A stretch of DNA of 64,000 nucleotides from an uncultured Bacteroides sp. (GTDB taxonomy: Bacteria > Bacteroidota > Bacteroidia > Bacteroidales > Bacteroidaceae). The stretch covers positions 1 to 64,000 of the forward strand of contig CAMOWU010000004.1 in NCBI GenBank assembly GCA_946628545.1, written 5' to 3'. Of this stretch, positions 1 to 64,000 are shown in pieces. Below the pieces are notes generated by a model. The model was given only the letters and a program-made list of their open reading frames with translations, had not been told where the DNA came from and made no database searches. The translations under genes and the position numbers were made by a program. How positions within the stretch are numbered: the first letter of the stretch is position 1; the number at the start of each line of letters is the position of its first letter.

Positions 1-69
1 AAAACGATAGATAATTTTGTATTTTCATCCCTGAATCATCAAATAACCCATAACCAATAACTCTATGTT

Positions 70-185
70 TTACCGCCTTCCGATATCCATGCCTCGGAGC
101 GTCTCGATGAATCCCTTTCCCGAAGAGTAGAACTGCAGATAGACGATGAAACTCGTGCCCAGCCAACCGATGATGGGGATAGAAA
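70..185 (-). pseudogene. Possible 3' remnant of a membrane-protein gene
   Basis: Read on the minus strand this stretch is open for about 38 codons and ends in TAA. It encodes a hydrophobic tail containing IPIIGWLGTSFIVYLQFYS and then GFIETLRGMDIGRR. No start or upstream body exists: the frame runs back into the hairpin at 186-221 and meets a stop near 226. It may be the relic of a membrane protein truncated when the neighbouring cluster arrived, or a chance open frame. Positions 1-69 show nothing I can name. Confidence 0.3.
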
Positions 186-221
186 AGCCATAGGCATGGC
201 GAGAATACCATGCCTATGGCT
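186..221 (-). terminator. Hairpin terminator downstream of the SF1 helicase
   Basis: A perfect 14-bp inverted repeat (186-199 with 208-221, 8-nt loop) lies 40 nt past the helicase stop. On the minus strand it is followed by a short T-rich run (TTTTCT). It probably ends transcription of the helicase and perhaps of the whole minus-strand cluster. Confidence 0.65.
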
Positions 222-261
222 GTTAGAATAGGAATACTTTGTAGTTTACTTGCGAGGATAG

Positions 262-3200
262 CTACATTTTAATCTCGTATAAGGTGTTGTTGTAGATGAT
301 GGCGCAGAGATTTTCTGAAATCACATTCACCCGCATATCCTTATTGATGCTGAAAGCACGGCCTTCTATCTTGATGCTGTCAACATCTGCTTTGATTTCG
401 CCTCTCTCTACTGTCACCAGGTCTTGACCGTCCTTAGTGAACCAGATGGTTTTTCTCGAAGCCTTGAATTCGATGCTGATGCCTCCAATCACCATGTCTT
501 TTTCCACACTGATTTTCTTCATCTTTGTCGTTGGTGTTGTGGTTGTCCCTTTCTCGTTCTCTTCTTCGATTCTTGGTTTTCCCCTTCTTCTCATTTCCTC
601 AACAGAATAGTTCTTGTAGTATTCTCGGCATTTCTTATTGAAAAGATTTGCATTGCCGAAGGAGTAGAAGTAGAGTGCTCTGTTGTGGAAATAATCTACA
701 ACTGCTGGAACTTTGACGAACCGCTGGTTCTTGGCAAGGGTATCATACCGTTTGGCCGTTTCTACTGATTCTTCACCGATAGCTTCCCAAATATAGGTGA
801 CGATCTTGATGGCGTATATATCAATTCTAGGTCTCTCCATAATTGTATGGAGTGCTCTCTCTTGCAAGTCGATAGAATTCTCCATAAAATGAGTGGAAGT
901 TGTTTTATTGGTGTATTCCCGTCGCTTGATGTCGAATTTATAGATCAATTTGGCCAATTCGAAGAAGTCGTCGTAATTGTCGATATCGCATTTCTTTCCG
1001 CCCAGTGCTATCTTGACGAACCATACAGCGTCTTCTCTGTCGAGTATGGAACACAGGTTCTTCACGTTGAAGTCCTTTCCGATTTCTTTCACAATTTTCG
1101 CATAGGTGCATCTTGGTGCGTATTCGAGATTGATGATCTGTTTGCGCAGCTTGAAGTAGTTGATCAACTTCTGTGAAAAGTTGATATTACCGTTGATCAA
1201 TTTGCTGTAGAATTGCATGGCAGCAGTGTAGTCATACTCATACTTGTCAGTGCCCTCTTTAGGAGTGTAGGGAGTGGCGTACTCATAGATTCTGCACAAA
1301 GTGACAAATTCCTCAAATTGGTTGTCCTTTACCTTCTTGTAGGTGTGGATTTTTCTGTCTGTGAAATCACGTAGTCTGTCCTTGATGCGGTCAAGATCTG
1401 CTACTTCGAACTGGCATCCAGAATCCTTGAAATAGATGTTTCTAGTTTGGTTGAATCTGAAGTCCAGTTTACTGAATTCGTTGCTTGAGAATATTCGTAT
1501 GATGGTGTCTGCATACTTGTTGGCGTTGGCAAAGTTGTAGCCAGGCTGATTGAAGAGGACATCGAGGAAACAGGAAGCCAGCGAGTTGTAGTAGTGTTTC
1601 TTCAGTGCATTGCTGATGGCCTCGGCGACACTATTCAAGTTGACGTCGTTTTTCATCACTCGGTAGCCACCGTTGTCTCTCAGTCTCATGAAATAGATCC
1701 AGCAATCGTAGCTGAGACTGAAGATTTTGTCAAAGACTTCCTGAGGGATGATATTGTTGAAGAAGTCTGAGTCATAGCCTTTGAGCGGATTCTCCACCCA
1801 TGTGACGAACGATTCTTCGCTGAAGTCGTCGAGTACGAAAGATTGCAGGAACTGAATAGGGTCGGCATTGCGCAGCTGGTTGAGCTTGTTGTCCGAGTTT
1901 ATCGGATAGTTCAAGGCCTGCTTGAAAGTAGCGGGTTTGCACAGGAGGTTGAAGATGATTCGTTTGGCCCTGTCGTCGAACGTGTCAGCCAAGGCAGGAT
2001 CGGCAAAGTCTTTCAGAATCTCATTGCCTTTTCCTCCTTTCGACATCCAGAAGACCTTTTCGGATAGATCCTGAGCCATCACTTCTTTAGCCGCATAGTA
2101 CGACTTATGTTCTGTCTTTTCGAGTGAATCCCATTTTTGAATGGCTTTGTCGTACTTCTTGTTTCTGAAATACAATTCGGCAATGGTGTCGTTGAGGAAA
2201 GAGAATCCCTGTTGAGTCAGTTTTTCCAGGAACTCGCAGACCACGTGTATGTCGTCCTCGCTGACTTTCTGTGCGTCGGCTTTAATCTTGATCACCACAT
2301 TCCGCCATGTCTCGTTGGTGTTGCGTATTTCGTCGGTGTTGCGTATTATGTCAGCGAATTCAGCCAAAGGAATTCTGCTCTTCATATACTTCGACACCAA
2401 TTTCTGCAGTTCCACATTGCCATAGAGCTCCAGTTCGTCCCAACACATACCGGCCCAGTAAGCCTTTGCAGCCTCTTCGTTGTTGTAGAGGTTGAGGAAT
2501 TTGTCGCCTGCTTCCTTGAAATTCTTGCGGAAGAGGAGCACATAGGCCTTGCAGACTTCCGCTTCATTTCCTTGTCCTCCTTCCTCGAAATAACCAGCGG
2601 CTTTGTTCATGTCTTTTGGGTCTTGGCTGAGCATGGCGTCAGCTTTGAGTCTCTTTGCTGTTTCCAAAGGATCGAAATTTTCCTCAAGTCGTCGTAGAAA
2701 CTCATCCCTGTTGCCAAATTCAATGCCGCCGACCTTGTTCTTCCACGCCTCTCCATCTTGGCGTGTGGCTATGAGTTGGTTGACGAAGGCATTGTCGAAG
2801 AAATAATTCCAGAATTTGTTGTAGTTTTCCTCGGTATCTACGATATAGAGCACTTCTTTTGTTCTGGAAACCGCGATATACAGTTTTGTGAAGAAGTGGG
2901 CAAGTTCGTATTTGTCCGACTCCCTGTCAATCTCCTCCTCATTGACGATTTTTGTGAAGCAGTCAGGCAGATTGTCGGCAAACTTATAGAGGATCACCGC
3001 TTTGAACTCCAGTCCCTTTGATGAGATGGCGGTATAGAGTTTGGTCTTGTTGTCGATGGCGAGCAGCAACGGGTCGTCAATGCTGGTACTTTCGTCGGTC
3101 AGGTTGTTGTCGTCAAGGTTTTTCTCGTATTCACCGTCGTCACCGGTGATGATGCATTCCGTTTTCTCAAATCCCCTTTTGATGAGGTTCTCGTCCTGTT

Positions 3201-5085
3201 CGGATCTGAGGTAGAAGAAGCCAGGTAGTGGGTTGGCTTGTGGGTTCCACTGTTCCTGTGGATTCACTACATCATCAGAAAGGAAGCTTTTGCGGATATA
3301 CTGTATGGAGTTGGCGAATTCCACGATGGTCTTCTTCGACCTGTAGTTGTTGTTGAGCAATTGTTCCCGGAGGCTGATGTGCGTGCCTATCTGTTCGATG
3401 AATGATCTGTCGAAGATTTCCTTCAGTCTTGTCCAGCTGAATCCCGTGGGGCTGACAGTCTGGTTGGGGTCGCCAGCGTATGCAATGGGTATTTTCCTGT
3501 AGTCCTGCAGGTCGTATTCCGTGTATTTTGAAAGGCTCAAGATCAGTTTGTTTTCTATGGGCGTGAAGTCCTGTGCCTCATCGCAGTAGATGATGTCGTA
3601 TTTTTGCTGAGAGGGATTCTTCTCCAGTTTCTGGAGCACGTATCTCACCAGATCCAAGTCATCCCAATATTCTTCGTGGTACTGTTCGTAGTACCAGTTT
3701 TTCCAAATCCTGTAGATGTTCTCGTAGTCTTTGGAACTGATGGTTCTGTCGGAGGCATAGAGATTGTCATAATCTTGTATGTAGAAGAATTTCTGGTGGT
3801 CGCGTCCTTTGATGAATGTTCGGATAATCGACCATACGATTGCTGCTTTGTAGGACTTGGCTTCCGCCAGTTTGCAGTCACTCTCGTATTTCTTTTGAAA
3901 AAGGTCGTAGCTGATGTGACGTGCGGTGGCGAAACGCTGTATTTCCTCTTCGGTTTCGATGAAGTTGTTGATGAGGAAGTCTCTGAAAGGGCAGAAGCAT
4001 TTGTCGAGTTTCTTCTCTTCCTCATCCGTCAGGTTGAATTGATGATACGACGGGTTCTTTCTGAGCAACGCCTTGACCACGTTCCTTGCTTTATCCACGA
4101 GTTTGATGGAGTAGCTGATGAAAAGCATGTCCATAGGTGTTTGTCTTACCGACTTGTAGGAGTAGGCGTGGGCAAACAGGTAGTAGAGGATAGTGGATTT
4201 TCCGCTTCCGGCCAGTCCGTTGATGAAATACGGGTAGGGAGTGTTGTTGAGCACTTCTATTTCCTCGTCCGAAAGAGCGAGGTTGGCGTCGTCATCGTTT
4301 TCCAGATTTTTCCAATCTTCAAACTCTCCATATAGGATCCAGTCAGGGAATCCCCTCTTGGCTTGCTTCAGGAGTCTGATATCTGTAAGGTCACGGTATT
4401 TATTCTCCAGAGCGAGCAAATCAATCTTCAAAGCAAGGTCAAAGAAATAATAGTAGGTGTGATCATCTTTATTCTGTATTCTCAGGGCAATTTCCTTGCC
4501 GTTGGAGAAATGTTCCAGTATCCACCCTTTCTTGTTGGGCTCGGCATGTTGCTTCTCAATCACAATACGTTGCACAGCCTCAAAGAGCAGACGGCGGTCG
4601 TCTTCGAAATCACGGCTGCCGAAATGGTTGCACCACTCCTCCATCTCAAAGACATAGGTTGTGGAAGTGTTGGAGAAGTCGCGTTGGTTCTCGATGTCTC
4701 TCAACTCCAAGGGCAAAGCCGGCTTCGACTCGACCTCAATCATCTCTTGGAACTTGCTTTCAATTTCCTCCAGTTCCCTGGCGTTGTACCTACATCTTTG
4801 CAGCTGAGTTTTCTCATCCAATTTGAGAAACTCAGAGTAATCATCGTGCCTCTTGAAATATTTTCTCGGCACATAGAGGACATTTTCTATGCCCTCTCGT
4901 TCTTCTTCAAAGAAGAGGATGCGTGGATAAGCATCCGTGTTGAATTTTTTGAAGAAGATTTTGGAATGTGAATAGCGGTGGAGCGAGTTGACGTCGGGGG
5001 CATCTAGAAACTTCTTGGCGAAAGGTGGCCATTCCGTCTTGTCGATCCGCTCAAAATCCGTTGTAATGAATATTTGTTTTTCCAT
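262..5085 (-). CDS. Very large UvrD/Rep-like SF1 helicase with helical-repeat C-terminal half
   Basis: Predicted SF1 DNA/RNA helicase of 1607 aa. Walker A (GLAGSGKST, near residue 290), motif II (DEAQD, near 500), a motif V-like SSKGLEFKAVILY and motif VI (AVSRTKE, near 738) are all visible. The first 270 residues and the region from about 820 to 1480 match nothing I know. The latter is helical and TPR-like at its start, with alternating Ala/Tyr/Glu-rich helices such as AAGYFEEGGQGNEAEVCKAY. The last 75 residues look beta-rich. I chose ATG 5085 over a TTG three codons upstream. It lies 175 nt after the preceding gene of the cluster, so it may have its own promoter. Helicases of this size with TPR-like tails recur in accessory and defence loci, but no specific role can be assigned here. 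Confidence 0.85.
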   Translation of the reverse strand: MEKQIFITTDFERIDKTEWPPFAKKFLDAPDVNSLHRYSHSKIFFKKFNTDAYPRILFFEEEREGIENVLYVPRKYFKRHDDYSEFLKLDEKTQLQRCRYNARELEEIESKFQEMIEVESKPALPLELRDIENQRDFSNTSTTYVFEMEEWCNHFGSRDFEDDRRLLFEAVQRIVIEKQHAEPNKKGWILEHFSNGKEIALRIQNKDDHTYYYFFDLALKIDLLALENKYRDLTDIRLLKQAKRGFPDWILYGEFEDWKNLENDDDANLALSDEEIEVLNNTPYPYFINGLAGSGKSTILYYLFAHAYSYKSVRQTPMDMLFISYSIKLVDKARNVVKALLRKNPSYHQFNLTDEEEKKLDKCFCPFRDFLINNFIETEEEIQRFATARHISYDLFQKKYESDCKLAEAKSYKAAIVWSIIRTFIKGRDHQKFFYIQDYDNLYASDRTISSKDYENIYRIWKNWYYEQYHEEYWDDLDLVRYVLQKLEKNPSQQKYDIIYCDEAQDFTPIENKLILSLSKYTEYDLQDYRKIPIAYAGDPNQTVSPTGFSWTRLKEIFDRSFIEQIGTHISLREQLLNNNYRSKKTIVEFANSIQYIRKSFLSDDVVNPQEQWNPQANPLPGFFYLRSEQDENLIKRGFEKTECIITGDDGEYEKNLDDNNLTDESTSIDDPLLLAIDNKTKLYTAISSKGLEFKAVILYKFADNLPDCFTKIVNEEEIDRESDKYELAHFFTKLYIAVSRTKEVLYIVDTEENYNKFWNYFFDNAFVNQLIATRQDGEAWKNKVGGIEFGNRDEFLRRLEENFDPLETAKRLKADAMLSQDPKDMNKAAGYFEEGGQGNEAEVCKAYVLLFRKNFKEAGDKFLNLYNNEEAAKAYWAGMCWDELELYGNVELQKLVSKYMKSRIPLAEFADIIRNTDEIRNTNETWRNVVIKIKADAQKVSEDDIHVVCEFLEKLTQQGFSFLNDTIAELYFRNKKYDKAIQKWDSLEKTEHKSYYAAKEVMAQDLSEKVFWMSKGGKGNEILKDFADPALADTFDDRAKRIIFNLLCKPATFKQALNYPINSDNKLNQLRNADPIQFLQSFVLDDFSEESFVTWVENPLKGYDSDFFNNIIPQEVFDKIFSLSYDCWIYFMRLRDNGGYRVMKNDVNLNSVAEAISNALKKHYYNSLASCFLDVLFNQPGYNFANANKYADTIIRIFSSNEFSKLDFRFNQTRNIYFKDSGCQFEVADLDRIKDRLRDFTDRKIHTYKKVKDNQFEEFVTLCRIYEYATPYTPKEGTDKYEYDYTAAMQFYSKLINGNINFSQKLINYFKLRKQIINLEYAPRCTYAKIVKEIGKDFNVKNLCSILDREDAVWFVKIALGGKKCDIDNYDDFFELAKLIYKFDIKRREYTNKTTSTHFMENSIDLQERALHTIMERPRIDIYAIKIVTYIWEAIGEESVETAKRYDTLAKNQRFVKVPAVVDYFHNRALYFYSFGNANLFNKKCREYYKNYSVEEMRRRGKPRIEEENEKGTTTTPTTKMKKISVEKDMVIGGISIEFKASRKTIWFTKDGQDLVTVERGEIKADVDSIKIEGRAFSINKDMRVNVISENLCAIIYNNTLYEIKM

Positions 5086-5260
5086 AATCAACAAATATTA
5101 AGTTGTTAAGTTTAAGGTTAAAAATACGATTTTTTTTGTCGCTCGTCTTTCGGTTCCCCTAGTAATAGAGTGTGTTCCTATACCGTGTGTCTCCGAAACA
5201 CCCTTTTAAAGTAAAGATAGCAAATAGGAGAATTTCCTATCACGTAGGAAGAGAATAACG
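5086..5260 (-). promoter_or_regulatory. Longest gap in the cluster: possible terminator/promoter before the helicase
   Basis: On the minus strand this spacer begins with a small hairpin (TTCCTA/TAGGAA). It then has TATCTTTA, one mismatch from the Bacteroidetes -7 element TAnnTTTG, and a second small stem around GTGTTTCGGAGACAC. It could allow separate control of the helicase. The match is weak. Confidence 0.3.
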
Positions 5261-6751
5261 TCAATTTAACATGTAGTCATCCAGTTCTGAGGTTGTATGA
5301 ATGATTTCTTCCTCTGGTACACCAACAAATCTGCATAAAGCGATACTTCCCGCTAATCTTTTGTTCAAATCAGGGTTTAAGGCCGCCTCAATCAAACCGC
5401 CAAGTTGTTGATAATAGTCATCGATTCTCTTAAGTATCGCCTGACATTCTTTATTTAAGTTCTCTACCAAAAGGTTGAAGTCTCTTTTCATTTTCTCGAT
5501 GAAAGCCTTTTCTTTCTCACCCATTATATGTTTAGAGATCATCAAGACTGATTTGGAAACGGCAGAACCTACTATTGCACCTAAGATAGGAATGGGAATT
5601 ACAGTCTGTCCTATGGCGGAACCGATTGCTATCAAACCTGCTTCCACACTTAAGGAACACGCAGCATCTCCATACTCTGATTCACTGATTTTGCCGTTCT
5701 TGAAATCATAATATAACGAAGCAAGTCCCATCGTCGAACTAACGATAGCGCTGGCAAAAGGAGCGCTGATACCGACAACCTTTGTAAGACCATATATGCC
5801 CAAACTAGAAACACCTCCTTTAATTGACCCTTTGGAAAAATCATATCCCACATCTTTCCAATCATCCAAAGAGAATTGTGTGATAGCCTTGCCACTCTTG
5901 ATTTTTGCGTATATTTTTATTGCACCAGATGTCGCACCTGTGATAGCGGCACCTATGGCACTATATTTCAATGCTTCTCCCCATGATGCATCTGTGATAT
6001 GCTGGGCTTGTTCCAAGTTTTCTTGTTTCTCTTGGCGGACATCATCAATTTTCTTATCGGTTGTACTGTGGAATTCTTTCTCATAACCATCAAGCGTAGA
6101 ATCAATCCTTCCCAATTGAACCTCATTATATGTAGATACTCCTGGACGTACAACCTCACCAAACGATTTTCCTGTTTCGTTCTCAATCAAGCGGATGGTT
6201 TCCTGGCATTTTCTGATGGTTTTTGAGGATATATCGGCTAAATGGTCACCGTTATATATTTTTTCTAATATTTCGTATTGGTCTTTGGGAATGTGATAAT
6301 ATCCATTATCGGTAAAACCAGGATATTTATGTAGGTGTTCAATTACATGGTCGAGGCTTTTACTCACTCCATTGATGTATTTTGACTGTACTTCTACCCC
6401 ATTAATAATATAATCCTCAGGAGCTGTTCTACCAACACCCTCAAAAGTAGCGGCGGGTTTGATTCCATTAAGAATATCTCGTGCGTTACGGATTTCGACT
6501 TCTACATGTTCAGCGATTTCTCCATGTTTGGTGCCCATACTGCCAAGGATGCCATTAGGATTAGAAGCAAAATCTCGTACGTTTTCTACGCATTGGAGAC
6601 TCTCGGATAATGCAGTCCGGGCATACTCCTCCTTCTCGAAAGCAGTTTGAATGATTTCAGCCATTTTCTCTGCTTTCGTAATTTCTGATTGGTCGATGCC
6701 TTCTTTGATTAAGGCACCGACCAATTGGTCTGTATAGATATTTGAGCGCAT
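5261..6751 (-). CDS. Glycine-zipper membrane protein with a possible nuclease-like motif
   Basis: This 496-aa protein belongs to no family I can name with certainty. Residues 1-250 are soluble and helical. Residues about 256-400 hold three Gly/Ala-rich hydrophobic stretches (for example SAIGAAITGATSGAIKIY and FASAIVSSTMGLASLYY) typical of membrane-inserting glycine zippers. The soluble part includes PEDYIINGVEVQSK (111-124), whose D113 with Q122-x-K124 spacing recalls the D...(E/Q)xK core of PD-(D/E)XK nucleases. This is a weak resemblance only. It starts 1 nt after the upstream glycine-zipper gene, so the two are surely co-transcribed. A role as membrane effector or anchor of the cluster is inference. 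Confidence 0.8.
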   Translation of the reverse strand: MRSNIYTDQLVGALIKEGIDQSEITKAEKMAEIIQTAFEKEEYARTALSESLQCVENVRDFASNPNGILGSMGTKHGEIAEHVEVEIRNARDILNGIKPAATFEGVGRTAPEDYIINGVEVQSKYINGVSKSLDHVIEHLHKYPGFTDNGYYHIPKDQYEILEKIYNGDHLADISSKTIRKCQETIRLIENETGKSFGEVVRPGVSTYNEVQLGRIDSTLDGYEKEFHSTTDKKIDDVRQEKQENLEQAQHITDASWGEALKYSAIGAAITGATSGAIKIYAKIKSGKAITQFSLDDWKDVGYDFSKGSIKGGVSSLGIYGLTKVVGISAPFASAIVSSTMGLASLYYDFKNGKISESEYGDAACSLSVEAGLIAIGSAIGQTVIPIPILGAIVGSAVSKSVLMISKHIMGEKEKAFIEKMKRDFNLLVENLNKECQAILKRIDDYYQQLGGLIEAALNPDLNKRLAGSIALCRFVGVPEEEIIHTTSELDDYMLN

Positions 6752-6752
6752 A

Positions 6753-7589
6753 TCAGGATACTCTCTTGTTGATCAACTCTCCCATGGATTTTACATTGTT
6801 GACCAAAGATGCAAGTTCTTTTTTCTGTTTTTCATTGAAAGAAAGATAGTCTTTGGGGAAGGTATTCACCATTAATGAGATATTCAGACTGGGTTTTAAT
6901 TTCTCTGTATTTTCATACAATCTGATCAGTTCTGCCAGTTTTGGGGTGAGTTTAGCTATATCCTTTCGTATCTCTTGTGCGATTTCATTGGCCTTCTCGG
7001 CTGCCTTTTTGTTCTTGTAGTAAGCAAAAAAACCACCGCCCAAGATAGCAACACCAGCTACTGCCCAACCTACAGGACCAGCCATAGCAAGGAATGCTGA
7101 TCCTGCGCTCATGCCACCACCACCTGCAGCCAAAGCACCACCTCCAAGCCAAGCAAGAGCGGCATTAGTCGCTGCTGCACCAGATAAGGATGCTATAGCC
7201 GTTCCTGTAGAGGCAGTACCAAAAGTAGTTGCCACAGCCATTGCTGCTGTTGGTCCCAATGCAGCTATAGCACTACCAGCGGCTACTCCGCTTCCTGCCA
7301 TTCCTGCTCCCTTGATATTATCCGATGCATTCTGTTTCTCTATCTCAACAGCTTGGACAAATTCGCTAAGAGATAATTTCACATTAGAAATCTCTTTAGC
7401 AAACTCTTTTGGAGAAGAGGCCAAGCTGTTGATATATGCTTCCACTCTATCAATAGCCTTAACTGCAGATTTCCTGGTTTCAAAGAGTTTGAGCGCATAA
7501 TCATTTGCTGATTCGCCAAGTCTGTTATATTCGGCTTCTGTACTTTTCAAAAGTTCAATCGCCTCTTTTTTTGCATTATTGTAGAACAT
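6753..7589 (-). CDS. Gly/Ala-rich membrane-inserting protein
   Basis: 278-aa protein. Residues 1-92 are amphipathic helices. Residues about 94-190 form an extreme Gly/Ala-rich hydrophobic tract (motifs GTASTGTAIASLSGAAATN, WLGGGALAAGGGG, AGPVGWAVAGVAILGGG), followed by a Lys-rich stop (YYKNKKAAEK) and a helical tail. This glycine-zipper module occurs in many accessory-locus membrane proteins and in pore-forming peptides. There is no signal peptide, so insertion from the cytoplasm is likely. It sits directly behind the Hsp70 gene (40-nt gap) and 1 nt before the second membrane gene. The pair could be the membrane target or effector of the chaperone core (inference). Confidence 0.8.
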   Translation of the reverse strand: MFYNNAKKEAIELLKSTEAEYNRLGESANDYALKLFETRKSAVKAIDRVEAYINSLASSPKEFAKEISNVKLSLSEFVQAVEIEKQNASDNIKGAGMAGSGVAAGSAIAALGPTAAMAVATTFGTASTGTAIASLSGAAATNAALAWLGGGALAAGGGGMSAGSAFLAMAGPVGWAVAGVAILGGGFFAYYKNKKAAEKANEIAQEIRKDIAKLTPKLAELIRLYENTEKLKPSLNISLMVNTFPKDYLSFNEKQKKELASLVNNVKSMGELINKRVS

Positions 7590-7629
7590 TGTTCAAGGAA
7601 TTATATAGTTATCCAAACATCAACTTGCG

Positions 7630-9264
7630 TTATAGCTTTTTTAAGTCGTTTGCACCACTCTGTTCCTCATCCATCAAATTGATGGTCTTGATAATTTGCT
7701 CTCTTACTTTATCACTGACTGAAGGATGAACGGTGTCGATATAATGTGATTCCTTATGTTGTCCGTCTGAGGAAACTGTAATCGAGATACGTCCGTCTCT
7801 GTCGCGGGCAACTTCGAATACTACTTCTGTATTATCTGTTACAGCGTTTGGGTTATCAAACTCATAACGTTTGTCATAAATCTTATTGACATTGTATTCT
7901 CTCCTATTGGTAGCAGTGTCAGGAAGACGTTCTTCTTCGCTATTGTTCTCATAGACATCTACTCTGACACCTTTCTGCCCCGCATTCACCTTATATGTGA
8001 ATGTACCATTCTTTATCATGGGATCCGTACTTTTGATCATGTTGTGAATGACTTCCTGATCATAGTATTTCGCAGATGTTCCGTAGGAATGGGATGACTT
8101 CTCTTTGATATGGGCTTGACCTGTTTCAAGCAAATAAGCGTAGATGGCAGCACCCTTTGCAATGGCATTCTCTGGATCTCCAATGGGGAACCAACTGTTT
8201 TCTGCTTTCCCATCTCCAATCAATGGACCAAGCTCTTTGGCGAGTGCGGCTCTAATCATTGGCATATTGGAAGAGCCGCCAGCAAGTATACATCTGTCAA
8301 TATGTTCGTTACGGCTAATACATTTCTCGACAGCTGTCTTGACCACTTTGATACAGTCTTTGACCATCTTCTTCGTGACCCTTTCAAAATCCGCACGTGT
8401 AATATTGGTGGAATAATCAAGAAGATATCCAAAAGAAGTCTCAAATGAATCTGTCAATTCTATTTTGTCTTTTTCACCTTCTTTGCGAAGATTCCCCTCT
8501 TTGGCTATACCACTCTCCGACTTGTCGTTTTTGTCTCTGTTTAGATTTGCTCCTTCTGATTCGCTATTGATTTGGTCTATAGCCAAATCAATGAGTTTGT
8601 CATCCCAGTCTTGCCCGCCGACATATCTGCCAAGTACATCAAAATCACTGGATGATTCCAGAATCTCGTATGTCCCATTTTGTTTTTTCACAATGCTCAC
8701 ATCAAGAGTACCACCTCCGAAATCAAAGACAAGAACCGTTTCTCCATCTGCGATATTGTAACTGATAGCGGCAGCGGTAGGTTCATGTATCAAACCTAAC
8801 ACTTCTATTCCCGCCAACTCTGCAGCGGCCTTTGAACAATCGCGTTGTTTATTGGTAAAACCAGCGGGAATGGTCACGACAGCCTTTTTGATAACTGGCA
8901 AATTCAGTGACAATTGTTTTTCATTTGCGCTCTTAAGAAGAGAATGTAACACACAAGCGGAGCATTCCACAGGCGACACTTCTTCTTCCTTACCATTACG
9001 AATGATAGAATGGCTGCACTTATCCTGCCCCATGTTGCGCTTAAATAAAGACAGAACTTGATGAGCATGTTTTTTTACGGCCATATTTCCCTTTGCCACA
9101 GATCCAACTATGGGTTTACCTGTATTCCTGTCGAAGAATACCACAGAAGGCATTACAGTACCACCCAAAACTGCTCCCTTGGGTTTTATGACGTCAAGAT
9201 GGCTACCATCGTATTTAGCTATACAAGAATAGGTGGTTCCTAAGTCAATACCATATACTTCCAT
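7630..9264 (-). CDS. Hsp70-family (DnaK-like) chaperone dedicated to the cluster
   Basis: 544-aa Hsp70 homologue. The ATPase domain is complete: GIDLGTTYS (5-13, phosphate 1), EPTAAAISY (161-169), FDFGGGTLDVS (180-190, phosphate 2), GGQDWDD (216-222), ILAGGSS (326-332, adenosine) and DPENAIAKGAA (363-373). Residues about 385-544 form a beta-rich substrate-binding-like region. The roughly 100-residue alpha-helical lid of DnaK (about 640 aa) is missing or very short. Two adjacent upstream genes carry a GrpE-like C-terminal domain, and no DnaJ is present. Its place between exchange factors and membrane proteins suggests a specialised chaperone, not the housekeeping DnaK. Confidence 0.93.
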   Translation of the reverse strand: MEVYGIDLGTTYSCIAKYDGSHLDVIKPKGAVLGGTVMPSVVFFDRNTGKPIVGSVAKGNMAVKKHAHQVLSLFKRNMGQDKCSHSIIRNGKEEEVSPVECSACVLHSLLKSANEKQLSLNLPVIKKAVVTIPAGFTNKQRDCSKAAAELAGIEVLGLIHEPTAAAISYNIADGETVLVFDFGGGTLDVSIVKKQNGTYEILESSSDFDVLGRYVGGQDWDDKLIDLAIDQINSESEGANLNRDKNDKSESGIAKEGNLRKEGEKDKIELTDSFETSFGYLLDYSTNITRADFERVTKKMVKDCIKVVKTAVEKCISRNEHIDRCILAGGSSNMPMIRAALAKELGPLIGDGKAENSWFPIGDPENAIAKGAAIYAYLLETGQAHIKEKSSHSYGTSAKYYDQEVIHNMIKSTDPMIKNGTFTYKVNAGQKGVRVDVYENNSEEERLPDTATNRREYNVNKIYDKRYEFDNPNAVTDNTEVVFEVARDRDGRISITVSSDGQHKESHYIDTVHPSVSDKVREQIIKTINLMDEEQSGANDLKKL

Positions 9265-9303
9265 ACATTTTATTTTTTTGATAATTATTATCCATTCGCC
9301 TTT

Positions 9304-10002
9304 CTATTCGTTTACTCCTTCATATTCATAAAGAATTACCTCTTCTTTACTGATAATCAGAGGTTTAATGTTGTTTTCCCCCCTCCAATAGAATAGTGGA
9401 ACTACAGAAGTGGCTACAGTACCGTCCTCATCTTTATTTGAAGTTGACCATGGTTTGAAATCCCTACATACTTCCATTCGCTCAGCATCGAATGGAGTAC
9501 CCATTGGCGATTCTTCATTTTCTATTCCTACTCTACTCAATTGCTGCTTGATGATATTCAAAATATTATTATATTTTTTGCTCTCCGATTCTTCTTTTTT
9601 ACTACCCTCAAAGGCAATTTTACGATAGACATACATGTGTGTATTGAGAATCTTGTCTTTGATCAGTTTATGATAGAAATCGTTCTTATAAGCAGTCAAC
9701 TCATCTTGTAATGTTTGGAAGATAGCCATGCCGTTATTCTGTTGGATAAGCGACAATACGTTGGCATGAATGTTGTGGATATTGCTGTCTATCGATTCTA
9801 ACGTTGAAGTTTTTTGAACGATCAAGTCAAGTTTGTTTTCTATAGCAGTCAACCTTTTTTTCAGGCCATCTACATCCTTTGAAATACTTGTCAGCATTTC
9901 TTCGATTGGATTCAGTTCGTTTTCAAGCATCAATGCATAATAGAATGCCTCAGGTCTTTTGATTTCACAAGAGCGTCCTTTATTGTCTATAAATCTTGCC
10001 AT
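9304..10002 (-). CDS. Coiled-coil protein with GrpE-like C-terminal domain (copy 1)
   Basis: 232 aa. A helical/coiled-coil region (about 28-125) precedes a short beta-rich end starting near residue 168: GTPFDAERMEV, then DGTVATSVVPLFYW and KEEVILYEYE. The order (P-F-D...ME-V, a DGTV turn, then a terminal strand) resembles the beta-wing of GrpE, the Hsp70 nucleotide-exchange factor, where the pattern is G.pFDp..HEAV...GtV......R.A.V.V. The next gene has the same end. It lies 38 nt upstream of the Hsp70 gene. Exchange-factor function is inferred from this resemblance plus linkage; full-length GrpE identity is not claimed. Confidence 0.6.
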   Translation of the reverse strand: MARFIDNKGRSCEIKRPEAFYYALMLENELNPIEEMLTSISKDVDGLKKRLTAIENKLDLIVQKTSTLESIDSNIHNIHANVLSLIQQNNGMAIFQTLQDELTAYKNDFYHKLIKDKILNTHMYVYRKIAFEGSKKEESESKKYNNILNIIKQQLSRVGIENEESPMGTPFDAERMEVCRDFKPWSTSNKDEDGTVATSVVPLFYWRGENNIKPLIISKEEVILYEYEGVNE

Positions 10003-10014
10003 GATGTAAGATAT

Positions 10015-10638
10015 TTATTCTGATAATTCATATAATATCACCTCAGCCTTCTTGAGCATGATTTGACCCTCCTGGCTATTATAGGTAGGTTGGAAGTAGA
10101 ATACAGGAGTAATTACTTTCGCAACTTTGCCATCAAGTGCTTCTTTGTCCGTTGGGATGGTAGGGAGAAAACCATTTGCTTCCATTTTTTCTGCGTCCAA
10201 TTCGACGTTGGTATCCACTGGAAAACTGACGATTCCCAACGATCTCATCTTGCTAAGAATCAGTTTCTGAAGATTCTTCAATTGATCAGAATCGCCTTTG
10301 ATATACAGCTCTTGACCTATTTTTGTATAAGTGTCGATAAATGCGTCCCAATAGCGTTTGGGATTAGTGTTTTGTTGTAACTCTTCTACTTTCGGACCTA
10401 CCTCTGAATATAAAGGTACAATCTTTTCCTCTCGTTGTGATGGTGTAGAGGCGTTGTTTTCGCTTTTTATGTTGATAGTGACCTGCATTGTGTCGTCATC
10501 AACGACCATATTCCCGATTTCCTCACCTTGGAGGAAGATGTGTACGTTGGTCGATAGCAAACGCCTCAAAGAGGCTCTGCAACTGTTGGAAACACGTCTC
10601 CACCAACTTGTTTCTGTTTGAATATCAGTGTGTTGCAT
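10015..10638 (-). CDS. GrpE-like C-terminal domain protein (copy 2)
   Basis: 207 aa, paralogous at its end to the following gene. Residues 141-207 contain NVELDAEKMEA, DGKVAKVITPVFYF and KKAEVILYELSE, which align with GTPFDAERMEV, DGTVATSVVPLFYW and SKEEVILYEYE there. The first 100 residues are different, with an Arg-rich start and an acidic middle, so the two proteins may hand the Hsp70 different clients. It is separated by 12 nt from copy 1 and 9 nt from the FHA-like gene upstream. Confidence 0.6.
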   Translation of the reverse strand: MQHTDIQTETSWWRRVSNSCRASLRRLLSTNVHIFLQGEEIGNMVVDDDTMQVTINIKSENNASTPSQREEKIVPLYSEVGPKVEELQQNTNPKRYWDAFIDTYTKIGQELYIKGDSDQLKNLQKLILSKMRSLGIVSFPVDTNVELDAEKMEANGFLPTIPTDKEALDGKVAKVITPVFYFQPTYNSQEGQIMLKKAEVILYELSE

Positions 10639-10647
10639 ATAATAGTT

Positions 10648-11487
10648 CTATTTAACTTTTTCAATGAATATAAGACGAAGGTCTCCAATTATAATAATGT
10701 CTCCGTTTGTAAGTGTTATTTCCTTAGGTGATTTGTTTTCTGGATAATTAATACTCCATTCACCTTTGTTCAATATAGCTTTGTGTGGTTTTTTTATCTT
10801 ATCCTGGATACTTGATTCTATGATGAAATGTTCATTTTGCAGTTTTTCCTCAGAGCAGACGATTCTACATGTCTGGGTGTCTTCCTGTTTAGTTGGAGAC
10901 TTCCCAATAATTGTTCTTCCTACCATGATAGGATATACACTGTTAATCTCATCTTCCTCTTGCTGAACTAGATAACCTATCAGTTCTGCATTGCATGGAG
11001 CCGAAGTAGGTGATGGACTATTTTTTCTTTTTTCCAATTCCTTTCTCAACTGATTGATTCGCGCATTGAGTTCGCCAATCTTCCCATCCTTATCCTTCTC
11101 TATCTGTTTCTTCGCCTCTTCCAGTTGCTTTTTGTCTTCTTCCAATGTTTTGGCGTTGCTTTGAAGAGATTCTATTTCAGCATTCAGTTGAGCGATTTGG
11201 CCTTCCTTCTCGCCAATAGTCTTATTAGCCTCTTCGGTTTTCTTGTTAGCTTCCTCAACATGATTGGCCAACTTCTCTTTCTCCTTGTTAAGTGATTCTA
11301 TCTTCTCATCTTTTTTCAGAAAGATGTTCCACCTTTCCTTTGCGTCATCTATTCGCTGTTGCTCCTCTTCTTGCAAAGCATCTGGAAGAGGTGCAAGCAC
11401 TCGTCTTACGGGGAATCCGCAAGTCTTACAATAGTTCCCTGTGATGTTCGAATCACATACAGGACATTTGATTTGTCGATCTTCCAT
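10648..11487 (-). CDS. Zinc-ribbon / coiled-coil / FHA-like protein
   Basis: 279 aa in three parts. An N-terminal zinc ribbon has C8-x2-C11 and C20-x2-C23 (CPVC...CKTC). A long charged coiled coil follows (about 45-155, rich in E, K, Q and L heptads). The C-terminal domain, about 165-279, has the FHA feel: VGRTIIGKS near its start, then NEHFIIES in place of the usual S..H, and the terminal strands LTNGDIIIIGDLRLIFIE. FHA domains bind phosphothreonine, but the canonical Arg/Ser/His set is not cleanly visible, so binding is uncertain. It is probably an adaptor in the cluster; the next gene downstream begins after 9 nt. Confidence 0.7.
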   Translation of the reverse strand: MEDRQIKCPVCDSNITGNYCKTCGFPVRRVLAPLPDALQEEEQQRIDDAKERWNIFLKKDEKIESLNKEKEKLANHVEEANKKTEEANKTIGEKEGQIAQLNAEIESLQSNAKTLEEDKKQLEEAKKQIEKDKDGKIGELNARINQLRKELEKRKNSPSPTSAPCNAELIGYLVQQEEDEINSVYPIMVGRTIIGKSPTKQEDTQTCRIVCSEEKLQNEHFIIESSIQDKIKKPHKAILNKGEWSINYPENKSPKEITLTNGDIIIIGDLRLIFIEKVK

Positions 11488-11498
11488 ATTCTTAATCG

Positions 11499-14198
11499 TT
11501 ATAGTTGATTGTCTTTGAATTTTGATATTCCAGACTCTATATCCTCAAATGAAATTACATTGTTGAAGAAATCTCTCTCAATGCAGTTGCTTTTATGAGC
11601 CTGTATGATCTTGTCCGCCACATTTCTTGCCCATCGACCATTTCCGTCGTTACGCTCCATGGTTTTATGTGCTTCGTTTACAAATACACTGATATGTTCT
11701 TTCGCCTCTTGAGATAGTTGATACCCCTTGGCGGCAATGATGCCCATTAGTATGGTCTTGAGTTCGTCTGCATTATAATCCTCAAAATGGACGAAAGTGT
11801 TGAACCGTGATTTCAGTCCAGGGTTTCTGTCCAAGAACGGTTGCATCAACTCTTCGTATCCGGCTATAATAACCACCATCTCATTTCTGTATTTCTCCAT
11901 ACATTGAATCAGCGTGTCTATAGCTTCTTTACCAAAAGAGTCGTTATCATCCTTGACAAGTGAGTACACCTCATCAATGAAAAGCACACCACCTTTTGCA
12001 TGTTCGCAAACATGCGCTACATTCTTAGCCGTTTGCCCGACAATATTGGATACCAATTCTTGTCTGCTGACATCTCTCACATATCGATTAGGAAGGATGC
12101 CCAACTCATGTAGAATTCCAGCCATCAAATTCGCCACAGTAGTCTTACCCGTACCGGGATTGCCATAGAAAACCATGTGTCCCATTGGAATGTCATCTAC
12201 TGGCTGACCTTCCTGTTGGGCTTTGATATCAAATTTTACTTGTTTAATCAAGTCGTCAATTTCTCTTTTCACTTTCGATAGACCTACCAACCTATGTAGT
12301 TGATCGATTGGACTAACCTTTTCTTTCTTCTGCTTTCCTGGTATGAAATCTTTTAGTTCTTCCATATCTAAGCCATCGAAATCACTTGGTTGTAAGCAAG
12401 ATATATCGCTGTCTTTCTGACGTGCGGCAACTTTGCTTTCCACTTTTTCAAACAGATTGCGCACCCAACGTCCGTTGCCGAATTTGTAGAGACCTTTTGT
12501 ACCTTGAATAGGATCAGTTTTAGCTGTACGAGCTTCGTCTTGATCGTATCGCTCCTCTTTATATTCTACTACATATTCCATCATCTGCGAAAGCAGTTTG
12601 TCCACTTCTTCAGGAATAGTGTAACTCTTTCTTGCCGACAATAAGAATATCTGTTTCAATTCTTCTGCATTGTAATCCTCGAAATATATTTCGTTAGGGA
12701 TACGGCTCTTCAAACCTTCGTTCATGTCATAGAGACGTTTCATTTCGTTTTCATATCCTGCAAGGATGACAACAAGTCTGTCTCGATAGTTCTCCATACA
12801 AGCAAGAAGCGTATTGACCGCCTCATGACCGAAATCATTCGATCCACCATCTGCCAATCTATAGGCTTCATCAATGAAAAGCACACCATCGAGAGCGGAT
12901 TCTATCACCTGTCGGGTTTTGATGGCAGTTTGACCGACATAACCAGCAACAAGATGTTCGCGTGAAACTTCAACAAGATGTCCTTTCTTAATGAGACCAA
13001 GGTCTTTTAGAATGCGTGCGACAATACGAGCTACAGTGGTCTTTCCCGTACCTGGATTGCCGTAGAAGACCATGTGTTTGTTGAATGTTGAAACCTCCTT
13101 GCCCTGTTCGCGTTTCATTTCCAATAGTTCTCTGTATGACTGGATTTGCTTCTTGACAGCTTCCAATCCTATCAGTTCTGTCAACTCGTCAAGAGCCTTT
13201 CCCCTCTTTTCAACGCCATCAGACTCGAACGCATTGTAATCATATCTTTTTTTCTTTTTCATAATTGCAATGGTTTCATCCAAAGTGATATAGTTCCCTT
13301 CTTTGAATCCTTTCATAGAAAGTTGGTCACAAATATCTTCTATATTCAACCAATCAATCTCTTTTTGCAAACCATTATACTCAATACGTGCATACTCCAT
13401 TGCCCTGAGTATATCGGAAGTTTGTGGCGAAGAAATGGCAAATGTGTTTTTCTCATTAAGCGTTTCTGAGTCATTATCTCCATCCTTTATAGTTCTTGTA
13501 AAAACATTGCGAAAGTATGTGCTCGTAAAAGCAGAATTATTCAGTTGTTTAAAGATCTTCGTCAATTCATTACGATTGCTGGTGCAATCAAACAAGACAA
13601 TGAGTTTGTTATCGTTACTCTTATGATTTTTTATATCGTTCAAGCGTTCTGATAAGGATTGACTTTGAGTTTGGTCGAACTCAGGAACATTCTCTGTTGC
13701 GGTGACGATGATGGCACAATGCTGTTTTTCGCGAAGATTATAATCAAATTCCCTTAGGTTGGCATCTCTGTTACCTTTACTTTTCGTCTTGAAACGGCCA
13801 TAATCATCCTGTGTGATGTTGTCACGTTGGTCGTTTACCATCATATTCTCAGGAACCTGTGAATTGTCTTTTCTTATCCGAGTGTAACGCGGCTTTCCAA
13901 AAGAATGACCTACTGGCGATGCGTTCAACTCAATTGCATGATTGTCGATCTCTTTATTTTTGGAAGGTGAACCTGCTTCAGACAAGAATTGGCCTAACAT
14001 GTCCTGATTGTAAGAGTAAAAGCCATTAGTTGTGTTAAAGAACACTATTATCTGATAACCTTGTTCTTTCAAGTATAAGTGCAACGCTTGCTCAAGGTTG
14101 TACAATCTCAGTCCTTTGTCTATATAATGATCGTCGTAATGAAATATGCCAGTGATTAATCCGCGATCCTTGATGTTTAGGGCATTAAGTCTATCCAT
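11499..14198 (-). CDS. Tandem CbxX/CfqX-type AAA+ ATPase
   Basis: 899 aa with an unfamiliar N-terminal region (1-330) and two complete AAA+ modules of the CbxX/CfqX class (relatives are Rubisco activase CbbX and the T7SS ATPase EccA). Module 1 has Walker A GNPGTGKTTV (near 376) and Walker B LFIDEAYRL (near 438). Module 2 has GNPGTGKTTV (near 677) and LFIDEVYSL (near 738). Both have sensor/arginine-type motifs (NEGLKSRIPNEIYFEDY and RNPGLKSRFNTFVHFEDY). Two active rings suggest a protein-remodelling machine that could thread or disassemble a complex. It sits between the coiled-coil pair and the FHA-like gene; the 165-nt gap upstream holds a small transposon-like element. Confidence 0.93.
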   Translation of the reverse strand: MDRLNALNIKDRGLITGIFHYDDHYIDKGLRLYNLEQALHLYLKEQGYQIIVFFNTTNGFYSYNQDMLGQFLSEAGSPSKNKEIDNHAIELNASPVGHSFGKPRYTRIRKDNSQVPENMMVNDQRDNITQDDYGRFKTKSKGNRDANLREFDYNLREKQHCAIIVTATENVPEFDQTQSQSLSERLNDIKNHKSNDNKLIVLFDCTSNRNELTKIFKQLNNSAFTSTYFRNVFTRTIKDGDNDSETLNEKNTFAISSPQTSDILRAMEYARIEYNGLQKEIDWLNIEDICDQLSMKGFKEGNYITLDETIAIMKKKKRYDYNAFESDGVEKRGKALDELTELIGLEAVKKQIQSYRELLEMKREQGKEVSTFNKHMVFYGNPGTGKTTVARIVARILKDLGLIKKGHLVEVSREHLVAGYVGQTAIKTRQVIESALDGVLFIDEAYRLADGGSNDFGHEAVNTLLACMENYRDRLVVILAGYENEMKRLYDMNEGLKSRIPNEIYFEDYNAEELKQIFLLSARKSYTIPEEVDKLLSQMMEYVVEYKEERYDQDEARTAKTDPIQGTKGLYKFGNGRWVRNLFEKVESKVAARQKDSDISCLQPSDFDGLDMEELKDFIPGKQKKEKVSPIDQLHRLVGLSKVKREIDDLIKQVKFDIKAQQEGQPVDDIPMGHMVFYGNPGTGKTTVANLMAGILHELGILPNRYVRDVSRQELVSNIVGQTAKNVAHVCEHAKGGVLFIDEVYSLVKDDNDSFGKEAIDTLIQCMEKYRNEMVVIIAGYEELMQPFLDRNPGLKSRFNTFVHFEDYNADELKTILMGIIAAKGYQLSQEAKEHISVFVNEAHKTMERNDGNGRWARNVADKIIQAHKSNCIERDFFNNVISFEDIESGISKFKDNQL

Positions 14199-14229
14199 AT
14201 AGTTTCAGTTGAATTAGGTGTTAATTCAT

Positions 14230-14328
14230 GAACCCACTTGAAAAAGTATTTTTGCCGAAATTTGCTATTTGATTATCAATATGTTACAATCCAATAATCA
14301 GCGATTTGGGACTATTTCAAGTGGGCTC
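14230..14328. mobile_element. 99-bp MITE-like element with 6-bp target duplication
   Basis: Terminal inverted repeats of 19 nt (14230-14248, GAACCCACTTGAAAAAGTA; complement of 14310-14328, GAGCCCACTTGAAATAGTC) differ at three positions. They are flanked by a direct repeat ATTCAT (14224-14229 and 14329-14334). There is no coding capacity. This is what a non-autonomous IS derivative leaves, inserted between two genes of the operon. Confidence 0.7.
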
Positions 14329-14363
14329 ATTCATCATTCTTTGATTTCTACAAACACATGCGA

Positions 14364-15671
14364 TTACCCTGGCATTTGGAGTGGTTTCCTCTCCCCTATT
14401 CCATGGAATCCGCGTGCTTCGGATGAAATATCGAGACTGTCTCCCTGCTTAAATTGGGGAAGATACTCTGCTTGACATCCACGGTATTGACTCATCTCTA
14501 TACCATTCTCATGCAGTTCATCAGCAATGGCCTGAGTGATAGATGCCATAGTTTTCTCATCCATATATGTAGTGGAATCCACACGGAAATACACATCATT
14601 CTCTCCATTCTTGTTGCCCGGATTGATGATGACTTCAATCTGTGCTTCGTCTGTATGTCTATACATACGGACTATATATGCCTCACGTTCGTCTTTTTTG
14701 GCAAAACCTTTGTCAATCAAACTGTATCGATGGTCGTCTGAAAGGATCTGTTCTATGAACTCTCCTTGTGCTTCTCGATGTTGGGACAAGTTGTATTTTG
14801 CACGCGCGTCGTTGAGGAGGAAGTCTTGGATTCCTTCCAGTTCACGGAGCCGTTTCAAGTCCTTTTGCAGTTGCTTGTGGGTGTAATGGGAATCAGTCTG
14901 CCCGTCCAAGAGACGTTTCCGGATTTCCTCCACTTCTTTTTCCATGACAGAAAAACAACCATCTGTCCAGAAGTCAATATCAAGCAACCTACCTGACTTG
15001 TTGTCGATATCCTCGTAATTGTTTTCTCTGATGTTCTTCGCTTGCGTCGTCAAGGTTTCAGCCAGTCGTAGAGCTTCTGAATCGTCTTTGATGAAAGCCA
15101 TTCGTTTGGCGCTGACTTGAATGTCCATTAGGAAGATGTCGTTTAGAATCGTTTCCAGTTGAGCCTGTTTTGCGGCACCGCTGAGTTCTGTATTCTCAAG
15201 GTTTCTCAATTTGATCTGAATGGAATTCATTTCATCTGGCTCGAATCGCATGTAGTTACTATCCAATTGGCAAAGTAAGAACTCGTTCTTGGCCTGCATG
15301 TACATGGAGGCTGTAGATTCTGATGTCTGTTTTAAGGCACTGAGGGCTTCTTCTATGTCATTCGTGGCTTCTTTCAGATGTTCTTGAAGGTCTTGGATAG
15401 AGGCGTGTATTTCTTCGGCTGACTTATTGACGTCATTAAGTACACCGATGGTTCTATTCTCAATAGCATATAGCTTATTGAGATGCTTTTGGCGTGCCTC
15501 AGAGATGCCTTTCTGCATTTCTAAACTTCTACGTTCCATCCTCTCGAGACTTTTTTGGGCATTATTCTCTGCCTGGCGCATAGCTTCTATGTCGCCATGT
15601 TTCAATTTCTGCAATCTTTCGACCTTCTCCAGATATTTTTTCGAAGGCATTTGTTGGTGATTTCCGCTCAT
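14364..15671 (-). CDS. Coiled-coil protein, paralogue of the next gene upstream
   Basis: 435 aa, no known family recognised. Residues about 10-125 are continuous coiled coil (charged, with QAENNAQKSLERMERRSLEM). A middle helical region ends in DIDFWTDGCFSVM (near 231) and a KQLQKDLKRLRELEGI helix. The last 140 residues are alpha/beta (EAYIVRMYRHTDEAQIEVII, TSITQAIADEL-like, NGIEMS). The same order, with DMDYWSDNDFSEVM, a DQLQDDFENLQKI helix and HAYVIEMENH, occurs in the gene at 15701, so the two arose by duplication. The likely role is scaffold or client of the neighbouring AAA+ ATPase. Confidence 0.75.
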   Translation of the reverse strand: MSGNHQQMPSKKYLEKVERLQKLKHGDIEAMRQAENNAQKSLERMERRSLEMQKGISEARQKHLNKLYAIENRTIGVLNDVNKSAEEIHASIQDLQEHLKEATNDIEEALSALKQTSESTASMYMQAKNEFLLCQLDSNYMRFEPDEMNSIQIKLRNLENTELSGAAKQAQLETILNDIFLMDIQVSAKRMAFIKDDSEALRLAETLTTQAKNIRENNYEDIDNKSGRLLDIDFWTDGCFSVMEKEVEEIRKRLLDGQTDSHYTHKQLQKDLKRLRELEGIQDFLLNDARAKYNLSQHREAQGEFIEQILSDDHRYSLIDKGFAKKDEREAYIVRMYRHTDEAQIEVIINPGNKNGENDVYFRVDSTTYMDEKTMASITQAIADELHENGIEMSQYRGCQAEYLPQFKQGDSLDISSEARGFHGIGERKPLQMPG

Positions 15672-15700
15672 AGTTCAATCGTTATTATCGTTGGTTCGTT

Positions 15701-17056
15701 TTATTGATAAGTTTCCCATGCTCGTAATTCAGAGGGAAGACAGATGGGTTCCCCCTTTGGCGTGAATTCAATTTGTTGAACAACACATGGATTCTGCTCT
15801 TTATTGGTCTTATTGATGCTGAATACAATACCGTTCTCGCTTAATTGATACTGAAGTTGTTGCTCAAAATTTTCAAAAGATTTCTCATCCTCATAGTCAC
15901 CTAAGCTAATCTGATGATAGATGACAGATTGCGTTTGAGAGACAGGACTGAATACTAACCTTATCCGCCTGTTCGTGCAGTGATTTTCCATTTCAATGAC
16001 GTAGGCATGACGCTTGTCATTTCCGTCATATCCTAATGCTTTTAGTTCGAAATGAAATTCCTCATAGAGGATCTGGGCTGCTATTTCAGCAAGTTGTTGG
16101 CATTCTTCAGAAACTTTGCAGCGATTGAAGACACCTTGGACAATTTCTTCACCCTGTTCCTTAATCTTCTGTAAGTTTTCAAAGTCATCTTGTAGTTGGT
16201 CGATTTCGTACCCCTCCATGAACTCACCTTTCTGAATACGCTCATAGATGGTTGTAGCGTTCCTCATCACTTCGCTAAAGTCATTGTCTGACCAATAGTC
16301 CATATCGACCTTGTTCTGCTTTGCCTCGTCGAAATAAGTATTATCGCGCCATTGTTCAAATTGTTCAATGATATGCTCTGCTTCGGGTTTGACCAGTAGC
16401 AGAGCGGTTAAGAATTCGGCCTTCTTACGGGTGACGTTCTTTTGTATAGCCTGTACATCGGTTAAAACTTGGATAGCTAATGCTTGTTGTGCCTCATAAG
16501 CTAATGGTTTTTCTCCCATATCATTCAGGAGCTGACGGAGTTTTTCTATTTTCGCTCTTTCAAATTTGATGCAATAACGGTCATCTGCAACATTGTTGTA
16601 TGCGTTAACTGCTTCGTTTCTGTATTTGAGGGCAAGTTCTCGGTTCAACTTTCTATTTTGCTTGATTTCCTCAATCTTTACGTCCAGTTCTCGTTGGGTT
16701 TCCTCCATCTCATTCAATTGGGAACGTAAATGGTTGATCGACTCCTTGAGCTGAGAATAGACAGCCTCTCGTTCTTTCATCTTTTCAACCAAATTATCAT
16801 ATTCCTCAAGAATACGTTGAATATATCGCCCATAGTCTTTTCTATCATTGTCCCATGCCTCAATGATTTTATTGAGCAACTTTGTCAGTTCCTCAGGGCT
16901 GGCGATGGTCGGGTGCTTCTCATAGTACTTAAGTTCTCTTTCCAGTTCCTCCAATGCGCCATTTTCCACCCAGACATAGTCATTTTCATGTGGATCCCAC
17001 CCACCATAAAGGTGTCTGTTGTATTTTCTTTCTTCCTCGCTGATATTCTTTCTCAT
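15701..17056 (-). CDS. Coiled-coil protein, paralogue of the gene at 14364
   Basis: 451 aa. Coiled-coil from about 35 to 190 (REAVYSQLKESINHLRSQLN and similar), then DMDYWSDNDFSEVM near 250. The alpha/beta C-terminal part has HAYVIEMENH, RIRLVFSPVS and LQYQLSENGIVFS. Domain order is shared with its downstream neighbour at 14364. It starts 4 nt after the radical-SAM stop, so the two are probably translationally coupled. Function unknown. Confidence 0.75.
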   Translation of the reverse strand: MRKNISEEERKYNRHLYGGWDPHENDYVWVENGALEELERELKYYEKHPTIASPEELTKLLNKIIEAWDNDRKDYGRYIQRILEEYDNLVEKMKEREAVYSQLKESINHLRSQLNEMEETQRELDVKIEEIKQNRKLNRELALKYRNEAVNAYNNVADDRYCIKFERAKIEKLRQLLNDMGEKPLAYEAQQALAIQVLTDVQAIQKNVTRKKAEFLTALLLVKPEAEHIIEQFEQWRDNTYFDEAKQNKVDMDYWSDNDFSEVMRNATTIYERIQKGEFMEGYEIDQLQDDFENLQKIKEQGEEIVQGVFNRCKVSEECQQLAEIAAQILYEEFHFELKALGYDGNDKRHAYVIEMENHCTNRRIRLVFSPVSQTQSVIYHQISLGDYEDEKSFENFEQQLQYQLSENGIVFSINKTNKEQNPCVVQQIEFTPKGEPICLPSELRAWETYQ

Positions 17057-17060
17057 GTGT

Positions 17061-17633
17061 TTAATTGTTTTGTCGAGTAGCTATGCCAATAGTCAGCAAC
17101 TCGTTTGGATTCAACAAATGTATTTCGCGTTTTCGTTCGCCTTTTGTCAATTCTTCTTGAAAGGATAATAATCTGTCGCTCAGGAATATCAATCGTTGGT
17201 TTTCAGACCCCCTAAGTCCAATGTTATCGTAATTGAGTTCATCAATGTATTCTCCATCAATTAGAAGGTCAATTTGTCGAAGTAATCTTAACGATTTCTC
17301 ATCAGTAATCTCCTCTATCTGAAATCCTGTAAACAAGATGACTGTCAAATCAGGCTTCTGAGAGAGAATGATGTCAAGTAGTTCTGTCAAAGCCTCCGCT
17401 TGTAGAAGAGGTTCACCTCCAGAGATAGTTATACCATCAATCTGAGGAGTGTCGAGAATTTCTTTCGCTAAATCTGAGCATGACACTTCAGCTCCTCCTT
17501 CTTCAGACTGCAGCTCTGGTGCAGTGCATCGATAGCACCTTCTTCGACATCCTTGTACCCAAATCACGAATCTACGACCGGGACCCAGCACTGTTGTGTT
17601 CTTCCATCGATAGCCTATCCTCAGTTTCATCAT
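17061..17633 (-). CDS. Small radical-SAM activating enzyme (NrdG/PflA-like)
   Basis: 190 aa. The cluster motif C29-x3-C33-x2-C36 (GCRRRCYRC) binds the SAM-coordinating [4Fe-4S] centre. GISGGEPLL-type motif II lies near 70-77 (TISGGEPLLQ), followed by DLTVILFTGF. There is no SPASM or auxiliary-cluster extension. The size matches activases such as NrdG, yet no glycyl-radical enzyme is nearby. It therefore probably acts on a protein or peptide of this cluster, and the Ser/Gly-rich 65-aa product at 19115 is one candidate. It overlaps the coiled-coil gene upstream by 62 nt. The N-terminal Gly-Pro-Gly (LGPGRR) typical of this family supports the start. Confidence 0.88.
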   Translation of the reverse strand: MMKLRIGYRWKNTTVLGPGRRFVIWVQGCRRRCYRCTAPELQSEEGGAEVSCSDLAKEILDTPQIDGITISGGEPLLQAEALTELLDIILSQKPDLTVILFTGFQIEEITDEKSLRLLRQIDLLIDGEYIDELNYDNIGLRGSENQRLIFLSDRLLSFQEELTKGERKREIHLLNPNELLTIGIATRQNN

Positions 17634-18072
17634 TTGGCTTTTGGTCTTTCTCTATATCTTTGAACGATCTTTTATTCCGTTTCTTGACAGCCTCGGCAAG
17701 ACGTTTTTCCATTGCGTTCAACCTCTCCCGTATTTCGTTCTTCTCTTTACTGATGGCATCTTCAGTACCTAATTCACATATCCCCTCGATTATCTCCTCA
17801 TAAAGTTCTAATTGCACTTTAAGCGAATGGATGGCGTCTTGTGTCAGTTGTTGACATTTCTCATACTCTTCTTTGAATCTTTTTTCCAAGTCACTCTGAC
17901 TGAATTCGGTTAATGCTATTGAGGCATATTCGGCAATTTTCAGAGTGCTGATTATCGCGCGGAGTAGATCCTTCTCTTCTTTAATCTTGTTCACAACATC
18001 TTCTATTCTCTCTATACGTTGTTTCAAGTCAATGTTTTCCTGTAGAATTTGTTGTATGATGTCCTTTTCCAT
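17572..18072 (-). CDS. Short coiled-coil protein
   Basis: 166 aa from ATG 18072, which I prefer over an ATG 15 codons upstream because it leaves the usual 14-nt gap after the preceding stop instead of an overlap. The start reads MEKDIIQQILQENIDLKQ. The whole chain is charged helix with heptads (QRIERIEDVVNKIKEE, EIRERLNAMEKRLAEAVKKR) and has no recognisable enzyme motif. Its 3' end runs 62 nt into the radical-SAM gene. Confidence 0.65.
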   Translation of the reverse strand: MEKDIIQQILQENIDLKQRIERIEDVVNKIKEEKDLLRAIISTLKIAEYASIALTEFSQSDLEKRFKEEYEKCQQLTQDAIHSLKVQLELYEEIIEGICELGTEDAISKEKNEIRERLNAMEKRLAEAVKKRNKRSFKDIEKDQKPNDETEDRLSMEEHNSAGSRS

Positions 18073-18086
18073 ATTATAATATATAG

Positions 18087-19022
18087 TTATTGACTTATCG
18101 GTGATTTCAGTAAGCATTTTTTTGTGCCATTGGCATTGCTGTGACTTGTGAGCACTGTATTACCGAAAATGTCTATTGATACTTTTATGCTTGTTATCAA
18201 AAGTTTAGTCCCCGCTTCTTCCAAATCTGGTTTGGGGGCATCGCCAGCTATGAGTTCTGAGTAAGGATGTTCGCCGAGGAATCGCTGTTGAAATAATTCA
18301 GAAGAGAGAGGTAATGTGAGAACAAACTCTGAACCGTTTGATAATGGAATACATTCGGTTGCAGATTGATGTGAGTAATGTAGCTTCAGTTCTTTTCCTT
18401 CTCCTAATGCTTCATAATACAATCGGCGAAGTTTAATCATTTTTTCAATACTCAACCATGTTTGCTCTATCCTTTTGACTGGTGCTTCCAAGATGCTCTC
18501 CAGTTCGTATGCAAAGGCATTGAGTTTTGTTGCCTTGCCTATGATGAAGGTTGCACATTTTGAAAAAGGGATTTCTCGTAAAGCCTGCTGTAATTTCGCA
18601 CGAGCTGACTGCATAGTAAGTTGTGAATCGTTCGAAGCGAAAAGATCATCGTAATAGGTATCATAAGTTATTATCCCATCAGGATGAAGGTAATAACTGA
18701 GATTCCACCAATTGATGGTATGATCAGAAGTGAAAACACCGTCAATGAAATTTTCCTTGAATAATGGTGTGGTGTCAACAATAGGCAATTCGGTAACGTG
18801 TACCTTGCCTTCCTCATTGACTTTCACTTTGATGATAAGTTGAGTTTCATCGTCAGCATCTGTCCAGATTTGGAAGTCTTCTTTTGGATGATATCGCTCT
18901 ATAATTTGAAGAATCAGGTTCTCCCTTACGAACGAGCAAGCGTATCTGACACTTTCCAGTTCTGTCAGATACTGCTCGTAATCGTAAAGTCTGTTCTGAT
19001 GTGAATGATTTCCCTTGTTCAT
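18087..19022 (-). CDS. Hypothetical protein of the cluster
   Basis: 311 aa, family not recognised. It mixes alpha and beta with no signal peptide or membrane segment. The middle (WWNLSYYLHPDGIITYDTYYDD, near residues 105-128) is Trp/Tyr-rich. A helix about 190-215 (RIEQTWLSIEKMIKLRRLYY) precedes a beta-rich end (KLLITSIKVSIDIFGNTVL). It lies 92 nt downstream of the 65-aa peptide gene and 14 nt before the coiled-coil gene. Confidence 0.7.
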   Translation of the reverse strand: MNKGNHSHQNRLYDYEQYLTELESVRYACSFVRENLILQIIERYHPKEDFQIWTDADDETQLIIKVKVNEEGKVHVTELPIVDTTPLFKENFIDGVFTSDHTINWWNLSYYLHPDGIITYDTYYDDLFASNDSQLTMQSARAKLQQALREIPFSKCATFIIGKATKLNAFAYELESILEAPVKRIEQTWLSIEKMIKLRRLYYEALGEGKELKLHYSHQSATECIPLSNGSEFVLTLPLSSELFQQRFLGEHPYSELIAGDAPKPDLEEAGTKLLITSIKVSIDIFGNTVLTSHSNANGTKKCLLKSPISQ

Positions 19023-19114
19023 AAGAACTTCTATTTGTAATAAGATATAATTGTCTTATATCCAAACTATCGACCTGAAAGTCCCAATATGGGGGTGGTG
19101 AAAGGAACTACCCA

Positions 19115-19312
19115 TCACTCTCCCTTGGAGTAGGGACCGCTGTCTGGCTTTCTGTAGGTAGTGTCCGACTTGCGATATGATGAAGCTGAACTGCTTGATC
19201 CTGAAGAATATCCACCCCCGGTGGAACTACTGCTTGAACTACCGCTTGAAGCGATGATGTTGCTGATCTCTAATTCAATTACTTGAAAAGTTGGTTTGAA
19301 GTAATGTTCCAT
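19115..19312 (-). CDS. Ser/Gly-rich 65-aa peptide, possible RiPP-type precursor
   Basis: A short leader-like part (MEHYFKPTFQVIELEISN, then IIASSG) is followed by a Ser/Gly stretch (SSSSSSTGGGYSSGSSSSAS). It ends in a Lys/Asp/Pro-rich tail with two YRK(S/P)D copies. The leader resembles the small Bacteroidales peptides with a xPxxxVIxLE... region ending just before a Gly/Ser-rich core. A radical-SAM enzyme lies four genes downstream. A modified peptide is a hypothesis; a disordered structural protein is the alternative. Confidence 0.6.
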   Translation of the reverse strand: MEHYFKPTFQVIELEISNIIASSGSSSSSSTGGGYSSGSSSSASSYRKSDTTYRKPDSGPYSKGE

Positions 19313-19346
19313 AATGTGTGTGTTAATGATTTTATGTTATCTGTTT

Positions 19347-19664
19347 TTACTTTTTGTAGTACTCTGGCCTCTCTGTGTCGCTTTCATCACCACTATTCTC
19401 TATGTATTTAATTGCAGTTCCGTATGCGCTGACATGACGAGTTCCATTATCTTGTTTGGAAATAATGAAAGTCACGCCGATAACTCCATCTGCCCCCATT
19501 TTTCCAGCATGATAACTCAGTTGTTCTATGGCTTTATCCATCGCTTTTCTTATGGGGTCTTGTCCATAAGGGTCATAGCTGTCCGGGGCTTTTGCATTTG
19601 CAGTCACAACACCTAATGCGTTGTATCTTTCGCCTTTTATGTCGTTTAATGTAGAAGTAAACAT
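19347..19664 (-). CDS. YbjQ/DUF74-like protein, first gene of the cluster
   Basis: 105 aa, similar to the YbjQ/UPF0145 (DUF74) family of small oligomeric beta-alpha proteins of unclear function, sometimes annotated heavy-metal-binding. Typical elements are YNALGVVTANA, AIEQLSYHAGKMGADGVIGV and VSAYGTAIKYI. I place the start at ATG 19664, not the ATG at 19712, because the promoter -7 element at 19697-19704 would otherwise lie inside the gene. Confidence 0.75.
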   Translation of the reverse strand: MFTSTLNDIKGERYNALGVVTANAKAPDSYDPYGQDPIRKAMDKAIEQLSYHAGKMGADGVIGVTFIISKQDNGTRHVSAYGTAIKYIENSGDESDTERPEYYKK

Positions 19665-19696
19665 GTCTTTTATTTTTGTTAATTTGAGAAGTCTCG

Positions 19697-19704
19697 CAAA
19701 TTTA
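19697..19704 (-). promoter_or_regulatory. Promoter -7 element for the minus-strand cluster
   Basis: TAAATTTG on the minus strand fits TAnnTTTG and is 33 nt upstream of ATG 19664. No clear -33 TTTG partner is visible. This is the only good promoter candidate found upstream of the cluster. Confidence 0.5.
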
Positions 19705-20239
19705 CTGCCCAAAACACCGTTTGGGGGTGGGGGAGGCGTGGAAAATGATGGGGCTCGTGTGTTTTTGTTGGCGTTTCGTAGCGGGGTACGATTTGCAAAC
19801 AGGTTAAGAAAGGGTGGGGACGCTGAATGGGTGTCCGTGGGGTGCCATCATAGGAGTGGTTCCAATGTTCCTTTTGCCTCTGCTGGTATCGGGTCAGGTG
19901 GACACAAAAAGGGCGTGAATGCTGCTCTTCATTCATCTGTTATCGGGTATCGCCAAACACCTTAGGAGAAATGAATTGGAAGAACAGACACTCACGCTGT
20001 AGGATACACGGGGACATGGCGGGTAAGATACCGCTTGTCCACATCGTATTCGGGCTTCGAGCGTCTATTGGCATCCTCCTACTGTTTGTGTGAAATTGGC
20101 GATTTCGATAACGAGGAAAGTGCGCTTTACGCTTTTCTGGTCACTACGGATAGGGTGGCTCATGTGGAGCTCCCGCCCGTTCGACACTGCAAATATAAAG
20201 AATTATTTTTATTCAGCAAATAAAACAAGGAATTTTTTT

Positions 20240-20540
20240 CATTGACCATTGGCTTCGCCTAAAATGCTCACGCTCGGCATAACTCGAACAAGTTCAGCTC
20301 TGCTCTCGCTTAATCGCATTTTTGACCATTGACCATTGACCATTTTTTCATTGACCATTGACCATTGACCATTGGCTTCGCCTAATCTCCTCACGCTCGG
20401 TATAGCTCAAGCAAACTTGGCTCTGCTCTTGCTTCGAGTGTCGGTTGGCTCTGCTCTCGCTTAATCGTGTTTTTGACCATTGACCATTTTTTTCATTGAC
20501 CATTGAACATTGACCATTGACCATTTTTTTCATTGACCTT
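20240..20540. repeat. TTGACCA short tandem repeats interleaved with a longer unit
   Basis: Runs of TTGACCATTGACCA occur at 20240-20255, 20323-20372, 20474-20490 and 20495-20540. Between them are two imperfect copies of a unit of roughly 80 bp (from about 20256 and 20373). Each begins GGCTTCGCCTAA, includes CTCACGCTCGG and ends GCTCTGCTCTCGCTTAATCG. A diverged relative lies at 22960-23010. Confidence 0.75.
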
Positions 20541-20547
20541 TTTTATT

Positions 20548-20660
20548 GGCCCGAATTAGCGAATTTGAGAATTTTTTTGCGAACACGAATATTGCGAATC
20601 GCACTAATGGGGACGACCGCGGGGCGGTCGGGGAATTGAACGAATAGGCATGCTGAAGCA
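20548..20660. repeat. Dispersed repeat, GCGAACACGAAT family
   Basis: Begins at CGAATTAGCGAATTTGAGAA, followed by TTTGCGAACACGAAT, GCGAATCGCACTAATGG, a GACCGCGGGGCGGTC palindrome and a GGCATGCTGAAGCATGC palindrome. Related copies are at 22551-22668 (nearly all modules) and 28781-28920 (partial). Confidence 0.7.
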
Positions 20661-20693
20661 TGCTGGGGTGTGGATGATGTGGGGGTGCGCCCT

Positions 20694-20728
20694 TTGGACG
20701 CATCGCAGGCAAGATGCCTGCGAACCCC
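20694..20728. repeat. Dispersed palindromic repeat, GGACGCATCGCAGGCAAGAT
   Basis: The unit of about 35 bp (CTTTGGACGCATCGCAGGCA, then AGATGCCTGCG) recurs at 31118-31155. It holds a GCAGGCAAGATGCCTGC palindrome. Confidence 0.65.
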
Positions 20729-20933
20729 GCTGCCGCCGCTCTGCTGGTGGTCACACCGTCGGCGGAACTGCTGGGTATTTGACCTCAACAAGTCCGGAGC
20801 ATTGCAGCGAATTGGCATGTTGAAGTAATCGACAGAGTACGCTGGAAGTGTGTTTTTTTTGCTTGAAACCATCGGATATCTATCGGAAATGATGAGTTAT
20901 CCGACGGTTTCGAGTAAATTATTCACCATTTTC

Positions 20934-20964
20934 ATTGCAGTCTTGGTGAAATGAAGTATCTTTG
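20934..20964 (+). promoter_or_regulatory. Promoter for the DUF234-type ATPase gene
   Basis: ATTG at 20934-20937, a 19-nt spacer and TATCTTTG at 20957-20964 match the Bacteroidetes TTG-N19-TAnnTTTG layout. The start codon follows 25 nt later. Confidence 0.6.
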
Positions 20965-20989
20965 CATGTAGATGTAAAAAAGGAAGATT

Positions 20990-22411
20990 ATGCTCATAGG
21001 CAGAGAAAAGGAAAAAGAAGTATTGTGTGGATTGCTCGACTCAGAGCAGTCTGAGTTTGTAGCGGTATATGGTCGCCGTCGCGTTGGAAAGACCTATCTT
21101 GTTCGCGAGTCCTTTGATTATAAGTTTGCATTCCAGCATACAGGGTTGCTTGATGCCCCTTTGAAGGAGCAGTTGTCGGAATTCAGGGAATCCTTGTATT
21201 TTGCTGGGATGAAGAAAAGTGCTATGCCTCGGACTTGGAATGAAGCTTTTAGACTATTGCAGAGACATTTGTCAACGATGCCAGAAGGTAAAAAAGTAAT
21301 ATTCATTGACGAACTGCCGTGGATGGACACCCCTCGTTCCAATTTCATCCGTGCATTAGATCATTTTTGGAACGGATGGGCTACCACTCGCAATGATATC
21401 GTATTGATTGTATGTGGCAGTGCCACTTCATGGATTATTGAGAATATTGTGATGAATTACGGAGGTCTTCACAATCGCTTGACCAGACAAATTCATCTGC
21501 TTCCATTCAATCTGCATGAGTGTGAACTTTATTGCAAACATCGCAAACTTGGTTTTACCCGACGTCAGATTCTTGAGGCTTTCATGGTGATGGGAGGGGT
21601 TCCGTATTACTGGAGCTTCATGCAGAAAGGTCTGAGTCTTTCACAGAATATCGACCAGTTGTTTTTTGTGGAGAATGGTGCACTGACTCATGAGTACGAT
21701 GCTTTGTATGCATCCCTTTTTCGAAATCCAAGACTCCATCTGTCGATAATCAATGTTTTAGCTACCAGACAAGCAGGGATGACACGTGATGATCTCATCA
21801 AGCATGGGGGATTGATGGACTCTGGTTCTTTCTCCACAGCATTGAAAGAGCTCGAGCAATGCTCCTTTATCAGGAGTTATACCTACATTGGCAAAAAGAG
21901 ACGTGATGCCATCTATCAATTGATGGATAACTATACTCTTTTCTATTTCAAGTTCATCAAGCAGAATGTGAATGGCGATCAGCACTTTTGGACTTCTCAG
22001 CTATCGACCTCAGTACACGACACATGGGCAGGACTGGCTTTCGAACGGGTTTGCCTACAACATCTTGAGCAGATAAAGAAAGCACTTGGTTTTTCTGCAG
22101 TCATAAGCACGGCTCACTCGTGGTTGCACAGACCAAAAGACGCCGATGACAAGGGTGTGCAGATAGATTTGCTGATTGATCGTAACGATGATGTCATCAA
22201 TTTATGTGAAATGAAATATTCCAAGGATGAATATGTGATTGACAGTGTAGAGGACCAAAAACTGCGTCGGCGGGTATCTGTGTTCCAGCGTGAAACGAGA
22301 ACCAAGAAAGCCATTCATTTGACGATGATCACCACTTATGGTGTCCAGCCAGGAGGCTACGCTGATGATATCCAAAGTCAAGTTACCATGAACGACTTGT
22401 TCATGGACTGA
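20990..22411 (+). CDS. ATP-binding protein, archaeal-ATPase/DUF234 family
   Basis: 473 aa. STAND-like P-loop ATPase with Walker A GRRRVGKT (28-35) and Walker B VIFIDELPWMD (near 104). A winged-helix middle (GMTRDDLIKHGG) follows. The C-terminal DUF234 part includes QIDLLIDRNDDVINLCEMKY, where an acidic residue followed by E-x-K recalls PD-(D/E)XK nucleases. The family is common and often multi-copy in Prevotella and Bacteroides genomes; its biological role is not settled. The gene stands alone between repeat-rich regions. Confidence 0.9.
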   Translation: MLIGREKEKEVLCGLLDSEQSEFVAVYGRRRVGKTYLVRESFDYKFAFQHTGLLDAPLKEQLSEFRESLYFAGMKKSAMPRTWNEAFRLLQRHLSTMPEGKKVIFIDELPWMDTPRSNFIRALDHFWNGWATTRNDIVLIVCGSATSWIIENIVMNYGGLHNRLTRQIHLLPFNLHECELYCKHRKLGFTRRQILEAFMVMGGVPYYWSFMQKGLSLSQNIDQLFFVENGALTHEYDALYASLFRNPRLHLSIINVLATRQAGMTRDDLIKHGGLMDSGSFSTALKELEQCSFIRSYTYIGKKRRDAIYQLMDNYTLFYFKFIKQNVNGDQHFWTSQLSTSVHDTWAGLAFERVCLQHLEQIKKALGFSAVISTAHSWLHRPKDADDKGVQIDLLIDRNDDVINLCEMKYSKDEYVIDSVEDQKLRRRVSVFQRETRTKKAIHLTMITTYGVQPGGYADDIQSQVTMNDLFMD

Positions 22412-22550
22412 GCCTCCACCTCCCATCCGCATGGTTAGCATGGCTATGAGAAGTACTCCTATCTACCTCTTTGCGCCCTTGATAAATCAAAGGAGTGGAA
22501 GAGTGAGGGAGGACATGCTGAAGCATGCTGCCATGCGGATGATTTTTATT

Positions 22551-22668
22551 GGCACGAAGTAGCGAATTAGAGAATTATTTTTTGCGAACACGAATTTTGC
22601 GAATCGCACTAATGGAATGACCGCGGGGCGGTCGATGGAATTGAATGAATTGGCACGCTGAAGCGTGC
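22551..22668. repeat. Dispersed repeat, GCGAACACGAAT family (copy 2)
   Basis: AGCGAATTAGAGAATTAT, TTTGCGAACACGAAT, GCGAATCGCACTAATGG, GACCGCGGGGCGGTC and GGCACGCTGAAGCGTGC occur in the same order as in the copy at 20548. The last palindrome has compensatory base changes (CATG to CACG with CATG to CGTG), so the hairpin is conserved. Confidence 0.7.
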
Positions 22669-22725
22669 GCTTTGTGCGCGATGGGCGACCCTATCAGGGG
22701 CGATGTTGTCGTATTGGGTGATCAT

Positions 22726-22816
22726 CCGGGGGTGCGAGCACCCTCGGTTACCAAGAGGAGACGCCTTCAGCTATCCGGGGGTACGAGCACCCTCGGTTAC
22801 CAAGAGGAGACGCTTT
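22726..22816. repeat. Two direct copies of the ACCAAGAGGAGACGC repeat
   Basis: TCCGGGGGTGCGAGCACCCT at 22726 and its near-identical twin at about 22770 are each followed by CGGTTACCAAGAGGAGACGC. A third copy sits at 23998-24050, over the 3' end of the RecQ fusion gene. Confidence 0.75.
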
Positions 22817-23060
22817 CAGCGTCATGTGCGTTTATGATGAACGTTTCGTATTCGGTGATTGATAATGATATTGCCCTTACAGGGCGAAAGGGAGGGTGGG
22901 CTGATATATACCCAGGGCGTTGCCCCGGGCTGAGAGATGTTGGCCCTTGGATAAATTTCTCACACTCGGCCAAGTTCAAACGAGTTTGACTTGGCACTCG
23001 TTTAATCGAAATTTTCAGGCCGTTGGCGTGGAAGGGGAGACGAGTGTAGCGTCATGCTGT

Positions 23061-23900
23061 TTAGGGGTTTGCTGTGGTGAGGCGTTTGATGTGGGTCTTG
23101 AGGATATGGTAGGCGGGGTGGGGCATGTCGCCATGGTTGTAGCCTTGCATTTCGTAGAGGCTGACGTCGGGATGGCCTACCAGTTTGAGCATGCGCCAGA
23201 AGTAGGCTTGTTCCTCATAGCGTCCGTAAAGCTCCAGTTCTCGGTCGCCTGAGATGATGACGATGGGTGGTGCGTCGGGACGTATATGGAAGAGGGGTGC
23301 ATAGTGGTCGATGGTGGGTTGTAGGGGTTTGATGCCTTGTTGCTTGCGCACGTTGTAGTGTGTGATGCACTGTCCGCTGAAGGGTACGAGCGCGGCCAGG
23401 GAGTCGGCATCCACTCCGTATTTGGCGAGCCAATGCTTGTCGAGTCCGATGATGTCGAGCAGGTAGCCTCCGGCGGAGTGTCCTGCTACGAAGATCTTGC
23501 GGTGGCTTCCACCGTATTTCTCCACGTTCTTGTATGCCCATGCCACTGCTGCCGCTGCATCGTCGAGGCATTGGTCGATAGATGCTTTGGGCAACAGTCG
23601 GTAGTTGGCTGCCACAACCACTAGACCACTGTTCTTCAGTTCTCTGTCGATGTGTTTGTTGCCTCCTTCGATACCTCCCCCATGGAACCAAACGACTACA
23701 GGCGCGTCTTTCAAGTGGGTCGGGTAATAGACATCGAGTTTGCATCGCTCCTGCGCATAGGGGTCGGTGGAGTCGGTGTAGGGAATGTCGTTCACTTGTT
23801 GGTACTGCTGCGCTCGTGTTATGAGTGTGGTGAGCAAACATAGGGTGAGGGCTGCGGCCATTGCGATTCTTCTGTCCATAATGAAACTGATATTATTCAA
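23061..23900 (-). CDS. Secreted alpha/beta hydrolase (HSL-like esterase/lipase)
   Basis: 279 aa (ATG 23900; an ATG at 23879 is also possible). Hydrophobic N-terminus (about 12-30) ending before AQQY reads as a signal peptide. Oxyanion motif HGGG at 73-76, nucleophile elbow GHSAGG (S142), Asp in ISGDREL (D219) and His in GYNHGDM (H256) complete an HSL/BD-FAE-type esterase triad. Substrate probably a small ester, perhaps acetylated or feruloylated glycan side groups, inferred only from the glycosidase-rich surroundings. Stop lies in repeat-rich DNA. Confidence 0.88.
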   Translation of the reverse strand: MNNISFIMDRRIAMAAALTLCLLTTLITRAQQYQQVNDIPYTDSTDPYAQERCKLDVYYPTHLKDAPVVVWFHGGGIEGGNKHIDRELKNSGLVVVAANYRLLPKASIDQCLDDAAAAVAWAYKNVEKYGGSHRKIFVAGHSAGGYLLDIIGLDKHWLAKYGVDADSLAALVPFSGQCITHYNVRKQQGIKPLQPTIDHYAPLFHIRPDAPPIVIISGDRELELYGRYEEQAYFWRMLKLVGHPDVSLYEMQGYNHGDMPHPAYHILKTHIKRLTTANP

Positions 23901-23997
23901 CTTAATAGATATGCGTCACTTGCTGACGCTGGAAGGGAGTGCTTTTTTGCGTGATGGGCGACCCTTTCAGGGTCGATATATTTACGTAGCATTGCTA

Positions 23998-24050
23998 TCC
24001 GGGGGTGCTTCGCACACTCCGGTTACCAAGAGGAGACGCTTTCAGCGTCT
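23998..24050. repeat. ACCAAGAGGAGACGC repeat overlapping a gene end (copy 3)
   Basis: Carries the GACGCTTTCAGCGTC palindrome (24035-24049) also found in the 22.7-kb copies. The RecQ-fusion stop codon (24042-24044) lies inside this palindrome, so the repeat supplies the last codons and the stop. Confidence 0.75.
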
Positions 24051-27000
24051 TTCCAGAACAAGGTTGGCGAGGCATACCGCTACCTCCTCCTTCTCTTCCT
24101 GTGGTCGCCATGCTATGATGTAGCTGGCTTCAGCCTCTTTGACTTGGAATCCTTTGGCTTGCAGTTGCTTGATTCGCTCCTTCATGCCCATCGACAGCAC
24201 GGCGATACATTCCCCTTTGGCAGAGAAGAGCAGGTTGTTGCGGTAGGTGAGTCTGTCGCCACTCCGGAGTGACAGGATGAGCTTCTTCTTGTCGCGGAAG
24301 AAGTCGAGCCACACATCGCGCATGGTTAGTGGAATCACTATTGACGGACAGTCGTTGAGGAACGACGTGTCTTTATAGATATAGAGTTGTTGCTTTGCAC
24401 GTGTGATGCCTACATATATGGTTCTGAGCATGTCGTTGTCCATTTGCTGGATGCCTCCTGTCAGTAGATGGACATGGTCGAACTCCCTTCCCTTGGCTTT
24501 GTGGATGGTGCTGACGAACACCGTGTTGTTCTCTGTGTTCACGAAATCCTCGATGCTCGACTCTATGGCGAATTCATGCAGGTCGCTGTAGTAGTAGATC
24601 TGGTGGGTGCGTTCAAAGTCGCTGAAGAAATGCTGCATGACCTTGAGGCATTTGCTGTTGGCGTAGGTGTAGATTGTCCGTTGTTTGGCATCCTCCCACA
24701 GTTCCTGGCTGATGCTACTTCCCTTTGCCCTTTTCAGTTGTCGGAAGAAATAGCGTACTTCCGCCAGGTTGATGAAATGGAATCCGTCGGTAGCCTGAAC
24801 GAGTTGCACGTTCTTGCCTTGCCGACGTAGCATGTGTGCCACCTGTATGGTTTGTTCGTTGGTGATGGTGAGCACGGCTGTTGTTCCCCTGTGTGGAGTG
24901 TCGAGTTTCAGGAGTCTTTCCGGAAGTGCTGTCTCCACCAGTCCTTGTTCATCATTGACCGCGACAATGGGGTTTCGTTTCATTCTGTCGGGTATATACT
25001 TTGCGAAGTTGTTGGCATAGTCCACGATGGCTTTGGCAGAGCGGTAGTTGTCGGTGAGTTCATATAGCTTTGCCTCTCCTTCGTAGGTTATGGACTGCAG
25101 GTATTTGGAGTCGCTTCCTCGGAAGGCGTAGATGTTCTGGTCGTCGTCGCCCACGGCTATCACTCGCATGTCCTCGTTCCTCTTCATCAACGCCTTCACC
25201 AGCCTATAATCGTCGGCACCCATATCCTGGGCCTCGTCGATGACCAACACGCTTTTGGCGATTTTGTTTTCTTCCACCTCACCGTTCTCTATCATTTCCG
25301 CAGCTCTTCCCACCACAGTGTCCACCTCTTCGAGTGTGCCATATTTCCCTATGAGGTCGAAGCTGTAGGAGTGGAAAGTCTTGATATCGACGAAGTGCGC
25401 CGCATTGCCCACCAGTTGCATGAGCCTTTTTTTGAATTCAGTCGCAGCCGCCCTTGAGAAGGTGAGCATCAACAGTTGTTCGTGCTTCACGTCCTCCATC
25501 AGCAGGAGCGACGCCAGTTTATGCACCAGCAGGAGTGTTTTGCCGCTTCCAGGTCCTGCCGCCACGGCGATATATTTTGATTGTTTGTCGTCGATGATTT
25601 GTCGTTGTCTGTCGCTGAGCTTCCCGAATATTTGTTGCCACTTGGCAGGTGTTATGTTTCTGGTGATTTGCGTGCGTTTCTCTCCCTTGAAGTATTTGTT
25701 GATGAACTGTTTGTGGTCGATGAGGAAATAGTCGCTGACAAATTGCATGGCTGCATTGTAGTCGCTGACCATCATGTTGGCGTAGGCTCCTACGATGTGT
25801 ATTTGCTGGATGCGTTGCTTATAGAACTCGTCGAGCAGTTTGTACTGTTCCTTTCCGTATTTCCTTGTTCGTTCCACCTTTCTTTGCAGTTGCATGGTGT
25901 TGTAGATCACCATGAATCCCCCATCGATTTTCAGCAGGTCGTTTTTGCTGAGGTAGAGCAGTGCTTCCTCCATGTCGCCCAAAGTGGCCTTTTCATTCTC
26001 GCCGAACATTGAGTTTTGTAGGGTTGCATTATATTGGTTGAGCATTTCCACCAGCGAGAAATTGACTGTTTTGTCGTTGGCCGTTCTTTCGAGTGTTTTG
26101 GCCGCGAAGTCGCAAAGTGCTACCCTTTGGTTGTAGCGCGTCATGATGGCCTGCCTGTTGGCTTCCGCCATGATGCTGACATTTCCGCTGCCCGAGTGCT
26201 CCATCTTGCGTATATATCCCTTGATGAGCAGGAAGTGGAGTAGGGTTTTGATTTTTTTCACCGTGCACCTTGTGTGTCCTGCCTTTTGCGCTTCCTCGTT
26301 GAGTTGTTTGTAGTTGAACGTTTGTGGCTCTCTGTCGATACGTTCCAGGAGGAACTTCTCCAGCCGTGTGGTCTGTATGAGACCATGAGCGATGTTGGCT
26401 TTGTCGATAAAGGCCATGAGGTCCTGTGTGTCGGCCAGCAGTCCCTCTTGTCGCATGAGGTTGACGCATCTCACCACATTTTCTTTTTTCAGTCCGAGTA
26501 TGTCGGCCAGGTAGTCGATTCGGCTTTCCGCCTCGGCTCCCCTTGCGTCGGCGGTGGCTCTGCTGCTGATGAGCGAGTGGATGATGCGTGCCGCTTGTTC
26601 TCTGGTGCTTTCATCGAAGAGTGTGGATTGGTTGAGTCTTAGTCGTGCCTCATCCATGGACTTGACTCTGATTCCAGTGGCGAAGATTTTAGGCGAATTG
26701 TTTCCCCGGGTGATGAGTCCCGCTTGTTCGAGTGCTGTGACCGCTCCTTTCACCCGTGTTTCCATGGCGTTTTTGTCTTCTTCGTCCCATCCCGCCTGTC
26801 GTGCGATTTCGAGCGGCGAGCAACTCACTTTTTCCCTTTTGCCTGTCAAGTCCTTGATGGCTTTCCACACCAGTTGTATCTCGCTGATGGAGAGTTTGGT
26901 CTGGTTGAGCAGAATGAAATGCTTGTCAAGGTCTCCGTCGTCGAAAAGCACGTAGCATTCGGCTTCCATCTGTGGGTCCCTTCCCGCTCTTCCCGCCTCC

Positions 27001-28706
27001 TGAACATAGTTTTCGAGTGAGTCGCTGATGTCGTAGTGCACCACCAGTCCTACGTCCTTTTTGTCCACTCCCATGCCGAAAGCCGATGTCGCGACGATGA
27101 CCTGTACTGTTCCGTTCATGAAATCGTTTTGGTTGGCCACTTTGTCTGCCGCGTCCATCTTGCCGTTGAAAGGCAGGGCTATGATCCCGTCCTTCTTCAG
27201 CCGTTCAGCCAGTACCTGTGTTTGTCTGGTTCTGGCCACATAGACGATGGTAGGGCATCGGTGGGCGAGTATAAGGTTTCTCAGCAAGTTGTATTTCTCG
27301 TTGGCCGTTTCGGCATGCAGCACTGAGTATCTGAGGTTCTTTCGTTCTGCTGTGGCTGCGAAGACTTTTAGTGTGATGTCCAGTTTCTGTTTGAAATAGT
27401 CACAGATGTCGCTGATTACCTTTTGTTTTGCAGTGGCGGTGAAGCAGCTGACGGCGATGGGCTGTGCTTGTTGTTTCTGCTCTTGCAGTTGCCTGATGAA
27501 GTCTCCGATGTAGAGGTAGTCGGTTCTGAAGTCCTGTCCCCAAGCCGAGAAGCAATGAGCCTCGTCGATGACGAATCGCACCACATTGCGTTTGATCAGT
27601 AGTTGCTGGATGGTGTTGCTTCGCAACATTTCCGGTGCGATATACAGCAAGTTGGCTGTTCCGTCGGCCACTTGGTTGATGGCTGCCGCCCTTTCCAGTG
27701 GGTCGAGCAGTCCGTTGATGGCCACTGCGTCGCTGATGCCCCTGCCCACAAGATTGTCCACTTGGTCTTTCATCAGACTTTGTAGGGGTGAGATGACGAC
27801 AGTCAGTCCGTGTATGTTTCGTCCTGCCATGAGTGCTGGCAGTTGGAAAGTAAGGCTTTTCCCTCCTCCCGTGGGGAAGATGGTGAGCAATGACTCGCCT
27901 TTGATGGCTGTTTCCACTGCCCGCTGCTGCATGGGTTCTCCGTCGAATAGCCGGAATTGGGTGTAGCCGAAGAAATCCCTCAGTCCTGCGTGTGCGTCAA
28001 GCCTTTGTCTGCAGTAGTCGCACTCTCCGCAGGGGGTATTGCAGATGAAGGTCATGACATTATTGATTTTGGGATAGTTGCGCAACACCCATGCAGGTGT
28101 GAGTGATTGTAGGTCGCCCGTAGCTATCACCGCCAGTGCGTAAGCCAGTTCTATGGGGTAGTGTTTGGCCACAGCCTCTATGTTGGCATTGGTGCAGATT
28201 TTCCCTGCATATTGCTGTCGTATCAGTCCGCCGAGGTTGGTCGTTTTGTTGGCTGGTATTTCCATCCAATCGAAGAACCCCTTGAATAGTTGGGTGTCGG
28301 CCAGGAGGTCATGGTAGATGGTTTTGCATTGGGGTGGGAGGGCTTTCCATGCTCTGACTTCATCGTGGAAAAGGTCTTTGGCCTTTTTTGCGTCGTTGAG
28401 GGGATTGTTGAGTTCGTCTGTTTGCAGTTTGTCGTCTTTCAGCAGTCGGTGGTAGGGCTTGCGAGGGAAGAGCAGGGGTGAGAGTGGTAGTGTGTCGATG
28501 ATGGTGAGGTGCTCTACTTGGAGGTTGAGGTATTTGAGGTCGTGGTTGATGATGTTGTGTCCGCATAGGGTGTGGCATTGGCTCACGAAATCGTAGAACT
28601 GCTGAGGTGATTGTGTGTGCAGCTCAGCGCCATCCTGACGGATCGCGCCGAAGTCCTGCACCTTCTTTGTGGAGAGACCTACCTCTGTGTCGATGAACAC
28701 CAACAT
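24042..28706 (-). CDS. DEDD exonuclease-RecQ-UvrD fusion helicase
   Basis: 1554 aa with two helicase engines and an N-terminal nuclease. Residues 1-110 have DEDD motifs (FIDTEVG at 4-10, GHNIINHDLKYL near 50, LNDAKKAKDLF near 103). The RecQ-type SF2 core has TGGGKS near 276 and DEAH near 380, a helicase-C end with QEAGRAGRD, then winged-helix-like regions. A UvrD/PcrA SF1 core follows, with GPGSGKT near 1050, DEAQDMG near 1155 and VGITRAKQQLY near 1430. It should process DNA ends or recombination intermediates. Similar long RecQ fusions occur in Bacteroidetes. Nothing within the gene suggests damage. The stop lies in a dispersed repeat. Confidence 0.92.
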   Translation of the reverse strand: MLVFIDTEVGLSTKKVQDFGAIRQDGAELHTQSPQQFYDFVSQCHTLCGHNIINHDLKYLNLQVEHLTIIDTLPLSPLLFPRKPYHRLLKDDKLQTDELNNPLNDAKKAKDLFHDEVRAWKALPPQCKTIYHDLLADTQLFKGFFDWMEIPANKTTNLGGLIRQQYAGKICTNANIEAVAKHYPIELAYALAVIATGDLQSLTPAWVLRNYPKINNVMTFICNTPCGECDYCRQRLDAHAGLRDFFGYTQFRLFDGEPMQQRAVETAIKGESLLTIFPTGGGKSLTFQLPALMAGRNIHGLTVVISPLQSLMKDQVDNLVGRGISDAVAINGLLDPLERAAAINQVADGTANLLYIAPEMLRSNTIQQLLIKRNVVRFVIDEAHCFSAWGQDFRTDYLYIGDFIRQLQEQKQQAQPIAVSCFTATAKQKVISDICDYFKQKLDITLKVFAATAERKNLRYSVLHAETANEKYNLLRNLILAHRCPTIVYVARTRQTQVLAERLKKDGIIALPFNGKMDAADKVANQNDFMNGTVQVIVATSAFGMGVDKKDVGLVVHYDISDSLENYVQEAGRAGRDPQMEAECYVLFDDGDLDKHFILLNQTKLSISEIQLVWKAIKDLTGKREKVSCSPLEIARQAGWDEEDKNAMETRVKGAVTALEQAGLITRGNNSPKIFATGIRVKSMDEARLRLNQSTLFDESTREQAARIIHSLISSRATADARGAEAESRIDYLADILGLKKENVVRCVNLMRQEGLLADTQDLMAFIDKANIAHGLIQTTRLEKFLLERIDREPQTFNYKQLNEEAQKAGHTRCTVKKIKTLLHFLLIKGYIRKMEHSGSGNVSIMAEANRQAIMTRYNQRVALCDFAAKTLERTANDKTVNFSLVEMLNQYNATLQNSMFGENEKATLGDMEEALLYLSKNDLLKIDGGFMVIYNTMQLQRKVERTRKYGKEQYKLLDEFYKQRIQQIHIVGAYANMMVSDYNAAMQFVSDYFLIDHKQFINKYFKGEKRTQITRNITPAKWQQIFGKLSDRQRQIIDDKQSKYIAVAAGPGSGKTLLLVHKLASLLLMEDVKHEQLLMLTFSRAAATEFKKRLMQLVGNAAHFVDIKTFHSYSFDLIGKYGTLEEVDTVVGRAAEMIENGEVEENKIAKSVLVIDEAQDMGADDYRLVKALMKRNEDMRVIAVGDDDQNIYAFRGSDSKYLQSITYEGEAKLYELTDNYRSAKAIVDYANNFAKYIPDRMKRNPIVAVNDEQGLVETALPERLLKLDTPHRGTTAVLTITNEQTIQVAHMLRRQGKNVQLVQATDGFHFINLAEVRYFFRQLKRAKGSSISQELWEDAKQRTIYTYANSKCLKVMQHFFSDFERTHQIYYYSDLHEFAIESSIEDFVNTENNTVFVSTIHKAKGREFDHVHLLTGGIQQMDNDMLRTIYVGITRAKQQLYIYKDTSFLNDCPSIVIPLTMRDVWLDFFRDKKKLILSLRSGDRLTYRNNLLFSAKGECIAVLSMGMKERIKQLQAKGFQVKEAEASYIIAWRPQEEKEEVAVCLANLVLERR

Positions 28707-28907
28707 GCTCTTTTTTAGTTAAGAGTTAAGAATTAAGAGTAAGAAAATAGCGATGAACTTCCATAATCTATAACTCCTCGATTCATTTTGCGAACACGAA
28801 TCTCGCTAATGACAGGAATGTTTTTGTCCCGAATTATCGAATTTGCGAATTTTGGGTGACTGCGGTGCGGTCAGGAATTGTCGTTTTTATTGCGAAAACG
28901 AATCTCG
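28707..28907. other. Spacer with partial GCGAACACGAAT repeat
   Basis: Between the RecQ fusion and GH97. It holds GTTAAGAGTTAAGAATTAAG (28718-28737) of the TTAAGA tandem family and then a diverged copy of the GCGAACACGAAT repeat that runs to about 28920, into the GH97 3' end. Confidence 0.55.
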
Positions 28908-30830
28908 CTAATCCTTGGCTTTTATGATGGCGACGTAGCCGCCGGCCTCAGCCAGTCGGATCTTGATGGGGCGGGATGCGTTAAGTTTGACTGTTTTCTT
29001 GACGACATCAGTCGGACGTTTGCCGTCGGCCCAATAAGTCATGGTGTAGTCGCCTTCGACGAGGAATGACGTGTCGAGCATGATGGTGCGTGGTTGGCTG
29101 TTGTTCATGACACCAATATACCATGTCTCGCCGTCCCTTTTAGCCATGGCGATGTGCTCGTCGGGTGATCCTTGCAGGAAACGAGTGTCGTCCCACGTCG
29201 TGGGAACGAGTTTGAGGAAGTCTGCCCCAGCTTGCTGGAGGATATGTTTGGGATGGTCGCATACCACGGTGTAAGGACTGTCGTAGATGACGAACTTGGC
29301 GAGTTCGGCGCATCGGGTGTTTGGCACGATGGCAGGTTGCTGTCCTTTGTGCTGACTGTATTTGACGTTGAGGAATCCTCCTGGCGTGTAGTCCATCGGA
29401 CCAGCCAGCATGCGGGTGAATGCCAGTTTGACGTTGTGTTCGGCTGTGAGTCCCGGATCCCATTTATTGTACTCGTTGCCCCTCACTCCTTCGCGGGTCA
29501 TCATGTTGGGCCAAGTGCGTTCTATTCCGTCGGGTTTGTATGCCCCGTGGAGGTCCACCATCAGGTGCCGTTTGGCCGCTTCGCTGATGATGCGTCTGTA
29601 CCAATTGACCATATACTGGTCCTGTCGGTCCATGAAGTCGATCTTTACTCCAGCCACGCCCCACTGTTGGTAGAGTTTGAAAGCCTCCTTGTAGGCATCG
29701 TTGCGGTTGACGTCGCTGCTGTAGAGCCATAGCCAGATGCGCACGTTCTTCTCCTTGGCGTAGCGCAAAATCTCGGGCATGTCGATTTGAGGTGCAGGTC
29801 GTGTGATGTCGGCCTCAGGACTGTTGTAAGGTCCGTACCATTGCCAGTCGATGAGCATATAGGGCCATCCTTCTTCGCTCGCCAAGTCGATATACTCCTT
29901 GATGACCGGCATTTCCATCTTCACCTCTCCGCTCCACCAGTGGTCCCAGGCGCAGAGTCCGGGCTGGATCCAACTGGGGTCTTCGATGGCGCAGGGTGGG
30001 TTGAGTGTGCGTATGAGTTCGCTCTCGATGAATCGTCCCGGGTTGTCGGCAATGAGAATCACTCTCCAGGGTGTGGTCAGTTCGTCGTCGAATCGGGCTT
30101 TGATGTTCTCGTTGCCAGGGAGAGGCGAAAGAGCCGTTTGCAGCAGACCGTCTTTCTTGCTGATCATGCTGCCGGGATAGTTGTTGATGTCGGCTTCGGT
30201 GATAGCGAGCCATCGCTGGGGTGCTGTCTCCACCAATAGTGGCATGCCGGCGAGTGTCTGAGGGCGTATGTCGGCAATAGCCGTTTTCACGAACTCCTTC
30301 TCTTGCGACGACACGTGGTTCTCGTAGTCAGCCACCCATGCCTGGGCTGTGGCTGGAAGGTTGAAGGCCGTCAGTTCTCGGGTGATCTCCCGGGTGACCA
30401 GTCTGTGGTCGTCGAAGAGGTGATAGCGGAAAGCCACACCTTCGTCGAAGACCCTGATCTCAAGATTCATCTTCCTTCGGTTGCCCCCTTGTTCTTGCAA
30501 TGTCAGTGTGGTAGCGTTCCATCGGGCATTGACCTTTGCGTGTCTGTTTTTCACCACAGGGGTCCATTGCTCTTGGTCAGGCTTGATTTCGGGTTTGGCG
30601 GTGAGGATGAGGCTGTCGCCCATGAGTCGTTCTCCTGCCAGTTCAAATCCGAGAGGTGAGTCATCGACCAGAATCTGGTCGTGATAGACGATGCGGTAGT
30701 TCAGTTGGTTGGCGTAATCCACCTGCATCTTGATATGTCCGTTGGGTGAGGTGACGGTGACCTCTTGTGCTCTGGATGTCGTGAAGAGGCAAGTCGTCAG
30801 GAATAGGAGAGTGAATGATAGTCTGTTCAT
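28908..30830 (-). CDS. Secreted GH97 family glycoside hydrolase
   Basis: 640 aa, close to the family length. Signal peptide 1-21 (MNRLSFTLLFLTTCLFTTSRA). The GH97 N-terminal beta-sandwich is followed by a TIM-barrel with WDHWWSGEVKMEMP, GWPYMLIDWQWYGP, GVKIDFMDRQDQYMVNWY and MTREGVRGNEYNKWD, and a C-terminal beta domain. GH97 members are alpha-glucosidases (SusB type, inverting) or alpha-galactosidases (retaining). The Asp-rich GVKIDFMDR strand fits the retaining type, but I am not certain. Stands alone on the minus strand. Confidence 0.93.
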   Translation of the reverse strand: MNRLSFTLLFLTTCLFTTSRAQEVTVTSPNGHIKMQVDYANQLNYRIVYHDQILVDDSPLGFELAGERLMGDSLILTAKPEIKPDQEQWTPVVKNRHAKVNARWNATTLTLQEQGGNRRKMNLEIRVFDEGVAFRYHLFDDHRLVTREITRELTAFNLPATAQAWVADYENHVSSQEKEFVKTAIADIRPQTLAGMPLLVETAPQRWLAITEADINNYPGSMISKKDGLLQTALSPLPGNENIKARFDDELTTPWRVILIADNPGRFIESELIRTLNPPCAIEDPSWIQPGLCAWDHWWSGEVKMEMPVIKEYIDLASEEGWPYMLIDWQWYGPYNSPEADITRPAPQIDMPEILRYAKEKNVRIWLWLYSSDVNRNDAYKEAFKLYQQWGVAGVKIDFMDRQDQYMVNWYRRIISEAAKRHLMVDLHGAYKPDGIERTWPNMMTREGVRGNEYNKWDPGLTAEHNVKLAFTRMLAGPMDYTPGGFLNVKYSQHKGQQPAIVPNTRCAELAKFVIYDSPYTVVCDHPKHILQQAGADFLKLVPTTWDDTRFLQGSPDEHIAMAKRDGETWYIGVMNNSQPRTIMLDTSFLVEGDYTMTYWADGKRPTDVVKKTVKLNASRPIKIRLAEAGGYVAIIKAKD

Positions 30831-30859
30831 ATTCGTTGCGTTAGGTTGGAATTAGAGTG

Positions 30860-30867
30860 CAAATATA
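30860..30867 (-). promoter_or_regulatory. Promoter -7 element of the GH97 gene
   Basis: TATATTTG on the minus strand fits TAnnTTTG, 30 nt upstream of the GH97 start. Confidence 0.5.
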
Positions 30868-31117
30868 AGCATTTATTTGTAGATAGTATGGCAGGGATGT
30901 TGCATTTTTAGAAATCAAGAGGGGGTGTATGGGATATTGAGGTCTTTTCACCGTCGGCGGAACCGGTGGGCTTGATGCGGGCTTGGAGCTTTTCAGAGCC
31001 GCGCTGCGGATTTGCACTCAACCTGGATGATATAAAAAATGGGGTGCGTCCTCTGGAGGCATCTCACGTAGGTTTATACCCCACCCCTGCCCCTCCCCTT
31101 AGAGGGGAGGGGAGTTT

Positions 31118-31155
31118 TTATGCGTCCTCTGGACGCATCGCAGGCAAGATGCCTG
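31118..31155. repeat. Dispersed repeat, GGACGCATCGCAGGCAAGAT (copy 2)
   Basis: Matches 20694-20728 closely (CTCTGGACGCATCGCAGGCA, AGATGCCTGCG). It lies between the GAGGGG stretch and the paired TGATGCTTCTCTGCTGGAGA copies. Confidence 0.65.
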
Positions 31156-31335
31156 CGTACCCAGCTGATGCTTCTCTGCTGGAGATTGCACCCCCGAGGG
31201 TGCAAACCCTGCCAGTCCTCAACCCTGCTGATGCTTCTCTGCTGGAGATTGCACTGCCGGCGGAATGGGCGGTCAGAAGTCTTATGTTTTTTTAGGAAAA
31301 AAAAGAAAAAAAGATGACATTTCATTAGAAATGTT

Positions 31336-31343
31336 TATATTTG
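31336..31343 (+). promoter_or_regulatory. Promoter -7 element of the secreted repeat protein
   Basis: TATATTTG fits TAnnTTTG. It gives a leader of about 160 nt that includes the GGACGCGAC palindrome. No clear -33 element. Confidence 0.45.
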
Positions 31344-31449
31344 CAGGGTAAAACCTAACTAATTCTTAGAATTGACAAAAAACGTCATTCGCAATATTGA
31401 CAAAACCTTGTGAATTTAACGGACGCGACAAACCTTGTGGATTATTAAC

Positions 31450-31469
31450 GGACGCGACACGTCGCGTCC
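31450..31469. repeat. Dispersed 20-bp palindrome GGACGCGAC-AC-GTCGCGTCC (copy 1)
   Basis: A 9-bp stem with a 2-nt loop followed by CTACAT. Two further copies (40612-40631, 56733-56752) share this and, with each other, about 35 nt of upstream flank. Confidence 0.8.
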
Positions 31470-31508
31470 CTACATCGACAAACCGTTTAACTGAAAATCA
31501 ATAAGCTT

Positions 31509-33953
31509 ATGAGAAAATTGTTTACCTTTATCGCCTTTGCAATGTTGCTGGTATGCAACAGCAGTTGGGCACAGGACTTCAATGACGCTATCGTTGAAGA
31601 AGCTAAGGATGACTATGAGCGTACGAACCTCGTGTATTCCATCACTGAGGTTGCTGGCAAACTGGGAGTGACTGCCGCAGAACTCGCTACCGCCCTCACC
31701 GACTGGATTCCCACCGAGGAATATTCCACTCCCCGCAGCGACTTGTTCTCGCTGATCCAGAGCGATGGAACGGCTACTACTACACCTACTGCCTCTTGGG
31801 GCGGCTACTACATGGACAAATCCGGTAACCTGAGCAACTGGGGAACCGACGGCTACTGGTTCGTACATCCCGATTGGGACATCGAGGCCGATGAACTTTA
31901 TCTCTGTGTGGGCCAGAACCCCACCAAACCCCTGATGCCCGGTGAGACCGTCAGTTGCGTCATCGCCATGACCCTTTATGGCACACAGGTGACCTTCGGT
32001 ATCTCGTTGACCATCAAGGAGGCTGCTGGTATCGACAAGACTCCGACGACCACCCTTTCAGACCTCGAGATTGTGGGCCGCACAAAGTATGCCATCACCC
32101 AAGCCCCCAACACCGAATGGTATAACGAACCCAACTGGGTGGAGGTGCCAGGCATGGCCGCAGCCTTGGGCATCGACGAAGACTACTTCGCCGAGAAGAT
32201 GCGCTACATCATCTATGCCAAGAAGTTTGATTACGAGACAGAGACATGGAGCAACCAGCTCGTCAACGACCTGACCGCCACTCCTTCACCTGGTTTCTGG
32301 TTTGGCACAGGTGTGCAATATGAGGGTGAGTTGGAGGAAGACCCTGAGCTTCAGCACGCCAACTACGGCGACACTGACAAGTTCTGGGTGGCCTCGCTGA
32401 CCTATCTGCCAGGCGACACCATCTATTGCACCATCGGTCAGTATGCTTACACCCCCTGGACCCTTGGCGAGACCCATCATGCCGAGATCTACTTCATCTA
32501 TGGCAGCAAGGCATGGGTGATTGACTACGAGGTGACCGTGGATGTCAACCTCACCGATGTGATCGACAACTACACCCCTGTGGGTTCGGAAGCCATTGAA
32601 TTCAGTCGCGATCCCCGCGATGGTTGGACTACAGTGGAGAAGAAAGAGATTGACGCAGAGGCCATCTATCAGTTGCTTGGTGCCGAGAGCATCTACGACA
32701 TCAGGGTAGCCACCAACGACCAGTATGGTGCCTTGACCGAGGCCTATACCGCCGACACCACGGGCTTCTGGTTCCTGCCCGACGGTAAGGTGACAGGCTA
32801 CAGCACAGGAACAACCAGTTTCTATGTGAACTACGTAGCCGACAGCCTACGTTTTGAGATCGGCAACATGCCCGACGCCTTCAATGGCGGTGAGGAATGC
32901 GTAGCCACCATCTATTTCATCAAGGACGACAAGTACTATGAGTTCCAGTTCAAGGTGACGATGCAGAAGCCCGAGTACACCATTGAGAACTGCGAGGTGA
33001 CCGAGATGGACCTGAAGGTCAATCTGGTGCCATCCGCTGAGGGTGGTGCCTGGGAGATAGGCCAGACCGACATGACAGCCTTTGAGGAAGTGCTTGGTAC
33101 GTCGAAGGGCGTGCTTTATGGTTTGGATTCCGCCGGTGGTTTGACCAATGCTTATTCAGTGAGCGAGGCCAACGGCGGTACCACAGGTGGTGGTTTCTGG
33201 ATGTCGCCAGAAGATGAGAACCACTATGCCTACGCCGCTGGCTATAGCGGAGAAGGCGCATTCGCCATGTGGTACTACGAGAGTCAGATCCACTGGTTTG
33301 TGGTGCCTGGTTTCCGTCAGCCCGGTCAGACGACCACTGCCACCTTCTATATCTTCAACCTTTGGGACGGCAAAGCCCTGAAGTTGAACACCACCCTGCG
33401 CTTCGTCAGTCAGGACACCGAGGTGAAGACCATCGCCGATGAGGATGTGGCCCTGCAAGGGCGTGATCCTGAGACCAACGACTACTACGAGACCGAGTTC
33501 GACCTCACTCCTTGCGCCACAAGGTTTGGCCTGACCCTTGACGACCTTCTTGCTTCAGGTACCTGGATGGCACAGGATGCTGACGGTTATCTGATTTCCG
33601 ACAACTTCGACGTCATCTACGGTTTCTTCTTCGACGAGAACGGTGCAGCAGTGCCCAGCATGGATGAGGCCGCCTTCACCGTGGGGTACTCCGAGGATGG
33701 AACGATGCGCGCCTACATCATCGACGACGCCAACGTGGATAAAGAGTATAAGACCACACTCTACGTCTATTACAACAACAGGTACTATGGCTTCAACATC
33801 ACCATCGGCGGTGAGGAGACAGCCATCAAGGCAGTTGAGAGCAAGGACGTGAAGTCGGAGCGCATCTACGACCTTTCTGGCCGCGAGGTGAAAGTGCCTG
33901 GCAAGGGCTTGTATATCCGCAGCGGGAAGAAGTTCTTGAAAGTTAAGAATTAA
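31509..33953 (+). CDS. Secreted five-repeat protein with T9SS-like tail (DUF4859-like)
   Basis: 814 aa. Signal peptide 1-21 (ends SSWA-QD). Then about five degenerate domains of 130-170 residues, near 22-165, 170-345, 350-490, 495-640 and 642-775. Most have a short LG-containing helix, then a G(F/Y)W(F/M) motif and a late YFIYGSKAWVIDYEV-type strand pair. I believe these are DUF4859-type; no catalytic motif is seen, so glycan or surface binding is likely. The end IYDLSGREVKVPGKGLYIR and then SGKKFLKVKN is the T9SS-like sorting tail seen in Prevotella. The gene has its own promoter and repeats on both sides. Confidence 0.85.
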   Translation: MRKLFTFIAFAMLLVCNSSWAQDFNDAIVEEAKDDYERTNLVYSITEVAGKLGVTAAELATALTDWIPTEEYSTPRSDLFSLIQSDGTATTTPTASWGGYYMDKSGNLSNWGTDGYWFVHPDWDIEADELYLCVGQNPTKPLMPGETVSCVIAMTLYGTQVTFGISLTIKEAAGIDKTPTTTLSDLEIVGRTKYAITQAPNTEWYNEPNWVEVPGMAAALGIDEDYFAEKMRYIIYAKKFDYETETWSNQLVNDLTATPSPGFWFGTGVQYEGELEEDPELQHANYGDTDKFWVASLTYLPGDTIYCTIGQYAYTPWTLGETHHAEIYFIYGSKAWVIDYEVTVDVNLTDVIDNYTPVGSEAIEFSRDPRDGWTTVEKKEIDAEAIYQLLGAESIYDIRVATNDQYGALTEAYTADTTGFWFLPDGKVTGYSTGTTSFYVNYVADSLRFEIGNMPDAFNGGEECVATIYFIKDDKYYEFQFKVTMQKPEYTIENCEVTEMDLKVNLVPSAEGGAWEIGQTDMTAFEEVLGTSKGVLYGLDSAGGLTNAYSVSEANGGTTGGGFWMSPEDENHYAYAAGYSGEGAFAMWYYESQIHWFVVPGFRQPGQTTTATFYIFNLWDGKALKLNTTLRFVSQDTEVKTIADEDVALQGRDPETNDYYETEFDLTPCATRFGLTLDDLLASGTWMAQDADGYLISDNFDVIYGFFFDENGAAVPSMDEAAFTVGYSEDGTMRAYIIDDANVDKEYKTTLYVYYNNRYYGFNITIGGEETAIKAVESKDVKSERIYDLSGREVKVPGKGLYIRSGKKFLKVKN

Positions 33954-34082
33954 GAGTTAAGAGTTAAGAAATTTAGACTTTAGGCTTTAGACTTTAGACT
34001 TTAGTTGAGAAAAAGGACCCCACCCCTGCCCCTCCCCTCGAAGGGGTGGGGAGTGGGGTATGTCTGAAAATGGAGAGGTTTT
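33954..34082. repeat. TTAAGA / AGACTTTAG tandem tract and CCCCTCCCCTCGAAGGGG palindrome
   Basis: GTTAAGAGTTAAGAAATTTA and GACTTTAGGCTTTAGACTTT are followed by an imperfect CCCCTCC...GGGTGGGG stem (34017-34056). The same succession recurs at 38066-38218. Confidence 0.7.
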
Positions 34083-35078
34083 ATGGGCAGCAAGAATGTT
34101 GAAATCGAGGTTGTGGGTGTGGCTTCGGCCATGCATTTCCTGGTGGATGCACTTTGCGTTTGCTGCCTGTATATGCTATTGGAACCCCTGCCTTTGACAC
34201 CTGTGGTGTCGGTCATTGTCACTTACAATGTGCTGGCTTTCCTGACACAGCCCTTGACGGGTCTGCTTGCCGATAGTGTCAGGCGACCGCATTTGCTGTT
34301 GCTCGTCTCCATCTTGCTCTTGGCTTTTGCTGTGCTGCTGAGCGTCATTGTCGTGATGACTCGTGCTGGTGAGATGCCTTTCTTTTATGCTGTAGCATTC
34401 CTGTTGGGTCTTGGCAACTCGTTCTTCCATGTTTGGGGCGGCAAGCAGGTGGCGTTGAAGACGTGCAATGATATCCGTTCGCTGGGTGTTTTTGTCTCCA
34501 CCGGTGTGATGGGACTGGCTGTCGGTTATGTGTTTTACTCGTGGCTGCTGCTGTGCCTGTTGCTTTTGTCGCTGAATGTGTTGGCGCTGGTTTATGTCTG
34601 GGAGGAGGATAGACGCTATAGATGGGATAGACGCAATAGATATGATAGCGGCAATAGATATGGCGACGAGAAGGTTTTCTCGCTTCCTTTGGTTTTGCTC
34701 TTCGTGGTTTTGCTGATGGTGGCGGTGATGCTTCGTTCGCTGGTAAGTGAGTGCTTCACATCCGATGGGGTGGTGAGCGGCAGTGAGATGACGCTGTTGG
34801 TGGGTTGTGTTGCGATGCTGGGCAAGATGGCCGGTGGTTGGTTGGCACGCGGGTTGGGATGGGTCAAGTCGTTGGCCTTGATTCTTCTTGGCGTGCTGGT
34901 GGGCTGGTTCATGCGCGGTCAGGGTGTTGCTCTGGCGCTTGTGGGACTATTTGTCGTCAACTGTTCGATGCCTATCACGCTTTGGCTCGCCAACGTGGTG
35001 CTGAAAGGTCGTGAAGGTCTGGCCTTCGGACTGCTCGCCGCGGCACTGATTCCTGGGTACTTGATTTCTCAAATATAG
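34083..35078 (+). CDS. MFS-like membrane transporter with repeat-derived cytoplasmic loop
   Basis: 331 aa, about 10-11 membrane segments, MFS-like: TGLLADSVRRPH near 57-68 resembles the loop 2-3 motif of the superfamily. The substrate is unknown. The central loop (about 176-198: RRYRWDRRNRYDSGNRYGDE) is Arg/Asp/Tyr-rich. It is encoded by GATAGACGC/GATATGATAG-type tandem units, like those in nearby non-coding DNA, so the loop looks like an in-frame repeat insertion. It is shorter than the usual 400 aa of MFS. It probably forms an operon with the next three small membrane genes. Confidence 0.7.
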   Translation: MGSKNVEIEVVGVASAMHFLVDALCVCCLYMLLEPLPLTPVVSVIVTYNVLAFLTQPLTGLLADSVRRPHLLLLVSILLLAFAVLLSVIVVMTRAGEMPFFYAVAFLLGLGNSFFHVWGGKQVALKTCNDIRSLGVFVSTGVMGLAVGYVFYSWLLLCLLLLSLNVLALVYVWEEDRRYRWDRRNRYDSGNRYGDEKVFSLPLVLLFVVLLMVAVMLRSLVSECFTSDGVVSGSEMTLLVGCVAMLGKMAGGWLARGLGWVKSLALILLGVLVGWFMRGQGVALALVGLFVVNCSMPITLWLANVVLKGREGLAFGLLAAALIPGYLISQI

Positions 35079-35093
35079 AGTGCTGTGACCTCC

Positions 35094-35417
35094 ATGTGGT
35101 TGACTTTGAGTCTTTGCCTTCTTGGCACCGTCATCATTGAGTATGGCGTGTTGCTGTTGCTCCTTGAGCGGCGGAAGAAGGTGCTGTGGGCATCGGTGGT
35201 GATGAATGTGCTGACCAATGTGCCGCTGAACCTGTGGCTGATGTCGATTGATGGTGGCTGGGATGCTGTGGCGGTAGGTGAACTGGTGGTGCTTGTCGTT
35301 GAGACGCTGGGTTATCTGCTGGTGACCCGACGGTGGCCGATGGCATTTGTTTACAGTCTGTTGTGCAATGCCTTCAGTTTTCTCACAGGGCTGCTGATAC
35401 AGTTCGTTTTCTATTAA
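35094..35417 (+). CDS. Small membrane protein (about 4 TM segments)
   Basis: 107 aa from ATG 35094 (a GTG at 35085 is alternative). Segments near 1-20, 28-50, 60-80 and 83-105. No known family recognised. It begins 16 nt after the MFS-like gene, so is likely co-transcribed and could be a partner subunit. Confidence 0.7.
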   Translation: MWLTLSLCLLGTVIIEYGVLLLLLERRKKVLWASVVMNVLTNVPLNLWLMSIDGGWDAVAVGELVVLVVETLGYLLVTRRWPMAFVYSLLCNAFSFLTGLLIQFVFY

Positions 35418-35460
35418 AAGAGAATGAAGATAAACTATAAACTCATTTAATATCGCGATT

Positions 35461-35805
35461 ATGGAATTACAGTTATTAGATCTTATTGGCCCAGGAGGAC
35501 GACGTCCCCGTCGTCCCGTACGACCAATCGACACGTTGGTGTCCAAGACAGATACAGTGAAACAACCTGTGCTTGAGGACACGGTGCATCAGAAGGTTGA
35601 CACCCTTGTGGAGAAAGCCGATACGGTAGTTGGTAAGAAAGACAGCGCAAGTCTCAGTACTACGATTTCGGCAGGGGCAGCCAATCATTTGGCCGATGCG
35701 GCTTCATCCTCCAATTCCCTGGGGCTGTTTCTGGTGCTTGCCGCTCTGGTGCTCTGCTTTGGCGGGTTGGTGTTCTTCAGAAAGCATTTCTCGAAGAAGA
35801 ATTAA
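35461..35805 (+). CDS. Single-pass membrane protein with Pro/Arg-rich start
   Basis: 114 aa. The start MELQLLDLIGPGGRRPRRPV is Pro/Arg-rich, a polar Ser/Thr/Asp middle has three (V/T)DT(L/V)V(S/E)K-like pieces, and a hydrophobic segment SLGLFLVLAALVLCFGGLVF (about 86-105) is followed by RKHFSKKN. It looks like a type II or tail-anchored protein. Function unknown; similar in layout to the small gene at 35966. Confidence 0.65.
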   Translation: MELQLLDLIGPGGRRPRRPVRPIDTLVSKTDTVKQPVLEDTVHQKVDTLVEKADTVVGKKDSASLSTTISAGAANHLADAASSSNSLGLFLVLAALVLCFGGLVFFRKHFSKKN

Positions 35806-35807
35806 GG

Positions 35808-35887
35808 GGCCGCCATGCTATGGCGGCTTACCTAACCGCCGTGCGGGTCTTTACACCGCCCTTGAATGGGCGGGCACAGGGCTCCCC
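35808..35887. repeat. GCCGCCATG palindromic repeat (copy 1)
   Basis: The unit is GGCCGCCATGCTATGGCGGC, then TTACCTAACCGCCGTGCGGG and TCTTTACACCGCCC..GGGCGGGCACAGGGCTCCC. It has two stems (GCCGCCAT/ATGGCGGC and CCGCCC/GGGCGG). It starts 3 nt after the stop of the gene at 35461. Copies are at 37980-38060, 38842-38961 and 44087-44213. Confidence 0.85.
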
Positions 35888-35965
35888 ATGCGCAGATGCA
35901 ATAGATGCTATAGCCCCGATAGATAATAGATCTTTTTAGACCCTTTTCATTCAATATTGATAGTT

Positions 35966-36154
35966 ATGATTTCGATTTTATATATTGTACGATTATTGGA
36001 TGTTGCTCCCATTCCACCCGAACCATCCGAACCACCCGTATTGAGAAACGGGAATGTGTCTTTGGTTATTGCCATCGCCCTATTGGTGCTTGTAGGAGCA
36101 CTGGTCGCGTTGCTTTTCAAAGCATATAAAAACAGGAGTAAAAGTCACAGCTGA
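35966..36154 (+). CDS. Small single-pass membrane protein
   Basis: 62 aa from ATG 35966. It starts MISILYIVRLLDVAPIPPEP and has a transmembrane segment VSLVIAIALLVLVGALVALL followed by FKAYKNRSKSHS. Its Pro-rich short N-terminus and C-terminal basic end parallel the gene at 35461. Function unknown. Confidence 0.6.
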   Translation: MISILYIVRLLDVAPIPPEPSEPPVLRNGNVSLVIAIALLVLVGALVALLFKAYKNRSKSHS

Positions 36155-36208
36155 TCTTGATCATGCTTTTTTGGAAGTTTTGGCGCATGGTGATTGAAGA
36201 AAAATGCT

Positions 36209-36216
36209 TACTTTTG
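36209..36216 (+). promoter_or_regulatory. Promoter -7 element of the GH5 gene
   Basis: TACTTTTG fits TAnnTTTG, 35 nt before the chosen GH5 start. It rules out an ATG at 36204 as start. No good -33 element at standard spacing. Confidence 0.5.
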
Positions 36217-36251
36217 CGCTGTCAAATCAGAAACCTAACGTACAGAAGATT

Positions 36252-37973
36252 ATGAAGAAGACTTTATTAGCCGTGATTGCCGCATGGGCATTTTATGCAG
36301 GCAGTGCTGAGGCGCAGAACTTTGAGACCGCCAAAGAGGCCGTGAATCACATGGGACCCGGTTGGAACCTGGGTAACACCCTTGACGCCCACAGCGGCAA
36401 GCGTATGGAGGATGTGGTTCAGTCGGAGACCAGCTGGGGCCAGCCTCTGACCACTCCTGAACTGATGACGATGATGCGCAATGCCGGCTTCGGCGCCATT
36501 CGTGTGCCAGTGACCTGGTATCCTCACATGAACGATGCCGGTGTGGTGGATGCCGCCTGGATGGCTCGCGTGCATCAGGTGGTGGATTATGTGCTTGACG
36601 CAGGCATGTACTGCATTCTGAATGTCCATCACGACACAGGCGCCGACAGCAACTACTCTACTTCGTGGTTGAAGGCCGATGAGAGCATCTACAACAATGT
36701 CCGTCAGCGCTACGAGAACTTGTGGCGCCAGATTGCCAACGAGTTTAAGAATTACGACCACCATCTGCTGTTCGAGAGTTATAACGAGATGCTCGACGTG
36801 AAGAACTCCTGGTGTTTCGCCTCCTTTGCCGCTCCGGGTCAGTATGATGCTTCGATAGCCACCTCCGCTTATAATGCCATCAACAGTTATGCCCAGAGTT
36901 TTGTTGACGTGGTTCGCACCACAGGTGGCAACAACGCCCAGCGCAACCTGGTGGTCAACACCTATGGCTGTTGCAGTGGTGGCGGTACATGGAACCAGCA
37001 TCTGAAAGACCCGCTGAAGAACATGAAGTATCCGACAGACCCCGCAGGTCAGGGACATATCATCTTCCAGGTCCATTCCTATCCTTCGCTGGTGGAAAAC
37101 AACCGAAACCGTTCTATCGCCAGCATCAGGAGCGAGATTGATGATATGGTCAGCGCTTGGAACACTTATCTCGTCAGCAAGGGCGCTCCCGTCATTCTTG
37201 GCGAGTGGGGAACGAGCAATGTGGATGCAGCGGTCACCGACTATGATGCCCGCCGTGAGCTGTTGTTTCAGTTCTGTGAGTATTTCGTGAAGAAATGCAA
37301 GGACAACAATGTCGGCACCTTCTGGTGGATGGGTCTGAGCGACGGTGGTTCGCGCGCTCTTCCCGCTTTCTCTCAGCCCGACTTGGCCGAGTGTATCGTC
37401 AAGGCATGGTATGGCAGCGGATATAAAGGCGAGTTCCCGACGGTAGATGATTTCGTCATTACTTACAAAGTGAAATATACGGGTGATTGGCAGGAGCTGT
37501 ATCTTGTGCCAGGGACAGTCAACTTCTCGGACTACAAGGGCATCCGCGTTGAGATGGCAGAGAAGCCAGCCGCCAACAGCCTTCAGATCAAGTGCTATGG
37601 AGAGACGAATGGCAAGGAGCAATATCAGATGCTTAATGCCAATTCAACGGTAACTACAATGACTTTCAATAGCAACACCCTGGGCAAGAGCGCTCAGAAG
37701 ATCACCTTGCAGACGATGAAGGGTGCCCAGGAAGCCACACTTCTTCGTGCCTCGCTCATCAAGAAAGACAATACCGAAGTGGCGCTCTCAGATTTCACTC
37801 CTTTCTGGGGTTGCTCGGTTGAGATGGCAGGTGTTCCAATGGGTATAGAGACTCCAGCTGTGGCTGACAAGGTGAAAGACGGATATATCTATAATCTTCA
37901 GGGCCAGCGCGTGGATGCGCCTACAGTGCCGGGTATATATATCCGAGATGGGAAGAAATTCTTGATGAAATAA
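36252..37973 (+). CDS. Secreted GH5 endoglucanase-like glycosidase with T9SS-like tail
   Basis: 573 aa from ATG 36252. Signal peptide MKKTLLAVIAAWAFYAGSAEA. GH5 signature GPGWNLGNTLD near residue 36, NVHHD (near 131), acid/base Glu179 in SYNEMLD and nucleophile Glu318 in GEWGTS. Residues 320-400 complete the barrel. A C-terminal region (about 405-530) looks like a beta-sandwich carbohydrate-binding module. The final YNLQGQRVDAPTVPGIYIRD motif and KKFLMK match T9SS-like tails. Likely substrate is a beta-1,4-glucan or mannan, inferred from GH5 alone. Confidence 0.93.
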   Translation: MKKTLLAVIAAWAFYAGSAEAQNFETAKEAVNHMGPGWNLGNTLDAHSGKRMEDVVQSETSWGQPLTTPELMTMMRNAGFGAIRVPVTWYPHMNDAGVVDAAWMARVHQVVDYVLDAGMYCILNVHHDTGADSNYSTSWLKADESIYNNVRQRYENLWRQIANEFKNYDHHLLFESYNEMLDVKNSWCFASFAAPGQYDASIATSAYNAINSYAQSFVDVVRTTGGNNAQRNLVVNTYGCCSGGGTWNQHLKDPLKNMKYPTDPAGQGHIIFQVHSYPSLVENNRNRSIASIRSEIDDMVSAWNTYLVSKGAPVILGEWGTSNVDAAVTDYDARRELLFQFCEYFVKKCKDNNVGTFWWMGLSDGGSRALPAFSQPDLAECIVKAWYGSGYKGEFPTVDDFVITYKVKYTGDWQELYLVPGTVNFSDYKGIRVEMAEKPAANSLQIKCYGETNGKEQYQMLNANSTVTTMTFNSNTLGKSAQKITLQTMKGAQEATLLRASLIKKDNTEVALSDFTPFWGCSVEMAGVPMGIETPAVADKVKDGYIYNLQGQRVDAPTVPGIYIRDGKKFLMK

Positions 37974-37979
37974 AAAAGG

Positions 37980-38060
37980 GGCCGCCATGATATGGCGGCT
38001 TACCTAACCGCCGTGCGGGTCTTTACACCGCCCTTGAAAGGGCGGGCACAGGGCTCCCCC
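37980..38060. repeat. GCCGCCATG palindromic repeat (copy 2)
   Basis: Near-identical to 35808-35887. It begins 7 nt after the GH5 stop, so it may also act as that gene's terminator. Confidence 0.85.
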
Positions 38061-38065
38061 TTGGA

Positions 38066-38218
38066 AGTTAAGAGTTAAGAAATATAGACTTTAGGCTTTA
38101 GACTTTAGACTTTATAAAAGACCCCACCCCTGCCCCATTCCCGAGCAAGCTCGCCTACCCGTAGCCTTTCCCCTCGAAGGGGAGGGGAGTTGGGATTGGC
38201 CCTCGAAGGGGAGGGGTT
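38066..38218. repeat. TTAAGA / AGACTTTAG tract and CCTCGAAGGGGAGGGG inverted stretch (copy 2)
   Basis: GTTAAGAGTTAAGAAATATA, then GACTTTAGGCTTTAGACTTT and a CCCCTGCCCC...CCTCGAAGGGGAGGGG stretch. Same succession as 33954-34056, and related to 31077-31116. Confidence 0.7.
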
Positions 38219-38226
38219 TTGGAACG

Positions 38227-38751
38227 TTAGGGTTGTTGGGGATGAGCTTTTTCCATGCATTTTTCGGCGGCGTCGTAGAGGAGTTGGCGCATGCGGTTGA
38301 GTCCGTTGCCATCGGGGCTGACTTGGTGGCCGCGCGAATCGATGTTTTCTTCCTTGTTCTCGAAACGGGCATAGAATCGCCATGCATAACCGTCGAGTAC
38401 CTGGATGTCAAAGGCCAATTCGTAGCTTACTCCGTATTCGTACATTTTTTCCTCTTCGATGATGCGTCGAGCTGCGTCGAAGAGTGTGTCACTGACCTCA
38501 AATGAATATTCTTGTCTTTGGGTTTCGAATTTCAATTGTGGTCCTTTCCCCTCCTCATTCCGATAAAGTTCAATGTTGTAGAAGGGTTCCATCATCATGC
38601 CTGAGTAGTTGTACTCCACGCGGAGCAGTTTGCTTTGTGGCATTTTGATTTCTTTCTTTGTTTTTTTGTTAGGGCTGTCGCCATCGGTGTTCTGGCTTTT
38701 GCAACCAGTGAAAAGTCCTAATAGGCTCATTGCTATAATCAGTTTTTTCAT
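38227..38751 (-). CDS. Putative lipoprotein
   Basis: 174 aa. Lipoprotein signal MKKLIIAMSLLGLFTGC with lipobox cysteine C17, then a Lys/Asp-rich linker. The rest (LLRVEYNYSGMMMEPFYNIE, ELAFDIQVLDGYAWRFYARF) is alpha/beta with no enzyme motif recognised. It looks like a small Bacteroidales outer-membrane or periplasmic lipoprotein. It has its own promoter at 38788-38818 and is not linked to its neighbours. Confidence 0.75.
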   Translation of the reverse strand: MKKLIIAMSLLGLFTGCKSQNTDGDSPNKKTKKEIKMPQSKLLRVEYNYSGMMMEPFYNIELYRNEEGKGPQLKFETQRQEYSFEVSDTLFDAARRIIEEEKMYEYGVSYELAFDIQVLDGYAWRFYARFENKEENIDSRGHQVSPDGNGLNRMRQLLYDAAEKCMEKAHPQQP

Positions 38752-38787
38752 TGGATAAAAGGATGGTTAGTGGGGTTGTTCTGAAGG

Positions 38788-38818
38788 CAAAGGTATGAAG
38801 AATCTTTGAGCTTACAAA
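38788..38818 (-). promoter_or_regulatory. Promoter of the lipoprotein gene
   Basis: On the minus strand TTTG (38815-38818), a 19-nt spacer and TACCTTTG (38788-38795) match TTTG-N19-TAnnTTTG exactly. The start codon is 37 nt downstream. Confidence 0.7.
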
Positions 38819-38841
38819 TTTTAGGGGGATTTTTTTATGAT

Positions 38842-38961
38842 GGCCGCCATGATATGGCGGCTTACCTAACCGCCGTGCGGGTCTTTACACCGCCCTTGAA
38901 AGGGCGGGCATAGGACACCCCTTGGGGCTTTACACCGCCTTTGAAAGGCGGGCGCAGGGCT
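38842..38961. repeat. GCCGCCATG palindromic repeat (copy 3, with extra 3' half-units)
   Basis: A complete unit (38842-38920) is followed by a second CTTTACACCGCCTTTGAAAG and GGCGGGC half (38927-38961) and a weaker third (38973-39005). The partial duplication looks like slippage of the right-hand stem. Confidence 0.8.
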
Positions 38962-39008
38962 TCACTTGTATTTGTATTATACTGCCTTTGAGCTGGCGGG
39001 CATGGGGA

Positions 39009-39923
39009 TCACTGGATGGCTGAGAGGGTGCTGGTGATGGATTGGAGCATCTGCTTGGTGGTGAGTTGGTCGGCGTCGAGCCAATGGATTTCGGGGTCGT
39101 GTGCGAACCATGTCATTTGCTTTTTGGCATAGACGCGTGTGTTTTTCTTGATACGTTCGACCGCCATTTGGAGCGTCCATTCGCCGTCGAGGTAGTGGAA
39201 GAGTTCTTTGTAGCCAACAGTGTTGAGCGCGTTGAGGTGGCGCAGTGGATAGACACGTCTTGCTTCTTCGAGCAGTCCGTCGGCCATCATTTGATCGACC
39301 CGTCGGTTGATGCGTTCGAAGAGTTCTTGCCGTTGGCGTCGTAGTCCGAACTTGACGATGCGGAAGGGGCGTTCCTTGCGCGTGTTGGTTCGGAAGGAGG
39401 AGAAAGGCAAGCCTGAAGTGTAGTAGATTTCGAGGGCATGCACGATGCGTTTTGGGTTTTGTATGTCGGCCGTGGCGTAGTATTGCGGGTCGATGACGCG
39501 CAGTTCCGCTTTGAGTGCGTCAAGCCCTTCGTTTTGCAGTCGTGCCTTGAGCATGCTCCTGACCTCTTCATCGACGGTGGGTATGTCGTCGATACCTTTG
39601 GTGACCGCATCGACATACATCATGCTTCCACCCGTGAGCAGCAGGGTGGGGTGGGTCTTGAAGAGTTCGCTAGTGAGTTGTAGCACATCGGTTTCGTACT
39701 GCGCTGCGCTGTAGTATTGATGCAGGTCGAGTGTGGCGATGAAGTAGTGCTTGACCGCCTTCAACTGTTCGGGTGTGGGTGCAGCCGTTCCGATGGGTAT
39801 GTCGCGGTAGATTTGTCTGGAGTCTGCCGATATGATGGGAGACGACAAGAGCTTAGCCAGTTTGAGGCTAAGCTCTGTCTTTCCCACTCCAGTGGGTCCT
39901 ATGAGTGTGATGAGCGTGTTCAT
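39009..39923 (-). CDS. miaA: tRNA dimethylallyltransferase
   Basis: 304 aa, normal length. MiaA transfers a dimethylallyl group to N6 of A37 in tRNAs that read UNN codons. P-loop GPTGVGKTE (9-17), SADSRQIY (37-44), and the tRNA-binding [14 protein letters not shown] near 235 are all present. Its start overlaps the preceding stop (TAATG), so it is translationally coupled to the pRiA4b-type gene. The stop is only 3 nt from repeat DNA. Confidence 0.97.
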
Positions 39924-40477
39924 TATGAGTCGAAAGGGTTGCCTTCGCTGATATCGAGTCCTTCTTCGTTGATGTCCTCGTCGGAGACCACACCTCCATA
40001 CATATCGTCCTCTTCATCGTCGTCGATGACGTTGGGTGTGGTTGAGGAAATATTGGTTATCTCTTCCTCGTCAATGGTTTGTGCAGGTGGGTTGCCGTGC
40101 CTTTTAGATATTTTGGCACCTCTCATGGACTTGCCAGTGATGATTTCGGTGAGTTCGAGATAGAGTCGCCTTCTGGCGGCAGGGTCGAAGGTGTATGCCA
40201 GTTGCTGTTTTTCGTCTTCGAGGAAGTCGTTCAGTGCAGTGTCCTCCATCACGTATGCGTCTTCATCAGCAGCAGTGTCTGTCTCGAAGAGCGTGATGGT
40301 TTGGAACGATTTCATATTGGCAGACCGGACGGTGAAGGATGTGGGTTGGTTGTTTTCGTATCCGCACAGTTCGAGCATCTTTTCATGTAGTGTGAGGAAG
40401 GTGTCGTAGGGGTCGATGAGAATTTCGGCTACGAAGTCCTCCACTTCATTGGAGATGATAGTAAAACGGTAGATCAT
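39923..40477 (-). CDS. pRiA4b ORF-3-like protein
   Basis: 184 aa. The N-terminal 110 residues ([46 protein letters not shown]) match the pRiA4b ORF-3-like family, which is widespread and of unknown function. The C-terminal 60 residues are acidic and disordered ([11 protein letters not shown]). Sits in the lipid A / tRNA modification block of Bacteroidales. Coupled to miaA by a 1-nt overlap. Confidence 0.85.
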
Positions 40478-40658
40478 TGTTTAGCCTCCTTATTATATGT
40501 CCCGAATGAACGATTTTTTTCTGAGGAAAACGCGTTGGGCGAGTCAGACTGTTTCGCGACGTATGGATCGGAAGAGTATTACAAACGTGTAATTTGTTGA
40601 TTGTCTGTGGCGGACGCGACACGTCGCGTCCCTACATGTGAACTGAATGGTTACAAGT
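40478..40658. other. Spacer with GGACGCGAC palindrome repeat
   Basis: It separates the lpx operon from the miaA pair. Contains the repeat at 40578-40640. Nothing else was recognised. Confidence 0.55.
40578..40640. repeat. GGACGCGAC palindrome with flank (copy 2)
   Basis: TATTACAAACGTGTAATTTG, then TTGATTGTCTGTGGCGGACG and the palindrome (40612-40631) plus CTACATGTGAA. The same succession occurs at 56698-56762 with a few changes. Confidence 0.8.
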
Positions 40659-41432
40659 TTATCGGATGATGCCTCTTTTGGATGATGAGACGAAATCGAC
40701 GATGTATTGTATTTCCTTGCTCATAGGCACATCGTTTTTGATTCGTTCCATGGCCTCGTTGACGGTGAGACTTGACTGATAGACCAGTCTGTAGGCATTG
40801 TGGATATTGTCGATGAGTTCGGGTGAGAATCCGCGTCTTCTGAGTCCGATGATGTTGAGTCCTTCGTATGCAATAGGCTCCTTTCCACCGATGACGAATG
40901 GTGGTATGTCCTTGCTTGTTCGGCTTCCTCCCTGCACCATGGTGTATCCTCCGATTCGGCAGAACTGGTGAACGAGCACCGTGGCGCTGATGATGGCGTT
41001 GTCATCGACGATGACCTCTCCTCCGAGTTTGGTGGAGTTGCCCATGATGATTCCCGATCCGAAGACGCAGTCGTGAGCGATGTGTGCGTTCTCCATGACG
41101 AGGTTGTTGCTGCCTACGACCGTTTTTCCTTTAGCCGCCGTGCCTCTGTTGACGGTGACATTCTCACGGAACGTGTTGTTGTCGCCGATTTCGGCCGTAG
41201 TCTCTTCTCCTCGGAATTTGAGGTCTTGTGGAATGCCAGAGATGACCGCTCCAGGGAAGAAAGTGTTTCCGTTTCCTATTCTTGCTCCGTAGAGTATAGA
41301 AACGTTGTTCATCAGTACGTTGTTGTCGCCGATGACGACGTTCTTATCGATGAAGCAGAAAGGACCGATTTCGCAGTTCTCTCCGATTATCGCGTCTTTG
41401 TCGATATACGCTAAGGGACTGATTTTTGACAT
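40659..41432 (-). CDS. lpxA: UDP-N-acetylglucosamine O-acyltransferase
   Basis: 257 aa, normal length. LpxA is the first acyl transfer of lipid A synthesis (cytoplasm). Left-handed beta-helix hexapeptide repeats run from residue 4 to about 190 (PLAYIDKDAIIGENCEIGPF, VVIGDNNVLM, IGDNNTFRENVTVNRGT). Residues AHIAHDCVFG near 118 carry the catalytic-type His. C-terminal helices NIIGLRRRGFSPELIDNIHN complete the family. It lies 14 nt after lpxC/fabZ in the lpxD-lpxC/fabZ-lpxA operon. Confidence 0.97.
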   Translation of the reverse strand: MSKISPLAYIDKDAIIGENCEIGPFCFIDKNVVIGDNNVLMNNVSILYGARIGNGNTFFPGAVISGIPQDLKFRGEETTAEIGDNNTFRENVTVNRGTAAKGKTVVGSNNLVMENAHIAHDCVFGSGIIMGNSTKLGGEVIVDDNAIISATVLVHQFCRIGGYTMVQGGSRTSKDIPPFVIGGKEPIAYEGLNIIGLRRRGFSPELIDNIHNAYRLVYQSSLTVNEAMERIKNDVPMSKEIQYIVDFVSSSKRGIIR

Positions 41433-41446
41433 TTATGGATGTTTTG

Positions 41447-42838
41447 TTATTCGTTTTTCTTGTTTTGTATGATTCTTGCGGTGAACTCGCATTCAGTGAC
41501 CACTTCATCGCCCACGAAGACGAGTCCTTTCATGGACGACATTCCATGGCGGACTGGTGCTTGTAGTTTGACTTTGAAGATGAGTGTGTCGCCAGGCACC
41601 ACTTTTCTTCTGAACTTGACGTTGTCGATGGCCGTGAAGTATGTTGACCATTCCTCTGGGTTTTCGAGCGTGTTGAGCACGAGCAGTCCTCCTGCCTGAG
41701 CCATGGCTTCCACCTGCAGTACACCCGGCATGACCGGTTCAGTAGGGAAATGTCCTTGGAAGAACGGTTCGTTGATGGTGACATTCTTGACTCCCACGAT
41801 GTAGTTGTCGTCGATGTCTATGATTTTATCGACGAGTTGCATGGGGTATCTATGTGGCAGCAGTTCACGAATGCGGTTGATGTCGAGAACCGGTTGTGCG
41901 TTTGGGTCGTATGTTGGGCATTGCACCTCATGTTTGCGGAGGTACTTTCTGATTTCGCGCGCGAACTTATTATTAATAGAGTGTCCGGGTTTGATGGCTA
42001 TGACACGTCCTTTGATGGGTCGTCCGACGAGAGCGAGGTCGCCGATGAGGTCGAGCAGTTTGTGCCTTGCCGGTTCGTTGGGCCATGTGAGTGGTCGGTT
42101 GTTGAGGTATCCGAGGTGGGTTGCGTCCTTATGCTCAATGCCCATGGTGTCGGCCAGTGCATCGAACCTTTCCTGTGTGAGTTCGTTTTCATAGACGACG
42201 ATGGCATTGTCGAGATCTCCTCCCTTGATGAGGTTGGCATTGAGCAGTGGCTCGATTTCCCTGACAAAGACGAAAGTTCGCGCAGATGCTATTTCTGTTC
42301 CAAATTCGCTGGTCGAGTTGAGTGTAGCGAACTGGTTGGCCAGTACTTTGGAATTGAAGGCAATCATGACATCGAGGCAGAAATCCTCATCGGGCAGGAA
42401 CGTGAGTGACTCACCGTTGGGTCCCTTGACTTCTGTCTTGTGTCGTATGACCAAGTAGTTTTTGTATGCGTTCTGCTCTTGCATTCCCACTTTTAGTATT
42501 TCTTTGTGGAAGAAATAGGCGCTACCGTCGAGAATGGGAATCTCGGGTCCGTTGGTTTCGATGAGGCAGTTGTCGATACCAGCTGCATAGAGAGCCGCCA
42601 TGAGATGTTCGATGGTGCTGACTCTGACGTTACCTTTTTGCAGCACAGTTCCTCTTTGTGTGTCGGCAACATTTTCTGCTATGCAGTCGATGAGTGGCTG
42701 TCCTTCGAGGTCCAGTCTTTTGATTTTGTATCCGAAATCTTCAGGAGCCGGCTTCACCGTAGCGGTAAGCATCAATCCGGTGTGTAGGCCTTTGCCTTTG
42801 ACGGTGAAACTATCCTTCAGTGTGAGTTGCTTCTGCAT
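41447..42838 (-). CDS. Bifunctional LpxC deacetylase / FabZ dehydratase
   Basis: 463 aa, the Bacteroidetes-type fusion. The LpxC half (1-300) deacetylates UDP-3-O-acyl-GlcNAc with a zinc site; [14 protein letters not shown] near 74 and [14 protein letters not shown] near 240 carry the zinc His residues. The FabZ half (about 320-463) dehydrates beta-hydroxyacyl-ACP; [15 protein letters not shown] and [20 protein letters not shown] hold the active His and Glu. Spacing to lpxD is 9 nt. Genes lpxC and fabZ share a substrate branch point, which the fusion would balance. Confidence 0.97.
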
Positions 42839-42847
42839 AATGATCTA

Positions 42848-43903
42848 TCAATCTTTGTTTTCTAAACTTGCTTTCAAATCTTTGAGTTCCCTCTTTAGTT
42901 CGTTCAGTTCTCGGAACATCTCGGGCAGGTTTTTATATACAGCACTTGATCGTGCGAAGTTCTGGTGTTCGAGTGCAGGGTATCCCATGACGGTGACATT
43001 TCCTTTTTTCAGCAATCGTCCTCCTGGCAGTCCAGACTGTGCTCCGGCATAGACCTTGTCGCCGAGCTCGATATGTCCTGCCACTCCCACTTGTCCTCCG
43101 AGCATGCACCACTCGCCTATTTTGGTGCTTCCTGCCACTCCGACCTGCGCCGACATGACGGTGTTGCTTCCCACCACGACGTTGTGTGCGATTTGTACGA
43201 GGTTGTCGAGTTTGACTCCCTTATGTATGATAGTGGAACCCATCGTAGAGCGGTCGATACAGGTGTTTGCACCTATTTCGACATCGTCTTCAATGGTGAC
43301 GATACCTATTTGTGGTATCTTCTCGTATCCATTTTTTGTAGGGGCGAATCCGAATCCATCGGCACCAATGACGGCTCCGGCATGCACGATGACCCTGTTG
43401 CCCAGTATGCAACCTTGGTAAATCGTGACATTTGGAAAGAGGGTGCAGTTGTCCCCAAGAGTGACACCATCTTCAACAACACAACCAGGGTACAAGCTGC
43501 ACCCCTTTCCAATCTTCACATTATCGCCGATGTAGGCGAAAGGTGCCACATAGCAATCTTCTCCGATCTGTGCGCTTTGAGCGATGCAAGCCTTGTCGCT
43601 CAGTCCGGTTTTTCTTTGCTTGGTGGATTCGTAGAATGTTAAAAGTTTCGCGATGGCTTCGTAAGCGTTATCTACTTTGATGAGTGTAGCGCTAACGGGC
43701 TGTGCGAACTCGAAGCTCTTGTTGACCAGCACCACAGATGATTGAGTGTTGTAGAGATGCTGTTCGTATTTCATGTCAGCAAGAAACGAAACAGCTCCTT
43801 TCACTCCTTCTTCGATTTTAGCGAAGGTGTTGATGGTTTCATTGGGGTTGCCTACAATTTCGCCTTGCACTAATGCGGCTATCTGCTGTGCTGTAAATGC
43901 CAT
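42848..43903 (-). CDS. lpxD: UDP-3-O-acylglucosamine N-acyltransferase
   Basis: 351 aa from ATG 43903; an ATG six codons upstream would lie 10 nt from the promoter element and is unlikely. LpxD adds the N-linked acyl chain in lipid A synthesis. N-terminal uridine-binding domain ([20 protein letters not shown]), then beta-helix hexapeptides ([40 protein letters not shown]). Catalytic-type His lies in [10 protein letters not shown] (near 237). A C-terminal coiled coil ([20 protein letters not shown]) is usual. Confidence 0.96.
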
Positions 43904-43930
43904 TTTTTCTTTAAATTTCAAATATCAGTG

Positions 43931-43938
43931 CAAATTTA
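43931..43938 (-). promoter_or_regulatory. Promoter -7 element of the lpx operon
   Basis: TAAATTTG on the minus strand, 27 nt before ATG 43903, fits TAnnTTTG. It decides the lpxD start. Confidence 0.55.
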
Positions 43939-44314
43939 ACAAATATAATCAATACTACATTGACATTGAATGTTTTTTTTTGTTCAATCACATAATTTAA
44001 CTAGAGAGAGAGGTCATTTTGGCGTGAAAAGTTGCACACTGGGTTGGTTTTGTGAGTGGTGGAGAGGGAAAAGAGCTCGGAAAGAGGGCCGCCATGATAA
44101 GGCGGCTTACCTAACCGCCATTCGGATGTTTTCTTTCGCCCTTGAAGGGGCGAGGGTAGGGCTTTGCCTCTTGGCTCTTTACACCGCCCTTGAAGAGGTC
44201 GGGCTTGGGGCTCGCTATACAGGCTGACATTTTGTGAAAGTTGCTTTAGATATAGGCGTTTGGTGGGTTGAGATTCAAAACTTTCGTTGTTTTGGTCTTT
44301 TTCATGTGCTACAT
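43939..44314. other. Divergent intergenic region
   Basis: Divergent spacer between lpxD and the first GH128-like gene. No gene is supported. It holds the GCCGCCATG repeat copy 4 at 44087-44213; other parts show nothing recognised. Confidence 0.6.
44087..44213. repeat. GCCGCCATG palindromic repeat (copy 4, degenerate)
   Basis: GGCCGCCATGATAAGGCGGC, then TTACCTAACCGCCATTCGGA. The right-hand CGCCCTTGAA...GGGGCG stem is present with changes, followed by another CTTTACACCGCCCTTGAAGA half-unit. The most diverged copy of the family. Confidence 0.8.
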
Positions 44315-44346
44315 TTTGTGTTTTTCATCAAAAATCCATAAATTTG
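44315..44346 (+). promoter_or_regulatory. Promoter of the first GH128-like gene
   Basis: TTTG (44315-44318), a 20-nt spacer and TAAATTTG (44339-44346) match TTTG-N19/20-TAnnTTTG. The leader to the start codon is about 80 nt. Confidence 0.65.
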
Positions 44347-44434
44347 CCATTCAAAGGTGTGTTATGCCTTCTTTTCATAAACCAATTTATTTGCTATCGT
44401 CATTTGAATAATAACTAACTAAAACTATTTCATA

Positions 44435-47212
44435 ATGAAAAAGCTCAACCCTATACTTAAGAGTTTATTTGTGGCCTTGTTGCTGTTAGGTAGTGTTGCT
44501 GTTTACGGTGCCAACACCACGAAGACTGTGAGCCAGGTCACAGAGGCCGTCACTCTCAGTGACAATGTCGATTATGTGGTCACCAGCAGCAATCCTTTTG
44601 GCACTGCCGGTAGTGTTGACATCACCAATACGGAACATGCTGTCTTGATCATCCAGAGCATCAAGCCCAGTGTGGTGATCCGCAATTATTTGAAGGGCAG
44701 GGTTTTCGTCAATGGCGAGCAAGCCGAGGACGGTGTGAACTGCCAGGTGAAGCGCTACGCCATGGGTACCATCATTTTCCCTTATAGCAAGGACATCAAA
44801 CCCTTGACCGTCTATTCTGAGCAGAATTTTGGAGGCACTTCGGTCAACAATTTTGGAACTGAGAACTCCGGTGGTTATATGAACACCCTTTCCACCGCCA
44901 AGTTGAACAACCAGATTCGCAGTTTCAAGCTCAAACGCGGTTATATGGTGACTTTTGCCACTGGTAGAAGTGGCTGGGGCTACAGCCGTTGCTTCATTGC
45001 CGACACCGAGGACCTGGAGTTCGCCGAGTTGCCCGACGTGTTCGACGGTCGTATCTCCTCCTACCGTGTGTTCAGTTGGTTTTATGCCGCCAAGAAAGGT
45101 CTGGCCTCCGACATCGACGCCACTCGCAACGGTTTGATCAACTCATCTTGGTGCTACGACTGGGCAACAGGTCTCAACCGCCTTCCCGACGTGGAGTGTG
45201 TGCCCAACCACATCTATGAGGACTGGCCCTCTTCTTCCGCCTGCGGTAGTGTGACCTATTCTTGCATGATGAAGACCAACAACGAGCCAGGCAACAGTGC
45301 CGACGACCGTCCTCAGGATGTGGAGACCGTTTTGAACAACTGGCAGAACCTGATGCGTACCGGCCTCCGCCTTTGTTCCGAGAGTTCGCACGACGGCAGT
45401 TGGAGCCACCTTCAGCAGTTCATTGCCGCCATCGACGCCCGCGGTTGGCGTTGCGACCTTCTGGACCTCCACTGCTACTGGACATCAGGTTTCAACAACA
45501 TGCAGTGGTACTACAACAACTACGGCAAGCGCCCAATCATCATCTCCGAGTGGGTGTGGGGCGCATCATGGAACAACAACGGTATTTTCGCCACTGACCG
45601 CAGTTACTCCACTGCCAACCAGCAGATGAACAAAGACCACTTGGTGGGCATTCTCAGTGATTTGGAGAATTCCCCCTATGTGGAGCGTTATGCCTACTGG
45701 AATAGCGAGGCCGACTGCTCGAAGATCATCAAGGATGGCAGTCTGTCCATCGCCGGCAAATACTATGCCGATCTGAAATCCGGCATGGCTTACAAGAAAG
45801 CCTACGAGAAAGTGCCCAACGTGGTGTATAACAAGCCTGAGGGGCTGACTGGCGAGTGGGTGAACAAGAACTCCGGCACCTTCAAACTCACTTGGGAAGA
45901 CAGCAATGGCGACATCATCAGTGCAGTCCAGGTGCTTTGCAAGAAGCCCGACAGCAAGGTTTACGAGGTGATAGCCACCCTTGAGCCATCCGACCTCAAC
46001 GGCAAGACCGTGACCTATACATTCACAGACACCCTCAGTGAAGCCGGTGCCTACTATTATCAGGTTCAGAATGTGGGCAACAACAACCGCAAGTTGGTTT
46101 GCGACGACGAGGTGTCGGTCAGTGTAGCCTCTTCACAGAGTGCTGAAGGCATGCAGTTTGGCCAGCTTTCCATCACCGACTCCGAGTTGGTGACCGTGAA
46201 TTTCACTGAGCCTTTCGATTCCATTCCCGCAGTGTTCATGGGTATTCCTTCCAACACCAACAGCAATGTAGGTCTGTCGAGGAAGGTAACGTCCGTCTTG
46301 AAGAACAAGTTCTCCTTTGCCATCGTTCCTTGGCTCCACGCTTCCTCCACCGAGTTGTCGAAGACCGAGACCATCGACTTCCTTGCTTTGGAGCAAGGCA
46401 CGAAGGTGTTTGCCGATGGCCAGCAATATGAGGTAGGTACGGGCAAGGTGAACAAAGACGGTGTGGAGATTGTCTTCGAGACTCCGTTTGCCGAGGGCGT
46501 CATTCCCATCGTGATAACAGAACTCCGTCCGACCCTTACCAAACCCTTGATGACCAAGATTTACGATGTGACCAACACAGGATTCAAGGTGCTGATCAGC
46601 GGTGAGGAGAAAGAGTCCGTAAACATTGTCGCCAAGCAGAATTTCTATTATCTGGCCATCACTCCAGGTGAGACCCATTTAGGCAACGGCAAGAAGTTCT
46701 ATGCCGGCACAGGTACCAACACCCTTTACGGCAAGACCTATAAGCAAGAGCATTTCCTCCTGGATGGCGACACTCTGATGGTGAAAGACCCATTGGTGTT
46801 TGGTGCCACTCAAGACAATCACACCGATGCTTTCAGCGTGTTGCGCTGCATGAGCAACATCACCAAAGATGGCGATGATGGCGAGACCTACGTCATCGGC
46901 ATGCGCATCAAGAAGCAGGTGGATGAGACCACTTCCGCCAGTTATACAGGTTCGGATACAGGTGAAGCCTTCGGTTGGATCATGTTGGTGGACGACGACA
47001 GTGACGCCAATAGTGTGAAAGACATCATCGCCGACCATGCAGGCCAAGGCATGAAAGTGGCAGTGGTGGGCCGCAGCATTCGTGTCAGCGGTGCTACCGA
47101 TTACGAATTGTTCAGCGCTAACGGTGCCAGAGTGTCATCCGGCAGTCCGCTCCTCCCTGGCGTGTATGTAGTGAAATCAGGCAAGAAAGCCACCAAGGTG
47201 GTGGTTCGATAA
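44435..47212 (+). CDS. Secreted GH128-like glycosidase with T9SS-like tail (copy 1)
   Basis: 925 aa. Signal peptide 1-25 (MKKLNPILKSLFVALLLLGS, then VAVYGA). An N-terminal beta region (about 30-190) precedes a TIM-barrel core of the Glyco_hydro_cc / GH128 type (beta-1,3-glucanases). Acid/base candidate Glu284 is in TNNEPGN, HCYW is near 348, and the nucleophile candidate Glu371 is in IISEWVWG. A fibronectin-like region and a beta domain (PAVFMGIPSNTNSNVGL) follow; the final YELFSANGARV and PGVYVVKSGKKATKVVVR match T9SS-like tails. Same architecture as the next gene, so a tandem duplication. Confidence 0.88.
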   Translation: MKKLNPILKSLFVALLLLGSVAVYGANTTKTVSQVTEAVTLSDNVDYVVTSSNPFGTAGSVDITNTEHAVLIIQSIKPSVVIRNYLKGRVFVNGEQAEDGVNCQVKRYAMGTIIFPYSKDIKPLTVYSEQNFGGTSVNNFGTENSGGYMNTLSTAKLNNQIRSFKLKRGYMVTFATGRSGWGYSRCFIADTEDLEFAELPDVFDGRISSYRVFSWFYAAKKGLASDIDATRNGLINSSWCYDWATGLNRLPDVECVPNHIYEDWPSSSACGSVTYSCMMKTNNEPGNSADDRPQDVETVLNNWQNLMRTGLRLCSESSHDGSWSHLQQFIAAIDARGWRCDLLDLHCYWTSGFNNMQWYYNNYGKRPIIISEWVWGASWNNNGIFATDRSYSTANQQMNKDHLVGILSDLENSPYVERYAYWNSEADCSKIIKDGSLSIAGKYYADLKSGMAYKKAYEKVPNVVYNKPEGLTGEWVNKNSGTFKLTWEDSNGDIISAVQVLCKKPDSKVYEVIATLEPSDLNGKTVTYTFTDTLSEAGAYYYQVQNVGNNNRKLVCDDEVSVSVASSQSAEGMQFGQLSITDSELVTVNFTEPFDSIPAVFMGIPSNTNSNVGLSRKVTSVLKNKFSFAIVPWLHASSTELSKTETIDFLALEQGTKVFADGQQYEVGTGKVNKDGVEIVFETPFAEGVIPIVITELRPTLTKPLMTKIYDVTNTGFKVLISGEEKESVNIVAKQNFYYLAITPGETHLGNGKKFYAGTGTNTLYGKTYKQEHFLLDGDTLMVKDPLVFGATQDNHTDAFSVLRCMSNITKDGDDGETYVIGMRIKKQVDETTSASYTGSDTGEAFGWIMLVDDDSDANSVKDIIADHAGQGMKVAVVGRSIRVSGATDYELFSANGARVSSGSPLLPGVYVVKSGKKATKVVVR

Positions 47213-47236
47213 GCCTCTTTTTGTGATTAAACAATA

Positions 47237-47277
47237 CCCTGGATGGACCTGATGCGATTCATCAGTCCATTCCAGGG
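47237..47277 (+). terminator. Hairpin between the tandem GH128-like genes
   Basis: CCCTGGATGGACCTGAT pairs with ATCAGTCCATTCCAGGG (one bulge on each strand), 7-nt loop. Downstream is only weakly T-rich (TTTCTTTC). It lies 24 nt after the first stop and 28 nt before the second start, so it may attenuate read-through or stabilise the upstream mRNA. Confidence 0.55.
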
Positions 47278-47305
47278 CGTTGAATTTCTTTCAACTGTAT
47301 TTCTT

Positions 47306-50062
47306 ATGAGATTGAAAAACATACTTTTTGTCCTTGCTTTCTTCTTAGCCTTGAACGCAAGTGGCGCCAATACCAAAAAGACCGTGGATCAGGTGACCGA
47401 GGCTGTGATCGTCGATGATGCCACGGACTATCACATTACCAGCAATAATCCCTTTGCCACCTCCGGCAGTATCGACTTGCGGAATGAAGACGCAGCCGTT
47501 GTCTTTGAGTCCGTCCGTCCATCGGTGGTGATCAAGAACTATCTGCCTTTTATTTATGTGAATGGCGAGCCATCGAAGAACGACGATAACGTTCGCGTGG
47601 CAATCTACGACAACGGTGCCATCGTCTATGCCCATGGCAACAGCAAGTACAAACCCTTGACCGTCTATACGGAATTCGGTTTCCAAGGCGAGGAGAGCAA
47701 TGACTACGCTCCTCGCACCCGTTATACCTCCTTGGGCGAGATGAACAACCGAATCAAGTCTTTCCGTCTGAAGCGCGGCTATATGGTCACCTTTGCCACA
47801 GCCAACAACGGCAAAGGCTACAGTCGGGTTTTCATTGCCCAGGACAGCGATATGGAAGTGAGTGAGCTCAGCCAGTATCTTGCCGGCAAGGTGTCGTTCA
47901 TCAGGGTTTTCCCTTGGAACAGGACCACCAAGAAAGGCAGTGCCAGCGGCGACACGCCCCAATACAACGCTCTGAATGCGACATGGTTCTACGACTGGTC
48001 GGCCAACAACTTCAATTACGACGACTATGAGTATGTGCCGATGCACCACCATGAAGGTTGGCCCTCTTATTCCTCGATTGCCGGTTTGCGTTTCAGCAAC
48101 ACCGTTCTTGGCAACAACGAGCCCGACAACACCAACGACCAGAGCCAGCATCCCGCGCCCTACACAGAGGTGATAGAGAACTGGTCGGACATCTATACCA
48201 GCGGTATGCGCGTGGGTTCGCCCTCCATGGCCGGCAACCTGAATGGCTGGTTGGTTCCCTTCATGAATCTCTGCGAGCAGCGCAACTACCGTGTGGATTT
48301 CATCACCTTCCATGCCTATTGGTACTCCCCTGGATCCAGCTACAGCAACTATGTGAACCAACTCTACAATCTGTTTCATCGTCCAGTCTGGTTGACCGAG
48401 TTCAACTATGGTGCCAACTGGACCAACGAGACCAGCTGGCCCGACAAAGATCGTTCCGCCTCGCGTGCCAACCAGGAGCATGAACGCGCTGGCCTGGCCG
48501 ATATCTGCCAAGCCTTGGAAGCCAATCCCCATTTGGAACGCTATTCCATCTACAACTGGGTACAGGATGCCCGTGCCGTGTTCTTGAACAATAAAGCCAC
48601 CTTGGCAGGCGAGTGGTATGGCAACTTGAAGTCGAAGACCGCCTACACCGGCGGTGAAGGCTACGTGCCTGGTTGGCGTTGTGTTTCCCCCAAGAACCTC
48701 GAGTTGACTTTCAATGAGAGCAAGCGGGTGGCGACTTTGACTTGGGTCAATCCCAACTGCGACGAGACCGACTCCACATACGTTGAGCGCAAGGGTCCCA
48801 ATGATGCCGACTTTGTGGTGGTGGCCACATTGCCTTCGAGCGACGACACCGAATGTGCTTTCAACGACTCCCTGTCGGGTCTGTCGGGTTTGTTTACCTA
48901 CCGGATCCGCAATTTCGACTCCGACAAGAAAGAGAGGACCGTGGGTACAGTGTCTATAGGCCTGAGTGATGTGCAAGGCGACGATATCATCCAGTATGGA
49001 ACGATGAACTTGAACTCCAGTGCCTTGACGACAACCGATTTCACTCAGGAGTTTGATGCCACGCCAGCCGTGTTCACAGGCATACCCACCAATTCCAACA
49101 ACGCCATGGGTTTGGCTCATCAATTGCTTTCTGTTGGCAAGGGTAAGTTCACCTTCCGTTTCTTCCCCTGGTTGTCATCGACCGACAGTAGCTATTACAG
49201 TGTGGAGAAGGTGGATTTCATGGCCCTGCCCTACGGTGTGCGCCACTACGATGATGGCATGCAGTTGATAGTGGGTACCGCCAAGGTGAAAGGCGACACA
49301 GCGCAGGTGGTGTTTGATGAGCCTTTCCCCGAAGGTGTCATTCCTGTGGTGGTGTCTGAGCTCCGCCCGACCATCAAGAATCATCCTCTGATGGCCAAGG
49401 TGTGGGATGTGACCAACACCGGCTTCAAGGCCATGGTGCGCTTTGAAAAAGAAATAGACACTCCTATCAGAGCCAATCAGAACCTCATGTATATCGCCAT
49501 GAGTCCAGGTCGTATAGACTTAGGCAATGGCAAGTTGCTTCATGCCGGAGTGGGTGAGGACCGTCTTTCCGGACAGATGTTCAAGACCGAGCGTTTCTTC
49601 CATGTGGATGAACAAGGCGACACTCTCTACTATCAGTTGTCGAATCCCCGTGTCTTCGGCAGCACCCAGGAGCACAACATCGACGCCGCCACCGTGCTGC
49701 GACTCATGTCGTACACGACTGAGAAGGATGCCGATGGCCAGGAATGGGTCACAGGCGTGAGAGTGAAGCGCCAGGTGGAAGGATCTGCCCGTACGCTCAA
49801 CACTACCAGTTCGGGCGAGACCTTCGGCTGGATTACCCTGAGCGACAATCTAGGCACCCCCGATGCCATCAGGCAGATAGCAGCCGAGCCCGACGGCGAT
49901 TTCCAAGTGGATGTGAAGAACCGTATCATCATCGTGGAGAACGCCGATCACTTTGAGGTCTATACGCTCAGTGGTACCAAAGTGGCTTCCAACGCCTCTC
50001 AGCAGCCAGGTGTATATGTGGTGAAGGCAGGCAAGGTGTCGCGCAAGGTTGTGGTGAGATAA
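47306..50062 (+). CDS. Secreted GH128-like glycosidase with T9SS-like tail (copy 2)
   Basis: 918 aa from ATG 47306, where a signal peptide begins (MRLKNILFVLAFFLALNASG); an upstream ATG would spoil it. Same order as copy 1: beta N-terminal region, GH128-like barrel with acid/base candidate Glu272 (NNEPDNTND), HAYWYS near 334 and nucleophile candidate Glu365 (LTEFNYGANW), fibronectin-like segment, beta domain (PAVFTGIPTNSNNAMGL), tail YTLSGTKVASNASQQPGVYV. The two proteins differ in catalytic-loop residues (SEWVWGASW against TEFNYGANW), so the substrates may differ. Confidence 0.88.
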   Translation: MRLKNILFVLAFFLALNASGANTKKTVDQVTEAVIVDDATDYHITSNNPFATSGSIDLRNEDAAVVFESVRPSVVIKNYLPFIYVNGEPSKNDDNVRVAIYDNGAIVYAHGNSKYKPLTVYTEFGFQGEESNDYAPRTRYTSLGEMNNRIKSFRLKRGYMVTFATANNGKGYSRVFIAQDSDMEVSELSQYLAGKVSFIRVFPWNRTTKKGSASGDTPQYNALNATWFYDWSANNFNYDDYEYVPMHHHEGWPSYSSIAGLRFSNTVLGNNEPDNTNDQSQHPAPYTEVIENWSDIYTSGMRVGSPSMAGNLNGWLVPFMNLCEQRNYRVDFITFHAYWYSPGSSYSNYVNQLYNLFHRPVWLTEFNYGANWTNETSWPDKDRSASRANQEHERAGLADICQALEANPHLERYSIYNWVQDARAVFLNNKATLAGEWYGNLKSKTAYTGGEGYVPGWRCVSPKNLELTFNESKRVATLTWVNPNCDETDSTYVERKGPNDADFVVVATLPSSDDTECAFNDSLSGLSGLFTYRIRNFDSDKKERTVGTVSIGLSDVQGDDIIQYGTMNLNSSALTTTDFTQEFDATPAVFTGIPTNSNNAMGLAHQLLSVGKGKFTFRFFPWLSSTDSSYYSVEKVDFMALPYGVRHYDDGMQLIVGTAKVKGDTAQVVFDEPFPEGVIPVVVSELRPTIKNHPLMAKVWDVTNTGFKAMVRFEKEIDTPIRANQNLMYIAMSPGRIDLGNGKLLHAGVGEDRLSGQMFKTERFFHVDEQGDTLYYQLSNPRVFGSTQEHNIDAATVLRLMSYTTEKDADGQEWVTGVRVKRQVEGSARTLNTTSSGETFGWITLSDNLGTPDAIRQIAAEPDGDFQVDVKNRIIIVENADHFEVYTLSGTKVASNASQQPGVYVVKAGKVSRKVVVR

Positions 50063-50130
50063 AACCGGAATTACAGGCATTATTGAAGTAACTACCCCTT
50101 ATCAACCAAATTCAAATAACACCCGATTAA

Positions 50131-53298
<3,168 letters not shown>

Positions 53299-53318
53299 AG
53301 TATTGATTATCCGTATGT

Positions 53319-53353
53319 CGTGGGCCATTCATGCAAGCGTGTGGTGGCCCACG
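53319..53353 (+). terminator. Hairpin downstream of the GH2 gene
   Basis: CGTGGGCC pairs with GGCCCACG (8-bp stem, 19-nt loop). It follows the stop by 20 nt. The downstream T-run is poor, so it is a probable rather than firm terminator. Confidence 0.5.
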
Positions 53354-53465
53354 CACTGTTTCCAAATTACAGGTTTGTTGTATGCCTATACCCTTTTGGG
53401 TCGCTTCGCTCAAAATTACAGGAAAATTTCTTAGGAAAATTTGATAAAAACTCATAGAAAAAATT

Positions 53466-53999
53466 ATGATCGTTTATTTCATTCGTCACACCCGGGTGGA
53501 TGTTCCCCAGGGCACTTGTTATGGTCAGAGCGATGTGCCACTTCGTGACACATTCCAGGAAGAGGCCGCAGTGGTGAAGCAAAAGATTTCAGGCGTGGTG
53601 TTCGACCGGGTTTTCACCAGCCCCTTGACCCGTTGTGTGGAACTGGCCCGTTTCTGTGGCTTTCCCGATGCCGAGCGAGAGGACTTGGTGAAAGAATTCA
53701 ATTTCGGAGAGTGGGAGATGGGCAACTACGACCAACTCTACCGTGATGACCCGCGTTTTGTGAGTTGGTGCAACGATTACCTTCATGAACATGCACCCGG
53801 TGGTGAGTGTTTGTTGGATGTGGTTCACCGTACGGAACTTTTCTTGACAAAATTGAAGTCGATGGATTGTGGTTGTGCAGCCGTTTTCTGCCATGGTGGA
53901 ATCCTTGCCTCCGTACGCCTTTTGACAGGCATGACGTCGTTTGATCACGCTATGGATGATATTCCCCCTTACGGCAGCGTCTTGTCGGTCGAGTTGTAG
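53466..53999 (+). CDS. Histidine phosphatase, CobC-like
   Basis: 177 aa. Phosphoglycerate-mutase fold with the RHT catalytic start (residues 7-9 in VYFIRHTRVD), SPLTRCVELARF near 52 and the second His in FCHGGILASV. Glu in FNFGEWEMGNYD is the usual proton donor. Size and sequence fit alpha-ribazole-5'-phosphate phosphatase (cobalamin synthesis), but no other cobalamin genes are present here, so a wider phosphatase role is possible. Confidence 0.85.
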   Translation: MIVYFIRHTRVDVPQGTCYGQSDVPLRDTFQEEAAVVKQKISGVVFDRVFTSPLTRCVELARFCGFPDAEREDLVKEFNFGEWEMGNYDQLYRDDPRFVSWCNDYLHEHAPGGECLLDVVHRTELFLTKLKSMDCGCAAVFCHGGILASVRLLTGMTSFDHAMDDIPPYGSVLSVEL

Positions 54000-54489
54000 T
54001 CTCTTCCCTGTGGTTGGGCTTGTCGGTGCAAGTCCAATCGCTGTTCGCTGCCCTGGTAGCGCAGTTTCTTGTCAGAAAGTTGAAAAAAATGCCATTTTAT
54101 TTGGTCGTGACCGTAAAAATACTTACTTTTGCATCCGAATTTGGATTCAAGAATTATATAACAACACGAATATTACAAATCTTTTATTCATTCTGAGGTC
54201 CATGTTCCACGGCGCTATTCTGTCTTGATCAATGATTCAGCGCCATTCCAATCACACATTCAAACATCAATTTCGTTAAAGAAAGCATCATGCTTTTCGA
54301 TTAATCACGTATCATACAAACAATGCTTCGACAGTCGTCATAAGGGATATACTCTTATCGAACATCGTGGCGTTTTACCCAAGAAAAAAGAACATATTCT
54401 CTAAGTGGCTCGAGAATCGGTATATACTGGTTGTCTGTCGTTTCATATAGGGATATGGGTTGGAACAGGGACCCGCAAACATTATTAAC
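54000..54489 (+). promoter_or_regulatory. Long rho leader with promoter
   Basis: TTTG (54100-54103), a 20-nt spacer and TACTTTTG (54124-54131) match the Bacteroidetes promoter. The leader to ATG 54490 is then about 350 nt, unusually long for this window. Part of it may fold (for example TTCTCTAAGTGGCTCGAGAA near 54396). rho leaders are known autoregulation sites in other bacteria, so that is plausible here. No gene is supported in it. Confidence 0.6.
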
Positions 54490-56544
54490 ATGTCGTACAA
54501 AAAGTCAGAGCTCGAAAGTATGAGCCAGGAAGAGTTTTTCGCTTTGGCCGAAAAACTTGCCATTCCTGATTACAAGAGAAGAGAAAAAATAGACGTGATC
54601 TACGATATCATCGAGAAGAGCGTCAATGAATCCGTTGCCAATACCTCGACCAAGGAAAAAACCACCAAGAAGCGCGCACGTGTCAGTGTGAAGAACGTTG
54701 ACAAGGTCTATACCGCTAACCAGAATGACGCCAAGAAGGTGGATAAGGTAGAGCGCAAGGTGAAGGACGACGGTTTGTTTGCCGACCTTCCCGAGGAAGA
54801 CCGCAAGATGCTGTCGTTGGAGACCATAGCCTTTGAGGCAGAGAAGGCCGCTCAAGCTGAGCAGGCAGAGGAGAAGGCATCCGAGCCAGCACCCGCACCC
54901 AAGAAGCGTGGACCTAAGAAGGCAAAAGAAGAGGAGTCCTCAGCGGTAGGAGAGGGTCAGGATGAGTCGGTGGCAACAGCCGAGGCAGAGGCACCCGCCC
55001 CCAAGAAGCGCGGTCGCAAGAAGAAATCAGAGTTGGCAGCAGAAAGCGCTGAAACAGAACCCACCGCAGAGGCTCAGGCTGATCAATTGGCCGCTTCCGA
55101 GGCTACCCCTTCATCAGAGGGCGATGGTGAAGTGGCTCATGATGCCACCGATATCCCCGAACAGCAATTCAGTCAGAGCGGTGGTGAGTTGCCCACTTCG
55201 ACCATTGTGATAGGCAAGGATCCCGAACCCGTAGCCGAGGACGATGGTGTGGATTTCATTATCCTCCAGGACATCCCCAATGAGGAGTCCAGCTACAACA
55301 TTCTTGACATCATGCCTTCCTATAGCACTAAAAAGGAAGACAAGTCGTCATATCCTGCCAATCATCGCCAGGATGATGTTCAGGGAAGCGCTTCAAAATC
55401 CGGTGCTCAGCTTCATTCCGACTACGACTTCAGCGACCTTTTGGAGTGCAGTGGCGTTTTGGAGGTGATCGACAACTATGGTTTCCTGCGCAGTTCCGAC
55501 TACAATTACCTGCCTTCACCCGATGACATCTATGTGAGTCAGGCCCAGATCAAACATTACGGCATGAAGACCGGCGATGTGGTATGCTGCACCATTCGTC
55601 CTCCTAAGGAAGGTGAGAAGTTCTTCCCCCTCGTCGAGGTGAAGACCATCAATGGCCGCGACCCCCGTATTGTCCGCGACCGCATCCCCTTCGAGTTCCT
55701 CACTCCTTTGTTCCCCGACGAGAAGTTCCAGTTGTGCACAGGTAAAGGCGACAGCACCAGTCTGCGTGTGGTTGACCTTTTCTCACCCATCGGTAAGGGT
55801 CAGCGTGCTTTGATTGTAGCCCAGCCCAAGACAGGTAAGACAATGCTGATGAAGGATATCGCCAATTCCATCGCAGCCAACCATCCCGAGGCCTACATCA
55901 TCATGCTGTTGATCGACGAGCGACCTGAGGAAGTGACCGACATGGCACGTACGGTGAATGCCGAGGTGATTGCCTCCACCTTCGATGCCCCAGCCGAGAA
56001 CCATGTGAAGATCGCCGGCATCGTGCTTGAGAAAGCCAAGCGTATGGTGGAATGTGGTCATGACGTGGTGATTTTCCTCGACTCCATCACCCGTTTGGCT
56101 CGTGCCTACAACACCGTGAACCCCGCATCAGGTAAGGTGCTGACCGGTGGTGTGGATGCCAATGCCTTGCAGAAGCCCAAGCGTTTCTTCGGCGCTGCCC
56201 GCAACATTGAGGATGGCGGTTCGCTGACCATTATCGCCACCGCCCTTATCGACACAGGCAGCAAGATGGACGAGGTGATTTTCGAAGAGTTCAAGGGTAC
56301 GGGTAACAGTGAGTTGCAGCTCGACCGCGCCCTTTCCAACAAGCGTATCTTCCCCGCTGTGAATATCATAGCCTCCAGCACCCGTCGCGACGAGTTGCTC
56401 CAGGACGAGCTGACTCGCAAGCGCATGTGGATCCTCCGCAACCATTTGGCCGACATGACTCCGACCGAGGCCATGGAGTTTGTGAAAGATCGCTTGGAGA
56501 AGACGCTCAACAACGACGAGTTCCTGCTGAGCATGAACGGTTAG
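54490..56544 (+). CDS. rho: Transcription termination factor Rho with long insert
   Basis: 684 aa, against about 420 in E. coli. Start at ATG 54490 ([20 protein letters not shown]) rather than a TTG ten codons upstream. An N-terminal helical bundle is followed by a low-complexity insert of about 250 residues (roughly 60-300), acidic with two [20 protein letters not shown] blocks. The RNA-binding cold-shock-like domain ([15 protein letters not shown]) and the hexameric RecA-type motor (Walker [20 protein letters not shown]) complete Rho. Long inserts are typical of Bacteroidetes Rho and can promote phase separation; that is family knowledge, not shown here. Confidence 0.97.
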
Positions 56545-56588
56545 TAAGAGCGGGATAGTCCTTCTTTTTGGGCGTTCTCAGATAAAAG

Positions 56589-56629
56589 ATCAGCGCTGGA
56601 TGTGGTGAGTGCCAACATCCAGCGCTGAT
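56589..56629. terminator. Bidirectional terminator between rho and the SSB-like gene
   Basis: A perfect 15-bp stem (ATCAGCGCTGGATGT, 56589-56603, with 56615-56629) and 11-nt loop. It is followed on the plus strand by TGTTTTATTTC and on the minus strand by TTTTATC. It serves two converging genes. Confidence 0.85.
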
Positions 56630-56697
56630 TGTTTTATTTCTATTATCCCGAATTGGCGAAAGAATTCGTCGGTCTTTGGGAAGATAAGGAACTCCTA

Positions 56698-56762
56698 TAT
56701 TACAAACGTGTCATTTATTGATTAACTGTGGTGGACGCGACACGTCGCGTCCCTACATGTGA
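56698..56762. repeat. GGACGCGAC palindrome with flank (copy 3)
   Basis: TATTACAAACGTGTCATTTA, then TTGATTAACTGTGGTGGACG and the palindrome (56733-56752) with CTACATGTGAA. Nearly the same as 40578-40640; related to 31450-31469 in the palindrome only. Confidence 0.8.
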
Positions 56763-56776
56763 AACCGTTGTTTCGA

Positions 56777-57196
56777 TTAGAATGGCAGGTCCTCGCTCTC
56801 GTTTCCACCCTCAAAAGGTGGTGGAGTTTGTGGAGTGGCCTGTTGTGCAGCTTGAGTGGGCTGTTGTGGCGCAGCATTGAAAGGAGGCTGTCCTGCGACG
56901 CCTGGCTGTGGCGCGGCATTGATGTTGCGGTCCACCTTCCAAGCGCGGATGTCGTTGTACCAGCGTCCCTGGTATTCACGGGCGTTGATGTCGAAATAGA
57001 CGGTCATCACCTCATCCTTCTGAATGTTCATCATAGCGAGTTTGTCCTCACCGAAAACGTTGAAGCACATTCTGCGTGGGAATTGCTCATTAATCGTCTC
57101 CAATACAAATTCCTGCATTTTCCAAGGTTGTCCTGTACGTGCGGACGTACCTCCGCGTGCTTCAAGCACTTCAATAATTCTACCTGTAATTTCCAT
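56777..57196 (-). CDS. DUF3127 single-strand-binding-like protein
   Basis: 139 aa. DUF3127 OB-fold (MEITGRIIEVLEARGGTSAR, KMQEFVLETINEQFPRRMCF, AREYQGRWYNDIRAWKVDR) followed by a Pro/Gln-rich tail. The end is ESEDLPF, like the acidic tip of SSB that docks SSB-interacting proteins. It probably binds single-stranded DNA and competes with or assists SSB. Divergent from dnaN, with its own promoter at 57221-57228. Confidence 0.88.
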   Translation of the reverse strand: MEITGRIIEVLEARGGTSARTGQPWKMQEFVLETINEQFPRRMCFNVFGEDKLAMMNIQKDEVMTVYFDINAREYQGRWYNDIRAWKVDRNINAAPQPGVAGQPPFNAAPQQPTQAAQQATPQTPPPFEGGNESEDLPF

Positions 57197-57220
57197 AATC
57201 TCTTTTTAGTAAATTGTGAA

Positions 57221-57228
57221 CAAAAGTA
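57221..57228 (-). promoter_or_regulatory. Promoter -7 element of the DUF3127 gene
   Basis: TACTTTTG on the minus strand fits TAnnTTTG, 24 nt upstream of the start. Confidence 0.5.
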
Positions 57229-57292
57229 TAAAATAATTTTAAACTGAACGAATTTTAAGGCCATTTTGTGCCTAAATCTTCCAAAGAATTTG

Positions 57293-57300
57293 TATTTTTG
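57293..57300 (+). promoter_or_regulatory. Promoter -7 element of dnaN
   Basis: TATTTTTG fits TAnnTTTG. The leader to the dnaN start is about 115 nt. No -33 match at normal spacing. Confidence 0.45.
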
Positions 57301-57422
57301 TAGTTCAAATGTAAAAAAACGATTTTTGTCCAGTTGATTGTCAAGATGTCTTGTGGTTCAAAGCTCTTGTTTTGTGTCTGGGCCAGGAATTAGAGTTAAC
57401 AATAAAACAACAATCATAGATT

Positions 57423-58547
57423 ATGAAATTTACCGTTTCAAGCAAAGATTTGTGGACACGTCTTCAGACCATCAGCCGTGTCATCAATTCAAAGAACAGT
57501 ATTACTATTCTGGATAATATCCTGTTCACCCTGAGAGGAAGTCAACTTGAGTTGCGCGCATCCGACAACGAGAATACCGTTACGACCTTGATGGATGCCT
57601 CGGACACCGAAAACGACGGCATGTTCTGTGCGAATGCCAAGACGTTGATCGACGCTTTGAAGGAAATCCCCGACCAACCCATTGCCTTTGAAGTGAATGA
57701 CGAGACGTTTGCCATAGAAGTGAAGTACCTGAATGGCTACTACAACTTCGTAGGCCTGGATGGCACACCCTTCCCTCCATTGGAGGCCGACCAGTCTTAT
57801 ACTGCTAAGTTTGAGATCAGCAACAAGGTGCTGACCAATGGTATGGCGAGTACATCGTTTGCCATAGGTGAGGATGAGATCCGTCCGATTATGAATGGTA
57901 TTCATTTCGACATCACTCCCGGTCATTTGGTGATGGTTTCGAGCGATGGTCATAAGTTGGTTCGTCACACATTCGAGAATGTCTCGACCGACCTGACCAC
58001 TACTTTTGTCCTGCCAAAGAAGCCCGCCAACTTCATCAAGGGTATAGCTCCGAAGGAAGAAGGTGTGACAACGATAGAACTCAATGACAAGAAGGCCAAG
58101 ATTGTTTCGGGCATCTATTGTGTGACCTGCAGTTTGATTGAGGGTCGTTACCCCAACTACAACTCCGTGATTCCCCAGGACAATCCATTTGTGGCCACAG
58201 TGGATCATCAGGCTTTCATCAGCGGTGTTCGCCGTGTGTTGGTTTTCGCCAGTGAGAGCAACGGCCTGATTTGCCTGCACTTTGAGAACAACATGCTGAC
58301 ATTGTCGGCCAATGACATTGAGTTCTCCACCAACGCCGAGGAGAAGATCATGTGCGATTACAGTGGCACCCCCATCAGCATAGGTTTCAGCGGTCCGTTC
58401 CTTCTGGATGTATTGAACAACCTGAAGGGCGAGAATGTGAGCGTGCGTCTTGCCGACCCGAGCCGTGCCGGTGTCATCACTCCCGACGTTCAGGAAGAAG
58501 GCGAGGAAGTGCTGATGATTTTGATGCCATTGATGCTTAATGATTGA
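57423..58547 (+). CDS. dnaN: DNA polymerase III beta sliding clamp
   Basis: 374 aa, normal length. Three topologically equal clamp domains; family features include MKFTVSSKDLWTRLQTISRV, IRPIMNGIHFDITPGHLVMV, SSDGHKLVR, and a C-terminal ending VLMILMPLMLND that fits the consensus (LPMR-type). It clamps polymerase to DNA. First gene of the dnaN-exonuclease-coaBC-porD-recN block common in this phylum, all on the plus strand. Confidence 0.98.
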   Translation: MKFTVSSKDLWTRLQTISRVINSKNSITILDNILFTLRGSQLELRASDNENTVTTLMDASDTENDGMFCANAKTLIDALKEIPDQPIAFEVNDETFAIEVKYLNGYYNFVGLDGTPFPPLEADQSYTAKFEISNKVLTNGMASTSFAIGEDEIRPIMNGIHFDITPGHLVMVSSDGHKLVRHTFENVSTDLTTTFVLPKKPANFIKGIAPKEEGVTTIELNDKKAKIVSGIYCVTCSLIEGRYPNYNSVIPQDNPFVATVDHQAFISGVRRVLVFASESNGLICLHFENNMLTLSANDIEFSTNAEEKIMCDYSGTPISIGFSGPFLLDVLNNLKGENVSVRLADPSRAGVITPDVQEEGEEVLMILMPLMLND

Positions 58548-58573
58548 TCAAGCCCCTTTAAGATTTGACTATT

Positions 58574-58607
58574 GATGACGGGTGTGATTCTATCGCTATC
58601 CGTCATC
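58574..58607 (+). terminator. Small hairpin between dnaN and the exonuclease gene
   Basis: GATGACGG (58574-58581) pairs with CCGTCATC (58600-58607), loop 18 nt, then TTCATATACCG. Weak terminator or structure; it lies 27 nt past the dnaN stop. Confidence 0.4.
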
Positions 58608-58630
58608 TTCATATACCGTTTGATATCATT

Positions 58631-59410
58631 ATGAAACTCAAATTACAGCGTCCGCTGATCTTCTTTGACTTGGAGACGACAGGTGTGAATGTCTCCAACG
58701 ACCGTATAGTGGAGATTTCGATGATCAAGGTCCATCCCAACGGCATGGAAGATACCCGGACCCTGCGCATCAATCCCGAATGCCATATCCCCGAGGCCAG
58801 TTCGGCCATTCATGGCATCACGGATGATGACGTGAAAGACTGTCCGACTTTCAAGGACGTAGCCCAGGACATTTTCAGCTTCTTCGAGGGCTGTGATGTG
58901 GGCGGTTTCAACTCCAACAAACTGGATGTCCCGATGCTGATCGAGGAATTCCAGCGATGTGGCATGGAGTTCGACACTTTCAGTCGTGAATTCATCGACG
59001 TGCAGAATATCTTCCATAAGATGGAGAAGCGCACGTTGGTGGCTGCTTATAAGTTCTATTGTGGCAAGGACTTGACCGAGGCCCATTCCGCCCAGGCCGA
59101 CACCCGTGCCACATTGGAGGTGATAGAAGCCCAGCTCGACCGATATCCTGACGACCTTCAGAACGATGTCCATTTCTTGGCCGAGTTCTCCCGTCTGAAC
59201 AACAATCTGGATTTTGACGGACGTTTTGTTCTCAACGAGCAAGGCGAGGAGATTGTGAACTTTGGTAAGTATAAAGGGCTGAAAGTCCGTGACGTCTTGG
59301 CCAAGGAACCAGGATACTACAATTGGATCCAGCGTGGCGACTTTTCCCGCAACACCAAACAGACGCTTACGAAGATATGGTTGAAAATGAAGTACCAACC
59401 TAAAAAATGA
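58631..59410 (+). CDS. DnaQ-like DEDDh 3'-5' exonuclease
   Basis: 259 aa from ATG 58631; an upstream start would add an unlikely tail over the hairpin at 58574-58607. DEDDh exonuclease: FFDLETTG (Exo I), GGFNSNKLDVPM (Exo II), AHSAQADTRA (Exo III with the His and Asp). The C-terminal 60 residues (NFGKYKGLKVRDVLAKEPGY) resemble a small exonuclease-associated module. Probably the proofreading epsilon-type or a replication/repair exonuclease, given its place beside dnaN. Confidence 0.93.
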   Translation: MKLKLQRPLIFFDLETTGVNVSNDRIVEISMIKVHPNGMEDTRTLRINPECHIPEASSAIHGITDDDVKDCPTFKDVAQDIFSFFEGCDVGGFNSNKLDVPMLIEEFQRCGMEFDTFSREFIDVQNIFHKMEKRTLVAAYKFYCGKDLTEAHSAQADTRATLEVIEAQLDRYPDDLQNDVHFLAEFSRLNNNLDFDGRFVLNEQGEEIVNFGKYKGLKVRDVLAKEPGYYNWIQRGDFSRNTKQTLTKIWLKMKYQPKK

Positions 59411-59417
59411 CAAAAAG

Positions 59418-60638
59418 ATGATGTTGAAAGGAAAGAAAATCGTTTTGGGCATCACTGGCAGTATAGCCGCCTACAAGTCTTGTCTGCTGATCAGGTTGCT
59501 GATCAAGCAGGGTGCAGAGGTGCAGGTGGTGATTACGCCTGCGGGCAAGGAATTCATCACTCCTATCACCCTGTCTGCCCTTACCAGCAAACCTGTGGTG
59601 AGTGAGTTCTTCTCCCAGCGCGATGGCTCGTGGCACAGCCATGTGGCCCTGGGTTTGTGGGCCGACCTGATGGTCATCGCTCCCGCCTCCGCCAACACCA
59701 TTGCCAAGATGGCCCATGGTGTGGCCGACAACATGCTTCTGACTACCTACCTTTCCATGAAGGCTCCTGTGATGGTGGCTCCCGCGATGGACCTCGACAT
59801 GTATGCCCATCCCTCCACCCAGGCCAACCTGGATACCCTCCGTTCCTATGGCAACGTCATCATTGAGCCCACATCGGGTTTCTTGGCCAGTCATCTCGAG
59901 GGTAAAGGCAGGATGGAAGAACCCGAGAACATCGTGAAGGCGATTTCCGAATTTTTCCGGCAGCAGCAGTCGTTGTCGGGTAAGACCGTACTTGTCACCG
60001 CAGGCCCCACCTACGAGAAGATCGACCCCGTTCGGTTTATCGGCAATTATTCCTCCGGCAAGATGGGAATGGCCATTGTCAATGAGTGTCTGAGCAGGGG
60101 AGCCCAGGTGAAACTGGTGCTGGGGCCAGTGAGTATTCCTGTGCCTGAACACCCCAACCTTGAGGTCGTGCATGTGGAGTCCGCTCAGCAGATGTATGAA
60201 GCCTCCACTTCGTCCTTTCCTTCCTCCGACGCCGCCATCCTCAGTGCGGCAGTCGCCGACTTCACACCGAGCGTGACCGCCGACCATAAGATCAAGCGCA
60301 AGGGCGATGAGTTGACCATCACTCTCCAGCCCACAAAAGATATCGCAGCCGAACTGGGAACAATGAAAACCGATTCGCAGGTTCTGGCAGGCTTTGCGCT
60401 GGAGACCAACGATGAGAACGCCAACGCACAAGCCAAACTCAAGAAGAAGAACTTCGATTTCATCGTGCTCAATTCCTTGAACGACAAGGGAGCGGGTTTC
60501 CGTGTTGACACCAATAAGATCACGATCATCAGCTCGGACAAGTCGGCAGAATACCCCCTCAAGTCGAAGGTGGAAGTGGCCAGCGACATCATCGATGAAC
60601 TGGAACGTCATCTGTCGGGAAAAAGCATATCAAATTAA
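59418..60638 (+). CDS. coaBC: Bifunctional phosphopantothenoylcysteine decarboxylase/synthase
   Basis: 406 aa, usual CoaBC length. CoaC half: GITGSIAAYKSC, flavin-binding and the PAMDLDMY motif. CoaB half from about 185: VLVTAGPTYEKIDPVRFIGN, YSSGKMG and ALETNDENANAQAKLKKKN. It makes 4'-phosphopantetheine for CoA. The CoaC loop reads LASHLEGKGRMEEPE, without the Cys of E. coli (ACG...GRM); this looks like the lineage form. Starts 7 nt after the exonuclease stop, so it is co-transcribed. Confidence 0.96.
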   Translation: MMLKGKKIVLGITGSIAAYKSCLLIRLLIKQGAEVQVVITPAGKEFITPITLSALTSKPVVSEFFSQRDGSWHSHVALGLWADLMVIAPASANTIAKMAHGVADNMLLTTYLSMKAPVMVAPAMDLDMYAHPSTQANLDTLRSYGNVIIEPTSGFLASHLEGKGRMEEPENIVKAISEFFRQQQSLSGKTVLVTAGPTYEKIDPVRFIGNYSSGKMGMAIVNECLSRGAQVKLVLGPVSIPVPEHPNLEVVHVESAQQMYEASTSSFPSSDAAILSAAVADFTPSVTADHKIKRKGDELTITLQPTKDIAAELGTMKTDSQVLAGFALETNDENANAQAKLKKKNFDFIVLNSLNDKGAGFRVDTNKITIISSDKSAEYPLKSKVEVASDIIDELERHLSGKSISN

Positions 60639-60686
60639 GGGGACTTCTATCAATTCCCCATTCATCAAATTCTTAATCATGGGTTT

Positions 60687-61625
60687 ATGACAAGAACTAA
60701 ATCTCGCATAGAAGTGTCGCTCAAGACATGGTTTTTGACGCTTTGTGTTCTGCTTCTGGGGGCTGTCGAGACCAGTGCCCAGGAGTTGGAGTGCAAGGTG
60801 ACTGTGAATCATTCCCAGGTGCAAGGCACGAACACCAGTGTGTTTGAGACCTTGCAGACCGCCCTCAATGAGTTCATGAACAACCGTACTTGGACCGATA
60901 TGCAGTTCAGCAAGGTGGAGCGTATCAGTTGCACGATGCTCATCAGTGTGAAGACCTATGATCCCAGCACCAACATCTTCGGTGCCCAGTGTCTTTTCCA
61001 ACTCAATCGTCCGGTATTCAATTCCTCCTACAACACGACGGTGTTCAGCATGCGCGACGACAACTTCAACTTCACCTACAAGGAATTCGACCCATTGGAG
61101 TTCAACGAGAACAATATCGACAATGACCTGACGGCATTGCTGGCCTACTATGCCTATCTGTTTATCGGCATGGACCTCGACACCATGTCTCCCCTTGGCG
61201 GTACAGAGGTGCTGAACCGCGTTGAGACGATTGTCAACAATTGTCAGACCATGAGTCAGAAAGGTTGGAAGGCCTTTGAGGACGACCGCAATCGTCATGC
61301 CATCATCAACGACTATTTGGACAGTTCGATGGAGCCTTTCCGTCAGTTGATGTATAAGTACCACCGTGAGGGCTTGGACGAGATGTCGAACAATGTGGAC
61401 CGTGGTCGAGGCGAGGTGACCTCTGCCTTGGAGTTTCTCGACGAAGCCCATTCCAACCGTCCTCAAAGCATGTTGCCCCAGATTTTCACCGACTTCAAGC
61501 GCGACGAGATTGTGAACATCTACAAAGGTCATGGCACCGACAAGGAGAAAGAGCAGGTCTATGACATCGTCATGAATCTCAATGCCTCTCAGAGCCGTGA
61601 GTGGGATAAAATCAAGAAAAAGTAG
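60687..61625 (+). CDS. porD: T9SS-associated DUF4835 protein (PorD-type)
   Basis: 312 aa. Signal peptide ending VETSAQ (residues 1-30 hydrophobic, MTRTKSRIEVSLKTWFLTLC). DUF4835: QELECKVTVNHSQVQGTNTS, FNFTYKEFDPLEFNENNID, YYAYLFIGMDLDTMSPLGGT. In this phylum DUF4835 is named PorD of the type IX secretion machinery. It fits the T9SS-like tails of several secreted proteins here. Its stop (61623-61625) abuts the recN start at 61626. Confidence 0.85.
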   Translation: MTRTKSRIEVSLKTWFLTLCVLLLGAVETSAQELECKVTVNHSQVQGTNTSVFETLQTALNEFMNNRTWTDMQFSKVERISCTMLISVKTYDPSTNIFGAQCLFQLNRPVFNSSYNTTVFSMRDDNFNFTYKEFDPLEFNENNIDNDLTALLAYYAYLFIGMDLDTMSPLGGTEVLNRVETIVNNCQTMSQKGWKAFEDDRNRHAIINDYLDSSMEPFRQLMYKYHREGLDEMSNNVDRGRGEVTSALEFLDEAHSNRPQSMLPQIFTDFKRDEIVNIYKGHGTDKEKEQVYDIVMNLNASQSREWDKIKKK

Positions 61626-63290
61626 ATGATACGTTCATTGCATATAGAGAACTACGCCCTCATCGAGCGTATGGATTTGGACCTGCACTCTGGTTTCTCC
61701 ATCATCACAGGCGAAACCGGTGCCGGTAAGTCGATCATACTTGGTGCCCTTGGCTTGCTTCGCGGTCAGCGCGCAGACTCCAAGTCAGTGAAAAACGGAG
61801 CGAAGCGATGTGTCGTGGAGGCCGTGTTCGATGTGGGCGAGTATGGTCTGGACGACTTCTTCCGCGACAATGACCTTGATTTCGATGGCCGTGAATGTAT
61901 GATCCGTAGGGAGCTGACAGCCACCGGCAAGAGCAGGGCTTTCATCAACGACACCCCCGCCTCGCTTGCCCAGTTGAAGGAATTGGGCGAGAAACTTATC
62001 GATATCCATTCCCAGCACCAGAATCTGTTGCTCAACAAGGAAGACTTCCAGTTGGGTATTCTCGATATTCTCGGTGGTGCCAAATCACAACTGAAATTGT
62101 ATCGAAGCCTTTATCGAACGATGCGGGATGCCGAGCGGCAGTTGCGTGAGGCAGAGGAGAACGCCCGTAAGAACCGTGAGGACGAAGACTATATTCGTTT
62201 CCAGGTCAGTCAGATCTCAGAGTTGCGTCTGAAGGGAAACGAAGACAAGGAACTGGAGCAAGAGCAAGACATGCTTGAGCATGCCGAGGACATCAAACAA
62301 GCCCTTTACAGGGCCTCTTCCGCCATCAGCAACGACGAGCAAAGCATGCTCAACCAGTTGCGCGACTGCTGTTCATGGCTCAACGGCATCAGTGATAATT
62401 ATCCTGCCGCCAAGAGCCTGTCAGACCGTATCGACAGTTGCTATATCGAACTCAAGGACATCGCAGATGAGCTTGAGAGCGAATCCGATCGCGTGGAGTA
62501 TGATCCGGAACGCTTGGAAACCATCACTGAGCGCTTGAATGCCATCTATACTTTGGAACGCAAACATCATGTCGATAGTGTCGAGGAATTGTTGGTGATC
62601 CAACAGAATCTTCAAGAACGTCTCAATGAGATAGACAACAGTGACGAGAACATCGAGGAAAAGCGGATGGCCTACCAAGAGAGTAGGGCACAGGTCTTGG
62701 ATATGGCCAATGAACTGTCGAGAGTCAGACGTCTTGCATCGGGACAACTGGAGAAGGATATGGTTTCGCGTCTTGCGTTGCTGGGCATGCCTTCAGCCCG
62801 TTTTTCGGTTGAGATAGAACAAGATAAGGAGCCAGGGCCATCAGGCCAAGACAAGGTAGCCTTTCTTTTCTCTGCCAACAAGAATGGCAGTTTGCAGAAG
62901 ATTTCCAGTGTGGCATCGGGTGGTGAGATATCCCGTGTGATGCTGACCTTGAAAGCCATTATCGCCAGTGCGGTGAAACTTCCCACCATCATCTTTGACG
63001 AGATCGACACAGGTGTGTCGGGTACGATTGCCGAGAAAATGGCGCATATCATGCAGGAGATGGGTGCCGCCCACCGTCAGGTGATCAGCATCACCCACCT
63101 TCCCCAGATTGCCGCTGTAGGCACCCATCATTACAAGGTCTGGAAAGACAGCGACTCAGACACGACCACATCCCACATCACCGAGTTGAGTTCCGACGAG
63201 CGAGTTCAGGAGATTGCCAATATGCTGAGTGGCGAGAAGCTCACAGACGCAGCCATCAACAACGCCAAGTCTCTGCTGGGAATGAATTGA
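61626..63290 (+). CDS. recN: DNA repair protein RecN
   Basis: 554 aa, normal. RecN is an SMC-like ATPase that acts at double-strand breaks. Walker A GETGAGKS (29-36), a long coiled coil (about 150-400), signature SVASGGEISRVMLTLKA and Walker B TIIFDEIDTGVSG near 455, then the H-loop SITHLPQIAA. Starts directly after the porD stop. Confidence 0.97.
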   Translation: MIRSLHIENYALIERMDLDLHSGFSIITGETGAGKSIILGALGLLRGQRADSKSVKNGAKRCVVEAVFDVGEYGLDDFFRDNDLDFDGRECMIRRELTATGKSRAFINDTPASLAQLKELGEKLIDIHSQHQNLLLNKEDFQLGILDILGGAKSQLKLYRSLYRTMRDAERQLREAEENARKNREDEDYIRFQVSQISELRLKGNEDKELEQEQDMLEHAEDIKQALYRASSAISNDEQSMLNQLRDCCSWLNGISDNYPAAKSLSDRIDSCYIELKDIADELESESDRVEYDPERLETITERLNAIYTLERKHHVDSVEELLVIQQNLQERLNEIDNSDENIEEKRMAYQESRAQVLDMANELSRVRRLASGQLEKDMVSRLALLGMPSARFSVEIEQDKEPGPSGQDKVAFLFSANKNGSLQKISSVASGGEISRVMLTLKAIIASAVKLPTIIFDEIDTGVSGTIAEKMAHIMQEMGAAHRQVISITHLPQIAAVGTHHYKVWKDSDSDTTTSHITELSSDERVQEIANMLSGEKLTDAAINNAKSLLGMN

Positions 63291-63407
63291 GGTTAAGGAG
63301 TGTTTAAAAACAATTGGATGATTCTTGACTATCAGGATAGTAAGACTTTTTCGTAAGATTAGGAGAAGTCGAAAAAGACCGATGATATCAATAAAAAAGA
63401 CAAAACA

Positions 63408-64000
63408 ATGAGAAAATTCTTTGCGGCAGCCGTCATCATGACTTTCTTCAGTGCTGTCGTTTTTGCGCAGAGTGCCCCGAAGTGGGCTTCAAAGGTGTCC
63501 AAGGGCATTGTTTCAGTGATGACCTACGACGGTAAGGACAACCTCTTGCATTCGGGAACCGCCTTCTTCATCAACAACGCAGGTGAGGCCGTTGCCGATT
63601 ATTCTGTGTTCGACGGTGCTTCCAAGGCCGTGGTGCTTGATGCAGGTGGCAAGAAATACGATGTGGATTACATCCTCGGTGCCGACGAGACCTATGGCCT
63701 TGTGAAATTCAGTGTCAAGATCGACAAGAATGTGTCTATTCAGCCAGTGGTTGCTGCCCAGAATGTGGGTGCCACGGTTTATGCCTTGGCTTATTCCCCC
63801 AAGGATCCCTCCTTTCAGGCAGCCACGATTTCTGAAGTCTCTGCCATCAACGACAGTGTGAAGTATTACTCCACCTCCAAGGCCATAGACAGTAAATTCA
63901 ACACCTGTCCAGTGTTCACCTCCGATGGCCAACTTTTCGGTCTGGTGCAGCCCTCGATGGGTGGCAAAGGCTACATCCTCGATGTCAACCACCTTCGGAC
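63408..64000 (+). CDS. Secreted trypsin-fold protein, predicted catalytically inactive (3' end cut off)
   Basis: Partial at the window edge. Signal peptide MRKFFAAAVIMTFFSAVVFA. Body reads as a trypsin-like (DegP-type) fold: GTAFFINNAGEAVADYSVFD, ILGADETYGLVKFSV and FNTCPVFTSDGQLFGLV. Active-site places are altered: the usual YHVF is YSVF (His lost), the DDL-type Asp is in TYGL, and the NSG(S/G)PV serine is in FNTCPV. This probably is a non-catalytic paralogue that binds rather than cleaves, or has a later domain. Two further genes may follow outside. Confidence 0.7.
   Translation, partial: MRKFFAAAVIMTFFSAVVFAQSAPKWASKVSKGIVSVMTYDGKDNLLHSGTAFFINNAGEAVADYSVFDGASKAVVLDAGGKKYDVDYILGADETYGLVKFSVKIDKNVSIQPVVAAQNVGATVYALAYSPKDPSFQAATISEVSAINDSVKYYSTSKAIDSKFNTCPVFTSDGQLFGLVQPSMGGKGYILDVNHLR

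Follow-up and report, generated by a model that had tools for sequence, protein, structure and literature searches.

What could bring an Hsp70 chaperone, a tandem AAA+ ATPase and a radical SAM protein together in one gene array, and do all the genes of that array form a single system? The question is raised by a Bacteroidaceae bacterium, an uncultured Bacteroides sp., from whose contig CAMOWU010000004.1 we analysed a stretch of 64,000 nucleotides, hereafter the window. Between positions 262 and 19712, the ORF list of the window holds 15 ORFs on the minus strand, all taken here as genes. Apart from two larger gaps they are spaced by 1-92 nt or overlap by 31 and 62 nt, in agreement with the initial annotation, which had described 15 same-strand genes mostly less than 100 nt apart. 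The larger gaps are one of 165 nt (14199-14363), as described, and one ahead of a helicase gene that measures 166 nt instead of the 175 nt given, a matter of start-codon choice. A MITE had been placed in the 165-nt gap, and a MITE-like repeat is indeed found there (14215..14345, inverted arms 14228-14247 and 14311-14330), with three further copies in the genome (96-99% identity, 100-114 nt) and one partial copy.

GC3 is 0.34-0.47 across 14 array genes, from 5.2 to 19.7 kb, and 0.51-0.73 for ORFs of at least 250 aa from 23 kb on, so that the AT-rich codon use once ascribed to the whole cluster holds for these 14 genes and not for the helicase. The latter, a UvrD-like protein of 1610 aa (262..5094, minus strand), has a host-like GC3 of 0.61 and is probably a native-looking neighbour outside the unit. 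Another neighbour outside the cluster is the PDC-S27 ATPase (20990..22411, plus strand; PADLOC 1.2e-203), and defence candidates recognized by PADLOC, PDC-M09 and PDC-S27, stand on both sides of the core.

The central proteins, all encoded on the minus strand, retain the catalytic motifs that were searched for. The AAA+ remodeller (11499..14198) combines an N-terminal region devoid of Walker A with two CbxX-type AAA+ domains, each with Walker A and B motifs, as the proposal of a tandem CbxX protein had implied. Its score against the NCBIfam model spore_V_K, 448 bits summed over the two domains for a cut-off of 422.95, together with the two Walker A/B pairs, places it in the CbxX/SpoVK type; it lacks the trypsin-like C-terminal domain that relatives carry. 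The structural model gives a weak hint that the N-terminal region may be AAA-like: 141 of its 340 residues have a pLDDT below 50, the best Foldseek match has an E-value of 1.3e-3 with TM-scores of 0.15-0.28 among the matches listed, and VIA-align Z-scores of at most 8.7 are little above the level typical of the tool when there is no clear match. The radical SAM protein (rSAM; 17061..17633), also announced by the initial annotation, matches Fer4_12 (1.9e-33) and carries CxxxCxxC (29-36) and SGGEP (71) motifs. It is NrdG-like, with 107.6 bits against the NCBIfam NrdG model TIGR02491, below its cut-off of 126.1, and in a tree of 76 of 80 loci (proteins of 150-400 aa; L089, L098, L099 and L103 left out) it falls inside a 40-row group (98/98), with five NrdG rows outside. 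We considered a glycyl radical made by this enzyme in a 'YGN' motif of the AAA N-terminal region, whose glycine is nearly, but not fully, invariant in a 16-row alignment; since this residue is missing from the window protein, we abandoned the idea.

Between the rSAM and the AAA+ genes lie two genes for coiled-coil-like proteins, one of 451 aa (15701..17056; weak coil-type Pfam matches), which resembles the coil protein of L050, a locus of the TerY-P form described below, and one of 435 aa (14364..15671). The gene at 10648..11487 (minus strand) encodes a zinc ribbon with two CxxC, a coiled coil and an FHA-like C-terminus, in which the FHA module once proposed stays below threshold (PF00498, E 0.078). 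Ahead of the rSAM gene, a small helical-looking protein of 181 aa (17572..18117) overlaps both neighbours; by eye, a helical-looking protein precedes the rSAM in several other loci too. It is preceded by g18087 (18087..19022; 311 aa), which corresponds, by position only, to L050:8680-9537 of the TerY-P form. This protein has no Pfam or PADLOC family and is unmatched in the order's 294 further genomes searched (E 1e-3), being seen at its own locus only among 295; it also gave the one match of an HPD scan of the query proteins for a J-domain partner, in what by eye is not a J-domain context. The array begins, still on the minus strand, with a small YbjQ-family protein of uncertain membership (19347..19712; Pfam YbjQ_1, 6.4e-11) and a 65-aa ORF (19115..19312), an ORF call without a Pfam match or other support.

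The Hsp70 expected from the initial annotation is present (7630..9264, minus strand), with Pfam 1.3e-62, 212.3 bits for a cut-off of 20.6, and the ATPase motifs of the family. It has 544 aa and a short C-terminus, a length which suggests that the lid is missing. Beside it, on the same strand, two genes of 232 aa (9304..10002) and 207 aa (10015..10638), paralogues by phmmer (1e-9 to each other in a 12-sequence set), are tentatively labelled as GrpE-like exchange factors. The label is retained because two proteins elsewhere weakly match GrpE: the gene at the equivalent place in a relative, G058 (Pfam GrpE 9e-5, below the family cut-off), and a neighbour in the Calothrix locus L064 (7.6e-5 in a seven-sequence set). 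Foldseek ranks Thermus thermophilus GrpE first and second for a model of the 232-aa candidate that is of poor quality (pLDDT 54; E 1.3 and 1.5), and no GrpE figures among the best 50 VIA-align matches of the model. By hhalign against 15 Bacteroidales GrpE (15 of 20 GrpE loci, two wrong ORFs being removed by hand and three not extracted), the probability is below 3% for the window pair as for the pair of the relatives G094 and G058, and the two pairs have no detectable sequence likeness to each other.

Do these genes keep company elsewhere? The census compared the best 80 loci with a related rSAM to 20 NrdG control loci, all of one family, using HMMs, several of them built from sequences that were also among those tested. 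A CbxX/N-domain AAA gene was found in 38 of the 80 against 0/20 controls (one-sided Fisher p 1.7e-5), an Hsp70 in 17 against 0/20 (one-sided Fisher p 0.015) and both together in 12 against 0/20 (p 0.057). A tree of the Hsp70 proteins covers 15 of these 17 loci (E under 1e-20). The strand is that of the rSAM for 37 of the 38 AAA and all 17 Hsp70 genes. The AAA gene lies downstream on the same strand in 31/38 loci; the order is not universal, since it lies upstream in 6/38 and on the other strand in one. No CbxX/N-domain AAA was seen in the remaining 42 of the best 80 loci, and among the 40 of the 80 with stretches of at least 18 kb, 20 are without AAA and 33 without Hsp70. On viral contigs, 47 rSAM matches were obtained; the surrounding stretch never held an Hsp70 and in two cases weakly matched CbxX.

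While the core genes are found grouped on the same strand in several phyla, those for control beside them vary: Hsp70 in the window and two relatives, the vWA/PP2C/kinase set of TerY-P, TerD, or a DO-GTPase in cyanobacteria. Within the family, the Hsp70 forms are those of the window, G094 and G058, the last ending at a contig end and having no rSAM of the window type in its stretch. The genome of the window itself holds a second, TerY-P copy, with vWA, PP2C and kinase beside the same rSAM/coil/AAA core; its vWA and PP2C match PADLOC TerY and PP2C (3e-20 and 7e-17), and the kinase of a congener matches PADLOC STK_OB (3e-35). HMMs of all three proteins found their targets in the G000:C28, G017, G044 and G052 loci. 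TerD genes lie upstream of the rSAM in 9 of the best 80 loci, mostly Clostridia, against 0/20 controls (p 0.12), and in the TerD loci read, coil-like proteins and a three-Walker AAA protein follow the rSAM. A mobilizable Calothrix plasmid carries a similar set of Hsp70, rSAM, coil, AAA and DO-GTPase.

The window copy was probably acquired, to judge from its AT-rich composition, the presence of this Hsp70 type in 3/101 genomes of the family (a score gap separates it from DnaK) and its absence from a congener. The Hsp70 form is AT-rich in both copies measured. Because the window begins at the end of its contig, the comparison with an empty site is limited to one flank, beyond whose gene G017 shows 5.9 kb.

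Downstream of Hsp70 lie PDC-M09A (6753..7589; PADLOC 4.3e-104; two hydrophobic stretches) and its partner PDC-M09B (5261..6751; PADLOC 3.7e-170), both on the minus strand and adjacent, as the PADLOC candidate PDC-M09 requires. Glycine-zipper modules had been suggested for the cluster; pattern search yields no GxxxGxxxG, and what M09A and M09B have is Gly-rich hydrophobic stretches. The literature search returned nothing on PDC-M09. This pair bears directly on the earlier reading of a single 15-gene unnamed defence system, helicase and membrane effectors included. The continuous same-strand array with its short gaps speaks for that reading, as do the cluster-like codon use of M09A/B and their spacing of 1 and 40 nt, but M09A/B occur without Hsp70 in a stretch read from G084 and on two phage-like contigs, an M09 HMM search of the G094 and G058 Hsp70-form stretches gave no match, and the helicase has a host-like GC3. 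We consider it improbable: the M09 pair is separable, the helicase looks native and the remaining genes look like a variant of a broader module. Judging by these neighbourhoods, PDC-M09A/B is a separable two-gene defence-candidate cassette that adjoins the Hsp70 cluster and is not identical to it. The neighbourhood search proposed at the outset for Hsp70, CbxX and rSAM had largely the outcome foreseen, the set being recurrent, patchy in the family and beside PDC-M09 and PDC-S27, but the 15 genes do not look like a single unit.

A real if lesser possibility is a system for general proteostasis or for metal or oxidative stress that has nothing to do with phages, in which a Ter-like module and Hsp70, AAA+ and (in relatives) the protease handle damaged proteins. 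TerD arrays adjoin the rSAM, with a P-type-ATPase-like gene (by eye) ahead of TerD in the loci read, the YbjQ gene at the array head would fit, and the TerY-P form has neighbours common to G000 and G017 and a native GC3, as if vertically kept. Against this stand the patchy distribution and AT-rich composition of the Hsp70 form, its position next to defence candidates, and an excerpt of PMC8123226 that reports the ter operon itself as implicated in phage inhibition. A role in secretion, with an EccA/CbxX-like ATPase and an FHA-like partner in a type VII-like exporter, is very improbable: the EccA model does give 424.4 bits, but under its cut-off of 466.65, and no FtsK/EssC-type or WXG100 family is among the Pfam matches listed for the cluster proteins. 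We attach equally little credence to the idea that unrelated mobile genes came together here by chance, for which the MITE inside, the differing control genes of relatives and the many rSAM loci without AAA or Hsp70 might be invoked; the joint occurrence of the genes and their shared strand in different phyla, compared with 0/20 controls, already disfavour it.

We lean, by little more than an even balance, towards reading the cluster (about 7.6-19.0 kb) as one form, with Hsp70 at its front, of a modular remodelling machine for stress or defence that is linked to Ter genes; PDC-M09 would be a neighbouring cassette. The predicted core of this machine is the NrdG-like rSAM, one or two large coiled-coil-like proteins and the CbxX-type AAA+ with its non-catalytic N-terminal region. 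Since this motor set is found across several phyla with control genes of other kinds, the cluster seems to be one form of a stress/defence machine that is widespread and has apparently escaped study, and we infer an antiphage activity for it. Hsp70, perhaps with GrpE-like exchange factors, would sense or hold clients exposed by stress or infection and hand these proteins, or a signal, on to the AAA+ ring, which would remodel the coiled-coil scaffold. The rSAM may arm the complex by a radical-derived modification of a partner, scaffold or AAA+, perhaps tying it to the redox or iron state. In relatives, the trypsin-like protease fused to the AAA+ would be the likely output; in the window, where that domain is absent, PDC-M09A/B directly downstream of Hsp70 might serve as an output that acts on the membrane, or might be a second defence cassette at the same place. 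Stress-triggered protection or abortive infection would be the machine's likely role.

How does such a machine compare with described systems? In an excerpt of PMC11090510, the TerY-P triad consists of vWA, PP2C and Ser/Thr kinase; the sister cluster in the window's genome has this triad beside the same core, whereas HMMs found none of the three genes in the window, which has Hsp70 and the two candidate exchange factors instead. Tellurite/stress operons share the related rSAM that follows TerD genes in nine of the best 80 loci, but TerD was not found in the window (HMM). For the GAP1-N2 conflict systems, the excerpted text of Kaur et al. 2020 (PMC7159879) gives HSP70+GrpE as one theme and kinase+PP2C+vWA as another. 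Similar pairings are met here, with a DO-GTPase adjoining the Calothrix plasmid set; the window has the Hsp70 of the first theme, tentative GrpE candidates and, by an HMM built from four cyanobacterial genes, no DO-GTPase. We count the NrdG-like rSAM as a difference from GAP1-N2 systems, and the words CbxX, SpoVK and EccA are absent from the main text of PMC7159879. A predicted defence superoperon shares tandem SpoVK-type AAA+, an Hsp70-like domain, coiled coils, TerY-P and a glycine-zipper protein, but has Walker motifs in the C-terminal AAA only, whereas in the window both AAA domains keep them. As for the CoCoNuT markers, McrC and the McrB-like GTPase, neither was seen in the window cluster, with no McrC-type match among the Pfam matches listed for its proteins. 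We found no description of this gene set in the Ter, CbxX, Hsp70 and radical-SAM literature searched, though the work on Ter systems by Anantharaman et al. 2012 may describe part of the set, and no named defence system was found there in which a scaffold or motor protein is armed by a radical-derived modification.

We suggest, tentatively and as the less probable outcome, that the cluster represents a kind of immune or stress machine not yet described: an AAA+ remodeller coupled to coiled coils and armed by a radical SAM enzyme, into which different sensors (Hsp70/GrpE, the TerY-P kinase switch, TerD or a DO-GTPase) and different outputs (a fused protease or a membrane pair) would be plugged. 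PDC-M09 emerges from this analysis as a cassette carried by two phage-like contigs. The shared rSAM/coiled-coil/AAA+ core joins TerD/TerY-P switches, Hsp70 conflict systems, DO-GTPase systems and CbxX AAA+ proteins, which are usually handled separately, and provides a concrete hypothesis on what the long-puzzling Ter-type genes may control, together with a small testable gene set.

The window (C4:1-64000, from an assembly of 3.79 Mb in 238 contigs) carries at 262-19712 an array of 15 ORFs counted as genes, all on the minus strand. Its core consists of an NrdG-like radical SAM protein (rSAM; 190 aa, Fer4_12 1.9e-33), which scores 107.6 bits against the NrdG model, under the cut-off of 126.1, two coiled-coil-like proteins and an 899-aa AAA protein with two CbxX/SpoVK AAA+ domains. 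A motif search found no Walker A motif in residues 1-340 of the latter, for which modelling may weakly suggest an AAA-like fold. The cluster also encodes a protein with a zinc ribbon and a coiled coil, whose FHA match stays below threshold (E 0.078), two small proteins (9304-10002 and 10015-10638) that are paralogues of each other and tentatively GrpE-like, and a 544-aa Hsp70 (1.3e-62) with both phosphate motifs, the adenosine motif and the KRNMG lysine motif, whose length suggests that the helical lid is missing. The PADLOC defence candidates PDC-M09A (4.3e-104) and PDC-M09B (3.7e-170) follow 3' of Hsp70, and PDC-S27 (20990-22411, 1.2e-203) is a neighbour of the cluster; validation is reportedly pending for most core-defensome candidates of this kind (PMC12988326). 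Between the cluster and PDC-S27, at 20219-20541, TTGACCATTGACCATT units occur in repeat, and a congener, G017, holds stretches resembling them (L294).

The source genome (G000) contains a second copy of the core on contig C28, where the counterpart by position of g18087 (a 311-aa protein gene near the cluster head), a small helical-looking protein, rSAM, a coil-like protein and the AAA protein are followed by vWA, PP2C and kinase genes. Against PADLOC, the vWA scores as TerY, the PP2C as PP2C and the G017 kinase as STK_OB. The C28 AAA protein combines an N-terminal region and two AAA domains with a trypsin-like C-terminus bearing GxSGGP, a motif verified in the copies of G017 and of G094, a genome of another genus. 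This copy has a GC3 of 0.54-0.71 and chromosomal neighbours in common with G017. In the seven Bacteroidaceae loci covered with all HMMs, Hsp70 (window, G094 and G058, the last a partial form ended by the contig end) and the TerY-P genes (C28, G017, G044, G052) were never found side by side. The system Hsp70, the short type of the cluster, was found in only three of 101 family genomes, at 1067 (G000), 943 (G094) and 619 bits (G058) with a model built with the G000 and G094 members; the next matches, at 227 bits or less, are mostly DnaK-type frames of 620-750 aa. Scores above 300 bits for the rSAM type come from five genomes, at one locus each in G017, G044, G052 and G094 and at two in G000; five of these six loci are in the model, and G044 is close to G017. 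The type reaches 158 bits in another congener, G065, and at most 117 bits in the remaining matches.

Other features of these genomes deserve mention. A full-length DnaK was not found in the source assembly, where PF00012 has no matches beyond the cluster Hsp70 and a partial one on C22, perhaps through an assembly gap. Another AT-rich cluster of this genome, on contig C9 (L035:7983-19515), encodes a kinase with a TM region, a tandem CbxX AAA protein (1133 aa), an FHA-like/zinc ribbon protein and a PP2C, and similar gene sets occur in G075 (L042), G073 and G005 (L043, L048). A TIR-like protein (L208:8750-12019, PADLOC SAVED_TIR 5.8e-7) lies 274 nt from the last gene of the G058 cluster.

GC3 is 0.34-0.47 in the window genes at 5.2-19.7 kb, 0.61 in the helicase gene and 0.51-0.73 in ORFs of at least 250 aa from 23 kb onward. 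The G094 Hsp70-form cluster has values of 0.26-0.39 up to Hsp70, and two genes flanking it 0.76 and 0.51. The 165-nt gap in the window cluster holds a MITE-like element, of which three more copies exist at 96-99% identity. The flank gene at 24042-28706 has an orthologue in G017 (70%), and in the 5.9 kb left 3' of it PDC-S27 and the cluster genes are unmatched; this stretch holds other ORFs, one ATPase-like by eye. The system Hsp70 is absent from the entire G017 assembly (87% complete).

Across phyla, contigs were scanned with the rSAM alignment and the best 80 of at least 493 confirmed relatives were kept. With HMMs partly seeded from this tested set, and against 20 stretches around NrdG that all come from one family, Bacteroidaceae, a CbxX or N-domain AAA gene was present in 38 of the 80 stretches versus none of the controls (one-sided Fisher p 1.7e-5), Hsp70 in 17 versus none (p 0.015) and both together in 12 versus none (p 0.057). 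AAA and rSAM are encoded on one strand in 37 of 38 loci, with AAA lying downstream in 31 of them and upstream in 6; Hsp70 agrees in strand with rSAM in all 17. Many loci have one or two proteins of roughly 430-610 aa between rSAM and AAA. A related rSAM and AAA also lie amid VgrG/phage-baseplate-type genes in a contractile-injection-like locus of a Treponema succinifaciens plasmid (L151:11941-16165). Conjugative plasmids of Rhizobium (L153:8142-16883) and Moellerella (L154:632-10585) carry both genes close to a large 'AAA domain-containing' protein, with integrase genes near the latter in Moellerella.

A tree built from 83 rSAM sequences places that of the window inside a 40-row group (98/98) spanning Bacteroidota, Cyanobacteriota, Bacillota, Thermodesulfobacteriota and others, with the five NrdG rows outside. 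The 38 loci of this group include AAA in 25 and Hsp70 in 12; the other 42 loci, which lie elsewhere in the tree or are absent from it, have AAA in 13, Hsp70 in 5 and the N-domain in none. In the Hsp70 tree, a single split (100/100) sets the 18 system rows, without exception, apart from nine DnaK sequences, the latter all from one family, and in the midpoint drawing the Bacteroidaceae system Hsp70s group with these DnaK (92/91, not starred). The system Hsp70 may have been recruited in one event or in several, long branches cautioning against saying more.

TerD genes lie upstream of rSAM in 9 of the 80 best loci versus none of the 20 controls (p 0.12). Of these nine, the three covered in full (L069, L078, L084) run in order from a P-type-ATPase-like gene through the TerD genes to rSAM. 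Next come a protein of 250-374 aa, a pair of proteins of roughly 485-545 aa each and an AAA protein carrying three Walker A motifs; in two of the three loci a kinase-like gene follows (by eye; HMM match in L078 only). On a mobilizable Calothrix plasmid, genes for Hsp70, rSAM and a coil-like protein occur with a DO-GTPase gene and one for an AAA protein that, by eye, resembles the others at its N-terminus. The congener G065 has a TerD array with a related rSAM (L209:4255-7580, the same stretch as L081); since the tree groups this rSAM with one from Lachnospiraceae (100/95), the locus suggests transfer between phyla.

The M09 pair is a separate mobile cassette, being found without Hsp70 in G084 and in two viral contigs. 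The G084 pair (M09B 59%, M09A segments 63-65%) lies in a 10.6-kb stretch where Hsp70 is unmatched, reaching 1.2 kb beyond the pair on its upstream side. In the viral contigs (L286:9832-12199 and L287:3105-5416; M09A 59% and 43%), the neighbours look like baseplate and tail genes, and the pair is a phage-borne cassette. M09B has matches in 5 of 101 family genomes, two at 1e-165 or better, and M09A in 10 of 395 phylum genomes, five of them marginal only, in a search that also matches 1 of 14 control genomes (Sulfolobus). In the window, the pair may be either a captured output of the Hsp70 cluster or just a neighbour.

Related themes are already known: GAP1-N2 GTPase systems reportedly use HSP70 with GrpE as one theme and kinase, PP2C and vWA as another (PMC7159879), and CoCoNuT superoperons are reported to include SpoVK AAA+ and a glycine-zipper protein (PMC11090510). 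Unlike TerY-P, TerD and DO-GTPase systems, the window cluster is without their defining genes by HMM search. On both grounds, we file it as a new variant among chaperone/Ter-type conflict or stress systems; the gene set is undescribed in the literature found by our searches, a coverage outside which the main Ter paper falls.

Among the 40 rSAM stretches of at least 18 kb in the best 80, AAA was present in only 20 and Hsp70 in only 7. Because half of these long stretches are without an AAA gene, we marked down our main reading, an Hsp70-fronted variant of a Ter-linked stress/defence remodelling machine, by a small step to just better than even, and raised two alternatives: a role in general, non-phage stress is a real but clearly less probable contender, and a chance array of unrelated genes is very improbable. 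An antiphage role is putative and draws on the defence neighbours and the ter/TerY-P connection; a link to phage inhibition has been reported for the ter operon (PMC8123226), and TerY-P-like modules that contain an OB-fold kinase reportedly act as antiphage systems (PMC11090510).

Gene content, strand, motifs, swapped control genes and patchiness are direct observations; the workings of the Hsp70-fronted machine are proposed from what is known of the protein families. The Hsp70 would act as a client sensor, the AAA+ ring would remodel the coiled coils, and the rSAM would modify, and thereby arm, a partner, with an output that may be a protease in the relatives and a membrane pair in the window.

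What the first reader, a model, noticed from the sequence alone, without database searches (positions are those of the whole stretch)
7630..10638. Hsp70 with two different GrpE-like partners and no DnaJ
Seen: the two upstream genes share a C-terminal beta-rich block (ELDAEKME / PFDAERME; DGKVAKVI / DGTVATSV; EVILYE in both). They differ in their N-terminal halves. Known: GrpE's beta-wing has a like order and is the Hsp70 exchange element. Inferred: two exchange factors with different targeting parts could switch one Hsp70 between clients.
Basis: partly seen in the sequence, partly recalled or inferred. Interest (0 to 1): 0.75.

Follow-up and report, generated by a model that had tools for sequence, protein, structure and literature searches.

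The report
Hsp70 with two divergent GrpE partners
A gut-type bacterium carries, inside a likely phage-defence island, a stripped-down chaperone (Hsp70) with two private copies of its 'reset' helper GrpE and no 'trigger' helper DnaJ; relatives show the pairing is real and recurrent, while having two copies is special to this genome.

Summary
Genes A (10015-10638) and B (9304-10002) share a C-terminal block (33% identity over 104 aa). They sit just 5' of an Hsp70 (7630-9264), and no J-domain gene lies in the window.

The GrpE reading is supported, but only after relatives were found. Pfam and NCBIfam see nothing credible in A or B. Six further loci in the same taxonomic family carry one homologue each, always directly upstream of an Hsp70. 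One of these passes Pfam's GrpE cut-off (29.6 vs 25.8 bits). The eight-sequence profile matches GrpE at HHalign probability 95% and E 3e-8, over stalk, bundle and beta-wing.

The seven Hsp70s are ATPase-competent by sequence, lidless, and lack R167 and the VLLLD linker that J-domains use. Their GrpE-signature hairpin is shortened.

Four loci, the window included, place the pair at the end of a radical-SAM / coiled-coil / double-AAA+ / zinc-ribbon operon. The same operon elsewhere, also in this genome, instead ends in vWA-PP2C-kinase.

Two GrpE-like genes occur only here (1 of 7 loci), so this looks like a local duplication. 'Switching between clients' is untested. AlphaFold models were too poor to use.

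Verdict: a new variant of the known Hsp70-GrpE modules of prokaryotic conflict systems.

The parts
10015..10638 (-). GrpE-like protein A (207 aa): unrelated N-terminal part (about 1-100) and GrpE-type C-terminal domain (about 116-207)
   Evidence: no Pfam/NCBIfam hit
9304..10002 (-). GrpE-like protein B (232 aa): long helix (about 17-88), helical bundle, beta-wing (about 158-232); co-linear with the single GrpE-like protein of L120
   Evidence: helices only, low confidence; rank 1 of 764 against GrpE profile
7630..9264 (-). Hsp70, 544 aa: complete ATPase domain, divergent SBD-beta, no alpha-helical lid, no VLLLD linker, R167 to G, shortened GrpE-signature hairpin
10648..11487 (-). Zinc ribbon + coiled coil + C-terminal FHA-like domain (FHA is inference; no Pfam FHA hit)
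11499..14198 (-). Double AAA+ ATPase of SpoVK/EccA/CbbX type
   Evidence: TIGR02881 448 bits, TIGR03922 424 bits
14364..15671 (-). Coiled-coil protein, paralogue of the next
15701..17056 (-). Coiled-coil protein
17061..17633 (-). NrdG-like radical-SAM protein; best family marker of the operon
17572..18117 (-). Small coiled-coil protein
18087..19022 (-). First gene of the operon (311 aa); possible very degenerate Hsp70 C-lobe/SBD relative (weak)
   Evidence: E 0.008, prob 5%; shuffles max 19.4 vs 29.4
6753..7589 (-). PDC-M09A, component of a PADLOC phage-defence candidate (glycine-rich membrane segment); neighbouring module, not part of the Hsp70 pair
   Evidence: E 4e-104
5261..6751 (-). PDC-M09B, second component of the neighbouring module
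   Evidence: E 4e-170
262..5094 (-). 1610-aa protein with UvrD-type helicase region, 167 bp behind PDC-M09B

Best explanation
The two proteins are divergent GrpE-family nucleotide exchange factors dedicated to the adjacent Hsp70. This Hsp70 is a J-independent, lidless, ATPase-competent variant. It and its exchange factor form a regulatory cassette at the end of an operon whose core is a hexamer-forming double AAA+ ATPase with coiled-coil, zinc-ribbon/FHA-like and radical-SAM partners. Proposed cycle: Hsp70-ATP binds an exposed segment of an operon partner or a foreign protein through its open SBD-beta, hydrolyses slowly without a J-protein, and is reset when the GrpE beta-wing levers lobe IIB open, so the exchange factor sets how long the complex stays closed. 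In the window the exchange factor was duplicated. B keeps the long helical stalk and is the ancestral-type copy; A keeps only the exchange domain on a new N-terminal half and most likely pairs with B as an asymmetric dimer or serves as a second input. Shown: homology, gene order, residue losses, recurrence. Inferred: exchange activity, J-independence, defence role, the A/B arrangement.
For: GrpE homology; Pfam GrpE above cut-off for the L133 member and below cut-off for L132 and L134, linked to the others by BLASTP. In all seven loci the GrpE-like gene lies directly 5' of an Hsp70. Hsp70: catalytic K70, E171, D194, T199, D201 kept in 7 of 7; R167 and the hydrophobic linker lost in 7 of 7; no lid; K55 and E267 kept, R56 lost, IIB hairpin 23-28 residues against 33 in DnaK. 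No J domain in any of the seven loci. Seven Hsp70s split from DnaK with 100/100 support (long branches). R167/D393 role in J-domain action: PMC7289447. GrpE-signature and salt bridges: PMC8215388. Island: GC 0.40 against 0.51 for the rest of the window, next to PDC-M09A/B.
Against: The shortened GrpE-signature hairpin is what marks HscA/HscC as GrpE-independent (PMC8215388), so productive binding is not assured; a Rhodococcus Hsp70 with a Pfam GrpE encoded two genes downstream also has a short hairpin. R167 is also lost (Q) in a Nostoc Hsp70 that does sit beside a DnaJ gene, so its loss alone does not prove J-independence. Chromosomal DnaJ proteins exist. A alone does not stand out against GrpE (rank 192 of 764). 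No usable structure.
Confidence: 0.6

Rival explanations
1. A and B are GrpE-derived but no longer exchange nucleotide: they are scaffolds that tether the Hsp70 to the AAA+/coiled-coil complex.
For: Hsp70 IIB hairpin shortened and R56 lost; B has a long helix suited to tethering; A has lost the stalk-like N-terminus.
Against: The beta-wing, the part that acts on the ATPase domain, is the best conserved part of the family, and K55-E267 of the cleft is kept in 7 of 7.
Confidence: 0.2
2. One reading: two exchange factors with different targeting halves switch one Hsp70 between two clients.
For: Two genes with a common exchange domain and unrelated N-terminal halves.
Against: Six of seven loci have a single factor; no client or targeting domain was recognised in either half.
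Confidence: 0.12
3. The Hsp70 works with the cell's ordinary DnaJ and GrpE, and A/B do something else.
For: Chromosomal GrpE and four J-domain genes exist in the assembly.
Against: J-contact and GrpE-signature features of DnaK are lost in all seven Hsp70s, while a GrpE-like gene is always adjacent.
Confidence: 0.08
4. The shared C-terminal block is not GrpE at all; the resemblance is chance.
For: No Pfam or NCBIfam match for A or B; AlphaFold/Foldseek gave no GrpE match (low-confidence model).
Against: 0 of 300 shuffles, the top four of about 800 ORFs hit by the four-sequence profile are GrpE, Pfam GrpE above cut-off in a family member, constant position beside Hsp70.
Confidence: 0.05

Closest known systems
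GrpE (Pfam PF01025), the bacterial/mitochondrial Hsp70 nucleotide exchange factor
   Same: Order stalk - bundle - beta-wing; beta-wing motif around FDxxxxE and the following strands; position beside an Hsp70 gene
   Different: A and B fall below every curated model, A lacks a GrpE-like stalk, N-terminal lengths vary widely (49-227 aa in the family), two copies in one operon
HSP70-GrpE theme of GAP1-N2 GTPase conflict systems (Kaur et al. 2020, PMC7159879)
   Same: An Hsp70 and a GrpE in a predicted conflict operon; alternative neighbourhoods carry kinase + PP2C + vWA instead
   Different: There with DO-GTPase, GAP1 and FNIII/DnaJ proteins, mainly actinobacteria and firmicutes; here with double AAA+, radical SAM and coiled-coil proteins, no J domain, in a Bacteroidales-like genome
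Type III-A CoCoNuT extensions (PMC11090510)
   Same: Hsp70-like NBD/SBD, SpoVK-like AAA+, vWA/PP2C/kinase-zinc-ribbon (TerY-P) triads
   Different: No McrB GTPase or McrC homologue here; Hsp70 is separate and has intact catalytic residues; CoCoNuT text mentions no GrpE
HscA / HscC Hsp70 branches
   Same: Specialised Hsp70s lacking the GrpE-signature
   Different: Those work with their own J-proteins and no GrpE; this one has GrpE-like partners and no J-protein
PADLOC PDC-M09
   Same: Genes 6753-7589 and 5261-6751 are its two components
   Different: PDC-M09 occurs without the Hsp70 operon elsewhere (L015, L016, L019, L020), so it is a neighbour, not part of the finding

Membership tests
GrpE (PF01025) | Curated Pfam score for A and B | tested here: not met
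   No PF01025 hit at E<=1
GrpE (PF01025) | Curated Pfam score for a family member | tested here: met
   L133 29.6 bits against 25.8; L132 22.6 and L134 16.3 below it
GrpE (PF01025) | Profile-profile homology over stalk, bundle and beta-wing | tested here: met
   Prob 95%, E 3e-8, GrpE columns 57-209 of 231
GrpE (PF01025) | Long N-terminal helical dimerisation stalk | tested here: inconclusive
   B: predicted helix 17-88 at pLDDT about 60-75; A: no similarity to B in this part, not modelled
GrpE (PF01025) | Accelerates ADP release from its Hsp70 | not testable with these tools
   Needs biochemistry
Hsp70 (PF00012) | Complete ATPase domain with catalytic residues | tested here: met
   E 1e-62; residues kept
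DnaK subfamily | SBD-alpha lid, VLLLD linker, R167, GrpE-signature hairpin | tested here: not met
GAP1-N2 GTPase system (Kaur 2020) | DO-GTPase and GAP1 protein | tested here: not met
   No such domain among the ten operon proteins scanned with Pfam
CoCoNuT | McrB-type NxD GTPase with McrC homologue | tested here: not met
   No McrB/McrC match in the operon proteins scanned
PDC-M09 | Adjacent PDC-M09A and PDC-M09B genes | tested here: met
   E 4e-104 and 4e-170, 1 bp apart

The most novel reading that the evidence does not exclude
A lineage of Hsp70 machines that has dropped J-proteins altogether and is timed by dedicated GrpE-type exchange factors only, used as a plug-in regulatory cassette, often swapped with a vWA-phosphatase-kinase cassette, on AAA+-based bacterial defence complexes; in this genome the exchange factor has become an asymmetric A/B pair.
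Probability: 0.3. Interest if true: 0.78.

Novelty: new variant of a known kind. Interest (0 to 1): 0.56.

Why it matters
J-proteins are described as obligatory partners of Hsp70 (PMC7289447), and a specialised Hsp70 is thought to lose GrpE first and keep its J-protein (HscA, HscC; PMC8215388). Here the reverse pattern is seen in seven loci: GrpE-type partner kept, J-contact features gone. If confirmed biochemically it gives a natural system for studying an Hsp70 cycle run by nucleotide exchange alone. The operon comparison also suggests that Hsp70-GrpE and kinase-phosphatase-vWA cassettes are swapped at one position on more than one kind of conflict-system NTPase.

Tried and rejected
- Direct Pfam, NCBIfam and PDB-sequence searches with A and B: nothing credible; the PDB hits are coiled-coil noise.
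- AlphaFold of B (A+B alignment) and of the isolated C-terminal domain: mean pLDDT 53 and 52; the fold search of the latter is meaningless.
- First hits of A in other Bacteroidia (G329, G287, G337): MerR-type genes beside alaS, chance.
- Plasmid Hsp70 hits: the rows opened from Paenibacillus, Vescimonas, Streptococcus, Parabacteroides and Monoglobus are ordinary dnaK loci.
- PDC-M09 as part of the finding: rejected, it travels alone.
- IMG/VR scans for A/B and for the Hsp70: no relatives.
- Hit G1481 (E 0.008): no Hsp70 nearby, taken as chance.
- Strict either/or of Hsp70-GrpE and kinase-PP2C cassettes: rejected, L135 carries both.
- First operon gene as degenerate Hsp70: only weak support.

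Full report
Check of the observation. On the minus strand the window has A (10015-10638, 207 aa), B (9304-10002, 232 aa) and an Hsp70 (7630-9264, 544 aa), 10-40 bp apart. A and B share their last 100 residues or so at 33% identity (E about 1e-9 pairwise; E 4e-6 in a whole-genome search). Their N-terminal halves are unrelated to each other and to 887 other ORFs from the session.

Surroundings. The three genes are part of a long co-directional run in a low-GC block (about 0.40 against 0.51 beyond 22 kb). In order of transcription it reads: 311-aa first gene, small coiled coil, NrdG-like radical SAM, two paralogous coiled-coil proteins, double AAA+ ATPase (SpoVK/EccA/CbbX type), zinc-ribbon/coiled-coil/FHA-like protein, A, B, Hsp70, then PDC-M09A and PDC-M09B (PADLOC candidate defence pair, E 4e-104 and 4e-170) and a 1610-aa UvrD-like protein. 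PDC-M09 occurs alone on Klebsiella and Leptolyngbya plasmids and in other Bacteroidales contigs, so it is a neighbouring defence module.

Are A and B GrpE? No curated family matches either protein. Against a profile of 35 GrpE sequences collected here, the A+B C-terminal block scores 26.8 (E 5e-4, prob 31%) in the expected register. None of 300 column-shuffled versions reaches this, the highest being 21.2. B alone ranks first of 764 C-terminal segments, A only 192nd. The decisive step was finding relatives. The radical-SAM profile led to two more operons with an Hsp70 and a single A/B-like gene, L120 and L121. A profile of the four C-termini then found L132, L133, L134 and L135. Every one of these genes lies directly 5' of an Hsp70. 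With eight sequences the match to GrpE is prob 95%, E 3e-8, over 143 columns covering stalk, bundle and beta-wing. The L133 member is a Pfam GrpE above the curated cut-off (29.6 vs 25.8 bits); L132 and L134 match below it. BLASTP links L133 to L121, L132, L135 and L120, L120 to B, and B to A. Trimming choices do not matter. I regard GrpE homology as established (about 0.93). Structure prediction could not confirm it: both AlphaFold models are of low confidence.

What kind of Hsp70? The seven Hsp70s separate from DnaK with 100/100 support, though branches are long. All keep the catalytic residues, and all are 490-544 aa and end after SBD-beta. All have lost the (V/I)LLLD linker and the arginine equivalent to R167 (G, G, D, D, S, K, G). 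R167 and the linker aspartate are central to J-domain action (PMC7289447). No J domain is encoded in any of the seven loci, whereas the same search finds the J genes of the control plasmids. The lobe-IIB hairpin that carries the GrpE-signature is 23-28 residues instead of 33; K55 and E267 are kept, R56 is lost. Such shortening marks HscA and HscC as GrpE-independent (PMC8215388), yet here a divergent GrpE is always adjacent, and a Rhodococcus Hsp70 with a Pfam GrpE two genes downstream has a short hairpin too. The simplest reading is a co-diverged private pair. A caution: a Nostoc Hsp70 beside a DnaJ gene also lacks R167.

How it may work (inference). The Hsp70 would bind exposed segments of a partner with an open SBD-beta, hydrolyse without J-protein help, and be reset by the GrpE-type factor. 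The factor would thus be a timer on the AAA+ complex. In related operons of the same type, one of them in this very genome (G000:C28, L026), the position after the zinc-ribbon gene is taken by vWA, PP2C and (where the held sequence reaches that far) kinase-zinc-ribbon genes instead (L026, L027, L028, L053, L122; some of these assignments rest on sub-threshold Pfam scores and on gene order). Kaur et al. 2020 (PMC7159879) describe the same two alternatives in GAP1-N2 GTPase systems. The alternation is a tendency, not a rule: L135 has kinase, PP2C, GrpE-like and Hsp70 together, and L133 has the pair without the AAA+ core. A Calothrix plasmid has the same core (radical SAM 46% identical) preceded by a catalytically degenerate Hsp70.

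Two copies. Only the window has two GrpE-like genes; the six other loci have one. B is co-linear with the L120 protein from residue 68 to 225, so B looks like the ancestral-type copy and A like a duplicate with a replaced N-terminal half. GrpE acts as an asymmetric dimer on one DnaK (PMC8215388), so an A-B heterodimer is a natural possibility. Client switching by two targeting halves cannot be excluded but nothing supports it.

Novelty. Hsp70 with GrpE in conflict systems is known, and Hsp70-like domains with SpoVK-like ATPases and TerY-P triads are known from CoCoNuTs (PMC11090510). New here are a GrpE branch mostly invisible to present models, its strict pairing with J-less lidless Hsp70s, its place on a radical-SAM/AAA+ chassis, and the duplicated exchange factor. 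No description of this combination was found in the paper searches made, which cover only the open library.

Noticed in passing
window 6753-7589 and 5261-6751: PDC-M09A/B candidate phage-defence pair behind the Hsp70; in Klebsiella and Leptolyngbya plasmids and two Bacteroidales contigs it stands without this operon.
   Followed up: yes
L026 8160-20000 (own genome, contig 28): Second, paralogous operon in the same genome with vWA, PP2C and further genes in place of GrpE-like/Hsp70, and a trypsin-like domain fused to the AAA+ protein.
   Followed up: partly
window 18087-19022; L026, L027, L028, L053, L121, L122 first genes: First operon gene may be a very degenerate Hsp70 C-lobe/SBD (aligned at the GGSS motif, E 0.008); a catalytically degenerate Hsp70 precedes the same core in Calothrix.
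   Followed up: partly
L134 10053-11945: A second Hsp70-like protein (630 aa) directly follows the Hsp70 in the closest relative of the window operon.
   Followed up: no
L121 10173-11105, L132 11765-12643, L135 7681-8547: MORN-repeat proteins take the place of the FHA-like zinc-ribbon protein next to the GrpE-like gene (Pfam-tested for L121 only; the others by resemblance).
   Followed up: no
own genome: No housekeeping dnaK was found in the 90%-complete assembly (only the window Hsp70 and a weak 351-aa match), although grpE and dnaJ are there; probably an assembly gap.
   Followed up: partly
window 20200-20550: Repeats of 'attgaccattg' between the operon and the next gene.
   Followed up: no
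L053 3886-5538: First gene of this operon carries a C-terminal MIT_C (phospholipase D-like) domain, E 7e-23.
   Followed up: no
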